Source: an uncultured Desulfovibrio sp. (GTDB lineage: Bacteria > Desulfobacterota > Desulfovibrionia > Desulfovibrionales > Desulfovibrionaceae). From it: a stretch of 52,203 bases of DNA. The stretch is taken from contig NZ_CALUWS010000018.1 of assembly GCF_944324525.1 (NCBI RefSeq), forward strand, positions 1 to 52,203, given 5' to 3'. The position numbers and the translations under genes were made by a program. This document shows, in pieces, positions 1 to 52,203 of the stretch (position 1 is the stretch's first letter; each line of letters opens with the position of its first letter). The notes below the pieces were generated by a model, which worked only from the letters and a program-made list of their open reading frames with translations, had not been told where the DNA came from and searched no databases.

Positions 1-45
1 AAAGAGTAGACATGGTAACCTCCGTCTCCATACCTACTCTTTTTT
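1..45 (+). terminator. Terminator-like hairpin at the left edge
   Basis: AAAGAGTAG at 1-9 is the exact reverse complement of CTACTCTTT at 34-42, and ATGG/CCAT pair further inside. The right arm runs into a T-tract at 40-45. This has the form of a rho-independent terminator on the plus strand. It sits immediately before the ATP-grasp fragment, whose frame nevertheless reads through it, so it may mark a rearrangement boundary. Confidence 0.45.
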
Positions 46-658
46 GAAGCGTATGGAAATAATGAGTCCTGACCCTAAACAATCCGGCGGATCGACCGAT
101 GTCTTCATTGTCAGAAACGACAAGGAGCTGCACTTTTTTGCCAGCTACCTCCTGGAGCAGCACGGCGAATTTGTCGCGCAGGAGTATGTGGGAACGGCTG
201 AGGACGAATTCACTGTCGGCGTCCTGCAGGATACGGAGGGCACCTTGATGGGAACCATTGGTCTGCATCGCAACCTGAACGTGTCCATCAGCCGCCGGCA
301 GCGCGTCAAGAATACGACCGGCCGCAAGGAGCTGGGGGAACATCTGGTCATAAGCAGCGGGATCTCGCAGGGCACGCTGGCGGCCTATCCTCACGTCTGC
401 GCGCCGTGTGCCGAGGTCGCCCTGGCGCTCGGAGGGCGTGGCCCCATGAACATCCAGTGCCGCTTTACCGGGGGGAAGCTTTGCCTGCTCGAGATCAATC
501 CCCGCTTTTCGGGGACGACTTCTCTGCGGGCGCTTGGCGGCTGGAATGAGCCGGAGATGCTGCTCAGGCGGCAGATCCTTGGCGAGCGGACGCTGCCCGA
601 AGCCTACACCAAGACAGTGTACATCGGCAGACGGCTGGAAGAGACGATCCTTCCCTAA
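2..658 (+). CDS. ATP-grasp protein, C-terminal part (5' end not in window)
   Basis: The frame is open to the left edge, with possible internal starts at 44 (TTG) and 53 (ATG). The visible protein matches the second half of an ATP-grasp ligase of the CarB/PylC type: a glycine/serine-rich loop (GGSTDVFIV), then EFTVGVL, and a C-terminal metal- and ATP-binding block (CLLEINPRFSGTTSLRALGG). In this family the block holds the Glu and Asn that bind Mg-ATP. The N-terminal half is absent, so it is either cut by the window or truncated. It lies 25 bases before the epimerase, probably in one operon. The acyl acceptor and donor cannot be told from sequence. A truncated pseudogene is a real alternative because a terminator-like hairpin sits at 1-45. 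Confidence 0.7.
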   Translation, partial: KSRHGNLRLHTYSFLKRMEIMSPDPKQSGGSTDVFIVRNDKELHFFASYLLEQHGEFVAQEYVGTAEDEFTVGVLQDTEGTLMGTIGLHRNLNVSISRRQRVKNTTGRKELGEHLVISSGISQGTLAAYPHVCAPCAEVALALGGRGPMNIQCRFTGGKLCLLEINPRFSGTTSLRALGGWNEPEMLLRRQILGERTLPEAYTKTVYIGRRLEETILP

Positions 659-683
659 CACAACGGGCGCAACCCTTTTTCGG

Positions 684-1610
684 ATGAATATGCAAAGCTG
701 CTTGGTAACCGGCGCAGGAGGGTTCATCGGCCGCCATATCAGCCTTTCGCTGGCAAAGCGAGGGATCAGGGTCTATGCGCCTTACAGGAAAAGCCTGCCG
801 CCAGCGCATCCGAATATAGAATATTTCCCGGGAGATATCCAATCCCCAGACAGCTGGGAGGACATCCTCCCCCGTCAGATCGACGCCTGCATCCATCTGG
901 CGGCACTGCTGCCGGGGGCACAGCATTCCAGTGAGGACTATGCCAGGGTCAACGTGCAGGGGACCCGGAATGTGCTGGCCGTCGCTCTTGCGCGTCGCTG
1001 TCGGGCATTCATCAACATGTCAAGCGCCTATGTCACCGGCTCGTGCGCTGGCGGCCCACAGAACGAGGCCACGCCGGCAGAACCGCAAACCGCGTACCAT
1101 ATCTCGAAGCTTGCTGCGGAAGACGTCTGTGATGCCTGTCGCGGCACGACGCCGATGCGCATCCTGACCTACCGCATCGCCTCGCCCTATGGCGTGGGGA
1201 TGCCGCAGACGACTTTGATGGGCATATTTTTGCGCAATGCGCTCGACGGCAAGCCTTTTGTCATCTGGGGCACAGGCGAGCGATGCCAGAACTTCATCCA
1301 TGTGCAGGACATCGTCAGGGCCTGCCACTGCGGACTGCGCCAGGGAGAGGGCGTATTCCTGATCGCCGGGGAGCGGAGCATCTCCACCACGGATCTCGCC
1401 CGCCTGTTCATTGGCATCTCCGGCAAAAAAGGCACGCCCATCCGGTATGAAGCTTCCCGCTCAGAAGATATCAGCTGGTTTTTTGACATCAGCAAGGCAA
1501 AAAATGAACTGGGTTTTGCCCCCAGGATATCCCTGGCTGCCGGCTGCCGGCAACTTTACACGTTGTTAACAAAGTTCCCATCCGGCCAATATGAAAGGAT
1601 CCCTGGCTGA
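684..1610 (+). CDS. NAD-dependent epimerase/dehydratase (extended SDR)
   Basis: The 308-residue protein has the extended short-chain dehydrogenase pattern. The N-terminal dinucleotide loop VTGAGGFIG is at residues 8-16, the catalytic Tyr-x3-Lys (YHISK) at about 138-142, and IASPYGVG and FIHVQDI follow as in nucleotide-sugar epimerases and dehydratases. Such enzymes oxidise and modify the sugar of an NDP-sugar in the cytoplasm. I chose ATG 684 over an upstream in-frame start because the Rossmann loop must be close to the N terminus; a second ATG at 690 is possible. There is no strong ribosome site, so it may be translated by coupling to the ATP-grasp gene ending at 658. The sugar substrate is unknown. 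Confidence 0.85.
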   Translation: MNMQSCLVTGAGGFIGRHISLSLAKRGIRVYAPYRKSLPPAHPNIEYFPGDIQSPDSWEDILPRQIDACIHLAALLPGAQHSSEDYARVNVQGTRNVLAVALARRCRAFINMSSAYVTGSCAGGPQNEATPAEPQTAYHISKLAAEDVCDACRGTTPMRILTYRIASPYGVGMPQTTLMGIFLRNALDGKPFVIWGTGERCQNFIHVQDIVRACHCGLRQGEGVFLIAGERSISTTDLARLFIGISGKKGTPIRYEASRSEDISWFFDISKAKNELGFAPRISLAAGCRQLYTLLTKFPSGQYERIPG

Positions 1611-1674
1611 CGACGCGATATTTTGCGCTGCTCAGCATGGAATGCCGCCTGACAAGACAGGTAAGGAGAATCCG

Positions 1675-3057
1675 ATGGATACGAAAATTGAAGAATTGGT
1701 CAGCCGTGCCAAAAAAAGTGCGCTCTTCGCATGGTCGAACCAGACCGACGGTGAAGTGGAATTCCCCAACGCCGTCTATATTTGCCCAACAAACGTCTGC
1801 AACAACAGATGCATAACGTGCGCCATCGACAAGATGCGCAAGGGAAAGGACGCCGAAGGCAATCCGCAGCGCGGCATCATGAAGTGGGAACTCTTTGAAA
1901 AAATCGTCAACGAGCTTCCGGAAGCCCCTCGCCGTGTATATCTTTACAAGACGGGCGAGGCTCTGCTCCATCCCCGCTTTATTGATATGATGGCCTATCT
2001 TAAGGAGAAGCGCCCCGACTATGAAGTCGCGCTGAATACCAACGCCGCGCGCATGAACACGACCATAGCCGATGGTCTTCTTGATTACGCAGACTATGTC
2101 GGTATCTCCATCTTCGCTATCGACAGGGAACACTACAAGATGGCACATCGGAGGGACTATTTTGATCTTGTCCTGAAGAATGTGGACTATCTCCACAGTG
2201 AATATGTACGGAGAAAAGAAACAAAAAAGATATTCATCTACATGGTCAGATGCGAGGCCAACAAACACTATGCGGATGAAGAAGTCTTTGACTTTTTCAG
2301 CAAGCGTTATCCCGCATTCAATATCAGCATCAACGGCTTGTTCAATTTCTACAATGCCGTCGACGGCATTGAATTTGAGTTCTTCGATCAGATCGAAGAA
2401 AAAAAGCTTCCCCGATGCATCATCCCCTATTCCATCATGCCCATAACGTGGGATGGCAAGGTGGTTTCGTGCATTGCCGACCCCTTTGAAACAAACATCA
2501 TGGGGGACGTCAGCAAGCAGAGCATCATGGAGATCTGGAACGGCGAGAAGTATAAGCGCTATCGCAAGCTGATGTCAGACGCAAACTTCGCCCAGCTTGA
2601 TAAGGAAAAATATCTGTGCAAAAACTGCAGCTGGCTGCTTTCGCTCAAGACGCACTCCACTGAAAACCTCTGCATCGCCAACCGCAGAGAGATCAAGGAT
2701 CCGCACATCTTCTTTGCGAACAGCCAGTGTTCGACCACCGATGAGATGCTGGAGTTCGGGCTGCGCTCCTATATCCACGGGGATATTTCCGACGCTCTGA
2801 AGTCATTCATCATCGTGGCGATGGGCGGGAAGAATGAAGAAGTGCGCAACCTGGCGCGGGAATGGAAAGAATACTGCGAACATGTGTTTGAGATGCGCGC
2901 TGGCATCGATGCCTGGGAAGCCTGCCTGAACCAGCATGGCACCACGCTCCATGAGTTCATGATCAGCAAGTATCACATCTCCAATGCCTCGGCTGAGAAG
3001 TTGTTCATGGCCCTGCCGGACAGCCCTGACATCAAGGTGAAGAAAACGGATCTGTGA
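1675..3057 (+). CDS. Radical SAM protein with SPASM domain
   Basis: The 460-residue protein carries the radical SAM cluster motif C-x3-C-x2-C at residues 42, 46 and 49 (CNNRCITC), which binds the [4Fe-4S] cluster that cleaves S-adenosylmethionine. A SPASM-type segment follows at about 260-320 (VVSCIADPF, NIMGDV, IMEIWNG, CKNCSW) and would bind an auxiliary Fe-S cluster. About 130 further residues have no recognisable domain. The start at 1675 is supported by AAGGAG six bases upstream. Its stop overlaps the possible GTG start of the next gene, so the two are coupled. Neighbours suggest a role in making or decorating a surface sugar or its amino acid substituent. The substrate is unknown. Confidence 0.85.
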   Translation: MDTKIEELVSRAKKSALFAWSNQTDGEVEFPNAVYICPTNVCNNRCITCAIDKMRKGKDAEGNPQRGIMKWELFEKIVNELPEAPRRVYLYKTGEALLHPRFIDMMAYLKEKRPDYEVALNTNAARMNTTIADGLLDYADYVGISIFAIDREHYKMAHRRDYFDLVLKNVDYLHSEYVRRKETKKIFIYMVRCEANKHYADEEVFDFFSKRYPAFNISINGLFNFYNAVDGIEFEFFDQIEEKKLPRCIIPYSIMPITWDGKVVSCIADPFETNIMGDVSKQSIMEIWNGEKYKRYRKLMSDANFAQLDKEKYLCKNCSWLLSLKTHSTENLCIANRREIKDPHIFFANSQCSTTDEMLEFGLRSYIHGDISDALKSFIIVAMGGKNEEVRNLAREWKEYCEHVFEMRAGIDAWEACLNQHGTTLHEFMISKYHISNASAEKLFMALPDSPDIKVKKTDL

Positions 3058-3059
3058 TC

Positions 3060-3752
3060 ATGAAGCCGCGCTGCGTGATATGGGGAGTGGGCAACTTCGC
3101 CCGGCAGGTATCCGTTCAGCTGAGTCCGCGGTTTGATATCGCCGGATATGTCGTTGATGACCACTGCCATCAGGAGCGTCAGTTCATGGGGAGGCCCTGC
3201 CTCCCCTTTTCCCTGCTGGAAACCCATGAAAACTTGGGCGCGGAACACTTTTTTTGTGCCATCGGCTACGGCAACTTCAATCAAAACCGTGCGGGATGCG
3301 TACAAAAAATGCTGGCCAAAGGCCTGCAGCCCATTTCCGTGATCAGCGGACAGGCCATCGTCGACGACTCCGCCCAGATCGGCGCAAACTGCTATGTCGG
3401 CCCGGGAGCCATCATTGACGCGGACGTACGCATAGGCAGCGCGGTCACCATCCTGCCGGGGGCGATCATCGGGCATGACAGTTCGCTTGCAGACAATGCC
3501 TATATCTGCCAGGGCGTCAACATCCCGGGCTTCGTCCATATCGGCGCCAACAGCTTCGTGGGGACGGGCGCCATCTTTTCGGACGGGGTCAGCATCGGGG
3601 ATTTTTGTTTCATCAAAGCGGGCGAAAAGGTTTTTCACCACTGCGAAGACGGCAAGCTCACCAGCGGTCTGGATGCCAGAGTTTTTTTCGATTCATGGTA
3701 CGACAACAGGAAAACGCTTTACTCAGCGATGCTTTCGCGCCAGTTTGCCTAA
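3060..3752 (+). CDS. NeuD-like acyltransferase with left-handed beta-helix
   Basis: The 230-residue protein resembles the NeuD/PglD sugar acetyltransferase family. It has an N-terminal Rossmann-like part (VIWGVGNFARQV, then YVVDDH) and a C-terminal run of hexapeptide repeats from about residue 100 (AQIGANCYVGPGAIIDADV, SFVGTGAIF) that forms the trimeric beta-helix. Family members transfer acetyl or another acyl group to an amino or hydroxyl group of a sugar nucleotide or glycan. The start is ATG 3060, or GTG 3054 overlapping the stop of the radical SAM gene. It probably acts on the sugar made by the upstream epimerase; the acyl donor is not evident. Confidence 0.8.
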   Translation: MKPRCVIWGVGNFARQVSVQLSPRFDIAGYVVDDHCHQERQFMGRPCLPFSLLETHENLGAEHFFCAIGYGNFNQNRAGCVQKMLAKGLQPISVISGQAIVDDSAQIGANCYVGPGAIIDADVRIGSAVTILPGAIIGHDSSLADNAYICQGVNIPGFVHIGANSFVGTGAIFSDGVSIGDFCFIKAGEKVFHHCEDGKLTSGLDARVFFDSWYDNRKTLYSAMLSRQFA

Positions 3753-3800
3753 GCAAGAAAGCAACTGACGGTCAAAGTATTTTTCAACAAGGAAAATGCC

Positions 3801-5276
3801 ATGAAAATTTTGATTTCAGGTATAAATACTGCGGGCTTTATCTATAATTTTGGCAGAGGTTTTTCAGAACTTGGCCATGATGTAAAAACGGCTGCCTTTT
3901 CCAGCAATGAATTTTATGATCATAATTTCTCATTTGTATTTGCCCCAAATACTTTTGTACAAGGACAAAACAACACTTCGCTTGAACCTTCAAAAGAATT
4001 TTTTTCGTTCATAGAAAATTTCGATCTCTTTATCTTCATCTCTGGGCAAACGCTGCTCCCAGGCATGTACGACCTGCCGATCTTGCATGAGATGGGGAAA
4101 AAGGTCATCATCCGCAATACAGGTTCCTGCACACGCTTTATCTATCCCAGCTCCCTAGCCTGGAATTACGCTGGCGCACCTTTCAACATAGCTCTTCCAG
4201 AACTGCTGGAACTTGCCCGCCCCAGCCGCGACTGGCGCAAGCCTGCCGCCTACATGTCTGGACTCGTCTACGTCTACCATCTTGCGCCAAAGCTGTATAA
4301 AGAGTGCATGAGCGCCTTGTACGCCGATGTCATCGCCAATTGTTCAGCCCATAGCTCACTGGGTTTTTCTCCTTTTTTTGCCGCGGTCAATACCTTCGAT
4401 CCCGACGGCTGCTCGCCAATGATCCCGGCCCGAAAGACACCTGTCATCCTCCACGCCCCAAGCAGGGAGGCATTCAAGGGAACAAGCGTTATCGAGGCCT
4501 GCCTCAATGAACTGCGGGAAGAAGGGCTGGACTTTGATTACATCAGGCCACCGAAAGTCCCCAGCAAGCAACTCCAAAAAACACTTCAACTGGCGGATAT
4601 CGTCATCGATCAGCTGGCTTGCGGCGGTCATGGCATCCTTGCCAACGAAAGCATGGCCTGCGGTTGCGCCGTCCTGGGCGGCAATAACGCGGACATGTCG
4701 CCGATCCCCTTCCACCGGCCCGTCATCCCCATCGACAGGAACAATTTGAAGGAACAGATCCGGCGGGCCGTTCTGGACATCCCGTTCCGCGTTCGTGTGG
4801 CTGAAGCGGGGATCGAGTACGTCAACAGGGTACACCGTCCCGCAACGTCAGCCTCCTATATGCTTTCCTGTCTGGAAAGAGCGAAAGACGCTTCGTATGA
4901 CTACTATCCCTCGCTCTTTCTGGACAACCCCTTCCGTCCCGACTACAAGCAATGGCTGGCGCAGACCCACGCACGCCTCTACGCACCGGATGTGGATGAC
5001 GCCGAGGCCCTCCTGAACCACCGGCGCGACGGACTGCCCGAATTCCTGCATGGCCTGTTTGGCAAAGCTCTTTTCAAGGCCGGTGTTCACCCGGATACGG
5101 ATATGGACAAGTTTGTCCGCGAATTTGAGCTGAAGAACATCCAGCCTCATCTGCTCCCCCGCTGGGACACCAGCAAACTGAAGCGGGTCAACCCCTGGCT
5201 CTCTCTGGGCGATACCGCCGGAAAGGGCCTGCCCGACAAGGAGCTCATCCCCTACGAGGAACTGGCCCAGCCCTAA
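3801..5276 (+). CDS. Glycosyltransferase, GT-B fold
   Basis: The 491-residue protein begins as a GT-B enzyme (MKILISG, then GFSELGHDV) and has a family GT4-like C-terminal half: HAPSREAFKGTSVIEA at about 218-233 and GGHGILANESMACGCAVLGG at about 274-293, which includes the nucleotide-sugar binding region. About 150 residues after the GT domain are unassigned. AAGGA at 3789 supports the start. Roughly 250 bases around the start (3770-4020) are clearly AT-rich, unlike the GC-rich second half and neighbours, which suggests mosaic or recent acquisition. It closes the glycan-type cluster. Donor and acceptor are unknown. Confidence 0.75.
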   Translation: MKILISGINTAGFIYNFGRGFSELGHDVKTAAFSSNEFYDHNFSFVFAPNTFVQGQNNTSLEPSKEFFSFIENFDLFIFISGQTLLPGMYDLPILHEMGKKVIIRNTGSCTRFIYPSSLAWNYAGAPFNIALPELLELARPSRDWRKPAAYMSGLVYVYHLAPKLYKECMSALYADVIANCSAHSSLGFSPFFAAVNTFDPDGCSPMIPARKTPVILHAPSREAFKGTSVIEACLNELREEGLDFDYIRPPKVPSKQLQKTLQLADIVIDQLACGGHGILANESMACGCAVLGGNNADMSPIPFHRPVIPIDRNNLKEQIRRAVLDIPFRVRVAEAGIEYVNRVHRPATSASYMLSCLERAKDASYDYYPSLFLDNPFRPDYKQWLAQTHARLYAPDVDDAEALLNHRRDGLPEFLHGLFGKALFKAGVHPDTDMDKFVREFELKNIQPHLLPRWDTSKLKRVNPWLSLGDTAGKGLPDKELIPYEELAQP

Positions 5277-5282
5277 CCCTCT

Positions 5283-5404
5283 GGAGCATTTTCCGTTTGC
5301 GCCGTTTTCGCGCCGCAAACCATAACCTGTCACATCGCGGGAAAAACGCGTTTTTTCCGCTCGCCGTGAGTCGGGTTGCGCTGTGCCGCCGCCTCGCGTT
5401 TGTC
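5283..5404 (+). repeat. Dispersed four-hairpin repeat R1, copy A
   Basis: Starts GGAGCATTTTCCGTTTG and runs through the hairpin cores GCGGGAAAAACGCG/TTTTTTCCGC and GCGCTGTGCCGCCGCC, ending at about CCTCGCGTTT. The fourth (right-end) hairpin found in other copies is missing. It lies seven bases after the glycosyltransferase stop. The rest of the 5277-6012 gap holds a terminator, repeat R2a and a partial R1 copy; I see no gene in it. Confidence 0.75.
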
Positions 5405-5496
5405 CATTCCAGCGGCACGGGACGCTTGAACAAACCGTCCGGCACTCCACCCGGCTCGCTGTTGCCGTTTCGTTGTCTGTTCGTGTACGGGCAGGC

Positions 5497-5535
5497 AAAA
5501 AAGGAGGGAGTCTGCGCGAAGCAGGCTCCCTCCTT
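5497..5535 (-). terminator. Rho-independent terminator (minus strand)
   Basis: AAGGAGGGAG (5501-5510) pairs perfectly with CTCCCTCCTT (5526-5535), with CTGC/GCAG pairing inside. On the minus strand the stem is followed by a T-tract (complement of the A-run at 5497-5502). It would stop minus-strand transcription coming from the hlyD-like gene. Confidence 0.75.
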
Positions 5536-5681
5536 GCATGGACGCTTCCCATCAGGCGTTACGCCTCTGTTCCTCCATCACCCCGCAGGCCGCCTTGCAA
5601 AAGCCCACCACGGGGCAGCGACTGACCTTCCTTCGGGCTGTTCTCGCTCCGACCAGGGCCTGTTAACATATTTGCTGCTCG

Positions 5682-5845
5682 TTTGGGGGAAGGGGAACCC
5701 CTCGCTCTGCTGTCGATGTCCGTAAGGCTCCTTTGTCGCCTAACGGACACGGCCCTTTGGGCCGCCTTTCGGTCGCCGCCGGCGCGGGAGGGGTTCCCCT
5801 TCCCCCAAGCCCCCATCCCTTCCCCAGCGCGCTTTTGCCATGGGA
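5682..5845. repeat. G-run/C-run inverted repeat R2, copy a
   Basis: A perfect 21-bp inverted repeat has arms at 5683-5703 (TTGGGGGAAGGGG then AACCCCTC) and 5788-5808, separated by about 85 bases that contain smaller hairpins. After the right arm comes GCGCGCTTTT-x-CCATGGGA, a tail also seen in copy c near 47430. The interior word GTCGATGTCCGTAAGGCTCC (5712-5731) recurs inverted at 8263-8282. Confidence 0.7.
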
Positions 5846-5951
5846 AGAGTCGAAACACGAGGCAAGCCCGCCCCAAAAGGCACATGGGGCATGCACAGCT
5901 TACTTTTGCTTATCCATTGAAATTGTTTACAAAATTTGTGTAACAGCCCCT

Positions 5952-6015
5952 GAAACATTTTTCCTTTGAAAAGGCGATATGTGAGGCGGCGCTGTGCCGC
6001 CGCCTCACGGCTCTA
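5952..6015 (-). repeat. Partial R1 repeat, copy G
   Basis: On the minus strand this begins TAGAGC, then carries the GC-rich core hairpin (TGAGGCGGCG/CGCCGCCTCA) and a degenerate right-end hairpin CCTTTTCAAAGG. It corresponds to the right half of the full element. Its TAGAGC end supplies the TAG stop codon of the hlyD-like gene (6013-6015). Confidence 0.6.
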
Positions 6016-7224
6016 AAGCCCCGTGAAGCCCAGCAGGTTGCGGGTGCGGATATCGCAGTTCAGTCGTGCCCCGGCGGACGCCGCCTGTGCCAGCGCCGCG
6101 CCGTCGTCAAGGGAAATGCGCACGGCCACAAGCGAGGCGGAACCGCCGTCGCCCGTACCGCCGTTCGTGCCGGGAAGGGTCATCATCTGCGGGGGATAGA
6201 CCTCTTCCACCTTGCCCTTCCAGACCGTCCCCGCCGTCGAGCGGGGCGCGGCGGAAGCCGTGGCGCCCTGGGCAAGGGTGATGCGGACAGCCTGCCCGGC
6301 GCTGATCCCTTCGGCCTCGTCGGCCGGATAGTAGGCCATGACCCACCAGGCGGCCGAGTCATCGGGCGCGATGAGCAGCACGGGATTGCCCGGCTGCGGG
6401 GTCTGCCCGGCGCTCTGCAGGACCTGCGTCACGGTCCCGCTTACCGGCGCGTAAAGATTCTCATCCGGCGTCGGCAGCTGGGCCGGCTGACTGGCCCGGA
6501 CAGGCGGCTGTCCCTGCCGGGTGCGGGCAAGTTGCACCTCGGTACGGATGCGCTGCAATTCCTGATCAAGCGCCGCCCGCGCCCGGCTGGCCTTCTCGTA
6601 GGCCTCGCGGGCCTGCTCCATCCGCGTGCGCGCCGCCGCTTCCGCCTGACGCGCCCGCTCATAGGCAGCCTTGCCCTGATAGGGCTGGATGCCGCGCAAG
6701 GCTATCTGCGCCTGCACATGCGCCGTGACGCTACGGTCCCTTTCCTCAAGGCTCACGGCCTCCTCATTGCGCGCCGTGGCCAAACGGGTGACCATATCCA
6801 GCTCGGCTTCCTGCGCCTGCTGCATGCGCTGCGCCGCCTCCTGCAGGCCGGGCGCAAGACCGGCCAGTTCCTGGCTGGCGCGGGCAAGCTGGCGCGCATA
6901 GGCGCTCACATCGAGCCGGGCCACCACCTGGTTGGCGTCCACATGCATGCCGGGCTGCGCCATGACCTGACGCAGGGGCGCGCTGTATTCCGTCACGACG
7001 GGAACCATGTTGGCGTCCAGCACGGCCCAGCGGCTTTCCCGCCCGCCGTCGGAAAGCCACCAGAGCGCCAGCACCAGCAGCAGGGCGGCCAGCACCACCG
7101 TCAAAGGCAACCAGCGCAACCATTTACGGCAGCGCCCCGGACGTCCGCTCTCCCCCGTTCCCGGCCGCGGCGGCTCCTGGGGAGCCTCGCCCGACGGCAT
7201 TTCCAGATACATCGGTTCGGACAT
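6013..7224 (-). CDS. HlyD-family periplasmic adaptor (membrane fusion protein)
   Basis: The 403-residue protein has a short proline-rich cytoplasmic N terminus, one membrane segment at about 39-57, a split lipoyl/barrel-sandwich domain (APLRQVMAQPGMHVDANQVVARLD, resumed at NLYAPVSGTVTQVLQSAGQ) and a long Ala/Gln/Arg-rich coiled coil between them at about 95-250. This is the layout of membrane fusion proteins that bridge an inner-membrane pump and an outer-membrane channel. The start at 7224 has GGGAGG five bases upstream and is preferred over ATG 7257. No pump or TolC gene is adjacent, so the partner is unknown. The stop codon lies in the end of a repeat (copy G). Confidence 0.85.
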   Translation of the reverse strand: MSEPMYLEMPSGEAPQEPPRPGTGESGRPGRCRKWLRWLPLTVVLAALLLVLALWWLSDGGRESRWAVLDANMVPVVTEYSAPLRQVMAQPGMHVDANQVVARLDVSAYARQLARASQELAGLAPGLQEAAQRMQQAQEAELDMVTRLATARNEEAVSLEERDRSVTAHVQAQIALRGIQPYQGKAAYERARQAEAAARTRMEQAREAYEKASRARAALDQELQRIRTEVQLARTRQGQPPVRASQPAQLPTPDENLYAPVSGTVTQVLQSAGQTPQPGNPVLLIAPDDSAAWWVMAYYPADEAEGISAGQAVRITLAQGATASAAPRSTAGTVWKGKVEEVYPPQMMTLPGTNGGTGDGGSASLVAVRISLDDGAALAQAASAGARLNCDIRTRNLLGFTGL

Positions 7225-7384
7225 GCAACCTCCCGTCATCGGCTGACGAACATTCATGATGAGGACACAGGGCTTTCCGGCCCGGGCGTCCTTTCGTTGC
7301 CTTCACTTTACAACAGGCACAAGGCTGCTTACAAGAAGCCTTTCCCTGCCGACCCGGCCAAAATTTTTTTCTGGGAGATATTCC

Positions 7385-8098
7385 ATGCCTGCACGTTTCG
7401 CCGCACTGCTGTGCTGTGCATTCCTGCTGGCGGGCTGCGGAGCCCGTACGGTAGCCGTCATCGACGACAAGGGCTTTGCGGAGATGAGCCGCCGCATGCC
7501 GGACGAGATGCGCGCCCGCAAACTGCTCACGCCGGAAGGCGACTACTATTCCCGTCCCGCCGCCTCCCGGCCGTACGGAGATATCCTCTACGCCACCCTG
7601 TCGCCGGACTTCCTCTTCGACGATACCGGCGGGCACGTCTACCTTGGCGAGACCTTCCGGGCCACGCGCACGCCCTCCAGTCGGGCAAGCCTCCGTCAGA
7701 ACGGCTTTACGCTCCGCCACCCCACCCAGACCGTCAGCGTCTCCATGCTGGGGGAACTGGACTGGGACGACAACGGCACGGACGAATGGCTCGTCTCCTG
7801 CCGGGTGGAGCCCCTGCGCGGCTCGCGCGTGCGCACCTACTATCTGCTGGTGCCGCCGCCGTCCCGCAAGGGACAGCCCCTCAAGGCCAGCGTGGCCGCG
7901 CTGTACGAATGCTACGGACTGGCCTGCACCATGTACGTCAATCAGGCGCTCGTGCTGCGCGGCGAGGGCAACGACAGCAGCGAGCCCGCCACCCCGGTGC
8001 AGGATTCCGTCCCGGGCCTGCAGCAGGTCACGGAACCGCCCGCAGCCGGAAAAAACGGCGCCGCCACTCCCGGCGGACTGGAAGAACACAGCCTGTAA
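7385..8098 (+). CDS. Predicted lipoprotein of unknown function
   Basis: The 237-residue protein starts with a lipoprotein signal peptide ending in the lipobox LAGC at residues 15-18, so Cys18 would be lipidated and the protein exported and membrane-anchored. The start at 7385 is supported by GGGAG seven bases upstream; longer in-frame starts would bury the signal peptide. The body holds DWDDNGTDEW and two further Cys (ECYGLACTMY) that might form a disulfide. No known domain is recognised. It is divergent from the hlyD-like gene, about 160 bases apart, so a shared regulatory region is possible. Confidence 0.75.
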   Translation: MPARFAALLCCAFLLAGCGARTVAVIDDKGFAEMSRRMPDEMRARKLLTPEGDYYSRPAASRPYGDILYATLSPDFLFDDTGGHVYLGETFRATRTPSSRASLRQNGFTLRHPTQTVSVSMLGELDWDDNGTDEWLVSCRVEPLRGSRVRTYYLLVPPPSRKGQPLKASVAALYECYGLACTMYVNQALVLRGEGNDSSEPATPVQDSVPGLQQVTEPPAAGKNGAATPGGLEEHSL

Positions 8099-8106
8099 GG
8101 GCCAGT

Positions 8107-8227
8107 TTAGAGCATTTTATACGGCTTGGTGGTTCGCGGGAAAAACACAGTTTTTCCGTTCACGGTGGGCCGGACGGCGCTGTGCCCCCGCCTCGCGTTT
8201 TGCCTTTTCAAAGGCAAATTGCTCTAA
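8107..8227 (+). repeat. Dispersed four-hairpin repeat R1, copy B
   Basis: A 121-bp element bounded by perfect 8-bp terminal inverted repeats, TTAGAGCA (8107-8114) and TGCTCTAA (8220-8227). Inside are GCGGGAAAAAC/GTTTTTCCG, GGCGCTGTGCC and TTTGCCTTTTCAAAGGCAAA. This is the copy with the cleanest ends. It lies 8 bases after the lipoprotein stop. Confidence 0.8.
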
Positions 8228-8254
8228 GCAGCAGACAGTGTTAGAAGGCCCCTA

Positions 8255-8310
8255 GCGATGCAGGAGCCTTACGGACATCGACGACGGATCAACGGGGGAG
8301 GCTCCCCCCG
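8255..8310 (-). repeat. R2-related remnant and probable terminator
   Basis: GGAGCCTTACGGACATCGAC (8263-8282) is the exact reverse complement of a word inside R2 copy a. It is followed by the hairpin CGGGGG (8293-8298)/CCCCCG (8305-8310). On the minus strand the stem lies 22 bases after the StiP gene stop and may end the Ter transcript, although no clear T-run follows. Confidence 0.5.
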
Positions 8311-8331
8311 AAAGCGTGATACGCCCACGTC

Positions 8332-9423
8332 TTACCGCACTTTGCGGATGATGGTCACGGCCTTGTACGGCAGGATGGCGTCGCCGCCTTCCTCCACGGG
8401 GATGCCGTGCCGTGCCGCCAGCCCCAGCAGCAGGCGCACATCGGGGTCCGCGCGCCGGCTGACGAGCACATGTTCCGGCACCCGGCGCAAGAGCGCCCGC
8501 GTCGCTTCCGCTATGCCGGGTTTGATCCGGTTGGCGGCGTCGATGGCGAACCGCCGCATGAGACGCGCCACCAGTTCCCCGGACTGCCGCCGCAGGGCGG
8601 CGTACTGCGCGGGATCGGCAACGGCGGGGTGGCGCTGCGCCTCGGCCAGCATGTCGTCCGTCCAGAGCGCGGAGACCGTATCGACGAATGCGCGCGTCTG
8701 ATCCACATGCCGCAGGGACTCCCAGAGCATGCATTTATGCAGGCCGTCATCCGCCCACAGGGAACGGGAGATGAGCCCGGCCACCGGCGCGCCCAGCAGG
8801 CTGAAGGGGATCAGCCAGTCCTCGCAGGAGGCGGCCAGCCAGCTTGTGCCGCAGAGGTCGGCCAGCACCGTCAGACGCGGCGGCCGCTGCGCATAACCGG
8901 GGCGTGTGGCCAGCGTCCGCGTCAGCTCGCCGCTGATGGCCCCCTTGCCGGTCCAGCCGTCCACGAAATAGATGTTTTCCGGGGGGCATTCCCGCTCCAC
9001 CAGTGAGAGCGCGGCATGATCCAGCCCCCTGTCCCGGATGATGCTGACGCCGAAATGCCGGACGTCCCTCCCCATGCGTGTCAGGGCCCGCCGCAGCAAC
9101 ACGCCCAGCGGACAGCCGGCACGCACCAGACTGACCAGCCCGATGGGCCCGCCCGCGTCCGGCTGGGCGGCGATGGCGGCAGCGAGGGCGAGCGTCTCGC
9201 GTGCCAGCCGCGCCTTGCCGTCCTGCAGGGCTTGCGCGTAGATGGCCATATGTTCCGGCGTGGGGACGCTCTCTTCGCTGAGCATCTCCGAGTAGTGGCG
9301 CTGGCCGCTCTGGAGCCAGACTTCCTTTTCCGCCACCGGCGTCAGCTCGATAACGGTCTTGCGCAGCAGAAAGGTGATGTCCTCCGGCGCGTAGGAGCCG
9401 GAAAAGAACTGTCCTGCCTCCAT
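8332..9423 (-). CDS. StiP family protein with C-terminal PELOTA domain (Ter island)
   Basis: The 363-residue protein matches the StiP family found in tellurite-resistance (Ter) operons, annotated either as a cysteine protease or as a phosphoribosyltransferase-like domain. Visible candidate catalytic parts are LVRAGCPLGVLLRRAL, HFGVSIIRDRGLDHAAL and a PRPP-loop-like FVDGWTGKGAI. The last 60 residues (VLVSRRADPDVRLL to LPYKAVTIIRK) look like a PELOTA RNA-binding domain. ATG 9423 overlaps the TGA of the HAD gene (TGATG), so translation is coupled, and GGAGG lies just upstream. Family knowledge places it in a predicted nucleoside-like metabolite pathway; the reaction is not established here. Confidence 0.75.
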   Translation of the reverse strand: MEAGQFFSGSYAPEDITFLLRKTVIELTPVAEKEVWLQSGQRHYSEMLSEESVPTPEHMAIYAQALQDGKARLARETLALAAAIAAQPDAGGPIGLVSLVRAGCPLGVLLRRALTRMGRDVRHFGVSIIRDRGLDHAALSLVERECPPENIYFVDGWTGKGAISGELTRTLATRPGYAQRPPRLTVLADLCGTSWLAASCEDWLIPFSLLGAPVAGLISRSLWADDGLHKCMLWESLRHVDQTRAFVDTVSALWTDDMLAEAQRHPAVADPAQYAALRRQSGELVARLMRRFAIDAANRIKPGIAEATRALLRRVPEHVLVSRRADPDVRLLLGLAARHGIPVEEGGDAILPYKAVTIIRKVR

Positions 9424-10226
9424 CACCGTCCCTCCTCCCCCACGATACGCCCCACTGCGCCCGCCAGCTGACTGCGGCGGGGCATGCCCCACCAGTCGCA
9501 CAGGGCAAGAAAGGGCATGTCGCTCAGGCTGTCGCCAAGCCCGACGGTGGGCCGCGCGCCGCCTTCCGCATCCAGCGTGCCCAGCAGATGGCGGAGAGCG
9601 GCGGCCTTGTCGATGCCGCGCGGCAGCAGGCTGATGTTGTTGTCGTTGCTGGACAGGACGAAACGCGAGAGGTCCAGCCCGGAAAGAACGTCATCCACGA
9701 CGGCGTACAGTTCCGCCAGACGGCTGTTGTCCCGATGCTTCATGACGAGGTAGATGTCCGTGCCGTATTCCTGATTGATGCGGGCAAAGGCATCGTAGCC
9801 CCGCCGGGCGAAATAGTCCGTGCAGCACTGGGCGATATGGCGCAGCTCGTCTTGCAGCGGCCGCACGATGCCGAGGATGCGCTCCCGCCAGACGGCATCC
9901 TCGCTGCCGTCCGGGGTGAGGATGACGGCCCCGTGGGTGGCGATCTTCCAGGAACGGAAGGCGATGCGCACCCGTCCCAGCTCCTCGGTCCCGCGGCCTG
10001 TCACGGGGATGAGGCAGGCGTGCTCATTGAGCCAGTCCAGAAAATTCCGCTGCGTCTCGCTCATGAAGGAGCTGGGCCTGCCCTGCCTGTCCACGGCCGC
10101 CACGACGGCCCGCTCCCGCTGGGCCTCGCTCATCTTGCGCGCCGTCTGGAACAGGGTGTCGTCCAGATCGAGAAAGAAGAGCGGTCCCCTCCCCAGGGAC
10201 ACGAACGCGGACTCAGGCATGGTCAT
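9423..10226 (-). CDS. HAD-family phosphatase of the Ter island
   Basis: The 267-residue protein has the HAD motifs: DLDDT at residues 20-24 (nucleophile and acid/base Asp), VTGR as motif II, and GLGDSLSDMPF at about 229-239 as motif IV. The cap between motifs II and III resembles Cof/sucrose-phosphatase types. It would hydrolyse a small phosphorylated metabolite in the cytoplasm. It overlaps the PRTase gene by 14 bases at its start and the StiP gene by one base at its end, so the three form a tightly coupled unit. In Ter operons such a phosphatase is predicted to act with the PRTase. Confidence 0.8.
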   Translation of the reverse strand: MTMPESAFVSLGRGPLFFLDLDDTLFQTARKMSEAQRERAVVAAVDRQGRPSSFMSETQRNFLDWLNEHACLIPVTGRGTEELGRVRIAFRSWKIATHGAVILTPDGSEDAVWRERILGIVRPLQDELRHIAQCCTDYFARRGYDAFARINQEYGTDIYLVMKHRDNSRLAELYAVVDDVLSGLDLSRFVLSSNDNNISLLPRGIDKAAALRHLLGTLDAEGGARPTVGLGDSLSDMPFLALCDWWGMPRRSQLAGAVGRIVGEEGR

Positions 10227-11316
10227 ACTCCAGCACGACCGCCTTGCGCAGATGGCGCAGCAACTCCCTGTCGAGGGTCCCGGCTCCCGTCTCGCAGCAG
10301 AGATAGATGCTGTCGTAGGCCTCGGGATCGACGTTGTACAGGTAGTTGCTGATGCCGAAACCGTAATTGTCGCCGTGCTCCAGTCGGTGACGGATGGCCA
10401 GCCCCGGTTTGATGGGCGAACGCGTCGTCGCGCCGAAGCGCACGTCGGCTCCCTCCCGCTCCAGCCGCTCGGCCAGCAGGAAGGGCGGCCAGACGAATTC
10501 GCCGGTGCCCAGCACGAGCACGCGCCTTCCCGGCTGCTCCCGTACTTCCGGCCACGGCCGCAGGTCGGGCTCCAGCATGCCGAAGCGGCCCCAGTCCTGC
10601 CGCCGGCTCACCGGCTCGCCGCCCGCGCCCTGCTCCACCCGCGCGGGGAAGGGCGTCGGCGGATAGCCGGGCGTCGGCGTCCAGTGCCACGTTCCCTGCA
10701 GCAGGCTCACCACTTCGCCGGGCCAGGGCAGGGCCGCCTTGGCCGCCGCCGGGCTCCAGTCCACGATGACCACGCGGGTCACGCGCCGCAACGGCAGGCC
10801 CGCGCCGTGCAGGGCCTCGCAAAGATGCAGGAAGGTGTCTCCCGTCGTCATCTCGTCGTCGACGGCCACGAGATGCAAGGGCTTCTCCCCGAGGGTGACG
10901 CCGCGCGGCCGGTAGAGGATATGCCGCATGGCATGGCTGTGGGCTTCGTCGAATTCCGCCAGACGGGGCGCGGCAAAGGCATGGCGGGTGGAGGCCAGAT
11001 AGCAGCTGTCCGGACACGTTTCCCGGCAGCGGCGAAATACCCCGGCCCCAAGCCCCACAGCGGTCTCCGCCATGCCGACGAAGAGAGTCTGCATGTCCGG
11101 CGGCAGCGTGATGCCGTCGGCAAGGCGCTGCTGCACGTCCCGCATGACGGACGGCGCCACGGGGATATGCCGCCCCAGCACCTTGCTGACGAAAAGAAAG
11201 ACCCGGCGAGGGTTCTGCCGTTCGGCAAAGTCGAACAGCGCCTCCGCCGGCAGGTCGGCCCGGGCGATCTCCAGTTCGAGCCGTCCGGCGGCGTAGGTCT
11301 GCACGAGTTTCTCCAT
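10213..11316 (-). CDS. Phosphoribosyltransferase with C-terminal TRSP domain (Ter island)
   Basis: The 367-residue protein contains a PRPP-binding loop LVAVDDEMTTGDT at about 150-160, the hallmark of type I phosphoribosyltransferases. A C-terminal segment from about residue 260 (RRVLVLGTGEFVWPPFLLAERL, FGATTRSPI) matches the TRSP domain that accompanies these enzymes in Ter operons. The start at 11316 is supported by AAGGAG seven bases upstream. It would form an N-ribosidic or similar bond with PRPP. The base or acceptor is unknown. It heads the coupled PRTase-HAD-StiP trio. Confidence 0.8.
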   Translation of the reverse strand: MEKLVQTYAAGRLELEIARADLPAEALFDFAERQNPRRVFLFVSKVLGRHIPVAPSVMRDVQQRLADGITLPPDMQTLFVGMAETAVGLGAGVFRRCRETCPDSCYLASTRHAFAAPRLAEFDEAHSHAMRHILYRPRGVTLGEKPLHLVAVDDEMTTGDTFLHLCEALHGAGLPLRRVTRVVIVDWSPAAAKAALPWPGEVVSLLQGTWHWTPTPGYPPTPFPARVEQGAGGEPVSRRQDWGRFGMLEPDLRPWPEVREQPGRRVLVLGTGEFVWPPFLLAERLEREGADVRFGATTRSPIKPGLAIRHRLEHGDNYGFGISNYLYNVDPEAYDSIYLCCETGAGTLDRELLRHLRKAVVLEYDHA

Positions 11317-11473
11317 CCCCTTGCTCCTTCCGGCAGCCGCTTGCCGCCCCGCCCTTCTTCCGCCGCGGGGCATGCCTCCGCTCCGGGCAGGGCCGCAGGC
11401 CCCGCCATGCGGCGGCCTGTGCCGGCGTGCCGGGAACGGCCGACGTGCGCCGCTCCCGGCCCGGCCCAAACAG

Positions 11474-12049
11474 TTAGACGTTGACGCCGTAGTTGCGGGC
11501 AAGGGGGCCAAGCCCGCCATCATAGCCCTGCCCCACGGCCCGGAACTTCCATTCGTTGTTGTGCCGGTAGACTTCGCCAAAGATGATGGCCGTATTGGTG
11601 CTGGCATCTTCGCTCAGGTCGAAGCGGGCCACCTCGCGGCCGGTCTTGCGGTTGACGATGCGGATGAAGGCGTTGGACACCATGCCGAAGTTCTGGCGGC
11701 GCTGGTCGGCCTCATGGATGGTCACCGTGAAGGCCAGTTTGCTCACGTCGGCGGGGATGCGCGACAGTTCGACGTTGATGGCTTCGTCATCGCCGTCGCC
11801 GACGCCGGTGCGGTTGTCGCCGGTGTGCTCCACGGCGCCGCAGGCGGACTTGAGGTTGTTGTAGAAGATGAAATCGCTGTCGCTGCGGACCTTGCCCGAG
11901 GCGTTCAGGAGGAAGCAGGAGGCGTCAAGGTCGAAATCGTTGCCGTCGGTGCTGCGGGCGTCCCAGCCCAGGCCGACCATGATGGACTCGATACCCGGTT
12001 CTTCCTTGGAAAGCGAAACGTTGCCGCCTTTGACGAGAGATACGGACAT
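11474..12049 (-). CDS. terD: TerD-family calcium-binding stress protein
   Basis: The 191-residue protein is a full-length, single TerD domain. It starts [19 protein letters not shown], followed by the acidic metal-binding stretches [11 protein letters not shown] (about 38-48) and GDGDDE, and ends [25 protein letters not shown]. TerD proteins bind calcium and belong to tellurite, phage and oxidative stress responses. AGGAG lies seven bases before the start and the TerZ gene ends 16 bases upstream, so they are one operon. It is about three-quarters identical by eye to the paralogue at 14222, so a local duplication is likely. Confidence 0.93.
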
Positions 12050-12065
12050 GGGAGTGCTCCTGTCG

Positions 12066-12644
12066 TTAGAGGATCGCGCTGATGGGGCCGATCATGTCGG
12101 CAACGGTCTTGCCGCGCATGGATTCGCCCACGGCCTGCATTTTCCATTCGCCGTTGTGGCGGTAGAGCTTGGCCATGATCATGGCCGTATAGTCGCCGCC
12201 GCCGCTGATGGTGTAGCGGGCGACTTCCTTCCCGCTGTCGTCCACCAGACGGCAATAGGCGTTGGCCACCTCATTGAAAGTCTGTCCGCGGTAGCTGCTG
12301 ACGGTAAAGACGAGATAGTTCACCTCGGCGGGGACGTTGGCCAGCGTGACGTTGATGACCTCGTCGTCCCCCTCTCCGTCGCCGGTCAGATTGTCGCCGG
12401 AATGGATGATGCTGCCGTCCTTGCTCTTGAGCTGGCCGAAGTAGACGACGTCCAGCGGCTGCTTGTCCGCGGAAAACAGCACGCAGGAGGCGTCAAGGTC
12501 GATGTCGCCGCCACCGACCAAACGTCCCAGAAAGCCGCCTTTCTTGACGGCATCCCAGCCCAGCCCCATGAAGACCTTGTTCAGGGTCTTCCCCGACTCT
12601 TTGTCGAGGGAGATCTTCTGCCCTTTGATAAGACTGACGCTCAT
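12066..12644 (-). CDS. terZ: TerZ-like TerD-family protein
   Basis: The 192-residue protein is a TerD-domain protein of the TerZ type. It has the diagnostic N terminus ([20 protein letters not shown]) and the insertion [21 protein letters not shown], then [15 protein letters not shown] and FRGQ-like [16 protein letters not shown]. It probably binds calcium, as the acidic DxDxD and GEGDDE motifs are intact. AGGAG lies six bases before the start. It lies between terC (3-base gap) and terD (16-base gap) in a tight operon. Confidence 0.9.
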
Positions 12645-12647
12645 GTG

Positions 12648-13667
12648 CTACTCCTGGTTTTTCTTTTGTGTTGCGCTGATGATGGAGGCAATGATGCCGA
12701 CGGCCAGAACCGCCAGCACCACCACCAGCGAGAAGTGGGGCGACAGCTCGAAGCCGATGCCGAAACCGTGCTTGAGTGCGGAGAGCAGCAACTTTGCCGC
12801 GATGAAGAAGAGCAGCACGATGACGGCCTTTTCCAAGTGTACCAGATAACGGCTCATGGCTTCCAGCACAAAATAAAGGCTTCGCAGACCGAGGATGGCG
12901 AAGATCATGGCCGAGTAGATGATCAGCGGTTCACGGCTGACGGCGATGACGGCCGGCACCGAGTCAAAGGCGAACATGACGTCGCTGACCTCGATGACCG
13001 CGAGGCAGAGGAAGAGCGGTGTCGCCACGAAGGGGATCTTGTGGCCCAGTCCCTCCACCGTGATGCCCAACCGGGAAGCTTCTTCCGTCGCATGCTTGCG
13101 GGTGATGAAGAAGTCATGCCCGTGCAGGCGCGGCCACATGGGGAAGATGCGCTTCACGCCCTTGTAGGCGATATGGGAGGAATAGTCCTCGATCTCTTCT
13201 TCCTGATCGCCCTTTTTGAGCATGACAAAGCCGGTGTAGGCCACCATGGCGGCAAAGAGCAGCTCCACATACGGGCCGAAGGAAAGCAGGCCCGTGCCGA
13301 TGGCCACGAAGATGGCGCGAAAGACGATGGCCCCCAGCACCCCCCAGTAGAGCACGCGGTGGCGGAACTCGTTGGGGATGGAGAACCAGGAAAAAATGGC
13401 CATGATGACGAAAAGGTTATCCACCGACAGCACCTTTTCCAGCACATAACCGGTGAAGAACAGGCTCGCCATGTCGCTGCCGTGGTGGATGTAGAGATAG
13501 ATGCCGAAAGCGATGGAGACCGCGATCCAGAAAATGGTCCAGAGGCAGGCGCTTTTCAGCGTCACGTCGGCATCGCGTTTGTGCGCGAAAAGGTCAAGAA
13601 AGAGAGAGAGGATGACGGTCACGGCAAAAATGACGACCGTTTCCGTGGGAAAACCCAGATGTTCCAT
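12648..13667 (-). CDS. terC: TerC-family integral membrane protein
   Basis: The 339-residue protein has eight or nine hydrophobic segments and the TerC signatures SVDNLFVI (81-88) and FAFDSVPAV (about 245), whose Asp residues lie within the membrane. Its cytoplasmic loop (about 155-200) is charged and His-rich. TerC proteins are linked to metal-ion export and to tellurite resistance; the metal here is not shown. It is followed directly by terZ. A 550-base gap with an R1 repeat separates it from the upstream terD paralogue, so it may have its own promoter. Confidence 0.93.
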   Translation of the reverse strand: MEHLGFPTETVVIFAVTVILSLFLDLFAHKRDADVTLKSACLWTIFWIAVSIAFGIYLYIHHGSDMASLFFTGYVLEKVLSVDNLFVIMAIFSWFSIPNEFRHRVLYWGVLGAIVFRAIFVAIGTGLLSFGPYVELLFAAMVAYTGFVMLKKGDQEEEIEDYSSHIAYKGVKRIFPMWPRLHGHDFFITRKHATEEASRLGITVEGLGHKIPFVATPLFLCLAVIEVSDVMFAFDSVPAVIAVSREPLIIYSAMIFAILGLRSLYFVLEAMSRYLVHLEKAVIVLLFFIAAKLLLSALKHGFGIGFELSPHFSLVVVLAVLAVGIIASIISATQKKNQE

Positions 13668-13786
13668 GATTGATTACCTTGTGGCTGTTGCCGGTTTGCC
13701 GCAGGATAACGCGCCTCGCCCATGCCGTGCCGTCAGCACGCGGCCGTCATGACGCAACCGCACCTCCCGCCCTCCTGCCCCACGCT

Positions 13787-13821
13787 GGCGCTCCCCGCCG
13801 CACACGCGGGTCGGGAGCGCC
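13787..13821. other. Inverted repeat in the terC upstream gap
   Basis: GGCGCTCCC (13787-13795) and GGGAGCGCC (13813-13821) form a perfect 9-bp stem about 120-155 bases upstream of terC. It could be an operator or leader hairpin. There is no T-run. Apart from this, R1 copy C and the hairpin at 14174, I see nothing in 13668-14221. Confidence 0.35.
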
Positions 13822-13970
13822 CGTCATATCCGGGGCATGGCGTCACGCCGGTACGGGGAAGATGCCGCCGCCCTTCTGGACGCCCCCTTCCGCACCGTCG
13901 CGGCGGGAAAGTCGTAACGTCCCAATGCGGCAGGCCTGCCCGCTGCCGGAGCAACACCTGTCAACACACA

Positions 13971-14112
13971 AGCGTTTTGCCGTTGAAAACGGCAAAACGC
14001 GAGGCGGCGGCACAGCGCCGCCCGGCCAAACGTAAGCGGAAAAACCGCGTTTTTCCGCGAAACGACCGGCCGTATGGTTTGGAGCGCACAGCGTTCCAAA
14101 CGGAAAATGCTC
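13971..14112 (-). repeat. Dispersed four-hairpin repeat R1, copy C
   Basis: This is the best-conserved full copy. On the minus strand it begins GAGCATTTTCCGTTTGGA and contains four stems: CGTTTGGAACGC with GCGCTCCAAAC, CGCGGAAAAACGC with GGTTTTTCCGC, GGCGGCGCTGTGCCGCCGCC, and GCGTTTTGCCG with CGGCAAAACGC. It lies between terC and the terD paralogue. Confidence 0.8.
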
Positions 14113-14173
14113 GTGGACAGCGCCTGCAAGAGACGCTGGCCACGCAGGGCAAAAAACCCTTTTTCCTGTCTGC

Positions 14174-14209
14174 GCGGACGGCCGCGCCACCTGCGGCGCG
14201 GCCGTCCGC
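14174..14209 (-). terminator. Strong GC hairpin after terD
   Basis: A perfect 15-bp stem (GCGGACGGCCGCGCC at 14174-14188 with its complement at 14195-14209) begins 12 bases downstream of the terD stop on the minus strand. No immediate T-run follows, but a T-rich stretch comes about 15 bases later. It may be a terminator or an mRNA-stabilising structure. Confidence 0.5.
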
Positions 14210-14221
14210 TGCCGAAGCGGC

Positions 14222-14797
14222 TTAGATGTTCACGCCATAGTTGCGGGCCAGCGCTCCCAGCCCGCCGTCGAAGCCCTGCCCCACGGCGCGGAACTTCCAT
14301 TCGTCATTGTGACGGTAAAGCTCCCCGAAAATGAGACTGGTATTGGTGCTGGCGTCCTCGCTCAGGTCGAAGCGGGCGATCTCCGTGCCGTCCTTTTCGT
14401 TGACGACGCGGATAAAGGCATTGGACACCATGCCGAAGTTCTGACGGCGCTGCTCCGCCTCGTGGATGGTGACGGCAAAGGCCAGCTTCATCACGTCGGC
14501 GGGCATGGCGGCCAGCTTGACCATGACCTTCTCGTCGTCGCCGTCGCCCTCGCCGGTCAGATTATCGCCCAGATGCTGCACGGACCCGCAGGCCGAGGCC
14601 TTGTTGTTGTAGAAAATGAAATCAGCGTCGGAACGCACCTTACCCTCGCCGTTGAGCAGGAAGCAGCTCGCGTCGAGGTCGAAGGCTTCGCCATCGGTCG
14701 CGCGCACATCCCAGCCCAGCCCCACGACCACGTTTTCCAGCCCGGGGGCTTCCTTGGTCAGAGAAACATTGCCGCCTTTCACCAGAGATACAGACAT
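14222..14797 (-). CDS. terD: TerD-family calcium-binding stress protein (second copy)
   Basis: The 191-residue single TerD domain starts [19 protein letters not shown], with [10 protein letters not shown] and [10 protein letters not shown] as acidic metal-binding sites, and ends [26 protein letters not shown]. The start at 14797 is chosen because the domain begins there in all family members; the frame is open for 40 codons upstream but lacks homology. It is a close paralogue of the protein at 11474, and the two differ mainly in the middle. TerB is encoded 120 bases upstream on the same strand. Confidence 0.92.
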
Positions 14798-14917
14798 GGT
14801 TCTTTCCTTTGAGGAGGTCGTTTCTGCCGCACGGCCGCCGGCATCCGCCGGCCGCACCGCTGCCGCCTGCCGCGGCGTGTCCCTCCATTCCGCGCCGCGG
14901 CACTTCGCATCATCCAT

Positions 14918-15373
14918 TCAACAGTCAAAGTCTTCAACGGGCACATTCAGTTCCGCGCAGATCTCGCGGACAGCCCGTTTCTCGCTGTCGTCAAAGTTGC
15001 CGTCGCTCTTGGCGATGACGATGGCCACACGGACGAGCAGGCGGGCCTGCTCATCCTTGCCGCGCAGCTTGCCGATTTTTTTCAGGGCCTCCGCCTTGCC
15101 GATGCCCATATCAAAGTCGAAGGCGTCCGCGATCTTTTTGAAGGCGGCCACCACCTCATCCGTGTCAAAGCACTTCAAGTCTTCGGAAACCTTGATGTAG
15201 TCGCAGAGCTTCTTTTTCTCTTCCGAGGTGGCCGCGCCGTCGGCGAAGGAAATGATCACGGCCCCCGCCACGACCCCTTCAAGGAAGGTGGCATTGCGAA
15301 AACGGCTGACCTCCGTGGCGAGCTTGCCGCGTCCCTCGGCAAGCTTCTGCTTCAGATTGTCCAGAAAACCCAT
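14918..15373 (-). CDS. terB: TerB-family protein
   Basis: The 151-residue, mostly helical protein matches TerB: MGFLDNLKQKLAEGRGKLATEVSRFRNATFLEGVVAGAVIISFADG at the N terminus in outline, then acidic helices with CDYIKVSEDL and a second repeat IVIAKSDGNFDDSEKRAVREIC. The two similar helical halves each carry acidic residues (FADGAATSEEK, KSDGNFDDSEK) proposed to bind metal. TerB associates with TerC and the TerD proteins at the membrane in the known Ter system. AGGAG precedes the start. Confidence 0.92.
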   Translation of the reverse strand: MGFLDNLKQKLAEGRGKLATEVSRFRNATFLEGVVAGAVIISFADGAATSEEKKKLCDYIKVSEDLKCFDTDEVVAAFKKIADAFDFDMGIGKAEALKKIGKLRGKDEQARLLVRVAIVIAKSDGNFDDSEKRAVREICAELNVPVEDFDC

Positions 15374-15551
15374 AGGATGCTCCTTCTTTACTAATGTTGC
15401 CGCGCCGCCCTACGGACGGACGGAAATCATCCCCGGCACATCGTCCGCCGGGGGAAGCGGCCCGGGCAAAGCCCTGCCGCGCCTCCCGCCCGTCGCCCCT
15501 TGCGGCGCACATGACGTCTCATCGCGGGCCTGTAAACACTATGTGCTTTGG

Positions 15552-15694
15552 GAGCGTTTTGCCTTTGGAAAAGGCGAAACGCGAGGCGGCGGCACAGCGC
15601 CGCCCGGCCAAAACCAAGCGGAAAAACCGCGTTTTCCGCGAAATGGCAGGCCGTATGGTTTGGAGCGCCAAGCGTTTCAAACCAACCATACTCT
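15552..15694 (-). repeat. Dispersed four-hairpin repeat R1, copy D
   Basis: On the plus strand it begins GAGCGTTTTGCCTTTGG and contains AAGGCGAAACGC, GAGGCGGCGGCACAGCGCC, GCGGAAAAACCGCGTTTTCC and GCCGTATGGTTTGG, ending near ACCATACTCT. It has the same order of stems as copy C. It occupies the 15374-15799 gap between terB and the CitE-like gene; nothing else is seen there. Confidence 0.8.
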
Positions 15695-15799
15695 ATTTGG
15701 ATACGGGGAGCGCCTTTTCCGCAAGCATGCGGGGCAAGCCTTTTCCCCTCTGGAACTACCGTAAAGTTTACATCAAGCGCCTGACGCGCAAAGTCCTTC

Positions 15800-16729
15800 T
15801 CACGGAAGGCCAGCGGCGCTCCCGCCGTCCGGCTCAGCCTGCGGCCCGCTCTCCCCAAAAACCTCCCTGCGCTCCAGGATCTTCCGGGCCCAGTGGGAAT
15901 GCGTGGCCGGTTCGCACATTCTGCCGTCAAAACGGAAGACGGCCTTCTCCTTTTCCAGTATGGCGCGCGCGGAAGCCGCCTCTTCCGGGGTGACCCTGAA
16001 GGCGGCCTGGATATGGCCCAGTTGTGAGGGGTGGATGGCGGTCTTGCCGCAAAAGCCGTGCAGGATATCGCGCTCAAGCTCGGCGGCCAGCAGCCTTTCA
16101 TCATCCAGCAGCTCGAAGACCGGAGCCGTCAGCGCGAAGCCGCGCGGCAAAAATATGGTGGCCAGCATGCCGAGGACATAGCCCAACGGCCCCTCGTACA
16201 CCGTATGCCGCCCGCTGCGCCGTACCCCGAGCTGCTGCTGCAGGTCGTTTCCGCCTATCCGCAACGCCACGATGCGCTCCCGGCCCGGCCCGGCCAGCAG
16301 CGCATCAGCCAGTTCCCGCATGGCGGCGGGATCGAACGCGTCCGCCGTCTCCAGAGTCGGCATCCAGAGGTACGGCATACCCTGCAGACGCCGCTCCCAG
16401 TCAGGCAGATCGGCAAGCCGGAATTTCGGCAGGACGAATCCGGCGATGCCCTCAAGGCCGCCCCTGTCCAGCAGGGCGGAAAGATTGCCGCCGTCACGCG
16501 GCCGGATGAAGATATGCGGCAGGCCGTCACGCTGCCGCGCCGCCGCAAGGAAGCGCCCGATGCACTCCATGCCCCGCGCCACTTCGCTGCTGTCGATGGA
16601 GTCCTCGAGACAGAGCGTGACGGAAGGGAGAACGCCATATTTTCCCGCGAGGATGTTTTCCATGTACTTCCAGGCGGTCGAAGGCACGTAGAGAGTCGTC
16701 CCCACAGCATAGGGGGAAAGCCGTTCCAT
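15800..16729 (-). CDS. HpcH/HpaI aldolase or CitE-like lyase (Ter island)
   Basis: The 309-residue protein belongs to the HpcH/HpaI aldolase/citrate lyase beta-like family (TIM barrel). Visible motifs are TLCLEDSI at about 38-45 (metal-binding Glu/Asp), FIRPRDGG, LRIGGNDLQQQLG and GKTAIHPSQL near 245, all typical of CitE-like enzymes. Those enzymes cleave or form C-C bonds of acyl-CoA or oxo acids with Mg2+. Its place in a Ter island fits the predicted biosynthetic module rather than citrate fermentation, since no citDFG genes are nearby. AGGAAA lies close to the start. Substrate unknown. Confidence 0.8.
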   Translation of the reverse strand: MERLSPYAVGTTLYVPSTAWKYMENILAGKYGVLPSVTLCLEDSIDSSEVARGMECIGRFLAAARQRDGLPHIFIRPRDGGNLSALLDRGGLEGIAGFVLPKFRLADLPDWERRLQGMPYLWMPTLETADAFDPAAMRELADALLAGPGRERIVALRIGGNDLQQQLGVRRSGRHTVYEGPLGYVLGMLATIFLPRGFALTAPVFELLDDERLLAAELERDILHGFCGKTAIHPSQLGHIQAAFRVTPEEAASARAILEKEKAVFRFDGRMCEPATHSHWARKILERREVFGESGPQAEPDGGSAAGLP

Positions 16730-16843
16730 GCGTTTCCTCCAGGATGACGCGTGTTTGCCCGGCGGCAGCCTGTCCGCAGCGCGACCGGTCTTTCTGTTTA
16801 TTTTTTTAGTTTATCACAAACCACGCCGGTGTGGTGATTTTTC

Positions 16844-16861
16844 TGTTACATTTATGTTACA
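16844..16861. promoter_or_regulatory. Direct repeat TGTTACA, possible regulator site
   Basis: TGTTACA occurs twice, at 16844-16850 and 16855-16861, with an 11-base period (one helical turn) inside an AT-rich stretch upstream of the CitE-like gene. A hairpin (ACCACGCC/GGTGTGGT) lies just to the left, at about 16820-16836, and could end the ATP-grasp transcript. The spacing suggests a tandem protein-binding site, but the regulator is unknown. Confidence 0.35.
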
Positions 16862-16955
16862 AATTATGTCAGCTCCCGGCAAGACATGCCGGGGCTCCCG
16901 TGCCTGTGCGGTCTTCCCTGTCTTTGCCGCCGGATACGTCGGCGTCCGCCCCTCC

Positions 16956-18017
16956 TTATCCCTCCCCGCCTGCCGGAGGAAGGGGGACAGCCACCGTCAG
17001 CGGCCGGATGGTCAGCGGCCGGAAATCCCGCACGGCGCGTCGTGCGATCTCGTCCGGGTCCAGCCTGCCCAGCATGAGTCCCGCCCACAGGGCGGGCAGG
17101 TTGCATCCCGCGGCAAGGCCGTAGCCGATGCCGCCGGAAGGCCGCAAATTGGCTTCCAGCAGGAGAGGGTGTCCCTTTTCCGCCTCGATGAGCTGGATAT
17201 TGACCAGTCCGTCGCATCCCAGCAGGCGGGCGCATTCGTACGCGAGCTCCGTCGCCTTGCCGGGCGCTTCCAGGTCCTGCAGGGGCCCGTGCTTGCGCCG
17301 CTGCACGGAGCAGAGCGCACGGCCCTGCCGTACGAGCATGTCCACGGAATACTCGTCCCCGCCGCAATAGGGCATGAGCAGCAACGGCTCGGGCGATTCC
17401 TCCAGCAGGCGGAGATACCAGGCGGACGGCACGCGCCGTCCCGCCGTATCCGCCAGCACGTCGCGCAGGCCGACGCTGTCGTCGAGAATGCGGAAACCCT
17501 GCCCGTAAACGCCCTGCACCGGCTTGACGCACAAGCGGACAGCTCCGAAGGGCGACGTACGCAGCGCTTCGCGCAGGTCCTCGGCCCGTTCTATGGACAG
17601 GGCCGGCACCACAGGCAGCCCGGCCTCCCGCATCCGCGTCGAAAACTGGAGCTTGTTGTCGGCCAGCGCAAAGTCCGCTTCCCGGCAGGCTCCTGTCGAA
17701 AGCCGCACCCCCAGCGATTCCAGACGTGCGCGCCGGCCTTCGAACCAACGGCCGCGCCGCCCGGCATGGAGGACCGTCACGGCATGACGCCGGATGACCT
17801 CCTCGATGAAGGCGGCACGCTCCTCCTCGTCACGAGGTTCGCGCAGGGCGATGTCCCCGCAGCCCAGTATTTCCCGCCGGTCGTCCCGATGCGAAACAAG
17901 CAGCCGCACGTCGGGGCAGGCCGCCTTGATGGCCAGCGCCATGTCCCGTTGGGACGCGTAGCCTTCCGCAAGCCAGCACACGCCGCCCCGCGGCGTCACT
18001 TCCAGCCCGCCCGCCAT
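16956..18017 (-). CDS. ATP-grasp ligase of the Ter island
   Basis: The 353-residue protein has an N-terminal pre-ATP-grasp domain, an ATP-grasp core with KPVQGVYGQGFR at about 165-176 and a metal-binding block LLEANLRPSGGIGYG near 300-315. CarB/PylC-type ligases have this pattern and join a carboxylate to an amine or thiol through an acylphosphate. Its start overlaps the end of the TerA-like gene by 22 bases, so the two are translationally coupled. ATP-grasp enzymes are a recurring part of Ter biosynthetic modules. The acceptor is unknown. Confidence 0.8.
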   Translation of the reverse strand: MAGGLEVTPRGGVCWLAEGYASQRDMALAIKAACPDVRLLVSHRDDRREILGCGDIALREPRDEEERAAFIEEVIRRHAVTVLHAGRRGRWFEGRRARLESLGVRLSTGACREADFALADNKLQFSTRMREAGLPVVPALSIERAEDLREALRTSPFGAVRLCVKPVQGVYGQGFRILDDSVGLRDVLADTAGRRVPSAWYLRLLEESPEPLLLMPYCGGDEYSVDMLVRQGRALCSVQRRKHGPLQDLEAPGKATELAYECARLLGCDGLVNIQLIEAEKGHPLLLEANLRPSGGIGYGLAAGCNLPALWAGLMLGRLDPDEIARRAVRDFRPLTIRPLTVAVPLPPAGGEG

Positions 18018-19270
18018 TTGAACCCCCAGCCGAAAAAGCGATCCATCTCCTCATGGCCGCGAAAATACCGCTCAAGGCGCTCGATGCTCAGCTTGCCGCC
18101 GCTATTGGTGATGCGCGCGATGGCGCACATGGGCAGCGGCTCATTGCCGTCGGCAAGCCGCGTCTCGATCTTGGGCTGGCCCGGGATGTCCACGCGCACC
18201 ACGGCATCCGTGGCGTTCCAGTTGGGAGCGCCGGCATAGATGAAGGTAAAGATGATGATCTCCGCCAGCTCGTCGATGCGGTCGCCGTTGATGTGGATCC
18301 ATTCGCCGTCGGCCTGACTTCCCGTGCGGTCGTCGCCCATCAGCTTGACGAAGGGCGGCTGCTCCAGCGAGCCGAACCGCTCCCCAAGGGCCTGGACGAT
18401 GGTCTGATCCCCGTTTTTCAGAAGGACATAGGCGGCCAGATCCAGATCGATGCCCCGATTGGGGTTGAACAGCCCGGCAAGGCCGCTCGGCCGGCTCGTG
18501 AAGGCGCGGTTCCAGTTGAGATTGACGCGGTACATGCCCCCGGCAAGAGTATGCTTGGTCAGGTCGATGCGCGGAGAGGCCTTGGTGAGCACGATCTTGC
18601 CCAAATTGACGGCCCGGGACGGCGCTGGAACGGGGGACGGCGCGGATGCGCCGGCAGGAGCCGGACGGGACGCCGCAGGGCCGGGATGCGCGGGACCGGA
18701 AGAGGCCGGACGAGGAGGGACGGGGGACGGCGCGGGCCCTGGCGCGGGGGACGGCGCGGGCGCTGGGGCATCGTCCGCCACATCCACGCCGTAGAATTCG
18801 GCAAGCGGTTTGAGACCGCCCCGGAAGCCCTGCGCCACGAAGCGAAATTTCCACTGCCCGTTGCGCCGGTAGAACTCGCCCAGGATCAGGGCAGCCTCAT
18901 CATGACGCGCCACCTCGACCGAACAGCGCAGCAGGCACTCCGCCCCCTGCGCGGCCTCCAGCGTCAGGGACGACAGGCGCGCGACGGTGGGGAAGTCCGA
19001 GGTGACGGCAAGGGCCACCTTTTCCACATCCGGCGCAAGCCGGGCCAGATCCACGCTGAACACGCCGGAGCAGGCGTCGTGGCTGAGCGAGATGGTGCCG
19101 TCATCATTCCTTTTCTGCCCGTAGAACACGAAGTCCTCGTCCCGGCGCGTCTTGCCGCCGGCAAAGAGACGAAACGCGGAAAAGTCGGCCGCGGCTCCGG
19201 CCCTGATGCTGACGGAAAGCAGGGATGCGGGGACGGGACAATTCTGTCCGGGAACAAGAGTCTGCGTCAT
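17996..19270 (-). CDS. terA: TerA-like protein with two TerD-type domains
   Basis: The 424-residue protein has a divergent TerD domain at about 5-165 (FVFYGQKRNDDG, LSHDACSGVFSVDL, WKFRFVAQGFRGGL), a low-complexity Pro/Ala/Ser linker at about 168-222, and a second domain at about 223-424 (GIDLDLAAYVLLKNGDQ, GDDRTGSQADGEWIHING). The second domain keeps the acidic metal-binding residues; the first has lost several of them. The layout matches TerA or TerF-like proteins. The linker is extremely GC-rich and repetitive, so its length may vary between strains. It is coupled to the ATP-grasp gene. Confidence 0.8.
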   Translation of the reverse strand: MTQTLVPGQNCPVPASLLSVSIRAGAAADFSAFRLFAGGKTRRDEDFVFYGQKRNDDGTISLSHDACSGVFSVDLARLAPDVEKVALAVTSDFPTVARLSSLTLEAAQGAECLLRCSVEVARHDEAALILGEFYRRNGQWKFRFVAQGFRGGLKPLAEFYGVDVADDAPAPAPSPAPGPAPSPVPPRPASSGPAHPGPAASRPAPAGASAPSPVPAPSRAVNLGKIVLTKASPRIDLTKHTLAGGMYRVNLNWNRAFTSRPSGLAGLFNPNRGIDLDLAAYVLLKNGDQTIVQALGERFGSLEQPPFVKLMGDDRTGSQADGEWIHINGDRIDELAEIIIFTFIYAGAPNWNATDAVVRVDIPGQPKIETRLADGNEPLPMCAIARITNSGGKLSIERLERYFRGHEEMDRFFGWGFKWRAGWK

Positions 19271-19318
19271 GATCTCTCCTTATGCATGGCGCACGGGGGC
19301 GCCGTTCCGGTTTGCGTC

Positions 19319-21814
19319 TCAGGCCGAAGGGATGCGCGCCTCCGCCAGACGGGCTTCATCTTCCCGGTCCTGGGCGCGCAGGGCCCGGGCAAGCACCTGC
19401 CAGCCCTCCGCCGTATCGTGCAGGCGCACGCTCTTGCGCGCCAGCAGCTCGGCCACGGAGGGATCCTCGTTGCCGTCCAGATAAAGACGGGCCATGAGCA
19501 ACATGGAGGCCGCGTCGTTGGGGTCGCGCAACAGCGCCTCATGCAGCAGCTCGCGCGCCTCGCCCCCACGCCGCTGCCGTGCCGCCACCCGCGCCAGATA
19601 GCGCCGGGCGAGGCTGGGCCCGCCGTCCTGTTTGCCTTCGCGCAGGCTGTCCTCGATGCGGGCCGCCTCCTCATAGAAGCGGCGAGCCTCGTTGCGCCGC
19701 CCGCCCTCCTCGCACAGCTGCCCGAGCCGCAGGTGGGCGTACAGATGTTCCGGTTCCGCGGCCAGACATTGCCGGTAATAGCGGGCCGCCGTGCGGCGTT
19801 CGCCCAGTTGCTGACATACCGTGCCCAGATTGTAGCGGGTCTGAGCCGTCTGCCCGGGGTCGGAACAGCGGCGCAGCGCCTCGAGGAAATGCCGTCGGGC
19901 CTCATGGTGCCGGCCGAGCGCGGCCATGCAGACGCCCAGCGAGTTGCGCGCCAGCACATTGTCCTCATCGGCCAGCAGGGACAGCTTGTACTCTTCCACC
20001 GCGCCGAAGATGTCGCCCTGGCTGTAGCGCCTGTCCGCACTGATGTTGAGGGCCAGCGAGTTGCAGATGCCCACATGCGGCGCGGGCAGCAGGAGCGCGT
20101 ATTCCAGCGCCTTCAGGGTGCATTCCAGCATCTCGCCCTTGCGGAACTGCAGGAAGGGGTAGGTCGCCAGACCGCAGGCGGCGCGTACGCCCCGCTCGTC
20201 CAGCGCCCGGCAGACCGATTCGTACAGCGGCAGCAGGCGCTGTCCGTCCGTCTCGGGATGGTGGAACACAAGGCTGTTGCCTCCGTAAAGTCCGCGCACA
20301 GCGGCCTCTCCCGCCGCTTCGTCCTGTCCGGCGAGGCATTGCCGCCACAGCCCCGCCGCCTGTCCCAGCGCCGCGCAGGGCGACACGCCCTCTTCCGGCG
20401 ACGTTCCCAGGTCCAGGCGCAGCAGCGCCAGCGAAAAATGATTGAGATCCTCCGCATGCCGGCGCAGGGCACGCATGAACTCGCCATGCCCGAGAAAGCC
20501 CTCAAGGCCGTCGCCGGCCCCGCAGGCTGCGGGCTGTGCCGTTTCGTCCGGCGCGGCCGCCGGTTCCGCGCCCTCGACGGCCGTGTCGACGGCGGGCTCC
20601 CCGCCAGCCTCATCGCGCGGCAGCCGCCCGTCCTCGGCCAGGATGCCCTCTTCCTCAAAAGCCGCCGCCTCGTCCAGCAGGGCCAGGCGCTGGCCCACGG
20701 CCAGCGGGCGCGCCGCATCGGTCAGCTGCAGGGTCTCGGCCACGGCATCCTGTTCGCGCACCAGCAGCAACACCACCTCGCCCCGCAGTCGCCGGCGTCC
20801 TTCCGCGTCCGGCTCCCAGACGGCGAAGCGCTGGCCCTCGCGGGCCTTGGCGCGCAGGCCGAGGCTGATGCGCACCCGTCCCATGCCGAGGCATTCCTCG
20901 ATGACGCCGCCCTCCTGCAGGATGCGCGCAAAGGACATGATGCGTCCGGGGACACGGCTCCGCACCGCCTCTCTGGCGGCCAGACGGGCCCGCTCCATGA
21001 AGCGCCGCGCCTGCTCGTACATGGACAGGGCAAATTCCGGCCCTTCCATGTCCTGCGGATAGACGGCATGCCCCGCGCACAGGCGGGGACGCACCATCTT
21101 GCGCGTCACCCCGCAGCGCTGTTCCACCCCGGCCATGCGGCGGAGCGCCTCCTGCGCCAGACGCTGACAGGCCTTGCGGCCGCTGCTGCTGGGCATGAGC
21201 AGCGCCATGCCGAAGCGCCCCACGCGCGCCGCCATGACGTTGCCCGGCAGATCCGCCCGCAGGGCGTCCGCCACCTGCCGCAGCAGGCCGTCGGTAAAGG
21301 CATAGCCGTATGTCTCGGCCAGTTCCCTGCCGTTGCTCATGCGCACGAGGACGAGCCCCATACAGAGCCTGTGCAGGGAAGCGCCGTGCGAATCCTCGGC
21401 CGTGGGGTCGGCAAGCTGCTCGCGCACGCGTGTCGCTTCTTCCTCCATACGGGCATAGAGCAGGTTCTCCGTGGCCAGCCCGGTCACGGCATCGGTACGC
21501 TCCCCTCGGGTACGCTCCAGCAGATCCAGACAGATGTCGGCCACGGCGGGCAGCAGCGGCAGGGCCTGGCGCGTCTCGCGCACGCGCACGCCGTGCAGCA
21601 TGGCCACGGCCAGCGGCGTTTCCCCCCGCCAGAGCGGCAGCAGCAGACGCCGTTCCCCGGCCAGCAGCTCGGCCTGCCGTGACGGCGCTTCCGTGGGGAA
21701 GTACAGGGCGCAGCCCGTACAGGGGATCACGCGCCGCAGCTCGGCAAAGAGCTGGGCATCCATCTCCATGAGATCGCCGCGGGTCAGACTCGATGTGGAT
21801 TTTTCCGTATTCAT
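19319..21814 (-). CDS. Degenerate-GGDEF and TPR protein heading the Ter island
   Basis: The 831-residue protein has an N-terminal GAF-like part (about 15-100), then a GGDEF-like domain (DAVTGLATENLLYARM, MSNGRELAETYGYAFTDGLLRQVADAL). There the signature GGDEF is replaced by GRFGM (about 203-207), so diguanylate cyclase activity is unlikely. A variable acidic linker and a second, still more degenerate GGDEF-like region follow. The C terminus, from about 600, is a series of TPR repeats (LARNSLGVCMAALGRHHEAR, ARYYRQCLAAEPEHLYAHLR). The TPRs suggest a scaffold. It ends 48 bases before the TerA-like gene, on the same strand. An alternative start lies at 21769. Confidence 0.7.
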   Translation of the reverse strand: MNTEKSTSSLTRGDLMEMDAQLFAELRRVIPCTGCALYFPTEAPSRQAELLAGERRLLLPLWRGETPLAVAMLHGVRVRETRQALPLLPAVADICLDLLERTRGERTDAVTGLATENLLYARMEEEATRVREQLADPTAEDSHGASLHRLCMGLVLVRMSNGRELAETYGYAFTDGLLRQVADALRADLPGNVMAARVGRFGMALLMPSSSGRKACQRLAQEALRRMAGVEQRCGVTRKMVRPRLCAGHAVYPQDMEGPEFALSMYEQARRFMERARLAAREAVRSRVPGRIMSFARILQEGGVIEECLGMGRVRISLGLRAKAREGQRFAVWEPDAEGRRRLRGEVVLLLVREQDAVAETLQLTDAARPLAVGQRLALLDEAAAFEEEGILAEDGRLPRDEAGGEPAVDTAVEGAEPAAAPDETAQPAACGAGDGLEGFLGHGEFMRALRRHAEDLNHFSLALLRLDLGTSPEEGVSPCAALGQAAGLWRQCLAGQDEAAGEAAVRGLYGGNSLVFHHPETDGQRLLPLYESVCRALDERGVRAACGLATYPFLQFRKGEMLECTLKALEYALLLPAPHVGICNSLALNISADRRYSQGDIFGAVEEYKLSLLADEDNVLARNSLGVCMAALGRHHEARRHFLEALRRCSDPGQTAQTRYNLGTVCQQLGERRTAARYYRQCLAAEPEHLYAHLRLGQLCEEGGRRNEARRFYEEAARIEDSLREGKQDGGPSLARRYLARVAARQRRGGEARELLHEALLRDPNDAASMLLMARLYLDGNEDPSVAELLARKSVRLHDTAEGWQVLARALRAQDREDEARLAEARIPSA

Positions 21815-21991
21815 CCGCCTATGGTATGATGCGGCACGGCTCCATGTCTAGAAAAATTCACGACTTTTCCTGTTATACGACGCCATACGGCGTCCGTGAC
21901 CGGACGTTCGCAGCGGACACGCCGCATCTTCGCTTGCCGTTCCCCGCCGGGCAACGTATCCTGCAAAAAAATTTACCGCAAAGGAACCGCT

Positions 21992-22615
21992 ATGCCCATT
22001 GCCAAGTTCGCTCTCGGCCCGCTGGAAACAAACTGCTACGTCGTCAGCAACGACAGGGAAGCCGTCATCATCGACGTCGGCGGCGATCCCGCGCCCATGC
22101 AGGAATACCTTGCCCAGCGCGGTCTGAAGCTGCTCGCCGTCTGCCTGACCCACAAGCATTTCGACCATGCCTATGGCGTCGCCGCCCTGGCCGCGGCCAC
22201 GGGCGCACCCGTCTACGCCTCCCGCCATGAGGCCTGCCTCGACGATACGGAATCCGTCCGTGGCGGCATCTGGGGATTCCCCCCCGTGCCGCCCTACACC
22301 ACGGAAGACCTCCCGGCCGGAGAACGCCGCTTCGGCGATCTTGTCTTCACGGTGCTGGATACGCCCGGCCACACTCCCGGCGGCATCTCGCTCTACTATC
22401 CCGCCGAGAATGCCGTCTTTACCGGCGACGCCCTGTTCTTCCGCTCCATCGGGCGCACGGACTTCCCCGGCGGCGATCAGGCCCTGCTGCTGCGCTCCAT
22501 CCGCGAACAGCTCTTCACGCTGCCCGAGGACACCGACGCGTATCCCGGACATGGCCCCGCCACGACCATCGGCGACGAACGCCGCCAGAACGCCTTTTGC
22601 GGGGATCTCTGCTGA
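21992..22615 (+). CDS. Metallo-beta-lactamase-fold hydrolase (GloB-like)
   Basis: The 207-residue protein is a glyoxalase II-like hydrolase. It has the zinc-binding motif THKHFDH with His54, His56, Asp58 and His59, then TPGHTPGG, TGDALF and YPGHGPATTIGDE, which provide the remaining ligands. The length fits the short YcbL-type subgroup, which hydrolyses thioesters such as S-lactoylglutathione or related compounds. AAGGA before the start at 21992 supports it. Its stop overlaps the next start (TGATG), so it is co-translated with the flavoprotein. The 177-base gap to the divergent gene at 21814 should hold both promoters. Confidence 0.88.
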   Translation: MPIAKFALGPLETNCYVVSNDREAVIIDVGGDPAPMQEYLAQRGLKLLAVCLTHKHFDHAYGVAALAAATGAPVYASRHEACLDDTESVRGGIWGFPPVPPYTTEDLPAGERRFGDLVFTVLDTPGHTPGGISLYYPAENAVFTGDALFFRSIGRTDFPGGDQALLLRSIREQLFTLPEDTDAYPGHGPATTIGDERRQNAFCGDLC

Positions 22616-23235
22616 TGCGGCACGGGATCGTCCTGCTGGGCAGTCCCCGGCGCGACGGCAGCAGCGACAGCCTGGCCCGCTGCTTCATGGAAGGGGCCGC
22701 GGAGCAGGGGCTGATGCTGGAACCCCTGCCGCTGCGGGAGTGCCGGGTACGCCCCTGTACGCATTGCGGCGGCTGCCGGCGGCCGCCGCATCGCTGCGTC
22801 CTCGCGGAGGGCGACGACGGCGAGCGCCTGCTGCAGGCCCTTGAGCGGACGCCGTTTTTGCTGCTGGCCGCCCCCATCTACTTCTACGCGCTGCCCGGTC
22901 AGCTCAAGTGTCTTGTGGATCGCGCCCAGAGCCGCTGGATGGCCCGGCAGGACGGCACCGCGGGGGACGGCAGTCCCGGCGTGAGCCTGTCGCTGCTGGT
23001 GGCCGGCCGGCCGCGAGGGGAACAGCTCTTCACGGGCAGCGAGCTCTGCCTGTCCTATTTTCTGCGGGCCCTCGGGCGCGAACTCACCGAGCGGCAGGCC
23101 GTGCGCGGCATCGAAACGCCGTCGGACATTTCCCCCGAACTGCAGGCCGCCATGCGCGACTGGGGACGGCGGCAGGCCGCCGACGCGCTTTCAGCCCCCA
23201 CGCCCCCAGCCTCGTTTGCCTCCGGCAGCCCATGA
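22615..23235 (+). CDS. Iron-sulfur flavoprotein (NADPH-dependent FMN reductase fold)
   Basis: The 206-residue protein has a flavodoxin-like FMN loop (LLGSPRRDGSSDSLA) and, at residues 48, 51, 54 and 61, the compact cysteine motif C-x2-C-x2-C-x6-C typical of iron-sulfur flavoproteins, which binds a [4Fe-4S] cluster. APIYFYALPGQLKCLVDR follows as in this family. Such proteins shuttle electrons or reduce oxygen species in anaerobes. It overlaps the upstream gene by one base and the downstream comF by four (ATGA), so all three are translated together. Confidence 0.82.
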   Translation: MRHGIVLLGSPRRDGSSDSLARCFMEGAAEQGLMLEPLPLRECRVRPCTHCGGCRRPPHRCVLAEGDDGERLLQALERTPFLLLAAPIYFYALPGQLKCLVDRAQSRWMARQDGTAGDGSPGVSLSLLVAGRPRGEQLFTGSELCLSYFLRALGRELTERQAVRGIETPSDISPELQAAMRDWGRRQAADALSAPTPPASFASGSP

Positions 23236-23990
23236 GCGCTCGGGGCTTCCTTCGCCCGCCGCTACGCCTGCTGCGGCGTCTGGGGCTGCTGGAACGCCGT
23301 TGCGCCCACTGCCTTACCCCGTTCACGCCTCTTCACGGCGAAGCCTTTTGCCCGCATTGCCTGCCCCTGCTTGCTCCCTATCAGGGCACGGCTTGTCCGC
23401 GCTGCGGCCTGCCGCCGGCGAGTCCGGGCGACACGGACGCGCCCAGCGTCCCGTGCGGGCACTGCCTGGCCGACCCGCCGCCCTGGGAGAGCATACAGGT
23501 CTACGGCCTGTACCAGGGCGCTTTGCGTGACTGCCTGCTGCGCCTGAAGTTCTCGGGAGAACTGGCGCTGGCCGCGCCGCTGGGCGGTCTGCTGGCGCAG
23601 CGCCTGCAGGCCTGCCCTCCGCCATGCCCCGCCCCTGACTGCGTTCTGGCCGTGCCGCAGCATCCCGACCATTTGCGGGAACGCGGCTACAATCAGGCGC
23701 ACGAACTGGCGGCGGCCCTCTGCCGGGAACTGCGCCTCCCGTTGCGGCATGACCTGTTGCACCGGACACGACGTGTCCAGCCGCAGGCAGGCCTTGATGC
23801 CGCCCGCCGGGTCGCCAATGTGCGCAACAGCTTTTCCGCCTCCCCACACCAGCTTGCGGGCGCGCACTGCTGGCTGCTCGATGACGTCATGACCACCGGC
23901 AGCACGGCCCGCGCCGCCTGCTCGGCGCTGCGCGAGGCCGGGGCCGCATCGATCACCCTGCTGGTCATGGCTCGCACGCCGTCCCGCTGA
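23232..23990 (+). CDS. comF: ComF-family phosphoribosyltransferase-like protein
   Basis: The 252-residue protein has an N-terminal double zinc ribbon (CAHC at 24-27, then CPHC, CPRCG and CGHC) and a C-terminal type I PRTase domain with the PRPP loop WLLDDVMTTGST. RGYNQAHELA is a conserved ComF motif. ComF supports DNA uptake during natural transformation; in organisms without known competence its role is uncertain. ATG 23232 overlaps the flavoprotein stop. The repeat R2b follows 30 bases after its stop. Confidence 0.88.
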   Translation: MSARGFLRPPLRLLRRLGLLERRCAHCLTPFTPLHGEAFCPHCLPLLAPYQGTACPRCGLPPASPGDTDAPSVPCGHCLADPPPWESIQVYGLYQGALRDCLLRLKFSGELALAAPLGGLLAQRLQACPPPCPAPDCVLAVPQHPDHLRERGYNQAHELAAALCRELRLPLRHDLLHRTRRVQPQAGLDAARRVANVRNSFSASPHQLAGAHCWLLDDVMTTGSTARAACSALREAGAASITLLVMARTPSR

Positions 23991-24020
23991 CCGGGACGTG
24001 CACGCGGCTGGTGGCTTATT

Positions 24021-24074
24021 TTGGGGGGCAGGAGAACCCCTCTCGCGCTGGCGGAGGGGTTCCCCTTCCCCCAA
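24021..24074. repeat. G-run/C-run inverted repeat R2, copy b
   Basis: The left arm (TTGGGGGGCAGGAGAACCCCTC, imperfect) and right arm GAGGGGTTCCCCTTCCCCCAA at 24054-24074 flank a short loop. Sequence right of the arm (CCAAACAAGTAGC, then AGGCCCT) matches the left flank of copy a in inverted form, so the repeat extends beyond the stem. It may also act as a terminator between convergent comF and ilvC. Confidence 0.65.
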
Positions 24075-24170
24075 ACAAGTAGCTGATAGCACTCGCAGGC
24101 CCTAACACGCAGCAAGCGTATGCGGCGTTTACGGAGTAAAAGCGACTTGCCGATGCAGCGCGGCGGGCCG

Positions 24171-24222
24171 AAAAAACGAAGGGAGCGGAAAGCCCCTCCC
24201 GGTGGAAAGGCTTCCCGCTCCC
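24171..24222 (-). terminator. Rho-independent terminator after ilvC
   Basis: GGGAGCGGAAAGCC (24181-24194) pairs with GGCTTCCCGCTCCC (24209-24222) with one mismatch. On the minus strand the stem is followed by a T-run (complement of 24171-24176), 25 bases after the ilvC stop. Confidence 0.85.
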
Positions 24223-24246
24223 GGCGGTGCGTTCGGAAAGGAAGGA

Positions 24247-25266
<1,020 letters not shown>

Positions 25267-25280
25267 TTATGATACACAAA

Positions 25281-25303
25281 TCCTCCCGCACAGGGCGGGA
25301 GGA
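25281..25303 (-). terminator. Hairpin between ilvN and ilvC
   Basis: TCCTCCCGC (25281-25289) pairs perfectly with GCGGGAGGA (25295-25303). On the minus strand the stem is followed only by TTTG, so it is a weak or partial terminator, or an mRNA processing or stability element that could set ilvC levels apart from ilvBN. Confidence 0.5.
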
Positions 25304-25348
25304 AAATTGTTGTGCCGCTTCGCCGCAAAAGTCAAGCCCCGGCGGGGC

Positions 25349-25840
25349 TCACTCCGCCAGCTTTTTGGAGCGGCGCATGGCCACGGAGCCGGTACGCGCC
25401 AGCTCCTTGATGCCGAAGCGGTGCAGCAGGCTGATGATGGCCTCCAGCTTGCCGTGATCCCCGGTGGCCTCGATGGTCATTTCCGTGGCGCTCACGTCCA
25501 CGACCTTGCAGCGGAAGATCTCCACCGTGCGCAGGATCTCGCCGCGCATGGCCCCTTCGGCCTGCACCTTGACGAACATCATCTCCCGCTCCACGGCGGG
25601 GATTTCGGCAAAGTCCACCACCTTGATGACGGACACGATCTTGTGGAGCTGCTTCATGATCTGCTCCAGGATCTGGCTGTCGCCATACGTGGTGATGGTC
25701 ATGTGGGAAACGCCCTCTTCCAGCGTGGGGGCCACATTGAGCGAGTCGATGTTGAAGCCGCGGCCGCTGAAGAGCCCCGCCACACGGGAGAGCACGCCGG
25801 GCTCATTCTCCACCAGAACAGAAAGCACATGTCGTTCCAT
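25349..25840 (-). CDS. ilvN: Acetolactate synthase small (regulatory) subunit
   Basis: The 163-residue protein has the N-terminal ACT domain (VLVENEPGVLSRVAGLFSGRGFNIDSL) that binds valine, and the C-terminal ALS_ss domain. It activates the catalytic subunit and makes it sensitive to feedback. The start at 25840 has GGAGG six bases upstream. It begins 10 bases after the ilvB stop, so the subunits are made together. Confidence 0.97.
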   Translation of the reverse strand: MERHVLSVLVENEPGVLSRVAGLFSGRGFNIDSLNVAPTLEEGVSHMTITTYGDSQILEQIMKQLHKIVSVIKVVDFAEIPAVEREMMFVKVQAEGAMRGEILRTVEIFRCKVVDVSATEMTIEATGDHGKLEAIISLLHRFGIKELARTGSVAMRRSKKLAE

Positions 25841-25850
25841 GCCGCCCCTC

Positions 25851-27542
25851 CTACACCAAGAGCATCTCGTCCAGGGCAGCCCCGGCGGGCACCATGGGAT
25901 AGACGTTTTCCTCACGTTCCACGGTCACGTCCACGATGGCCGGATTGGGCGAGGACAGCGCGGCCTCCAGCACCGGGCGCAGCTCCTCGGGCCGGGAGAT
26001 GCGGTAGCCCTCGGCGCCGTAGGCCTCGGCCAGCTTCACGAAATCGGGCTGCGCCTCCATGTTGGTGAAGCTGTAGTTGCGGTCATAGAACAGTTCCTGC
26101 CACTGCCGCACCATGCCCAGATGCCGGTTGTTGAGGATGATGACCTTGATGGGCAGACGGTACTGCACCACGGTGGCCAGCTCCTGGATGTTCATCTGGA
26201 TGGAGCCGTCACCGGCCACGGCCACGACCTTCTTGTCCGGGAAGGCGCACTGCGCCCCGATGGAGGCCGGGAAGCCGTAGCCCATGGTGCCGAGCCCGCC
26301 GCTGGTCAGCAGGGTACGGGGCCGGGTGAAGGGATAGAACTGAGCCGCCCACATCTGGTTCTGGCCCACTTCGGTGGTGATGATGGCCTCGCCGCTGGTG
26401 AGCGCGTACACTTCCTCGATGACGTGCTGCGGCTTGATGTGGTCATTGCGGATGTAGCCGAGGGGCTTGCTCTGCTTCCACTGGGCCACGGTCTCCAACC
26501 AGGCCTCATGATCGCCCCGCCAGTCCACGTGCGCCATCTTGCCCGCGGCGATGTCCAGCATGCCGGAGAGCGCCAGCTTGCAGTCCCCCACCACCGGCAC
26601 GTCCACTTCCACGTTCTTGCGGATGGACGTGGGGTCGATGTCGATGTGGATGATGCGCGCGTGCGAGGCGAAAGCGGAGATCTTGCCCGTTACGCGGTCG
26701 TCGAAGCGCGCGCCCACGCAGACGAGCACGTCGGCATTGTTGATGGCCATATTGGCGGCATAGGCCCCGTGCATGCCCACCATGCCCAGCCAGAGGTCGT
26801 CCGTGGCCGGGAAAGCGCCAAGCCCCATGAGCGTGCAGGATACGGGCAGATGCAGGGCATGGGCCAGCTCCCTGAGGGTCGCCGCCGCATCGGACATGAT
26901 GACGCCGCCGCCGGCCAGGATCATGGGACGGCGGGCCTGCGCCAGCACTTCCACCGCACGCCGCAACTGATTGAGGTTGGGCTTGTAGGTGGGGTTGTAG
27001 CTGCGCATGTAGATGTCTTCAGGCCAGACGAATTCCGCATGGGCCTGCATCACGTCCTTGGGCAGGTCCACGAGCACGGGGCCGGGCCGCCCGGAGCGGG
27101 CGAGATAGAAGGCCTGCCGGATGGTCTTGGCCAGCTTGCGGATGTCCTTGACCAGAAAATTATGCTTGGTGCAGGGCCGGGTGATGCCCACGATGTCCAC
27201 TTCCTGGAAAGCATCGTTGCCGATGAGTTTCGTGGGCACCTGTCCGGTAAAGACCACAAGAGGAATGGAGTCACAGTAGGCCGTGGCTATGCCCGTGACC
27301 GTATTGGTGGCGCCGGGACCGGAAGTCACCAGACAGACGCCCACCTTGCCGGAAGCGCGGGCATAGCCGTCGGCCGCGTGCACAGCCCCTTGCTCGTGCC
27401 GAACCAGGATATGCTTCAGCTCGGGATGGCGCGGCAGTTCATCATAAATATCAAGGACCGCGCCGCCCGGATAGCCGAACAGCACGTCCACCCCTTCCTT
27501 TTTCAGGGATTCAAGGAGAATCTGTGCACCTGTGAGTTCCAT
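25851..27542 (-). CDS. ilvB: Acetolactate synthase large (catalytic) subunit
   Basis: The 563-residue thiamine diphosphate enzyme has the catalytic Glu in RHEQGAVHAADGYAR, the FAD-domain region in the middle, and the ThDP motif GDGSIQMN with NN about 28 residues on. It condenses two pyruvates to acetolactate, or pyruvate with 2-oxobutyrate, as the first common step of branched-chain amino acid synthesis. The length is normal and the gene is intact. It follows ydcH by 21 bases. Confidence 0.98.
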   Translation of the reverse strand: MELTGAQILLESLKKEGVDVLFGYPGGAVLDIYDELPRHPELKHILVRHEQGAVHAADGYARASGKVGVCLVTSGPGATNTVTGIATAYCDSIPLVVFTGQVPTKLIGNDAFQEVDIVGITRPCTKHNFLVKDIRKLAKTIRQAFYLARSGRPGPVLVDLPKDVMQAHAEFVWPEDIYMRSYNPTYKPNLNQLRRAVEVLAQARRPMILAGGGVIMSDAAATLRELAHALHLPVSCTLMGLGAFPATDDLWLGMVGMHGAYAANMAINNADVLVCVGARFDDRVTGKISAFASHARIIHIDIDPTSIRKNVEVDVPVVGDCKLALSGMLDIAAGKMAHVDWRGDHEAWLETVAQWKQSKPLGYIRNDHIKPQHVIEEVYALTSGEAIITTEVGQNQMWAAQFYPFTRPRTLLTSGGLGTMGYGFPASIGAQCAFPDKKVVAVAGDGSIQMNIQELATVVQYRLPIKVIILNNRHLGMVRQWQELFYDRNYSFTNMEAQPDFVKLAEAYGAEGYRISRPEELRPVLEAALSSPNPAIVDVTVEREENVYPMVPAGAALDEMLLV

Positions 27543-27563
27543 GACGATAAGGCTCCTGCGCCG

Positions 27564-27794
27564 TTACTTGCCTTCGGCGCGATATTTATCCAACAATTCC
27601 ATCAGTCTGGTTTTGCCTTCCAGCTTCTGCTTCTTCAGCTGCTTGAGGGTCTGCTCCTCGGTGGGGGTGCGGAAGGTCTTGGCTTCCAGCTTTTCCACCT
27701 GCTTTTCATAGAGCACATGGTCTTCCCAGAGGGATTTCAGCTCCGGATCAGTGGGGGCCAACTTTTCCAGAAGTTCAATTTCATGCTGATCCAT
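27564..27794 (-). CDS. YdcH-type small coiled-coil protein (DUF465)
   Basis: The 76-residue, highly charged, helical protein (ELLEKLAPTDPELKSLWEDH, then LKQLKKQKLEGKTRLMELL) matches the DUF465/YdcH family in length and pattern. Its function is unknown. It is the first gene of the ilv operon, 21 bases before ilvB, so it is probably co-transcribed. No leader peptide or T-box is visible upstream; the 157 bases to the YggT gene show no clear signal. Confidence 0.8.
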   Translation of the reverse strand: MDQHEIELLEKLAPTDPELKSLWEDHVLYEKQVEKLEAKTFRTPTEEQTLKQLKKQKLEGKTRLMELLDKYRAEGK

Positions 27795-27951
27795 AAGAAA
27801 TCTCCAGTGTTAGGGGTTGAAGCCCGGCTGGGCATGATTACAGGTGATGCCGGGACAGGCTCGGCGGCCATGCCGTAGCCGGCCTGCACGGGGATCGCGC
27901 CCCGGCGCGTCCCGGTCCCGGGCCGCCGTCCGCCCGCCGCAGCGGAACGGT

Positions 27952-28251
27952 CTATATCGAGGCGGCGTACTGCGCGAGGGAACGCACGACGATCTGATCG
28001 ACGAGCTGGATGGCCAGCAGCACTACCACGGGAGAGAAGTCGATCCCCGCGCGGTAGGTGAAGGGCATCCATTTGCGGACATAGTAGAAAGCCGGTTCCG
28101 TCATCATGCGCAGAGCGCGCACGATGGGATTGTAGGGATCCGGCCGCACCCAGGTGATGACCGCCGCAACGATGACGATCCAGAAATAGAGATTGAGCAG
28201 CGTGCTGAGCACGCTCACCACGGCCATAAGAACATTTTGAATCACGAACAC
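27952..28251 (-). CDS. YggT-family membrane protein
   Basis: The 99-residue protein has two hydrophobic segments (about 5-33 and 70-95) flanking the conserved motif WVRPDPYNPIVRALRMMTEP, typical of YggT. Family members are small inner-membrane proteins linked to osmotic shock tolerance or to cell-division gene clusters. Its start overlaps the end of the HAD gene by 10 bases, so they form one operon. Confidence 0.85.
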   Translation of the reverse strand: MFVIQNVLMAVVSVLSTLLNLYFWIVIVAAVITWVRPDPYNPIVRALRMMTEPAFYYVRKWMPFTYRAGIDFSPVVVLLAIQLVDQIVVRSLAQYAASI

Positions 28252-28910
28252 GCTTGTCGCTCCACGCTGTCAGTAAGAGCCGCCCGAAGAGCGGCATAGT
28301 CCATGACCACCACATCCCCCGCCAGCTCCTCATTGCCGAAGGAAGCGAACGGGATGCCCGCCGCGCCCGCCGCCCTGCCGTCGTGAGAACTGTCTCCCAC
28401 AAAGAGTACACGCTCCGGCGGCAGGCCCCAGGCCGACAGGATGTACTGCGCGCCCTGCGGGCTGGGCTTGGGCAGAATGCCGGGAGTATCCGCGGCAACC
28501 ACAGGATTAAAATAGGGAGGCATGCCGAAAATGTCCAGAACCGTTTGCACGCCGATGCCCGTCCTGTTGGTGTCCACCGCCATGCGCACGCCGTGGGCGT
28601 GCAGCCAGTCCACCGTCTCACGGAAGCCGTCGCACAGACGCAGCAGGGGCAGGATGTCCCGCCGGTAGTTCACCACCTCTCGGGTGACGTAATCTATCTG
28701 CGGATGCAGTTCCTCCGGCAGGATATGCTCCAGCGCCTGTCTTGCCGTGGCCATGAAGGAGAAGCGCTCCTGCTCCGGGGTCATGGACGGCAGACCAAAG
28801 TGCTCGAGCACCCGGTTGTAGTAGATGCCGTTGGCGGAGCGAGAGTCGATGATGACGCCGTCACAGTCAAAGATGACTCCGCCAAGTCCCTGTGGAAACA
28901 GTTCGCCCAT
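28242..28910 (-). CDS. HAD-superfamily phosphatase (Gph-like)
   Basis: The 222-residue protein has motif I FDCDGVIID (Asp15, Asp17), motif II VDTNRTG, motif III within PKPSPQG and motif IV FVGDSSHDGRAA. The helical cap is placed as in phosphoglycolate phosphatase and beta-phosphoglucomutase types. It would dephosphorylate a small metabolite, not identified. ATG 28910 lies two bases after the stop of the upstream gene and is chosen over 28952, which would overlap that gene. Confidence 0.85.
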   Translation of the reverse strand: MGELFPQGLGGVIFDCDGVIIDSRSANGIYYNRVLEHFGLPSMTPEQERFSFMATARQALEHILPEELHPQIDYVTREVVNYRRDILPLLRLCDGFRETVDWLHAHGVRMAVDTNRTGIGVQTVLDIFGMPPYFNPVVAADTPGILPKPSPQGAQYILSAWGLPPERVLFVGDSSHDGRAAGAAGIPFASFGNEELAGDVVVMDYAALRAALTDSVERQACS

Positions 28911-28912
28911 CG

Positions 28913-29803
28913 TCAGTTCCCCCACGTCAGCAAGATAAGAGGACGTTCCCAATGCGGTTGGCAGCCCGGGCAGCGCGGGCGCTGCAGCACCTGCCAGAGC
29001 GGCGCCTCAAGGACAAGAAGGGGGGGGCCGTCCTCGCAGGCGAGCTCCGTCCGCAGCTCCGCCGGGGCCGGGAGCATGTCGCCACGTTCCAGCAGGGCCT
29101 CGCGCAGGCCGGCTTCCGCCACGATGCATGCCCCTTCGGGCAGGAAGTGACAGGCCGCGTCCAGCACCCGCCGCCACGGCGGCAGCATGGACGCCAGAGC
29201 GGCGGCCTCCTCCGGCTGTTCGGGCATCACTCCCCGCAGGATGTCGTCCGGAAGATCCGACGAGGCGGCGTCCGCGTTCTCGCCGTCCAGCGCGGCAGCC
29301 AGGTGGGCCCGGCCTCCGGCATAGCGCCGGTGCAGGGCGGCCATCTCGGCAAGACGCTCCTCCTGCAGCCAGCAGAGCAGCAAAAGCCGCTGCGCCCGGC
29401 AAAGGCGTTCCCGCGCCTCGGCCGCCTCGGCCGCCGCCAGCGCGGCCGTCTCGTCGCCCGCCCCGGCGGCAAAGGCCGCACGCGCCGCGCTTTCGGCCTG
29501 CCCCCGCAGGGAGTCGCGCTGCCGGCCCTGCCAGGCGCGCAACGGCGTCCCGCTCAGCGCCGCATCGGTCATGCGCTGCAGATCCTGCAGACAGGCCAGC
29601 GCCTGTTGCGGCGTCAGCGGGAAATTCCCGGGATGGAACCACGGCCCCTGCGGCGCGGGTGCGCCGCTCGCCCCTTGCCGGAGCGTCTCATCTTCCCGGG
29701 GCAGTCCCGGCCACAGACGGGGCAGCCCGGCAAGCGGGGACGGTGTCTCCTCCCCGGCCAGCGGCCCGCGCACCACAGGCAAACGTACATATATTCCGCT
29801 CAT
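28913..29803 (-). CDS. Protein of unknown function, Ala/Arg-rich
   Basis: The 296-residue protein is not recognised. It starts MSGIYVRLPVVRGPLAG with AAGGA just upstream. The middle (about 100-190) is alanine-rich and strongly helical, with no membrane segment or signal peptide. The end has a Cys pair (PRCPGCQP) that could bind metal. Codon use is like its neighbours, and it is the first gene of a minus-strand operon with the HAD and YggT genes. Confidence 0.6.
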   Translation of the reverse strand: MSGIYVRLPVVRGPLAGEETPSPLAGLPRLWPGLPREDETLRQGASGAPAPQGPWFHPGNFPLTPQQALACLQDLQRMTDAALSGTPLRAWQGRQRDSLRGQAESAARAAFAAGAGDETAALAAAEAAEARERLCRAQRLLLLCWLQEERLAEMAALHRRYAGGRAHLAAALDGENADAASSDLPDDILRGVMPEQPEEAAALASMLPPWRRVLDAACHFLPEGACIVAEAGLREALLERGDMLPAPAELRTELACEDGPPLLVLEAPLWQVLQRPRCPGCQPHWERPLILLTWGN

Positions 29804-29825
29804 ATTCCTTCTCACAAAAAATTGA

Positions 29826-29854
29826 TTAGTAGACCGCTCCAGACGGAAAAGCAA
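29826..29854 (-). promoter_or_regulatory. Candidate sigma-70 promoter for the unknown-HAD-yggT operon
   Basis: On the minus strand, TTGCTT (29849-29854) and TACTAA (29826-29831) are separated by 17 bases, 23 bases before the start at 29803. Confidence 0.4.
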
Positions 29855-29902
29855 GTTCTTCTCCCGAGCCCCGCATCCTGCGCCATACGGCAAAAAAAAT
29901 GC

Positions 29903-29930
29903 TTGCATGCCCGGCCGAATCGTCTAAATT
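29903..29930 (+). promoter_or_regulatory. Candidate sigma-70 promoter for pdxST
   Basis: TTGCAT (29903-29908), a 16-base spacer and TAAATT (29925-29930) lie 76 bases before pdxS. The leader holds a perfect palindrome CCGGAATTCCGG (29974-29985) directly before the ribosome site AAGGAG (29990-29995). Confidence 0.45.
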
Positions 29931-30006
29931 GGGAATCCTTGCCGTATTCGTGCGGCGTTCATTCCCCTTTTTTCCGGAATTCCGGTACAAAAAGGAGAAC
30001 AACACT

Positions 30007-30888
<882 letters not shown>

Positions 30889-30889
30889 T

Positions 30890-31483
30890 ATGGCGCTGGT
30901 TGGCGTTCTTGCCCTGCAGGGGGCATTCAGGGAACATGCGGCGGCCGTCTCCCGGCTGGGAGCGGATGTGCGGGAACTGCGCCAGCGCAGGCATCTGGAC
31001 GGCATCGACGCCCTCATCCTTCCCGGCGGCGAAAGCACCGTCATGGGCAAGCTGCTGACGGAGCTCGACATGCTCGAGCCCGTCCGCGAGCGCATCGCCG
31101 CGGGCATGCCCGTGTACGGCAGCTGCGCCGGGCTCATCCTGTTGTGCGAGACCATCGAGGACTCGACGCAGCCGCGCATCGGCCTGCTGCATGCTTCGGT
31201 GCGCCGCAACGCCTTTGGCCGGCAGGTGGACAGCTTTGAGACGGATCTTGCCGTCAAGGGGTTGGACGCTCCCCTGCGGGCCGTCTTCATCCGCGCGCCG
31301 CTCATTACGGCGGTGGGCCCGGACGTGGACGTGCTGGCCCGCGTGGACATGACGGCGCATGGCGGCGAAGGGGAGCGGATCGTGGCCGTCCGGCAGGGGA
31401 ACATCCTTGCCACCTCCTTCCATCCTGAACTGACGCCAGATACCCGGCTGCATGCCGCCTTCCTGCGCATGCTGTCCGCCTGA
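30890..31483 (+). CDS. pdxT: Pyridoxal 5'-phosphate synthase glutaminase subunit PdxT
   Basis: The 197-residue class I glutaminase has GGES at 46-49, the catalytic Cys79 in GSCAGLIL and the His-Glu pair in SFHPEL. It releases ammonia from glutamine for PdxS. It begins one base after the pdxS stop, so the two are translationally coupled, and is followed by a terminator. Confidence 0.97.
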   Translation: MALVGVLALQGAFREHAAAVSRLGADVRELRQRRHLDGIDALILPGGESTVMGKLLTELDMLEPVRERIAAGMPVYGSCAGLILLCETIEDSTQPRIGLLHASVRRNAFGRQVDSFETDLAVKGLDAPLRAVFIRAPLITAVGPDVDVLARVDMTAHGGEGERIVAVRQGNILATSFHPELTPDTRLHAAFLRMLSA

Positions 31484-31503
31484 TCCTCAGTCTGATCTAT
31501 AAC

Positions 31504-31524
31504 AGCGCCCGGGCGCTTTTTTTT
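31504..31524 (+). terminator. Rho-independent terminator of pdxST
   Basis: The perfect palindrome AGCGCCCGGGCGCT is followed by a run of eight T, 20 bases after the pdxT stop. Confidence 0.85.
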
Positions 31525-31542
31525 CGCCCACGCAGCGGCAAC

Positions 31543-31578
31543 AAAAAAGGCACCCGGCTCTCCACCGGGCGCCTTTTT
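31543..31578. terminator. Bidirectional terminator between pdxT and the chemoreceptor gene
   Basis: GGCACCCGG and CCGGGCGCC form a stem with one mismatch, flanked by an A-run on the left and a T-run on the right, so it can end transcripts from both converging genes. Confidence 0.85.
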
Positions 31579-31603
31579 CTTTCCCAAACGGGACGGCGGC
31601 CGC

Positions 31604-33253
31604 CTAGCGGCTTCTGCCGTGCCCCTTGAGATAGGAGACGTAGCCCGGGTCGGTCCCCTGGATATGGTTGATGAGCCAGTCCTTGAGGAAGGCCAGCAGG
31701 TCCATGCTGACCGTGGTGGTGCCGTTCTTGATCTGCGACTCGAACTCTTCCAGCTTGGCCACAAAGCGGCGGTGCACATCCTTGTGCTCGCGGGTATGCG
31801 GGTAGGCCGAATGTTCGAAAAGCTGCTCTTCCGTACTGAAGTGCGAGGCCGTGTATTCGCGCAGATGCTGCATGATGGTCGCCAGCTCATCCTTGGCGGA
31901 ATTGTTCTTCATGGCACTGTACAGATCATTGATATAGCTGCACAGCATGCGGTGCTGTTCGTCGACCAGCTGCACGCCGAGGTTGAGCTTGTCCGTCCAC
32001 TGCACGAACTTGTCGCTGGAGGAAGCCATTTCCAGATTGCCGCTGAACAGCGCGTTGACGATCATGCCAAGATCTTCAATACCGCTCTTGAGGGAAAGGA
32101 TGGAGCCCGTGAAGCTCTCCATATTGTCCGCGTTTTCCTCGGCGACCTGATGGATGGCCGCCAGCGAGGAGCTTGTCTGGCTGCTCTGACCGGACTGCTC
32201 CGCCACGGCGGCGGCAATGACCTTGAGATGGTCGGCCGTCTCTTCCATGCAGTTGATGATCTCTCCCATGAATTCGCCCGCGCGACCGGCGCGCTCCGCC
32301 CCTTCCACCGTCAGCTGCGCCGCGGCTTCCACGGCCTGCACGTTGTTGTGCGTCTCGTCCTGGATGGCGCGGACGGCGTCCTCCACTTCCTTGGTGGCGG
32401 TCATGGTCTTTTCGGCCAGCTTGCGCACTTCGTCGGCCACCACCGCGAAGCCTCGCCCGGCCTCGCCGGCCCGCGCCGCTTCGATGGCGGCATTGAGGGC
32501 CAGCAGGTTGGTCTGGTCGGCCACTTCATTGATGACGCTCATCACCTGCCCGATGCTGCTGGCCCGCTGGCCCAGCTTGTCCATGGCCCCCTTGAGGTGC
32601 AGGATGGTCTCCTTGACCGAGTCGATGGACGCCACGGCGCTGCGCACATCCTGCTCGCCCACGCTGGCCTTGCTGCGCGAGGTCTCGGCGCTGTCGGACA
32701 GATCCTGCACCCGCCGGGCCGACTCCACGGCGGCGTCGCTGATCTGCGTCATGGCGGAGCTGGTCTCCTCGAGCTGATAGCGCTGCACTTCCACTCCGTG
32801 GTTCACGTTGGCCACCACCTGCGAGATGCTGCGCGTCTCGCGCGAAAGACCAAGACATACGCCATTGGCCTTGGCCAGCAGCTTCCTGCGGGCTTCCACC
32901 TGCTCCGTAAGCTCTTTCAGCCCGGCATTGGCCTTGTCCAGATCGCTGCGGGCCGCCGCACGCTCTTCTTCCGCAGCGGCAAGCTTGCTCTCCAGCTCGC
33001 TGATGCGGGCCGCCCCCTGCGCGCGCTCCCGCTGCAGCAGGGCCGCCGCCTGCTCGGCAAGACTGCCGGCGCCGCCGCCCAGCACTTCCCGCATGCGCTT
33101 TTTCTCCCGTTCGGCAAGGACGGAGAATCCGATACCCGCAAGACAGCCGGCAATGAGCAGGACAAGCAGAAGGGTTCCGGCCAGACCGGTCGTCCCCGCA
33201 ACGGCAAGGATGGCTGCCAGCACCAGGAGAATGGCATGCAGAACAATACCCAT
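31604..33253 (-). CDS. Methyl-accepting chemotaxis protein with C-terminal bacteriohemerythrin
   Basis: The 549-residue protein has two membrane segments close together (about 3-22 and 24-47), a coiled coil, and the MCP signalling hairpin centred on [20 protein letters not shown] with [18 protein letters not shown] hemerythrin domain covers the last 130 residues ([32 protein letters not shown]), with all iron ligands in place. There is no periplasmic sensor domain, so oxygen or redox sensing at the di-iron site probably drives the output, as in the DcrH type of Desulfovibrio. GAGGAG before 33253 sets the start. Confidence 0.93.
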
Positions 33254-33376
33254 AAATCGCTCCTCTACGAAGTTTCTTAGCTTATCGTCGGATACAGGCT
33301 GCCCTTTAGGCAAAATACCAAGGAATATTTCCTGATAGCAAGAGCTCCGTTTAATGGCCTGAAAGCATTAAATTTC

Positions 33377-33391
33377 ATAATGTAACATTAT
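33377..33391. promoter_or_regulatory. Palindromic operator candidate upstream of the hemerythrin MCP
   Basis: ATAATGTAACATTAT has perfect 7-bp arms around one central base, in an AT-rich spot about 125 bases before the chemoreceptor start. The 7-1-7 form is like Fur/PerR-class sites, but the half-site is not the consensus, so the regulator is open. Confidence 0.4.
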
Positions 33392-33430
33392 CCCCGCATG
33401 GAGGATGCCGCCGCGAGGCGCGCTCCCCGA

Positions 33431-33573
33431 GAACATTTTACCTTCGCCATAGGCAAAATGCGAGGCGGCGGCACAGCGCCGTTCGGCCCAACCCCAGCGA
33501 AAAGCCGCGCTTCTTCCGCGTAAGACCAGACCGTATGATTTGAAACGCCGGGTGTTTCAAACGAAAAATTTTC
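33431..33573 (-). repeat. Dispersed four-hairpin repeat R1, copy E
   Basis: On the plus strand it begins GAACATTTTACC and carries GGCAAAATGCGAGGCGGCGG, CACAGCGCC, then GTTTCAAACGAAAA at the end. It is more diverged than copies C and D: the central A/T-rich stem has substitutions (GAAAAGCCGCGCTTCTTCC). It lies between the MCP and the alcohol dehydrogenase genes; only this repeat, the palindrome and a terminator are seen in 33254-33709. Confidence 0.7.
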
Positions 33574-33626
33574 GACGGGGGACGGGCGCTTTGGGCAAGG
33601 GGGCGAAGATGGGTGGGGAGGCTGGC

Positions 33627-33656
33627 AAAAGCCCCCCGCTCGCGGGAGCGGGGGGC
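33627..33656 (-). terminator. Rho-independent terminator of the alcohol dehydrogenase gene
   Basis: GCCCCCCGCTC pairs with GAGCGGGGGGC (33631-33655 region). On the minus strand the stem runs into TTTTGCC, about 55 bases after the stop at 33710. Confidence 0.85.
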
Positions 33657-33709
33657 TCGTCAGTCAGCGGACGCGCCGGCCAAGGCTCACCGGCCGGCGA
33701 ACGAACGGC

Positions 33710-34912
33710 TTAGAGGGCGGCCTTGTAAATGGCGGCCACAGCGGCATCCGTCATGATGCGGGGGTTGGTCAGGCCGCAGGCGTCCTTCTGAGCATTGGCG
33801 GTCATGGTGGGGATGTCCTCCTCACGCACTTCCTTGCCGTATTTCTTGCCCAGGGCGATGAGGCCCGCGGGGATGTTCACGTCACGGGAAAGGATGTTGA
33901 TGGCCTCGATGGCGCGATGCGACGCATCGCTGGCGCTCAGATGGTCCACACGCTCGCCCAGCAGCTTGGCCACACGGCCGAAGCGGCGGCGGCAGGCGAT
34001 AAGGTTGTATTCGCAGACATGGGGCAGCAGAATGGCGTTGCACTCGCCGTGCGGCAGGTCGTAGAAGCCGCCCAGCTGGTGCGCCATGGCGTGCACATGG
34101 CCCAGGCTGGCATTGTTGAAGGCCATGCCGGCAAGGTACTGGGCGTAGCACATGCCTTCGCGGGCTTCCTTGTCCTTGGCGCCGCAGGCCACGGAACGCC
34201 GCAGGTAACGGTTGATGTATTCCATGGCTTTTTCGGCACAGGCATCGGTCATGGGCGTGGCCGCGGTGGACACGTACGCTTCGATGGCGTGGGTCAGGGC
34301 GTCCATGCCCGTGGCCGCCGTCAGGGAAGCGGGCATGTTCATCATGAGGACGGGGTCGTCAATGGCCACGCTGGGCGTGCAGCGCCAGTCCACGATGGCC
34401 ATCTTCACCTTGCGGGAGGTATCGGTGATGATGCAGAAGCGGGTCATTTCCGACGCCGTACCGGCGGTGGTGTTGACCGCCACATACGGCGGGAAGGGCT
34501 TGGAGGACTTGTCCACGCCTTCATAGTCATGGATGGTGCCGCCGTTGCTGACCACGAAGCCCACGCCCTTGCCGCAGTCATGCGAGCTGCCGCCGCCCAG
34601 GGTGATGAGGCTGTCGCACTTGTTTTCCTTGTACATCTCCGTGGCTTCGGCCACGTTCTTGTCCGTGGGGTTCGGCACCGTGCCGTCATACACCACGTAC
34701 TTCATGCGGGCCTTGTCCAGGATGTCGGTAATGTGCTTGAGGATGCCGCAGGCGGCGATCCCCTTGTCGGTCACGATGAGCGGACGCTTACCGCCGATAT
34801 TTTTCAGACGCCGGGGAATTTCGGAGCAACAATTTTCACCCACCAGCGTCACGTTGGGGATGAAGAAAGAGGTGATCTGACCCATGTGCATGCTCTTCAC
34901 GTCCGTGCTCAT
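33710..34912 (-). CDS. Iron-containing alcohol dehydrogenase (candidate sulfoacetaldehyde reductase)
   Basis: The 400-residue protein is a group III, iron-dependent alcohol dehydrogenase. The NAD-binding loop is GGGSSHDCGKG and the metal ligands lie in DALTHAIEAYVS and GHVHAMAHQLGGFYDLPHG. Close relatives in Desulfovibrio oxidise ethanol or reduce acetaldehyde. In Bilophila an enzyme of this family (SarD) reduces sulfoacetaldehyde to isethionate after taurine transamination, and tpa is encoded 5 kb away. Sequence alone does not decide between these. AGGAG lies six bases upstream. It is a single-gene unit with its own promoter and terminator. Confidence 0.9.
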   Translation of the reverse strand: MSTDVKSMHMGQITSFFIPNVTLVGENCCSEIPRRLKNIGGKRPLIVTDKGIAACGILKHITDILDKARMKYVVYDGTVPNPTDKNVAEATEMYKENKCDSLITLGGGSSHDCGKGVGFVVSNGGTIHDYEGVDKSSKPFPPYVAVNTTAGTASEMTRFCIITDTSRKVKMAIVDWRCTPSVAIDDPVLMMNMPASLTAATGMDALTHAIEAYVSTAATPMTDACAEKAMEYINRYLRRSVACGAKDKEAREGMCYAQYLAGMAFNNASLGHVHAMAHQLGGFYDLPHGECNAILLPHVCEYNLIACRRRFGRVAKLLGERVDHLSASDASHRAIEAINILSRDVNIPAGLIALGKKYGKEVREEDIPTMTANAQKDACGLTNPRIMTDAAVAAIYKAAL

Positions 34913-34973
34913 AACGACTCCTTTTTTTCTACCGCAAAGGGCTCTGCGGCGTGTTTTGTGATGGTTAGGAGTC

Positions 34974-35002
34974 AGATTACGGCACTCACGGACTTATGAC
35001 AA
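34974..35002 (-). promoter_or_regulatory. Sigma-70 type promoter of the alcohol dehydrogenase gene
   Basis: On the minus strand, TTGTCA (34997-35002) and TAATCT (34974-34979) are 17 bases apart, giving a leader of about 55 bases before the start at 34912. Confidence 0.6.
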
Positions 35003-35129
35003 GCTCTTTTTTGCATAAAGACGAGTGACAGCTCCAAAAATCACAAGGCTGTTTGAGCGCACAACACAATAGGAAAAACATCGCGCCAGGGGCGGCAAAC
35101 CGCCATGCCGCAAGCCAGATGCAACCCCG

Positions 35130-38100
35130 CTACAGGCTGTCCATCGCTTCCGCGCCATTCTGCGCAGTCGTCCCTTTCCGTACGTTGCTCCGGCACAATT
35201 GCGTCATGGCCCGCAGGTATTCGCCGTGCTTGTCAAGGAAAAAAGCAAGCGGTTTTGCAAAGTTGTGTCCAATCAGACCGTCCACCATGAGCTGACAGAT
35301 CTCCCGTTCGCGCAAAAGCACCAATTGAGAACGAAAGAACACCCTTCTGTCGGCCGTCGACATGCCCCGGATGATCTGCCGGCAGGCTTCCTGGGCCCGC
35401 GGCAGATAAAACCAGAAGTACATGAGGTCCAGAGCGGCGATGATGAGCGCCCGCTCGAGCTTGCGGGCCTCGCGCCCTCCCCGTTCGCCCAGGCCGCCGG
35501 GCCGGGCAAGCTTGATGAGGGCGTCCTCCCGCGGGAAGAGCATCTCCAGCCGGGTATAGTAATCAAAGGCGCGGCGCAGTTTCCCCTCATAGTCCCGACG
35601 GCGCATGCGCATGTTGACCTTGCTGTCGGCCACCCCCTCGATGAGCGCCGCCACGGTATCCGAGGCGGTCTTGGAAATGATGGCCGCGCTCGGGGCCAGA
35701 TAGGCCAGCGGATCCGTCACGCCCACGCTCAGCAGCAGGGCCCAGAGCCCCGTATTGTAGAGAGAGGAGATGGGGATGGCCAGGACGCTGCGGAACAGGT
35801 TGCCGATGGCCGCCTGCCGGGGGAAGCCGCGGTAGATGTTGTGGGCAAAGATATAGAAGCCGTTGATGACGTTGAGCACCGCAAAGACGAGCAGCGGTCT
35901 GTCCTCCACCGTCACGCCGCACAGGTCCTGCAGCAGGCCGGCCCGTATGATGCCCTCAAGCAGCAATACGGAGATGCCGGTATACATGAGGGAGTCGCAC
36001 AGGCGGTTCATGCTGACGTGTTCCTTCCAGTGCGTCAGCGTGCCGCGCGTGGCCCCCTGCGCCGCCATGACCATTTGCAGGACGTTGCGTACCCCCGTGA
36101 TGCCGAACCAGATGAAGCTGCCGAACCACGCGAGCACCCACCATTGCTGGGTGGCCTGGAAGGTGAAGAAGGCGGGGATGAAGCCCACCAGCACCTTGGC
36201 CCACAGGCTCAGTCCCGTATTGAGATAGCGGAAGCCGGGCGCGCCGTCCGGGGCCTTTTCCTTTTCCAGGAGTTCATTGGGCGCGGGGATGTTGTGTCCG
36301 CCCAGCGTGTGGATATTTCCCTGCTCGCTGTAGCGGCAGTCCTCGCTGGCGGATATCCATTCCTGCCGCCTTTCCTTGCCCAGCCGTTCCAGCAGGGGCA
36401 GGGAGCGGCAGCGGCCAAACAGCCGCTGCAGCCAGCCGGCATGCTCGGGCTCGGCAAAGACGAGCTTTTCCTCCACAGGCACATGAATGGGGATGCAGGG
36501 CGAGCCGTCCCGGCGCAGGGCCGCCACGCCGCGCGGCGGCAGCGTCTCCATGATGGCGAAGCCCATGCCGAAGGATCGCAACCGCGTTGCCGCATTGCTG
36601 CCGAGCTGCGTCCGCAGCGGGCTGCGCCGGTAGGTCTCCCAGAGCTTGGGCACATTGCGCAGGATCTCCTGGAACTTGGCCAGGCGCTCGCTGTCCCCCT
36701 CCTGCGCCATGCGCCGTATGATCTGGCGGATCATCTGCTTCATGCGCGGCCCGTGCCCGTGATTGAGCACCTGCAAGAGCTGACTGATGGACGCCATGCC
36801 GCCCAGTTTGCCCAGCATCCAGCTCTTGGTATTGAATATCTCCAGATGGGTGATGCCGCCCTGACAATCCCAGAGCAATTCGATGACGTCCTCGGCGGTC
36901 AGGTTTTCCGTACAGAGCGTCAGCTGATAGCCGGGCATGAGCTCCCGCAGCTGTCGGGTCAGCTCGGCGGCGGGCAGGCGGCGCAATTCCGGCTCATCCG
37001 GCGCGCTGCCGGGCATACCCGCATCGGGCAGCTCGCCGTCAAGCAGGGCGGCGAACCATTCATGATAGACCACATCGACGGAGATCTGTTCCAGCTCCCG
37101 GATCTCCTGCCGGGCGGCCTCATCGCCCTCCGCGGCCCGCCCTTCCAGCTGGCGGGCCCGCAGGCGCAGGCTCGGCAGGATGAGCTGATGCAGGTATTCG
37201 GCCAGCCGCAGCATGACGGAATGCCGTCTGCCCAGAAAATCCAGGAAATCGTCGGAATCCGCAGGCGAAACGGACACGCCCCATTTTGCCTGCAGCTGCG
37301 GGCGTTGCCGCTCGTTCCAGAGATCGAGCGCCTTCAGGGCCCGTTCGCGCCACCAGTGCAGCACCGCCCTGCCCCGCTCCTGCATCTTTTCCACCGGCGC
37401 ACTGTGCATGAAGTCCAGAAAACCCTGGCGGGAGACGAAGCCGCGCGGCACCCACAAAAAACTGACGAACCGCCCGTGGAACGGCACCTGATACTCGATC
37501 CCCACCCGGACGGTCATCCCGGTTATGCCCGCCGCATCCAGCAGCTCTTCCGCGGCATCCAGCTCGATGCAGTTGTCGTAAAGCACCGTCAGGGATCGCA
37601 GGCCCTTGATCCAGGCATCCATGATGAGATGCGTCGGCGTCTTCCGGCCCTTGGTGTTGACGTCGTACACATGGTCGTCAAAGGCGATCTGGTTCCACTC
37701 CTCCGGCATTTCCGGCAGATGGTAGCGCGCGAGCATGCGCCGCACCACACGCGGCGTGCCCAGAGCGGCCTTGCGGAAGTCATGCGCCAGCTTGAGCTGC
37801 TCCGTACGGTCGCCCTGCAGGCGCACCATATCCTTCATGATCTGCAGCAGGACGCGCGCCGTATTGCGGCGCAGGGGGGAATGCGCGCTGGCCAGCACTT
37901 CATCGAAAAGACTCTGCAGCGCACACAGCCTGTCGCGGGAGTTGGAGCCGCCGACCTCCAGATTGCGCAGCAGGTTCACCGTGGCGTACGCCATGCGCGA
38001 AGCCTGGGAGGCCACCATCTCCTTTATGCCGTGAGGATGCAGCTCAGGATCGGCCAGGTCGTCGGAAAGCGTGGCCGGCGCACTGTCGGGCGCGTCGAGG

Positions 38101-38174
38101 ATGCGGTTGACCAGCGTCCTGATGTCCTTGTCCTGCTTGTCGAAATAGGGGCTGAAACGATGTCTGCGCTGCAT
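35130..38174 (-). CDS. Large membrane protein of unknown function
   Basis: The 1014-residue protein is not recognised. Residues 1-650 are soluble, Arg- and Leu-rich and mainly helical, with a conserved-looking stretch near 210-260 (DNCIELDAAEELLDAAGI, VGIEYQVPFHGRFVSF) that is faintly like a PHP or TIM-type fold but lacks the metal-binding His pattern. From about 650 to 830 there are five or six membrane segments (LSLWAKVLVGFIPAFFTF, WVLAWFGSFIWFGITGV, LLVFAVLNVINGFYIFAHNI). A charged cytoplasmic tail with an RMRRRDYEGKLRRAFDYY motif follows. GGAGGT precedes the start. hydG ends 128 bases upstream on the same strand. Confidence 0.7.
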   Translation of the reverse strand: MQRRHRFSPYFDKQDKDIRTLVNRILDAPDSAPATLSDDLADPELHPHGIKEMVASQASRMAYATVNLLRNLEVGGSNSRDRLCALQSLFDEVLASAHSPLRRNTARVLLQIMKDMVRLQGDRTEQLKLAHDFRKAALGTPRVVRRMLARYHLPEMPEEWNQIAFDDHVYDVNTKGRKTPTHLIMDAWIKGLRSLTVLYDNCIELDAAEELLDAAGITGMTVRVGIEYQVPFHGRFVSFLWVPRGFVSRQGFLDFMHSAPVEKMQERGRAVLHWWRERALKALDLWNERQRPQLQAKWGVSVSPADSDDFLDFLGRRHSVMLRLAEYLHQLILPSLRLRARQLEGRAAEGDEAARQEIRELEQISVDVVYHEWFAALLDGELPDAGMPGSAPDEPELRRLPAAELTRQLRELMPGYQLTLCTENLTAEDVIELLWDCQGGITHLEIFNTKSWMLGKLGGMASISQLLQVLNHGHGPRMKQMIRQIIRRMAQEGDSERLAKFQEILRNVPKLWETYRRSPLRTQLGSNAATRLRSFGMGFAIMETLPPRGVAALRRDGSPCIPIHVPVEEKLVFAEPEHAGWLQRLFGRCRSLPLLERLGKERRQEWISASEDCRYSEQGNIHTLGGHNIPAPNELLEKEKAPDGAPGFRYLNTGLSLWAKVLVGFIPAFFTFQATQQWWVLAWFGSFIWFGITGVRNVLQMVMAAQGATRGTLTHWKEHVSMNRLCDSLMYTGISVLLLEGIIRAGLLQDLCGVTVEDRPLLVFAVLNVINGFYIFAHNIYRGFPRQAAIGNLFRSVLAIPISSLYNTGLWALLLSVGVTDPLAYLAPSAAIISKTASDTVAALIEGVADSKVNMRMRRRDYEGKLRRAFDYYTRLEMLFPREDALIKLARPGGLGERGGREARKLERALIIAALDLMYFWFYLPRAQEACRQIIRGMSTADRRVFFRSQLVLLREREICQLMVDGLIGHNFAKPLAFFLDKHGEYLRAMTQLCRSNVRKGTTAQNGAEAMDSL

Positions 38175-38301
38175 GAGGCGACGCACCTCCGATGTCTCCG
38201 GATGCTGATAAAATGGGCCCGTAAAGCGGAAGGCCGCCCGCAGGGGCGACCTCCGCAGAGAAGAAACAGGGGATCTTTGCCGTCTGCCGGTCCTGCCGGC
38301 C

Positions 38302-39696
38302 TCAGATGAATTCGTCCACGCGCCCGGCCCTGACCTTCTGCAGCAGACGCACGGACGCTCCCTTGTCCGGCTCCGGCATGGCCGCCAGCTTCTCTTCAAT
38401 GAGCGCTTCCCCGAGGCGGCGGGTGGCGGGCGTGGCGTAATGGAGCAGGAACTCCAGGAACGAGGCGATGGAGTTGGGCCCGCACTGGCCCTTCATGCCG
38501 CACTCGCGCACCATGGAGAGGAACTCCACGCCGCTGCGGCCCAGACGAGGACAGGCCGTACAGAAGGATGGCAGATGGCGGGCCTCCTCCAGAAGGAAGC
38601 TCACCACATCGTCCACATGGCAGTTCTCGCCGATGGGGAAGGGCACGCCGCCGGGGCCGGGCAGCGGGCTCCAGTCTTCATAGGGATTGGCCACACTGCC
38701 GGTCAGCAGCTGCGAACAGCCCACGCCGCAGCCGTCGCGCCACAGGCCGGACGGCTCGCGGGAACTGAGGATGATGCCCGTGTAAGGGATGGCCAGACGC
38801 GTGATGGCCACGCAGCGCAGGAAGTCCTGATCGCTCACAGGGAAGGGAGCCTGCGTCAGGCCGCCGGGTGCGGGGCGCATGCGGTGCATGCTCACCGTGT
38901 GCCCGCCCGTGCCGTAGACGCTGGCCAGATGCGCGGCATGCAGGCTCAGGGCCAGCACATCGAACTGCCACGGGGCAAGCCCCAGCAGCAGGCCCAGGCC
39001 CACATCCCCCATGCCCGCGCTCAGGGCCTCGTCGGCGGCGTTGACGCGCCGCTCGTAATTGGCCTTGGGGCCGGCCTTGTGCACGGCCTGATAGTGCTCG
39101 GGATGGTAGGTGTCCTGATACAGGAGGACGGAGCCCACGTCGGCCGCACGCAGGACATCGTACTGATCGGCGGCCAGCGGCCCCACGTTCACGTTGACCC
39201 GGCGGATCTCGCCATCGCCTTCATACAGCGTATAGAGGATGCTCACCGCTTCCGCCAGGTATTCCACATCGGCGTTGGGCAGCTGCCCGCTGACCAGAAA
39301 GACGCGCTTGTGCCCCTGCCGGATGAGCTTGCGGCCGGCTTCGCTGATCTCGGGCGAGGTCATGTACTTGCGCTGCACCATGTCGTTGCCCTTGCGGTTG
39401 GCGCAGTAGAGACATTCGCTGCCGCAGTGATTGGTGAGGTGCAGCGGCGCCGAAAGGACGATGCGGTCCCCGTAGACCTTCTGCTTCACCTCGTCGGCAG
39501 TCCGCATGATGGCCAGCAGGCCGTCCGGCGAGGTCACGCACATGAGCGTCGCCGTTTCCGCCAGCGTCAGGGGACGAAGTGCGCGGGACTTGTCAAGAAT
39601 GCCTTTCAGCCGGGAGGCATCGGGCGCCACGGCACAGGCCAGCGCTTCCTCGATGGCACGCACATCCAGCCAGGACGGGAGGGTAAAATTCGGCAT
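38302..39696 (-). CDS. hydG: [FeFe]-hydrogenase maturation radical SAM protein HydG
   Basis: The 464-residue protein has the radical SAM motif C-x3-C-x2-C at 91, 95 and 98 (CGSECLYC) and, near 380-405, the second cluster site CTACPRLGRSG with CGPNS. That second site separates HydG from the tyrosine lyase ThiH. HydG cleaves tyrosine to make the CO and CN ligands of the hydrogenase H-cluster. The length is normal. No hydE, hydF or hydrogenase gene is nearby, so the other maturases must lie elsewhere. Confidence 0.92.
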   Translation of the reverse strand: MPNFTLPSWLDVRAIEEALACAVAPDASRLKGILDKSRALRPLTLAETATLMCVTSPDGLLAIMRTADEVKQKVYGDRIVLSAPLHLTNHCGSECLYCANRKGNDMVQRKYMTSPEISEAGRKLIRQGHKRVFLVSGQLPNADVEYLAEAVSILYTLYEGDGEIRRVNVNVGPLAADQYDVLRAADVGSVLLYQDTYHPEHYQAVHKAGPKANYERRVNAADEALSAGMGDVGLGLLLGLAPWQFDVLALSLHAAHLASVYGTGGHTVSMHRMRPAPGGLTQAPFPVSDQDFLRCVAITRLAIPYTGIILSSREPSGLWRDGCGVGCSQLLTGSVANPYEDWSPLPGPGGVPFPIGENCHVDDVVSFLLEEARHLPSFCTACPRLGRSGVEFLSMVRECGMKGQCGPNSIASFLEFLLHYATPATRRLGEALIEEKLAAMPEPDKGASVRLLQKVRAGRVDEFI

Positions 39697-40083
39697 GATT
39701 TCTTCCTCAAATGAGCTAATGAGCTAAAGACGTTCCGGACTCGGCCCGGGTCTGGCCGGAAGGGCCGACATGCACGCATGGCGGCCCCGGCTTACCCTGC
39801 GGGGCACATCATCGACCATAGCAGCGGGACGGTCGAAAAGCGAGAGATTTTTTTCACAGCCTCCGGCCTGCCCCCTTTGCGGCCATACCGGCATAATATG
39901 CAATAACCATCTAAAATAAAAAGTTAAAACAGTAATGATACGAAAAAGCGCCTTTTTTTGCCCTTGGGGACGGCTCCGAGGCGCTCCCGTGCCGGAAAAG
40001 CGCCCGACCTCAAGAAAAAAAGCAGGGAGGAGGCATTTTTTTATGTTTCATTCCAGGTGAATACGAAAAAAAATCGCTTGCGG
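39697..40083. other. Gene-free region between divergent hydG and tpa
   Basis: No gene is seen. The part from 39880 is AT-rich and holds the palindrome GCATAATATGC (about 39893-39903) with possible -10-like TATTAT on the minus strand, so the hydG promoter is probably here. A-run/T-run stretches near 39940-39960 could form a weak hairpin. Confidence 0.4.
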
Positions 40084-40112
40084 TTGACAAGGGTTTTTAA
40101 AACTCCTATTTG
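40084..40112 (+). promoter_or_regulatory. Strong sigma-70 type promoter of tpa
   Basis: A consensus -35 TTGACA (40084-40089), a 17-base spacer and TATTTG (40107-40112) give a leader of about 105 bases. The leader has GC-rich stem potential (GGCGCGTGCGGCGCC). Confidence 0.65.
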
Positions 40113-40222
40113 TCCTGTTAGCCAATGTGAACCACGTTCCGAAAGGGCCCTGGCTTGCGACGGCGCGTGCGGCGCCACCGTAGAAATGAGCCCTAGACAC
40201 CTAAATGATTTTGGAGGCTACC

Positions 40223-41593
40223 ATGGCTCAGTGCAATCCCGCCGATCTGATCGCCACCGACAAGAAATATGTGTGGCACCATCTGACCCAGCACAAAGTG
40301 TATGAACATGCCGACCCGACCGTCTTCGTGGAAGCCAAGGGCAACCGCGTGAAGGACATCAACGGCAAGGAATATCTTGATGCCGTGTCCGGTGGCGTGT
40401 GGACCGTCAACGTGGGCTTCGGTCGTGAAAAGATCGTCAAGGCTGTGGCCGATCAGCTGATGAAGCTGTGCTACTTCGCCAACTCCTACGGCAACATCCC
40501 GACCATCGAATTCTCCAAGAAGCTCATTGAGAAGATGCCCGGCATGAGCCGCGTGTACATCTCCAACTCCGGTTCCGAAGCCAACGAAAAGGCCTTCAAG
40601 ATCGTCCGCCAGATCTCCGCTCTGAAGCACGGCGGCAAAAAGAGCAAGATCCTGTACCGTGACCGTGACTACCACGGCACCACCATCACCACGCTGAGCG
40701 CCTGCGGTCAGTACGAGCGCCGCAACCAGTTCGGCCCCTTCACCCCTGGTTTCGTGGAAGTGCCCCACTGCTGCGCGTATCGTTCGCCCTTCGGTGATTG
40801 CGCCGATCTCGGCAAGAAATTCGCCAAGCAGATCGAAGAAGTCATCCAGAAGGAAGATCCTGATACCGTGGGCGGCCTGATCCTCGAGCCCATCACCGCC
40901 GGCGGCGGCGTCATCGTGCCCCCGGACGGCTACTTCGAGACCGTGCAGGAAATCTGCAAGAAGTACGGCGTGCTCCTGATCATCGACGAAGTGGTGTGCG
41001 GCCTTGGTCGTACCGGCAAGTGGTTCGGCTACCAGCACTTCGGCGTGAAGCCCGACATCGTCACCATGGCCAAGGGTGTGGCCAGCGGCTACGCGCCCAT
41101 CTCCTGCACCGTGACCACGGAAGAAGTCTTCCAGGACTTCATCAACGATCCCAATGACCGCGACGCCTACTTCCGCGATATTTCCACCTTCGGCGGCTGC
41201 ACCTCCGGCCCCGCCGCGGCTATCGCCAACATGGAAATCATCGAAGAAGAACACCTGCTCGACAACGTCGTGAAACAGGGCGAATACCTCATGGGCCGCC
41301 TGCTCGAGCTGAAGGACAAGTACCAGATCATCGGCGACGTGCGCGGCAAGGGCCTCTTCGCCGGTCTGGAACTGGTCAAGGACCGCACCACCAAGGAACC
41401 GGTGGACGAATCCGTGGCCGGCGCCGTGGTGGGCGACTGCTTCAAGCAGGGCGTCATCATCGGCAAGACCTCGCGCAGCTTCCGCGAGTTCAACAACACC
41501 ATCTGCCTCAGCCCGGCCCTGATCTCCACTCAGGCCGACATTGACGAACTGGTCAATGCCATCGACAAGGCTCTGGCCAAGGTGTCTGCCTAA
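40223..41593 (+). CDS. tpa: Taurine:pyruvate aminotransferase (class III, PLP)
   Basis: The 456-residue class III aminotransferase has the substrate/PLP loops SNSGSEANEKAFKI, DYHGTT and IIDEVVCGLGRTG, and the catalytic Lys284 in DIVTMAKGVASGY. Length and N terminus fit the Bilophila-type Tpa, which moves the amino group of taurine to pyruvate, giving sulfoacetaldehyde and alanine. The ald gene 1.6 kb downstream supports this, since it regenerates pyruvate. TTGGAGG lies before the start. Codon use is biased toward few codons (many GAA, AAG, CTG), suggesting high expression. A broader omega-amino acid:pyruvate activity is the alternative. Confidence 0.88.
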   Translation: MAQCNPADLIATDKKYVWHHLTQHKVYEHADPTVFVEAKGNRVKDINGKEYLDAVSGGVWTVNVGFGREKIVKAVADQLMKLCYFANSYGNIPTIEFSKKLIEKMPGMSRVYISNSGSEANEKAFKIVRQISALKHGGKKSKILYRDRDYHGTTITTLSACGQYERRNQFGPFTPGFVEVPHCCAYRSPFGDCADLGKKFAKQIEEVIQKEDPDTVGGLILEPITAGGGVIVPPDGYFETVQEICKKYGVLLIIDEVVCGLGRTGKWFGYQHFGVKPDIVTMAKGVASGYAPISCTVTTEEVFQDFINDPNDRDAYFRDISTFGGCTSGPAAAIANMEIIEEEHLLDNVVKQGEYLMGRLLELKDKYQIIGDVRGKGLFAGLELVKDRTTKEPVDESVAGAVVGDCFKQGVIIGKTSRSFREFNNTICLSPALISTQADIDELVNAIDKALAKVSA

Positions 41594-41615
41594 TCGGCAC
41601 GCACACTGACGACAA

Positions 41616-41641
41616 GGGGGGCTTCGGCCCCCCTTTTTTTG
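41616..41641 (+). terminator. Rho-independent terminator of tpa
   Basis: GGGGGGC and GCCCCCC close a TTCG tetraloop and are followed by eight T, 23 bases after the tpa stop. Confidence 0.95.
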
Positions 41642-41705
41642 TCCCATGGGGCTGCCGCCGGACTGGCCCCGTCTTTTTATTCCCCTTCCCTCGCGAGACC
41701 TCGCC

Positions 41706-42815
41706 ATGCCCATGCCGCCGCGCCGTTTCCCGTCCCCGTCCCTGTGCCGTACTTTGTCCCGGCCCCTGTCCCGCCGCCTGCCGGGCACGCTCGCCTGTCT
41801 GGCGCTCTGTCTTTTTCTGTGTCTGTCCTCGCTGCCTGTCCACGCGGCGCAGCCCGCCACGGCAGGCACGGTCTGTCTGCTGCTGGAAAGTCTGACGCCC
41901 GACAAGGGCTGGCACGATCAGCTCCGGGCCGGCCTTGCCCGCGCCGAAAAAGATTTCGGCATCACGGCCCGGGTGGTCGCCGCCCCGGCGGACAGCGATC
42001 AGCAGGCCATTTTCCGAGAGGAGGCCGCCCGGTCCGACCTTGTGCTCGTTGCCGACGACAGTCTGCACGAAGTGCTCCGCAACAATGCAGGCAACTTCCG
42101 CAAGGTGCATTTCGGCTGCATAGATACCGGGGTCCGGGCCGCCAATATCATGTCCGTCACCTTTGCCGACGAGCAGGCGGCCTTTCTGGCCGGGGCGGCT
42201 GCCGCCATGCTGACGGTCTCGGACAGCCGGGGCATGAACCCGCAGAAGACCCTGGGCTGGCTCTCCGGCAAGGAGACCGGCCCCATCGTCACCATGCTCA
42301 ACGGCTTTCTGGAAGGCGCCCGGCTGATCGACCCGGAGATACGCATCGTCCACCGCAGCCTTGACTCTTTCGAGGACACGCAGCGGGCACAGGCCGGCTG
42401 TCGCGAACTGCTCGCGGAAGGCGCGGATATCGTGGTGCTGGCGGCAGGCAGCGCGGGACTTGCCGCGCTGGACGTGCTGGCCGGCCAGCAGGCGCTGGCC
42501 ATAGGAATGGCCGAAGATCAGGACAGGCTGCGCCCCGGCCAGGTGCTCACCTCCATCCTCAAGCAGGGAGACCGCGCCGTCTACGAGATCGTCTCCAGCC
42601 ATGTGCGGGGGAATTTCCGCGGCGGGGATATCGTCACCTACACGCTGGCGGACAAGGGGGTCGGCATCACCGACCTTCGCAGCTTCGCCGCAGGGGAAGG
42701 GAACAAGCTGCCGCCTCGCCTTGCGAGCCGCCTGACGGAACTGCGCCGTGAGCTCGAGCGCCAGGCCATCCGTCTGCCTTCGCTGCGCCAGGGAACGCTG
42801 TGCAATTGCCGCTGA
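41706..42815 (+). CDS. BMP-family (PnrA/Med-like) substrate-binding protein, orphan
   Basis: The 369-residue protein has a signal peptide (hydrophobic LACLALCLFLCLSSLPVHA) and a periplasmic binding protein fold of the basic membrane protein family: DKGWHDQLRAGLARAE, SVTFADEQAAFLAGAAA, GWLSGKETGPI. Relatives bind nucleosides or are used as sensors. The start could be ATG 41706 or 41712, or slightly upstream; the ribosome site is poor. No permease or ATPase follows, so it either serves a distant transporter or has a regulatory role. It lies between tpa and ald. Confidence 0.8.
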   Translation: MPMPPRRFPSPSLCRTLSRPLSRRLPGTLACLALCLFLCLSSLPVHAAQPATAGTVCLLLESLTPDKGWHDQLRAGLARAEKDFGITARVVAAPADSDQQAIFREEAARSDLVLVADDSLHEVLRNNAGNFRKVHFGCIDTGVRAANIMSVTFADEQAAFLAGAAAAMLTVSDSRGMNPQKTLGWLSGKETGPIVTMLNGFLEGARLIDPEIRIVHRSLDSFEDTQRAQAGCRELLAEGADIVVLAAGSAGLAALDVLAGQQALAIGMAEDQDRLRPGQVLTSILKQGDRAVYEIVSSHVRGNFRGGDIVTYTLADKGVGITDLRSFAAGEGNKLPPRLASRLTELRRELERQAIRLPSLRQGTLCNCR

Positions 42816-43209
42816 GGTCGACGCTTGCCGCTCTGCCGGGGGATCGGCAAGCGCCGACCTCAGCCTGACGGATGCCGTCTCCGGCCAGTTCGTGAAAGAA
42901 ATTTTTTTTTCGTGAAAACCCCGTGCAATCCTCTTGCTGTTGCAACGGAAAAGGGCTAGGGTCTTTTCGCGAGCTGCGGAGCGGACCTGTTTGTCTGTTC
43001 AATGATGCAGAAATGAGCACGTGCCCCGATGAGACACGAAGGCCCAACCGCATCGGCAGGCGCCGCAAGCCTTGGAGCAATACCCTACCTGAAAGATCCG
43101 GCCGTTTCGGCTGATCAGCACGGTTGCCCCAAGTCCGTTTGCGAAAGGGTATGTCCGTCATGTACGGAATTTTTCATCATTCACTTGCAGCCTTTCAGGA
43201 GGGCTTCAA
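42816..43209 (+). other. Long structured leader upstream of ald, candidate cis-regulatory RNA
   Basis: Almost 400 bases without a gene. Possible stems are CCGATG (43026-43031)/CATCGG (43051-43056), AGGC/GCCT around 43058-43072, ATACCC (43080-43085)/GGGTAT (43147-43152), and a short terminator-like hairpin TCCGT-CATGT-ACGGA followed by ATTTTT (43154-43174), 30 bases before the ald ribosome site. I could not match it to a known riboswitch. Confidence 0.4.
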
Positions 43210-44328
43210 ATGCTTATCGGCGTTACTAAAGAAATCAAGGCCAATGAACATCGCGTGGGTATCACCCCTGCCGGCGTCAAAGCTCTGAAAGACCACGGCC
43301 ACGACGTCATGATCGAAGTGGGCGCCGGTCTCGGCAGCCGCATCTCCGACGACGAATACAAAGCCGCTGGCGCCACCATGCTGCCCGTGGCCGACGTGTG
43401 GGCCAAGGCCGACATGATCATGAAGGTCAAGGAGCCTCTGCAGAGCGAATACAAGTACTTCCGTGAAGGCCTGCTGCTCTTCACCTACCTGCACCTGGCC
43501 GCCGACAAGCCCCAGACCGACGCCCTGCTGAACTCCGGCGTGGTGGGCCTTGCCTACGAAACCGTGCAGCCCGAAGACCGCACCCTGCCCCTGCTGGCCC
43601 CCATGTCCGAAGTGGCCGGCCGCATGTCCATCCAGGTGGGCGCCAACATCCTGACCAAGCATGCCGGCGGTTGCGGCGTGCTGCTGGGTGGCGTGCCTGG
43701 CGTGCAGCGCGGTAAAGTCGTGATCGTGGGCGGCGGTATCGTGGGTACCAACGCTGCCAAGATGGCCATCGGTCTCGGCGCCGAAGTGACCATCCTCGAC
43801 AACAACCTGAACCGTCTGCGTTACCTCGACGACATCTTCGGCGCTCGCGTGCAGACCATGGCTTCCAACAGCCACAACATCGCCGCCGCCGTGAAGGACG
43901 CCGACCTCGTGATCGGTTCCGTGCTCATCCCCGGCGCCAAGTGCCCGCAGCTGGTGACCGAAGAAATGATCAAGACCATGCGCCCCGGTTCCGCCGTGGT
44001 GGACGTGGCCATTGACCAGGGCGGCGCTGTGGAAACCACCGCCGGCCATCCGACCACCCACGAAAACCCGACCTTCGTGAAGCACGACGTCGTCCACTAC
44101 TCCGTGGCCAACATCCCCGGCGCTGTGCCGATCGCCTCCACCTACGCCCTGACCAACGCCACCCTGCCCTTCGCTCTGCAGCTGGCCGACAAGGGCTGGA
44201 AGAAGGCTTGCGCCGACAACATCGCGCTGGCTCGCGGCCTGAACACCGTCAACGGCAAATGCACCTTCAAGGGTGTGGCCGACGCCTTCGGTCTGCCCTA
44301 CGTGCCCGCCGCCGACCTGCTGAAGTAA
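43210..44328 (+). CDS. ald: Alanine dehydrogenase
   Basis: The 372-residue NAD-dependent enzyme has the substrate residues Lys74 (MKVKEPL) and His95 (YLHLA), the NAD loop [17 protein letters not shown] and the catalytic Asp in VAIDQGG. It oxidatively deaminates alanine to pyruvate, ammonia and NADH. Next to tpa it closes the amino-acceptor cycle of taurine use. AGGAGG precedes the start, and codon use is strongly biased as in tpa, which suggests high expression. Confidence 0.97.
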
Positions 44329-44389
44329 GCATTCGGCACGCACTGTCCCGCCTGCTCGCAGGCAACGGACGGTATGACGGCAACGTCAA

Positions 44390-44422
44390 GCGCCCTCTGT
44401 GCAAACGGAGGGCGCTTTTTTT
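44390..44422 (+). terminator. Rho-independent terminator of ald
   Basis: GCGCCCTC (44390-44397) pairs with GAGGGCGC (44408-44415), followed by seven T, 62 bases after the stop. The remaining bases to 44694 show no gene and no clear signal beyond GGAGAG before the next start. Confidence 0.9.
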
Positions 44423-44694
44423 ACCTGCGGACGGGCAGTCTCCCCCCGCCGGGATAGCGATCCCGTCTTTCCGCCTGGACAGCCTGCCGCCTCTTTCCTC
44501 CTCAGCGCATACCGTACTTTTGCCTCCTGCGGCATTTACCGCTTTTTCAGGGCATTCGTACACTTGCGGCCCGCGTCAGGACAGCGTATGCTGAAAGAAT
44601 ACGGCGGCACGGTACGCACTGTCCGCCAGAAGCATCACCCCGGGGACATCCCCCACCATCCTGCCTGCCGACAACATCTTTTGGAGAGACGTGT

Positions 44695-45753
44695 ATGCTG
44701 AAAAAACTTCTTTGTATGGCTCTTGCCGCCTTCATGCTGCTGAGCACGGGCATCCGTCCGGCATCGGCCGCCGAGCTTGTGGAAGTTCCCACGGCCTGGC
44801 TTGACGAGCACGAGACGTTCCTCATGTGGTATGCGGTGGAAAAGGGCTGGGACGTTGAGGCCGGGCTGAAGATCAAGATGCAGCTTTTCAGCTCGGGCGC
44901 GGATATCCTGAACGCGCTTCCTTCCGGCAAATGGGTGTATGCCGGCATGGGGGCCGTGCCGGCTATGCTGGGCAACCTGCGCTACGGCACGTCCATCATC
45001 GCCCTGGGCAATGACGAATCCCGCTGCAATGCGGTGCTGGTGCGGCCTGACAGCCCCATCGCCAAAGTCAAGGGCTGGAACAAGGAGCATCCCGCCGTTC
45101 TGGGCAGCCCCGCGACGGTGCGCGGCAAGACCTTTCTGGTCACCACGGTCTCCTCGGCCCACTATGCCCTCAGCGCCTGGCTGGAGACCCTTGGGCTGAC
45201 CGACAGCGACATCGCCATCAAGAACATGGATCAGGCGCAGGCCCTTGCCGCCTTTGAAAACAACATCGGCGACGGCGTGGGCCTCTGGGCCCCGCACATG
45301 TTCGTGGCCATGGACAAGGGAGCCGTTCTCGCCGCCGACATGAAGACGCTGGGCAAGGGCAATCCCATCGTGCTGGTGGCCGACACGCGCTATGCGGAAA
45401 AAAATCCTGACGTCACGGCGCGTTTCCTGAGCGTCTATCTGCGCGCCGTCAAGATGTTCAAGGAAACCACTCCGGAGATGCTTGTCGGCGAGTACCAGCG
45501 TTTCCACCGCGAATTCGTGGGCAAGGATTATGACGCGACCCTGGCGCTCAAGGACCTGCAGTACCATCCCGTCTACGATCTGCAACAGCAGCTCGCCCTC
45601 TTTGACGACAGCAAGGGGCCGAGTCAGGTGCAGCAGTGGCAGGCCGACATCGCCGCGTATTTCAGCAGCATTGGCCGCATCACGGCGGATGAAGCCAAGA
45701 AGGTCGCCGACGGCAAGTACGCGACCAATGCCTATCTCAAGCAGATAAAGTAG
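44695..45753 (+). CDS. TauA/SsuA/NMT1-type ABC substrate-binding protein, orphan
   Basis: The 352-residue protein has a signal peptide cleaved near residue 25 (RPASA-AELV) and a type II periplasmic binding fold of the TauA/SsuA/ThiY/NMT1 group (HETFLMWYAVEKGWDVEAGL, ALPSGKWVYAGMGAVPAM, VRGKTFLVTTVSSAHYALSAWL). Relatives bind sulfonates, nitrate or thiamine precursors. Given the neighbouring tpa and ald, taurine or another sulfonate is a plausible ligand, but this is inference. No permease or ATPase gene follows; a terminator does. Confidence 0.85.
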   Translation: MLKKLLCMALAAFMLLSTGIRPASAAELVEVPTAWLDEHETFLMWYAVEKGWDVEAGLKIKMQLFSSGADILNALPSGKWVYAGMGAVPAMLGNLRYGTSIIALGNDESRCNAVLVRPDSPIAKVKGWNKEHPAVLGSPATVRGKTFLVTTVSSAHYALSAWLETLGLTDSDIAIKNMDQAQALAAFENNIGDGVGLWAPHMFVAMDKGAVLAADMKTLGKGNPIVLVADTRYAEKNPDVTARFLSVYLRAVKMFKETTPEMLVGEYQRFHREFVGKDYDATLALKDLQYHPVYDLQQQLALFDDSKGPSQVQQWQADIAAYFSSIGRITADEAKKVADGKYATNAYLKQIK

Positions 45754-45808
45754 CGGACATGCCGCAACGTCTGCCCCAGCCTGCATGACAGGCCGGACAC
45801 GCCATCAT

Positions 45809-45849
45809 GAGGCCCGGCCGGGTATCCCCCCGGTCAGGGCCTCTTTCAT
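45809..45849 (+). terminator. Terminator after the TauA-like gene
   Basis: GAGGCCC (45809-45815) and GGGCCTC (45837-45843) enclose a second CCGG pairing and are followed by TTTCATT. From 45850 to 46151 I see no gene; the MFS promoter should lie there, but no good match to consensus is visible. Confidence 0.65.
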
Positions 45850-46151
45850 TGCCCTCCTCCCGCTGAGGCCGTCCCGCCGCATGCCGGCCCAAGCGCAACG
45901 CCACCGCCTGCACCTAAACCGTGTGGCATGCCGTACCGACGCGGATGCAAAAAAAATGGCGGAAGCACCAGCCAGCGTACGGCCGGTTTTCTTCCCGCCA
46001 GAGGAAGGAAAAGGTGGTGCTGGCCGCCTGGACACGCAGATCAAGACTGTGCAGACAGTATATCGGTCAGCTCTTGCATCCTGAAGAGCTTCAGTGCAGA
46101 CTGCTTCTGCCTTACGGCCTTCCCCCTGTAACTCTTACCTGGATCCTTGCC

Positions 46152-47330
46152 ATGCCTTCTCCTGCCGCCGGTCATTTCTCTCCACGCCGCTACTACCGCA
46201 CCGCGCTCATGGCCTTCTTTTTTGTCATGGGCCTCGTCTTCGCCTCATGGGCCATCCGCATCCCCGACATCAAGGCACGCCTCTCGCTGGGGGATGCCGC
46301 CCTGGGCAGCATCCTGCTGGCCGCGCCCCTGGGCGAGATGCTGGCCATCGCGCCCACCGCCTGGCTGCTTGGGCGTATCGGCAGCCGTCACGGCATCGAC
46401 TGCGCCCTGCTGCTCATGCCCGTCTGTCTTGTGCTGCTGGGCCTCGCCCCGTCGCCCGCGCTGCTGTTTGCCGCACTGCTCTGCTTCGGCTTTGCCAACA
46501 ATATGCTCAATATCGCCCTCAACACGCAGGCGGTCGATGTGGAGATCCTCTACAGCCGCAGCATCATGGCCACCTTTCACGGCATGTGGAGCCTTGGCGG
46601 CCTTGTGGGAGGTCTCCTGGGAGCCGCCATCGCCCCGCAGGGCATCGCGCCGCTGCCGCACTTCTGCGCCGTCCTCTGTCTGGTGCTGCTCACGCTGTTC
46701 AGCCTGCGGCACTGGACGCTGCCGCGTGCCGTACGCATCGGTGGACGCCAGAAAGCGAAAACTTCCGGGCGTTTCCGCATGGACGCCTACCTGCTGGTAC
46801 TGGGATTCATCGCCCTGGGCAGCATGGCGACGGAGGGCGCCATGTACGACTGGAGTTCGGTCTATTTTGCCGATGTCGTTCAGCCCGGCGAGGCCCTCGT
46901 CCGCGTAGGCTATGTGGTCTGCATGGCCTGCATGGTGCTGGGCCGCCTTACCGCGGACGGCCTGGTCAATCGTTTCGGCGTTGCGCTGGTGCTGCGTCTG
47001 AGCGGGCTTTCCATCGCAGCGGGGCTGAGTCTGGCTGTTCTCTTCCCCTCTCTTGTCCCGGCCACCTTGGGCCTTGGGCTTGTGGGTTACGGCATGGCCT
47101 CGGTCGTGCCGCTTTGCTACAGTCTCGCAGGCAAATCCACCAGAGTCCCCGCGCGCGTAGGCATCTCCCTTGTGTCCAGCGTGAGCTTTTTGGGCTTCCT
47201 GGGCTGCCCGCCACTCATCGGCTTCCTCTCCCACGCCGCAGGCAGTCTGCGCTGGGCTTTCTGCCCCATCATCGCGCTGGGCCTGTCCATTGCGCTGCTG
47301 GTCCCTGTGCTGCGTCGCCTGCGGGCCTGA
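46152..47330 (+). CDS. Major facilitator superfamily transporter (YbjJ-like)
   Basis: The 392-residue protein has about twelve membrane segments in two halves with a cytoplasmic loop near 200-215 (RIGGRQKAKTSGRF). It begins with RTALMAFFFVMGLVFASWAIRIPDIKARLSLGDAALG, the N-terminal signature of YbjJ-type transporters in outline. The substrate is unknown; relatives are annotated as sugar or drug carriers. I chose ATG 46152 because the first membrane helix follows directly; the longer frame has no homology. Confidence 0.82.
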   Translation: MPSPAAGHFSPRRYYRTALMAFFFVMGLVFASWAIRIPDIKARLSLGDAALGSILLAAPLGEMLAIAPTAWLLGRIGSRHGIDCALLLMPVCLVLLGLAPSPALLFAALLCFGFANNMLNIALNTQAVDVEILYSRSIMATFHGMWSLGGLVGGLLGAAIAPQGIAPLPHFCAVLCLVLLTLFSLRHWTLPRAVRIGGRQKAKTSGRFRMDAYLLVLGFIALGSMATEGAMYDWSSVYFADVVQPGEALVRVGYVVCMACMVLGRLTADGLVNRFGVALVLRLSGLSIAAGLSLAVLFPSLVPATLGLGLVGYGMASVVPLCYSLAGKSTRVPARVGISLVSSVSFLGFLGCPPLIGFLSHAAGSLRWAFCPIIALGLSIALLVPVLRRLRA

Positions 47331-47352
47331 CATATGCCGGGCGTGCCTCTTT

Positions 47353-47440
47353 TTTGAGGGAGAGGGGGACCCCGCGCCTCGCGCGGGCGGGGTCCCCCTC
47401 CCCCTCAAACTCCCCTACCCCTCCCCCGCGCGCTTTCTCC
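47353..47440. repeat. G-run/C-run inverted repeat R2, copy c
   Basis: Arms of 23 bases at 47353-47375 and 47387-47409 (GAGGGAGAGGGGGACCCCGC and complement) differ by one position. The right flank CCCCGCGCGCTTTCTCCGTGGGA repeats the tail of copy a. It begins 22 bases after the MFS stop and may double as its terminator. Confidence 0.7.
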
Positions 47441-47560
47441 GTGGGACATCGCTGAACTTTCATGCACATTTACTTACCCTTCCTTCAGGTTTCAGCTGAC
47501 AAAAGCCTAATTTGAAATTTATTTTCTGAAATCTTAGGGGGTTAAGTACTTTTTAATGAT

Positions 47561-47579
47561 AATAGTAATTATTACTATT
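47561..47579. promoter_or_regulatory. PerR/Fur-like operator upstream of katA
   Basis: AATAGTAATTATTACTATT is a perfect 9-1-9 palindrome; its core TAGTAATTATTACTA fits the 7-1-7 form of PerR boxes (TTATAAT-x-ATTATAA) with changes at two positions per arm. It lies 100 bases before katA in a strongly AT-rich island (about 47500-47600), where the promoter must be. Peroxide- or iron-responsive control of catalase is the natural reading. Confidence 0.6.
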
Positions 47580-47678
47580 TACTTTTCACCTGTTCTTTGC
47601 CATGTTGACTTCAGCAACGGCGCAACAGGCCGTTAGTTCGCTTCCCCTTCAACGATCAACCCGCAAGGAGAGCACATC

Positions 47679-49136
47679 ATGGCAGACAACAAGGATCTTC
47701 TCACCACCAACGCCGGCGCGCCCGTCCCCAACAACAATCATGCCCTCACCGCCGGACCGCGCGGGCCCATGCTCATGCAGGACGTCTGGTTTCAGGAGAA
47801 GCTTGCCCATTTCGACCGCGAAGTCATCCCCGAGCGCCGCATGCACGCCAAGGGTTCCGGGGCCTACGGCACCTTTACGGTCACGCACGACGTGACCGCC
47901 TACACCCGGGCTTCGCTCTTTGCCGAGATCGGCAAGAAGACCGATGTTTTTGTCCGCTTCTCCACGGTGGCGGGCGAGCGCGGCGCGGCGGATGCCGAGC
48001 GTGACATCCGCGGTTTTGCCGTCAAATTTTACACGGATCAGGGCAACTGGGACATGGTGGGCAACAATACGCCGGTGTTCTTCCTGCGCGATCCGCTGAA
48101 ATTCCCGGATCTGAACCATGTGGTGAAGCGCAATCCGCGCACCAACATGCACAGCGCCAAGGACAACTGGGATTTCTGGACGCTGCTCCCCGAAGCGCTG
48201 CACCAGATCACCGTGGTCATGAGCGATCGCGGCATTCCGGCCACTTACCGTCACATGCACGGTTTCGGCAGTCATACCTACAGCCTGATCAATGCGGAAA
48301 ACAAGCGTTTCTGGGTCAAGTTCCACTTCAAGAGCCAGCAGGGCATCAAGAACCTGACCGACGCCGAAGCGCAGGAACTCATCGGCCGCGACCGCGACAG
48401 CCATCAGCGCGACCTCTATGAGCACATCGAAAAGGGCGACTATCCCCGCTGGACGCTCTATTTCCAGGTCATGCCCGAAGAGGACGCCGAAAAGCTGCCC
48501 TACCATCCCTTTGACCTGACCAAGGTCTGGTACCACTCCGACTATCCGCTCATCGAGGTGGGCGTGCTGGAACTGAACCGCAACCCGGAAAACTACTTTG
48601 CCGAAGTGGAGCAGGCCGCCTTCAATCCCGCCAACCTCGTTCCCGGTATCGGCGTGTCGCCTGACAAGATGCTGCAAGGGCGTCTGTTCTCCTACGGGGA
48701 CGCCCAGCGTTACCGTCTCGGCGTCAATCATCACTTGATCCCGGTCAACCGGCCCCGCTGCCCCTTCCACAGCTTCCATCGCGACGGCCAGATGCGCGTG
48801 GACGGCAACCACGGCAGCTATACGAGCTATGAGCCCAACAGCGAAGGCGCCTGGAAGGAACAGCCGGACTTCACGGAACCGCCCCTGAAGATCAGCGGCG
48901 ATGCGGCCCGCTGGGACTACCCCTGCGATGATGCCGACTACTTCGAGCAGCCCGGCCGCCTCTTCCGGCTCATGACGCCCGAGCAGCAGGAAGCTCTCTT
49001 CGGCAACACGGCCCGCGCCCTTGGTGACGCCCCCAAGGAGATCAAGCTGCGCCACATCCGCAACTGCGCCAAGGCGGACCCGGCCTACGGCGCGGGCGTG
49101 GCGCGAGCCTGCGGCATCGCTGAAAGCGAGATCTAA
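47679..49136 (+). CDS. katA: Catalase, monofunctional heme type (clade 3)
   Basis: The 485-residue small-subunit catalase has the active-site His56 in [10 protein letters not shown], Asn near 129 in GNNTPVFF and the proximal heme Tyr in [14 protein letters not shown] (about 336-349). It dismutates hydrogen peroxide in the cytoplasm. The length is normal for clade 3 and all key residues are present. No signal peptide. The ribosome site AAGGAG is close to the start. Confidence 0.97.
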
Positions 49137-49200
49137 GCACAACCTCCCGGCGGCCCGGCCAGTCTGAGGCCGCCGCACTCCCCCCCACCCTCTCACAAAA

Positions 49201-49234
49201 GCAGGGGCTGCCGTGACGCCACGGCAGCCCCTGC
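49201..49234. terminator. Bidirectional terminator between katA and trpA
   Basis: A perfect 15-bp stem (GCAGGGGCTGCCGTG and complement) with a four-base loop, followed by CTTCTTTTCC on the plus strand and by TTTTGTG on the minus strand. It lies 64 bases after katA. Confidence 0.8.
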
Positions 49235-49257
49235 GCTTCTTTTCCGTATCCAGGATC

Positions 49258-49409
49258 TAAATCATTTTCAGTGCGAAACGCTTCGCGTTTCACACCATAC
49301 GGCCCGTCGTTTCGCGGAAAAAATGCGGTTTTTTCCGTTTGGTTTCGGCCGGGCGGCGGCACTGTGCCGCCGCCTCGCGGCCCTCCTTTTTCAAAGGCGA
49401 AACGCTCTA
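49258..49409 (+). repeat. Dispersed four-hairpin repeat R1, copy F
   Basis: The longest copy, about 152 bp: AAATCATTTTCAGTGCG, GAAACGCTTCGCGTTTC, CGCGGAAAAAATGCGG with TTTTTTCCG, GGCGGCGGCACTGTGCCGCC and CCTTTTTCAAAGGCGAAACG. It ends CGCTCTA, whose last three bases (49407-49409) are the TAG stop codon of trpA read on the minus strand. Confidence 0.8.
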
Positions 49410-50174
49410 TTTCCAGCGGGCGATAAAGGTCGCGGCGCTGCCGCCTTCGTCCAGATGGCGCAGCAGGGCGCTGCCGAAAACCGCGGCATCAGGCCGGGCG
49501 TCCGGCGGCAAGTCCTCTATCTGCGCGGGTTCGGAAAGGCCGAAGCCCAGCGCCAGCGGCAGGGAGAATACCGTACGCGCCCGGCGCATGGTGGCCGCCA
49601 CCTGCGGCACGAGCAACGAACGCTGGCCCGTGGTGCCCATCGTCGAGACCACATAGACGTATCCCAGACTGACTTCCGCGTAACGCCGCATGCGCTCTTC
49701 ATCCGTATTGGGCCCCACCAGCGCGATCAGGGCGATCCCCCGCGTAGCCAGCAGGGCACGCAGCTCGCCGGCTTCCTCATACGGCAGATCCGGCACGATG
49801 ACGCCATGAACGCCCGCACGGGCCGCATCCTCGGCAAACTTTTCCAGCCCGTACTGCATGATGGGATTGTAATAGCCCATGAGCACCATGCCGCAATGGA
49901 AAAAATCCTTGCGCGCTTCCAGTTCGCTCAACAGACGAGCCAGGCTCATGCCGTCGCTGAGCACCCGGCGGGAAGCCTCTTCCACCACAGGCCCGTCAGC
50001 CACAGGGTCGGAGAACGGGATGCCGATCTCGATGATGTCCGCGCCGCCCTCGTCCAGTTCCCGCACGGCGGGCCAGAAGCTGCCCTCATCAGGGAAACCG
50101 GCCGTCACAAAGGGGATAAGGGCCGTTCGTCCGGCCTCACGCGCAGCGCGGATCTTCTCTTCCAAAATATGCAT
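49407..50174 (-). CDS. trpA: Tryptophan synthase alpha chain
   Basis: The 255-residue TIM-barrel protein has the catalytic Glu49 and Asp60 in EIGIPFSDPVADGP and the phosphate-binding GLSEP region. It cleaves indole-3-glycerol phosphate and passes indole to the beta chain. The start at 50174 follows trpB by 14 bases. The final codons end in a TAG that belongs to repeat copy F, so the original C terminus may have been altered by a few residues. Confidence 0.97.
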   Translation of the reverse strand: MHILEEKIRAAREAGRTALIPFVTAGFPDEGSFWPAVRELDEGGADIIEIGIPFSDPVADGPVVEEASRRVLSDGMSLARLLSELEARKDFFHCGMVLMGYYNPIMQYGLEKFAEDAARAGVHGVIVPDLPYEEAGELRALLATRGIALIALVGPNTDEERMRRYAEVSLGYVYVVSTMGTTGQRSLLVPQVAATMRRARTVFSLPLALGFGLSEPAQIEDLPPDARPDAAVFGSALLRHLDEGGSAATFIARWK

Positions 50175-50188
50175 GACTCCACCCTCCT

Positions 50189-51379
50189 TCAGCAAAACTC
50201 GCCCACGGCCTGCAAGCCCAGCGCCTTGCGCACGATGCCCAGATCCTTGTCGCCCCGTCCGGACAAGTTGACCACCACCTTGCTGCCCGGCGCGAATTCC
50301 TCGGCATGGTCCAGCGCCCAGGCCAGCGCATGCGAGGATTCCAGCGCGGGCAAAATGCCCTCGGCCCGGCAAAGCCGTTCAAAGGCCGCCAGCGCGCGCT
50401 GATCCCGCACCATCACATACCGCACCCGGCCGCTCTTGTGCAGATAGGCGTGTTCCGGCCCGACGCCGGGATAATCCAGACCGGCGGAAATGGACTGGGA
50501 GGGCTCAATCTGCCCGTCGTCATTCTGGAGCAGCATGGTCAGGCTGCCGTGCAGCACCCCCGGCACCCCCAGACTGAGCGGCGCGGAATTGAAGCAACCC
50601 GGCTCGCCCGAGCCCGCGGCCTCCACACCGATGAGCTTCACGCCCGGCTCGTCCAGAAAAGGATGGAACATGCCGATGGCATTGGAGCCGCCGCCCACGC
50701 AGGCCACCACGGCATCCGGCAGTTTGCCCGCCCGCTCCCGCATCTGCTCGCGCGTCTCCTCCCCGATGACCTGCTGGAACATCCGTACCAGCGTGGGGAA
50801 GGGATGCGGCCCGGCCGCCGTGCCGAAACAGTAATGCGTGGTCTGCTGCTGGGCTATCCAGGCCCGCAGAGCCTCATTGATGGCGTCCTTGAGCGTACGC
50901 GTGCCGCTTTCCACCGGGATGACCGTCGCCCCGAGCAAACGCATGCGCATGACATTGGGAGCCTGCCGTTCCACGTCCTCCGCGCCCATGTACACCGTGC
51001 AGCGCATGCCCAGCCGGGCCGCCGCCACGGCCGTGGCCACCCCGTGTTGTCCGGCTCCGGTCTCGGCCACCAGCGCCGTCTTGCCCATATACCTGGCCAG
51101 CAGCGCCTGCCCCAGCGTATTGTTGATCTTGTGTGCCCCGGAATGCAGCAGGTCCTCCCGCTTGAGCCAAAGCTCGATGCCCAGCTCCTCGGAAAGACGC
51201 GGGCAGAACGTCAACGGCGTGGGACGCCCGGCAAAATTGTGCAGCAGATCCCGCAGTTCCGCCTGAAAACGCTCCGTAGGCAGGATGGACTGCATGGCCG
51301 CTTCCACTTCCAGCAGCGGCGGCATGAGCAGCTCCGGCACGAAGCAGCCGCCGAATTCGCCGAAATAGCCCTTTTTCAT
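50189..51379 (-). CDS. trpB: Tryptophan synthase beta chain
   Basis: The 396-residue PLP enzyme has the Schiff-base Lys84 in HSGAHKINN and the phosphate-binding loop GGGSNAIG. It joins indole and serine to tryptophan. Length and motifs are those of the classical trpB1 type that pairs with TrpA. Its start overlaps the trpF stop (ATGA) with GGAGG just upstream, so the two are coupled. Confidence 0.98.
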
Positions 51380-52020
51380 TCTTCCTCCCGCAACGGCTCC
51401 GCCGTCGCCTGACGCACGGCCTGCACGACCGCCGCCATCTTTTCCCGATTCTTCACGCCCGGCGCGTCTTCCACACCGGAATTGACATCCACTCCGTCCG
51501 GCCCGCACTGCCGCAGGGCCTCCGCCACATTGTCCGGCCCAAGCCCTCCGGCCAGCCACCACGGACGCGGCCAGCGCACACGCCCCAACGCTCCCCAGTC
51601 CAGCACGCGCCCGCTGCCGCCGCCCCCTTTGCCGGCATCCACCAGAAACGCCGCGCAATACGGGGCCTCCCGTTCCAGCTCCGCCTGCAAGGCCACCATA
51701 TCCGCATACCGCTGCGGCCAGACGACCCGCCACAGCCGCTCCGCCCCCAGCCGGCGCGCACAGGCCGCCGTGTCCTGACTCCCGTGGAGCTGGGCCACAT
51801 CCAGCCGCGCCGCCGCCATGATGCGGGCTATCTCCTCCTCTTTCTGTTCCACAAAAACGCCCACCCGCGCAAGCCCCGGCGCAGATAACGCCACCGCCTG
51901 CTCCGGCCCGCAGCCGCGCGGGCTCGCCGCATGAAAAACGAAACCCACCATGTCCGCCCCCAGCCCGGCCGCCGCCTCTATATCCTCCTGACGCCGCATG
52001 CCGCAAAACTTGATACGCAT
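51376..52020 (-). CDS. trpF: Phosphoribosylanthranilate isomerase
   Basis: The 214-residue TIM-barrel enzyme has the catalytic Cys in IKFCGM and the Asp in GVDVNSGVE. It converts phosphoribosylanthranilate to the carboxyphenylamino-deoxyribulose phosphate used by TrpC. The gene order trpF-trpB-trpA is normal; the earlier trp genes are presumably beyond the right edge. The ribosome site is weak (GAGAAAAG), and repeat R2d lies directly upstream. Confidence 0.95.
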
Positions 52021-52035
52021 ATGTCTTTTCTCTCC

Positions 52036-52120
52036 CTGGAGGGGGAAGGGGCCGGGTTTTGCGGGGGAAGGTGACCTTTGAAAAGGTCCCCCTCCCCCGT
52101 ACCCCCTCCCCCCGAAACGT
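52036..52120. repeat. G-run/C-run inverted repeat R2, copy d
   Basis: GGGGGAAGG-TGACCTTT (52063-52079) pairs with AAGGTCCCCCTCCCCC (to 52098), and further G-runs and C-runs flank it (GGAGGGGGAAGGGG at about 52038, CCCCCTCCCCCC at about 52102). It sits just upstream of trpF. The last 80 bases of the window show no gene. Confidence 0.6.
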
Positions 52121-52203
52121 TTATTCTGGTCAACTTCCCGCCGTCATATCCCGCACGCCGTCTCCTGACTGCTCCGTCCCCCGGCGCCATGGGAGAGATG
52201 GTT

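Follow-up and report, generated by a model that had tools for sequence, protein, structure and literature searches.

R1 repeats in the window

The window, the whole 52,203-nt stretch of DNA to which positions refer unless a locus is named, holds six copies and one partial copy of R1, a single family of non-coding repeats of about 148 bp. Its own genome is designated G000, and a sister genome, also of a gut Desulfovibrio, is designated G072. The consensus obtained by aligning 28 full-length own-genome copies, four of them from the window, is 148 bp long with TA at both termini. A covariance model built on 28 own-genome copies, with copies C, D, E and F as four of its rows, recovered every copy named in the first-pass annotation. 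The seven dispersed copies and the fixed order of four stems described there were thus confirmed, as were the places of the copies, while their exact boundaries shifted slightly (for example to 5282-5429 for copy A and 8108-8226 for copy B).

Copy A (5282..5429, plus strand; 82.9 bits) has a degenerate right end (TGGAGC...CTTGA). Copy B (8108..8226, plus strand; 95.3 bits for a match spanning 8082-8226) is a short form of 119 bp with TA on either side, in which hairpin (stem) I is absent and the inverted repeat is TTAGAGCA/TGCTCTAA. The remaining copies are full length: C (13968..14114, minus strand; 165.1 bits) with decayed terminal dinucleotides, D (15550..15695, minus strand; 157.9 bits) with TAGAGT...GCTCCC termini, E (33429..33575, minus strand; 125.0 bits) with decayed ends, and F (49258..49409, plus strand; 146.8 bits) with TAAATC...GCTCTA termini. 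The scores of these four model rows are partly built in; copies A and B and the partial copy stand outside the model. Copies A, C, D, E and F measure 146-152 bp, and at 119-152 bp all six window copies are too short for a transposase gene.

The partial copy covers the hairpin III/IV region (5951..6028, plus strand; 32.4 bits, E 4.2e-6), with an opposite-strand match at 5951-6058 (minus strand; 31.9 bits), and lies beside a second repeat, R2. This long G-rich palindromic region (5652-5991) matches several places in two related genomes, G022 and G020. R2 adjoins R1 at several loci, and one R1 copy (L043) sits inside a G-rich palindromic repeat (loci L043, L100, L007 and L026). At two loci of G017 (L071 and L086), two R1-like copies lie within the same G-rich palindromic repeat, forming a composite repeat.

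Abundance, host range and genomic context

An HMM search at E 1e-5 of 430,949 own-genome bases gave 63 copies, or 0.146 per kb and 1.9% of the sampled sequence; 655,300 bases of G072 gave 177 copies, or 0.27 per kb and 3.6%. Extrapolation from these stretches, mostly on long contigs, gives about 425 copies in the own genome (2.91 Mb) and about 890 in G072 (about 3.3 Mb). The covariance model yielded at least 152 own-genome matches, with 150 of 4009 first-look candidates scored, and copy B as a DNA query yielded at least 42, with 40 of 257 candidates scored; the search for further copies proposed in the first-pass annotation thus reveals a family far bigger than its window representatives.

At E 1e-3 the covariance model matched 18 of 61 genomes, of which 17 belong to the 37 genomes of the genus (own genome included) and one to the 24 outside it. 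The sole match outside the genus (G047, E 4.5e-4) does not look like R1, and the matches in three genomes of the genus are weak (G006, 1.5e-4; G021, 4.8e-5; G029, 1.4e-6). Among the matches listed for a 28-base pattern, the named genomes include gut Desulfovibrio assemblies: Candidatus D. intestinigallinarum, Candidatus D. gallistercoris, Candidatus D. intestinavium and uncultured Desulfovibrio.

Phages may carry R1 between hosts, because two full copies (L218:1583-1729 and 5984-6127) lie on an IMG/VR contig that also has genes for a phage tape measure and baseplate. Copies also occur on a 184-kb contig binned as Mailhella (L136), representing either transfer or a binning error. Head-to-tail arrays of R1 were seen at L128, L136, L168, L171, L117, L195 and L030, and the neighbors in L030 have one dinucleotide in common. 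Various contigs start or stop in R1 (C46, C65 and C85 of G000, and several contigs of relatives and metagenome bins), and R1 therefore probably breaks short-read assemblies. Isolated small hairpins, some 36-40 bp long and ending in TAGAGC...GCTCT-type sequences (L281:976-1012 and 2068-2104; flanks in L021, L069 and L092), may be smaller cousins of R1 that share its transposase.

R1 was at first described as always lying at gene ends or in gaps. It is mostly intergenic, although not always so: the mean coding overlap of full copies is 9% in G000 (51 copies) and 2% in G072 (147 copies), against about 85% and 82%, respectively, for random placement, all of these context figures being approximate owing to strand errors of our home-made gene caller (e.g. 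at 4847-5333 of the window). In G072, 42 R1 copies fall in convergent and 18 in divergent gaps, where gaps of at least 60 bp number 52 and 58, respectively. No convergent excess is seen in G000 (10 convergent and 14 divergent, with 49 gaps of either kind). An orientation preference relative to flanking tandem genes, suggested by a first G072 sample (27 opposite, 10 same), was rejected on the larger sample (42 opposite, 32 same, p 0.30).

Ends and target sites

The ends of R1 read TA-GAGCRTTTY…RAAAYGCTC-TA and contain terminal inverted repeats, TAGAGCATTTTCMGTTTGAAA on the left and TAGAGCRTTTYRCCTTTGAAA on the right (reversed). Exact GAGC/GCTC is present near the ends of 113 of the 234 full-length copies left after de-duplication; TA flanks both sides in 65 of these 113, and the flanking dinucleotides are identical in 75. 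Even among the 24 copies without TA on either side, the two dinucleotides are identical in 10, as compared with a mean of 2.1 and a maximum of 8 identical non-TA pairs when the 113 right-hand dinucleotides were shuffled 2000 times; these counts include possible tandem arrays.

Comparison of the joined flanks of 229 copies with the sequences collected gave 136 junction-spanning rows. Ten pairs were read, and the other rows were judged from the table only, many of them being a locus against itself, i.e. tandem arrays. Two of the ten are clean pairs of filled and empty sites. The filled site L125 (BRZ_SQ bin37) and the empty site L148 (Candidatus D. intestinigallinarum) are 96% identical over 202 bp, with a single TA at the empty site, and comparison of L043 with L100, both from the own genome, shows AT duplicated at the filled site. 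In the pair L159/L092 the second site is empty, yet has TG in place of the TA of the filled site. L103/L092 was rejected, as it does not include an empty site, and the remaining six candidates align poorly or have indels at the junction. The flanking-dinucleotide counts and the two clean pairs show that R1 inserts with a 2-bp duplication and a preference for TA.

Conservation of the hairpin fold

Conservation of the fold between species was analyzed in an alignment of model matches (A2) comprising 30 sequences from 14 genomes. Its rows were picked by model score from a selection given 28 loci (L074 and L075 had no match at 1e-8) and fitted to the model structure; fitting and selection inflate pairing, and slid controls and free folds serve as counterweights. 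Pairing is kept in 95.2% of the A2 cells, against 73.6% in shuffles, and both-sided changes affect 175 cells, against 53.8 in shuffles. The covariation score is 0.471, against 0.036-0.077 with slid partners. The order of the hairpins is thus held across the 14 genomes while their stems change in step.

When 16 representatives drawn from 13 genomes were folded freely, 15 had z-scores between -4.1 and -11.1, the exception being a sequence from G025 (G025a, z -1.5) with a right end unlike that of R1. As judged by eye, 12 of the 16 minimum-energy folds show hairpins I to IV next to one another, and the representatives of G000, G008 and G023, as well as G025a, fold partly differently. Two architectures are seen: hairpin II lies either within an outer stem or, in G017 and G010, beside a separate hairpin that replaces that stem. 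An exact CGCGG occupies the hairpin II loop of 12 of the 16 representatives, and the copies of G002 are mosaics of hairpin types.

A pattern for stem III, which selects one subfamily (the G000-type stem III is without such a mismatch), gave 17 matches. A pyrimidine-pyrimidine mismatch is retained in 15 of them (four in G034, nine in G002 and two in G017), and the remaining two, from G025, are apparently fortuitous. Inside the mismatch, the pairs come in three compensated versions, and full pairing of the inner four bases is seen in 10 of the 17.

Within a genome, divergence is almost as high at paired as at unpaired positions: 0.100 and 0.123, respectively, for 68 copies of G000, and 0.092 and 0.104 for 46 copies of G072. 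Single stem changes in G000 amount to 521 cells, of which 176 still pair; both-sided changes amount to 98 cells, of which 73 still pair, 46 of these in hairpin IV. Selection on pairing within a genome predicts that shared variants keep pairing more often than private ones, and found no support, as the difference is not significant in either G072 (16/39 shared vs 25/86 private, p 0.22) or G000 (6/14 vs 34/93, p 0.77). Because of these divergence values, the single changes and the comparison of shared with private variants, no maintenance of resident copies is visible.

The stem IV difference between copies C and D (GCCGTT/AACGGC against GCCTTT/AAAGGC), from which selection for structure had initially been suggested, is indeed present. 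The suggestion agrees with the covariation between species and finds no significant support in the variants within genomes. The pattern between species could stem either from selection acting on the lineage that moves or from mutation templated by the hairpins. As for the role of the fold, it would either join the ends of a short, stiff DNA or act as RNA.

An IS630 element with R1-like ends

Genes for IS5/IS427-type (PF13340) and IS630-type (PF13358) transposases were each searched in 38 genomes, and the ends were scanned at 17 PF13340 and 15 PF13358 loci. R1-like ends were found at 8 of the 15 IS630 loci (L239, L240, L241, L244, L251, L254, L255 and L258), the one at L255 being a nearby R1 copy. 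A clear pair of ends was found in the first scan at L240 and L241 only, and later also at L266 and L293.

The G072 element is intact and measures 993 bp including the TA at each end (L266:1486-2478). It contains one open frame of 326 codons, or 311 amino acids from the first Met, with a DD34E motif (spacing counted by eye). The 311-residue transposase clears the IS630 equivalog cut-off of 100 bits with a score of 193.2, and in the PDB its DDE part matches the Sleeping Beauty transposase (E-value 4.5e-8). Over its first 21 bases the element is identical to the right-hand terminus of the G072-type R1 consensus (blastn E 2.2e-7), and the right end of the element abuts an R1 copy. The related element of G022 is about 1 kb long and has two overlapping frames with HTH and DDE_3 domains, where a T/A run in the overlap could permit frameshifting. 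It is 90% identical to the G072 element in the DDE part and has 20 of the 21 end bases of R1. In G002, an IS end and an end of the G002 MITE have their first 17 nt in common. The left end of R1 has 5 mismatches to either IS end in 21 positions, and the body of R1 has no clear similarity to the IS past the end.

A search of 61 genus genomes recovered the IS630 transposase protein in 16, and neither in the own genome, where whole-draft gene searches were negative, nor in G020; both of these genomes are drafts. It is matched in 6 of 18 R1-bearing genomes of the genus (G002, G010, G022, G025, G034 and G072) and in 5 of 20 without R1-like matches (G001, G003, G009, G016 and G028), and presence of the gene was rejected as a discriminator. 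Since the gene does not track R1, the link between R1 and IS630 rests on the ends and the duplication. In 431 kb of own-genome sequence, a rough search for TAGAGC[AG] ends gave 13 facing pairs, binned by distances between 510 bp and 2.5 kb, a result that speaks neither for nor against an autonomous copy. The R1 family looks orphaned in the genome of the window.

In fully searched stretches, G072 has 20 matches of at least 161 bits over 274 kb, and G000 has 9 over 431 kb. Among the matches listed, with 150 candidates scored in each genome, those of G072 range from 189.5 to 161.2 bits, and 46 of those of the own genome reach at least 161 bits. Many decayed copies are also present in G072. For the two genomes compared, this fits more recent R1 activity where the IS is intact.

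Probable mobilization of R1 and alternative explanations

R1 is very probably a MITE that owes its movement to IS630-family (Tc1/mariner-type, DD34E) transposases of gut Desulfovibrio acting in trans, as judged from sequence comparison. The MITE-like reading already offered in the first-pass annotation gains support from the inverted ends, the 2-bp duplications, the filled and empty sites and the sister-species element with an identical 21-nt end, and R1 is present in high copy, mostly between genes. An IS630 transposase of this type would recognize the R1 ends of about 20 bp (GAGCRTTTY...) and move the element of about 148 bp into a dinucleotide, usually TA, which would be duplicated; the surviving insertions would mainly be those between genes. 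IS630 elements are known to be TA-specific, and some of the R1 duplications are non-TA, unlike what is expected for this family. The internal hairpins may have been kept for aiding mobility by folding the short DNA so that its ends meet, or alternatively for lowering the cost of R1 as RNA. DNA of the size of R1 is near or below one persistence length. A more specific proposal, which we regard as doubtful, is that mobility depends on the folded DNA shape and not on the ends alone: cruciform-forming hairpins would join the ends of the 148-bp DNA for the IS630 transposase, and selection would keep the shape while the stem sequences turn over as exchangeable modules.

Other transposases appear far less plausible as the source of mobility. 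An IS5/IS427-type (PF13340) partner is very unlikely: G000 contains two such genes, one of them with the end GAGCTGTTTC and CTAG/TA flanks, but the end similarity to R1 is merely GAGCNNTTTC, against 21 identical nucleotides for the IS630 element, and a single R1-like end was found at 3 of the 17 PF13340 loci (L228, L232 and L234) and a pair at none. This partner was rejected on the weak end similarity. IS427-type elements at L220, L222 and L237 have CTAG or TAG ends. Least probable of all is a REP/BIME-type element moved by a RAYT (Y1 transposase). R1 is palindromic, intergenic and in high copy, and one Y1_Tnp gene is present in G000. Inverted ends and 2-bp target duplications nevertheless distinguish R1 from REP/BIME elements, which are not known to have either, and the REP/BIME-like reading of the first-pass annotation was not upheld. 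In addition, Y1_Tnp was not found in R1-bearing G004, G007, G008, G017, G020 and G023, in a test of R1-bearing genomes other than G025, G029, G034 and G072. Presence of the Y1 gene was rejected as a discriminator, as it occurs in 8 of 14 genus genomes with R1-like matches and in 5 of 10 without.

Two further explanations concern the hairpins. They might have been selected as RNA, serving as 3'-end stabilizers, terminators or RNase targets, roles that have been suggested for ERIC and Correia elements. The covariation across species, the fold energies well under those of shuffles in 15 of 16 representatives and the placement mostly between genes are consistent with this function, which we nonetheless consider unlikely, given the unbiased orientation relative to tandem genes in G072 and the stem changes of resident copies, mostly single and in the majority pair-breaking. 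Moreover, Rfam gave no match above the curated threshold in the window, and one R1 copy (L007:1480-1680) reached at best 18.6 bits against a threshold of 45. Thus, of the mobile structured RNA once considered for R1, the structure conserved between species stands and the known Rfam family does not. It is slightly easier to envisage, although still improbable, that the compensated stem changes are a mutational by-product of hairpin-templated correction and module recombination, with no selection for structure needed. DNA hairpins can template their own correction at quasi-palindromes, and such an origin would accommodate both the lack of a significant excess of pairing among shared variants within either genome and the mosaic hairpin types of G002. 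Template correction should, however, erase mismatches, and that in stem III persists in 15 of 17 matches.

Mobilization by an IS630-family transposase offers a probable origin and mechanism for a repeat that constitutes 1.9% of the sequence sampled from one gut Desulfovibrio genome and 3.6% of that sampled from another. With hundreds of copies and a recognizable partner in related species, R1 allows a test of whether small transposons retain an internal fold, and for what reason.

Comparison with known bacterial repeats

No MITE, REP or IS630 element of this kind from Desulfovibrio was found in the open-licence PMC literature. Small dispersed repeats of cyanobacteria show compensatory changes; within the same open-licence scope, none was found by title. 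The systems closest to R1 are compared here on the basis of excerpts of the papers cited. Up to 711 copies of ERIC occur in one genome, and the main text of that review does not mention IS630 or Desulfo (PMC10969869). ERIC and Correia/NEMIS are small intergenic MITEs with TA at their ends and strong folds (PMC10969869, PMC2229807), features that R1 shares. In bacterial repeats other than CIR, the stem-loop is described as arising from the pairing of both ends (PMC2229807), and unlike in ERIC and Correia/NEMIS, the hairpins of R1 stand side by side. CIR of Caulobacter and Brucella resembles R1 in being intergenic with two separate hairpin arms, and is given in the same excerpt as lacking terminal inverted repeats (PMC2229807), whereas R1 has such repeats, a target duplication and an IS with a common end. 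BOX of the pneumococcus is modular, with ends resembling an IS and a variable number of boxB modules (PMC3049150). R1 is likewise modular with ends akin to an IS, but it is mostly fixed in module number and length and swaps hairpin sequences instead.

RUP of Streptococcus pneumoniae, with 108 copies of 107 bp, is thought to be moved by IS630-Spn1 at TA, and its ends resemble those of the IS630 element (PMC2229807); it is also predicted to be tightly folded (PMC3049150). R1 is, like RUP, a MITE with IS630-like ends and a TA target. Unlike RUP, it occurs in another host, is longer and, by extrapolation, more abundant, and has several separate hairpins kept by compensated change across species. 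R1 is thus best read as a new family of IS630 MITE, a kind that includes RUP, and is set apart by the unusual conservation of its multi-hairpin body.
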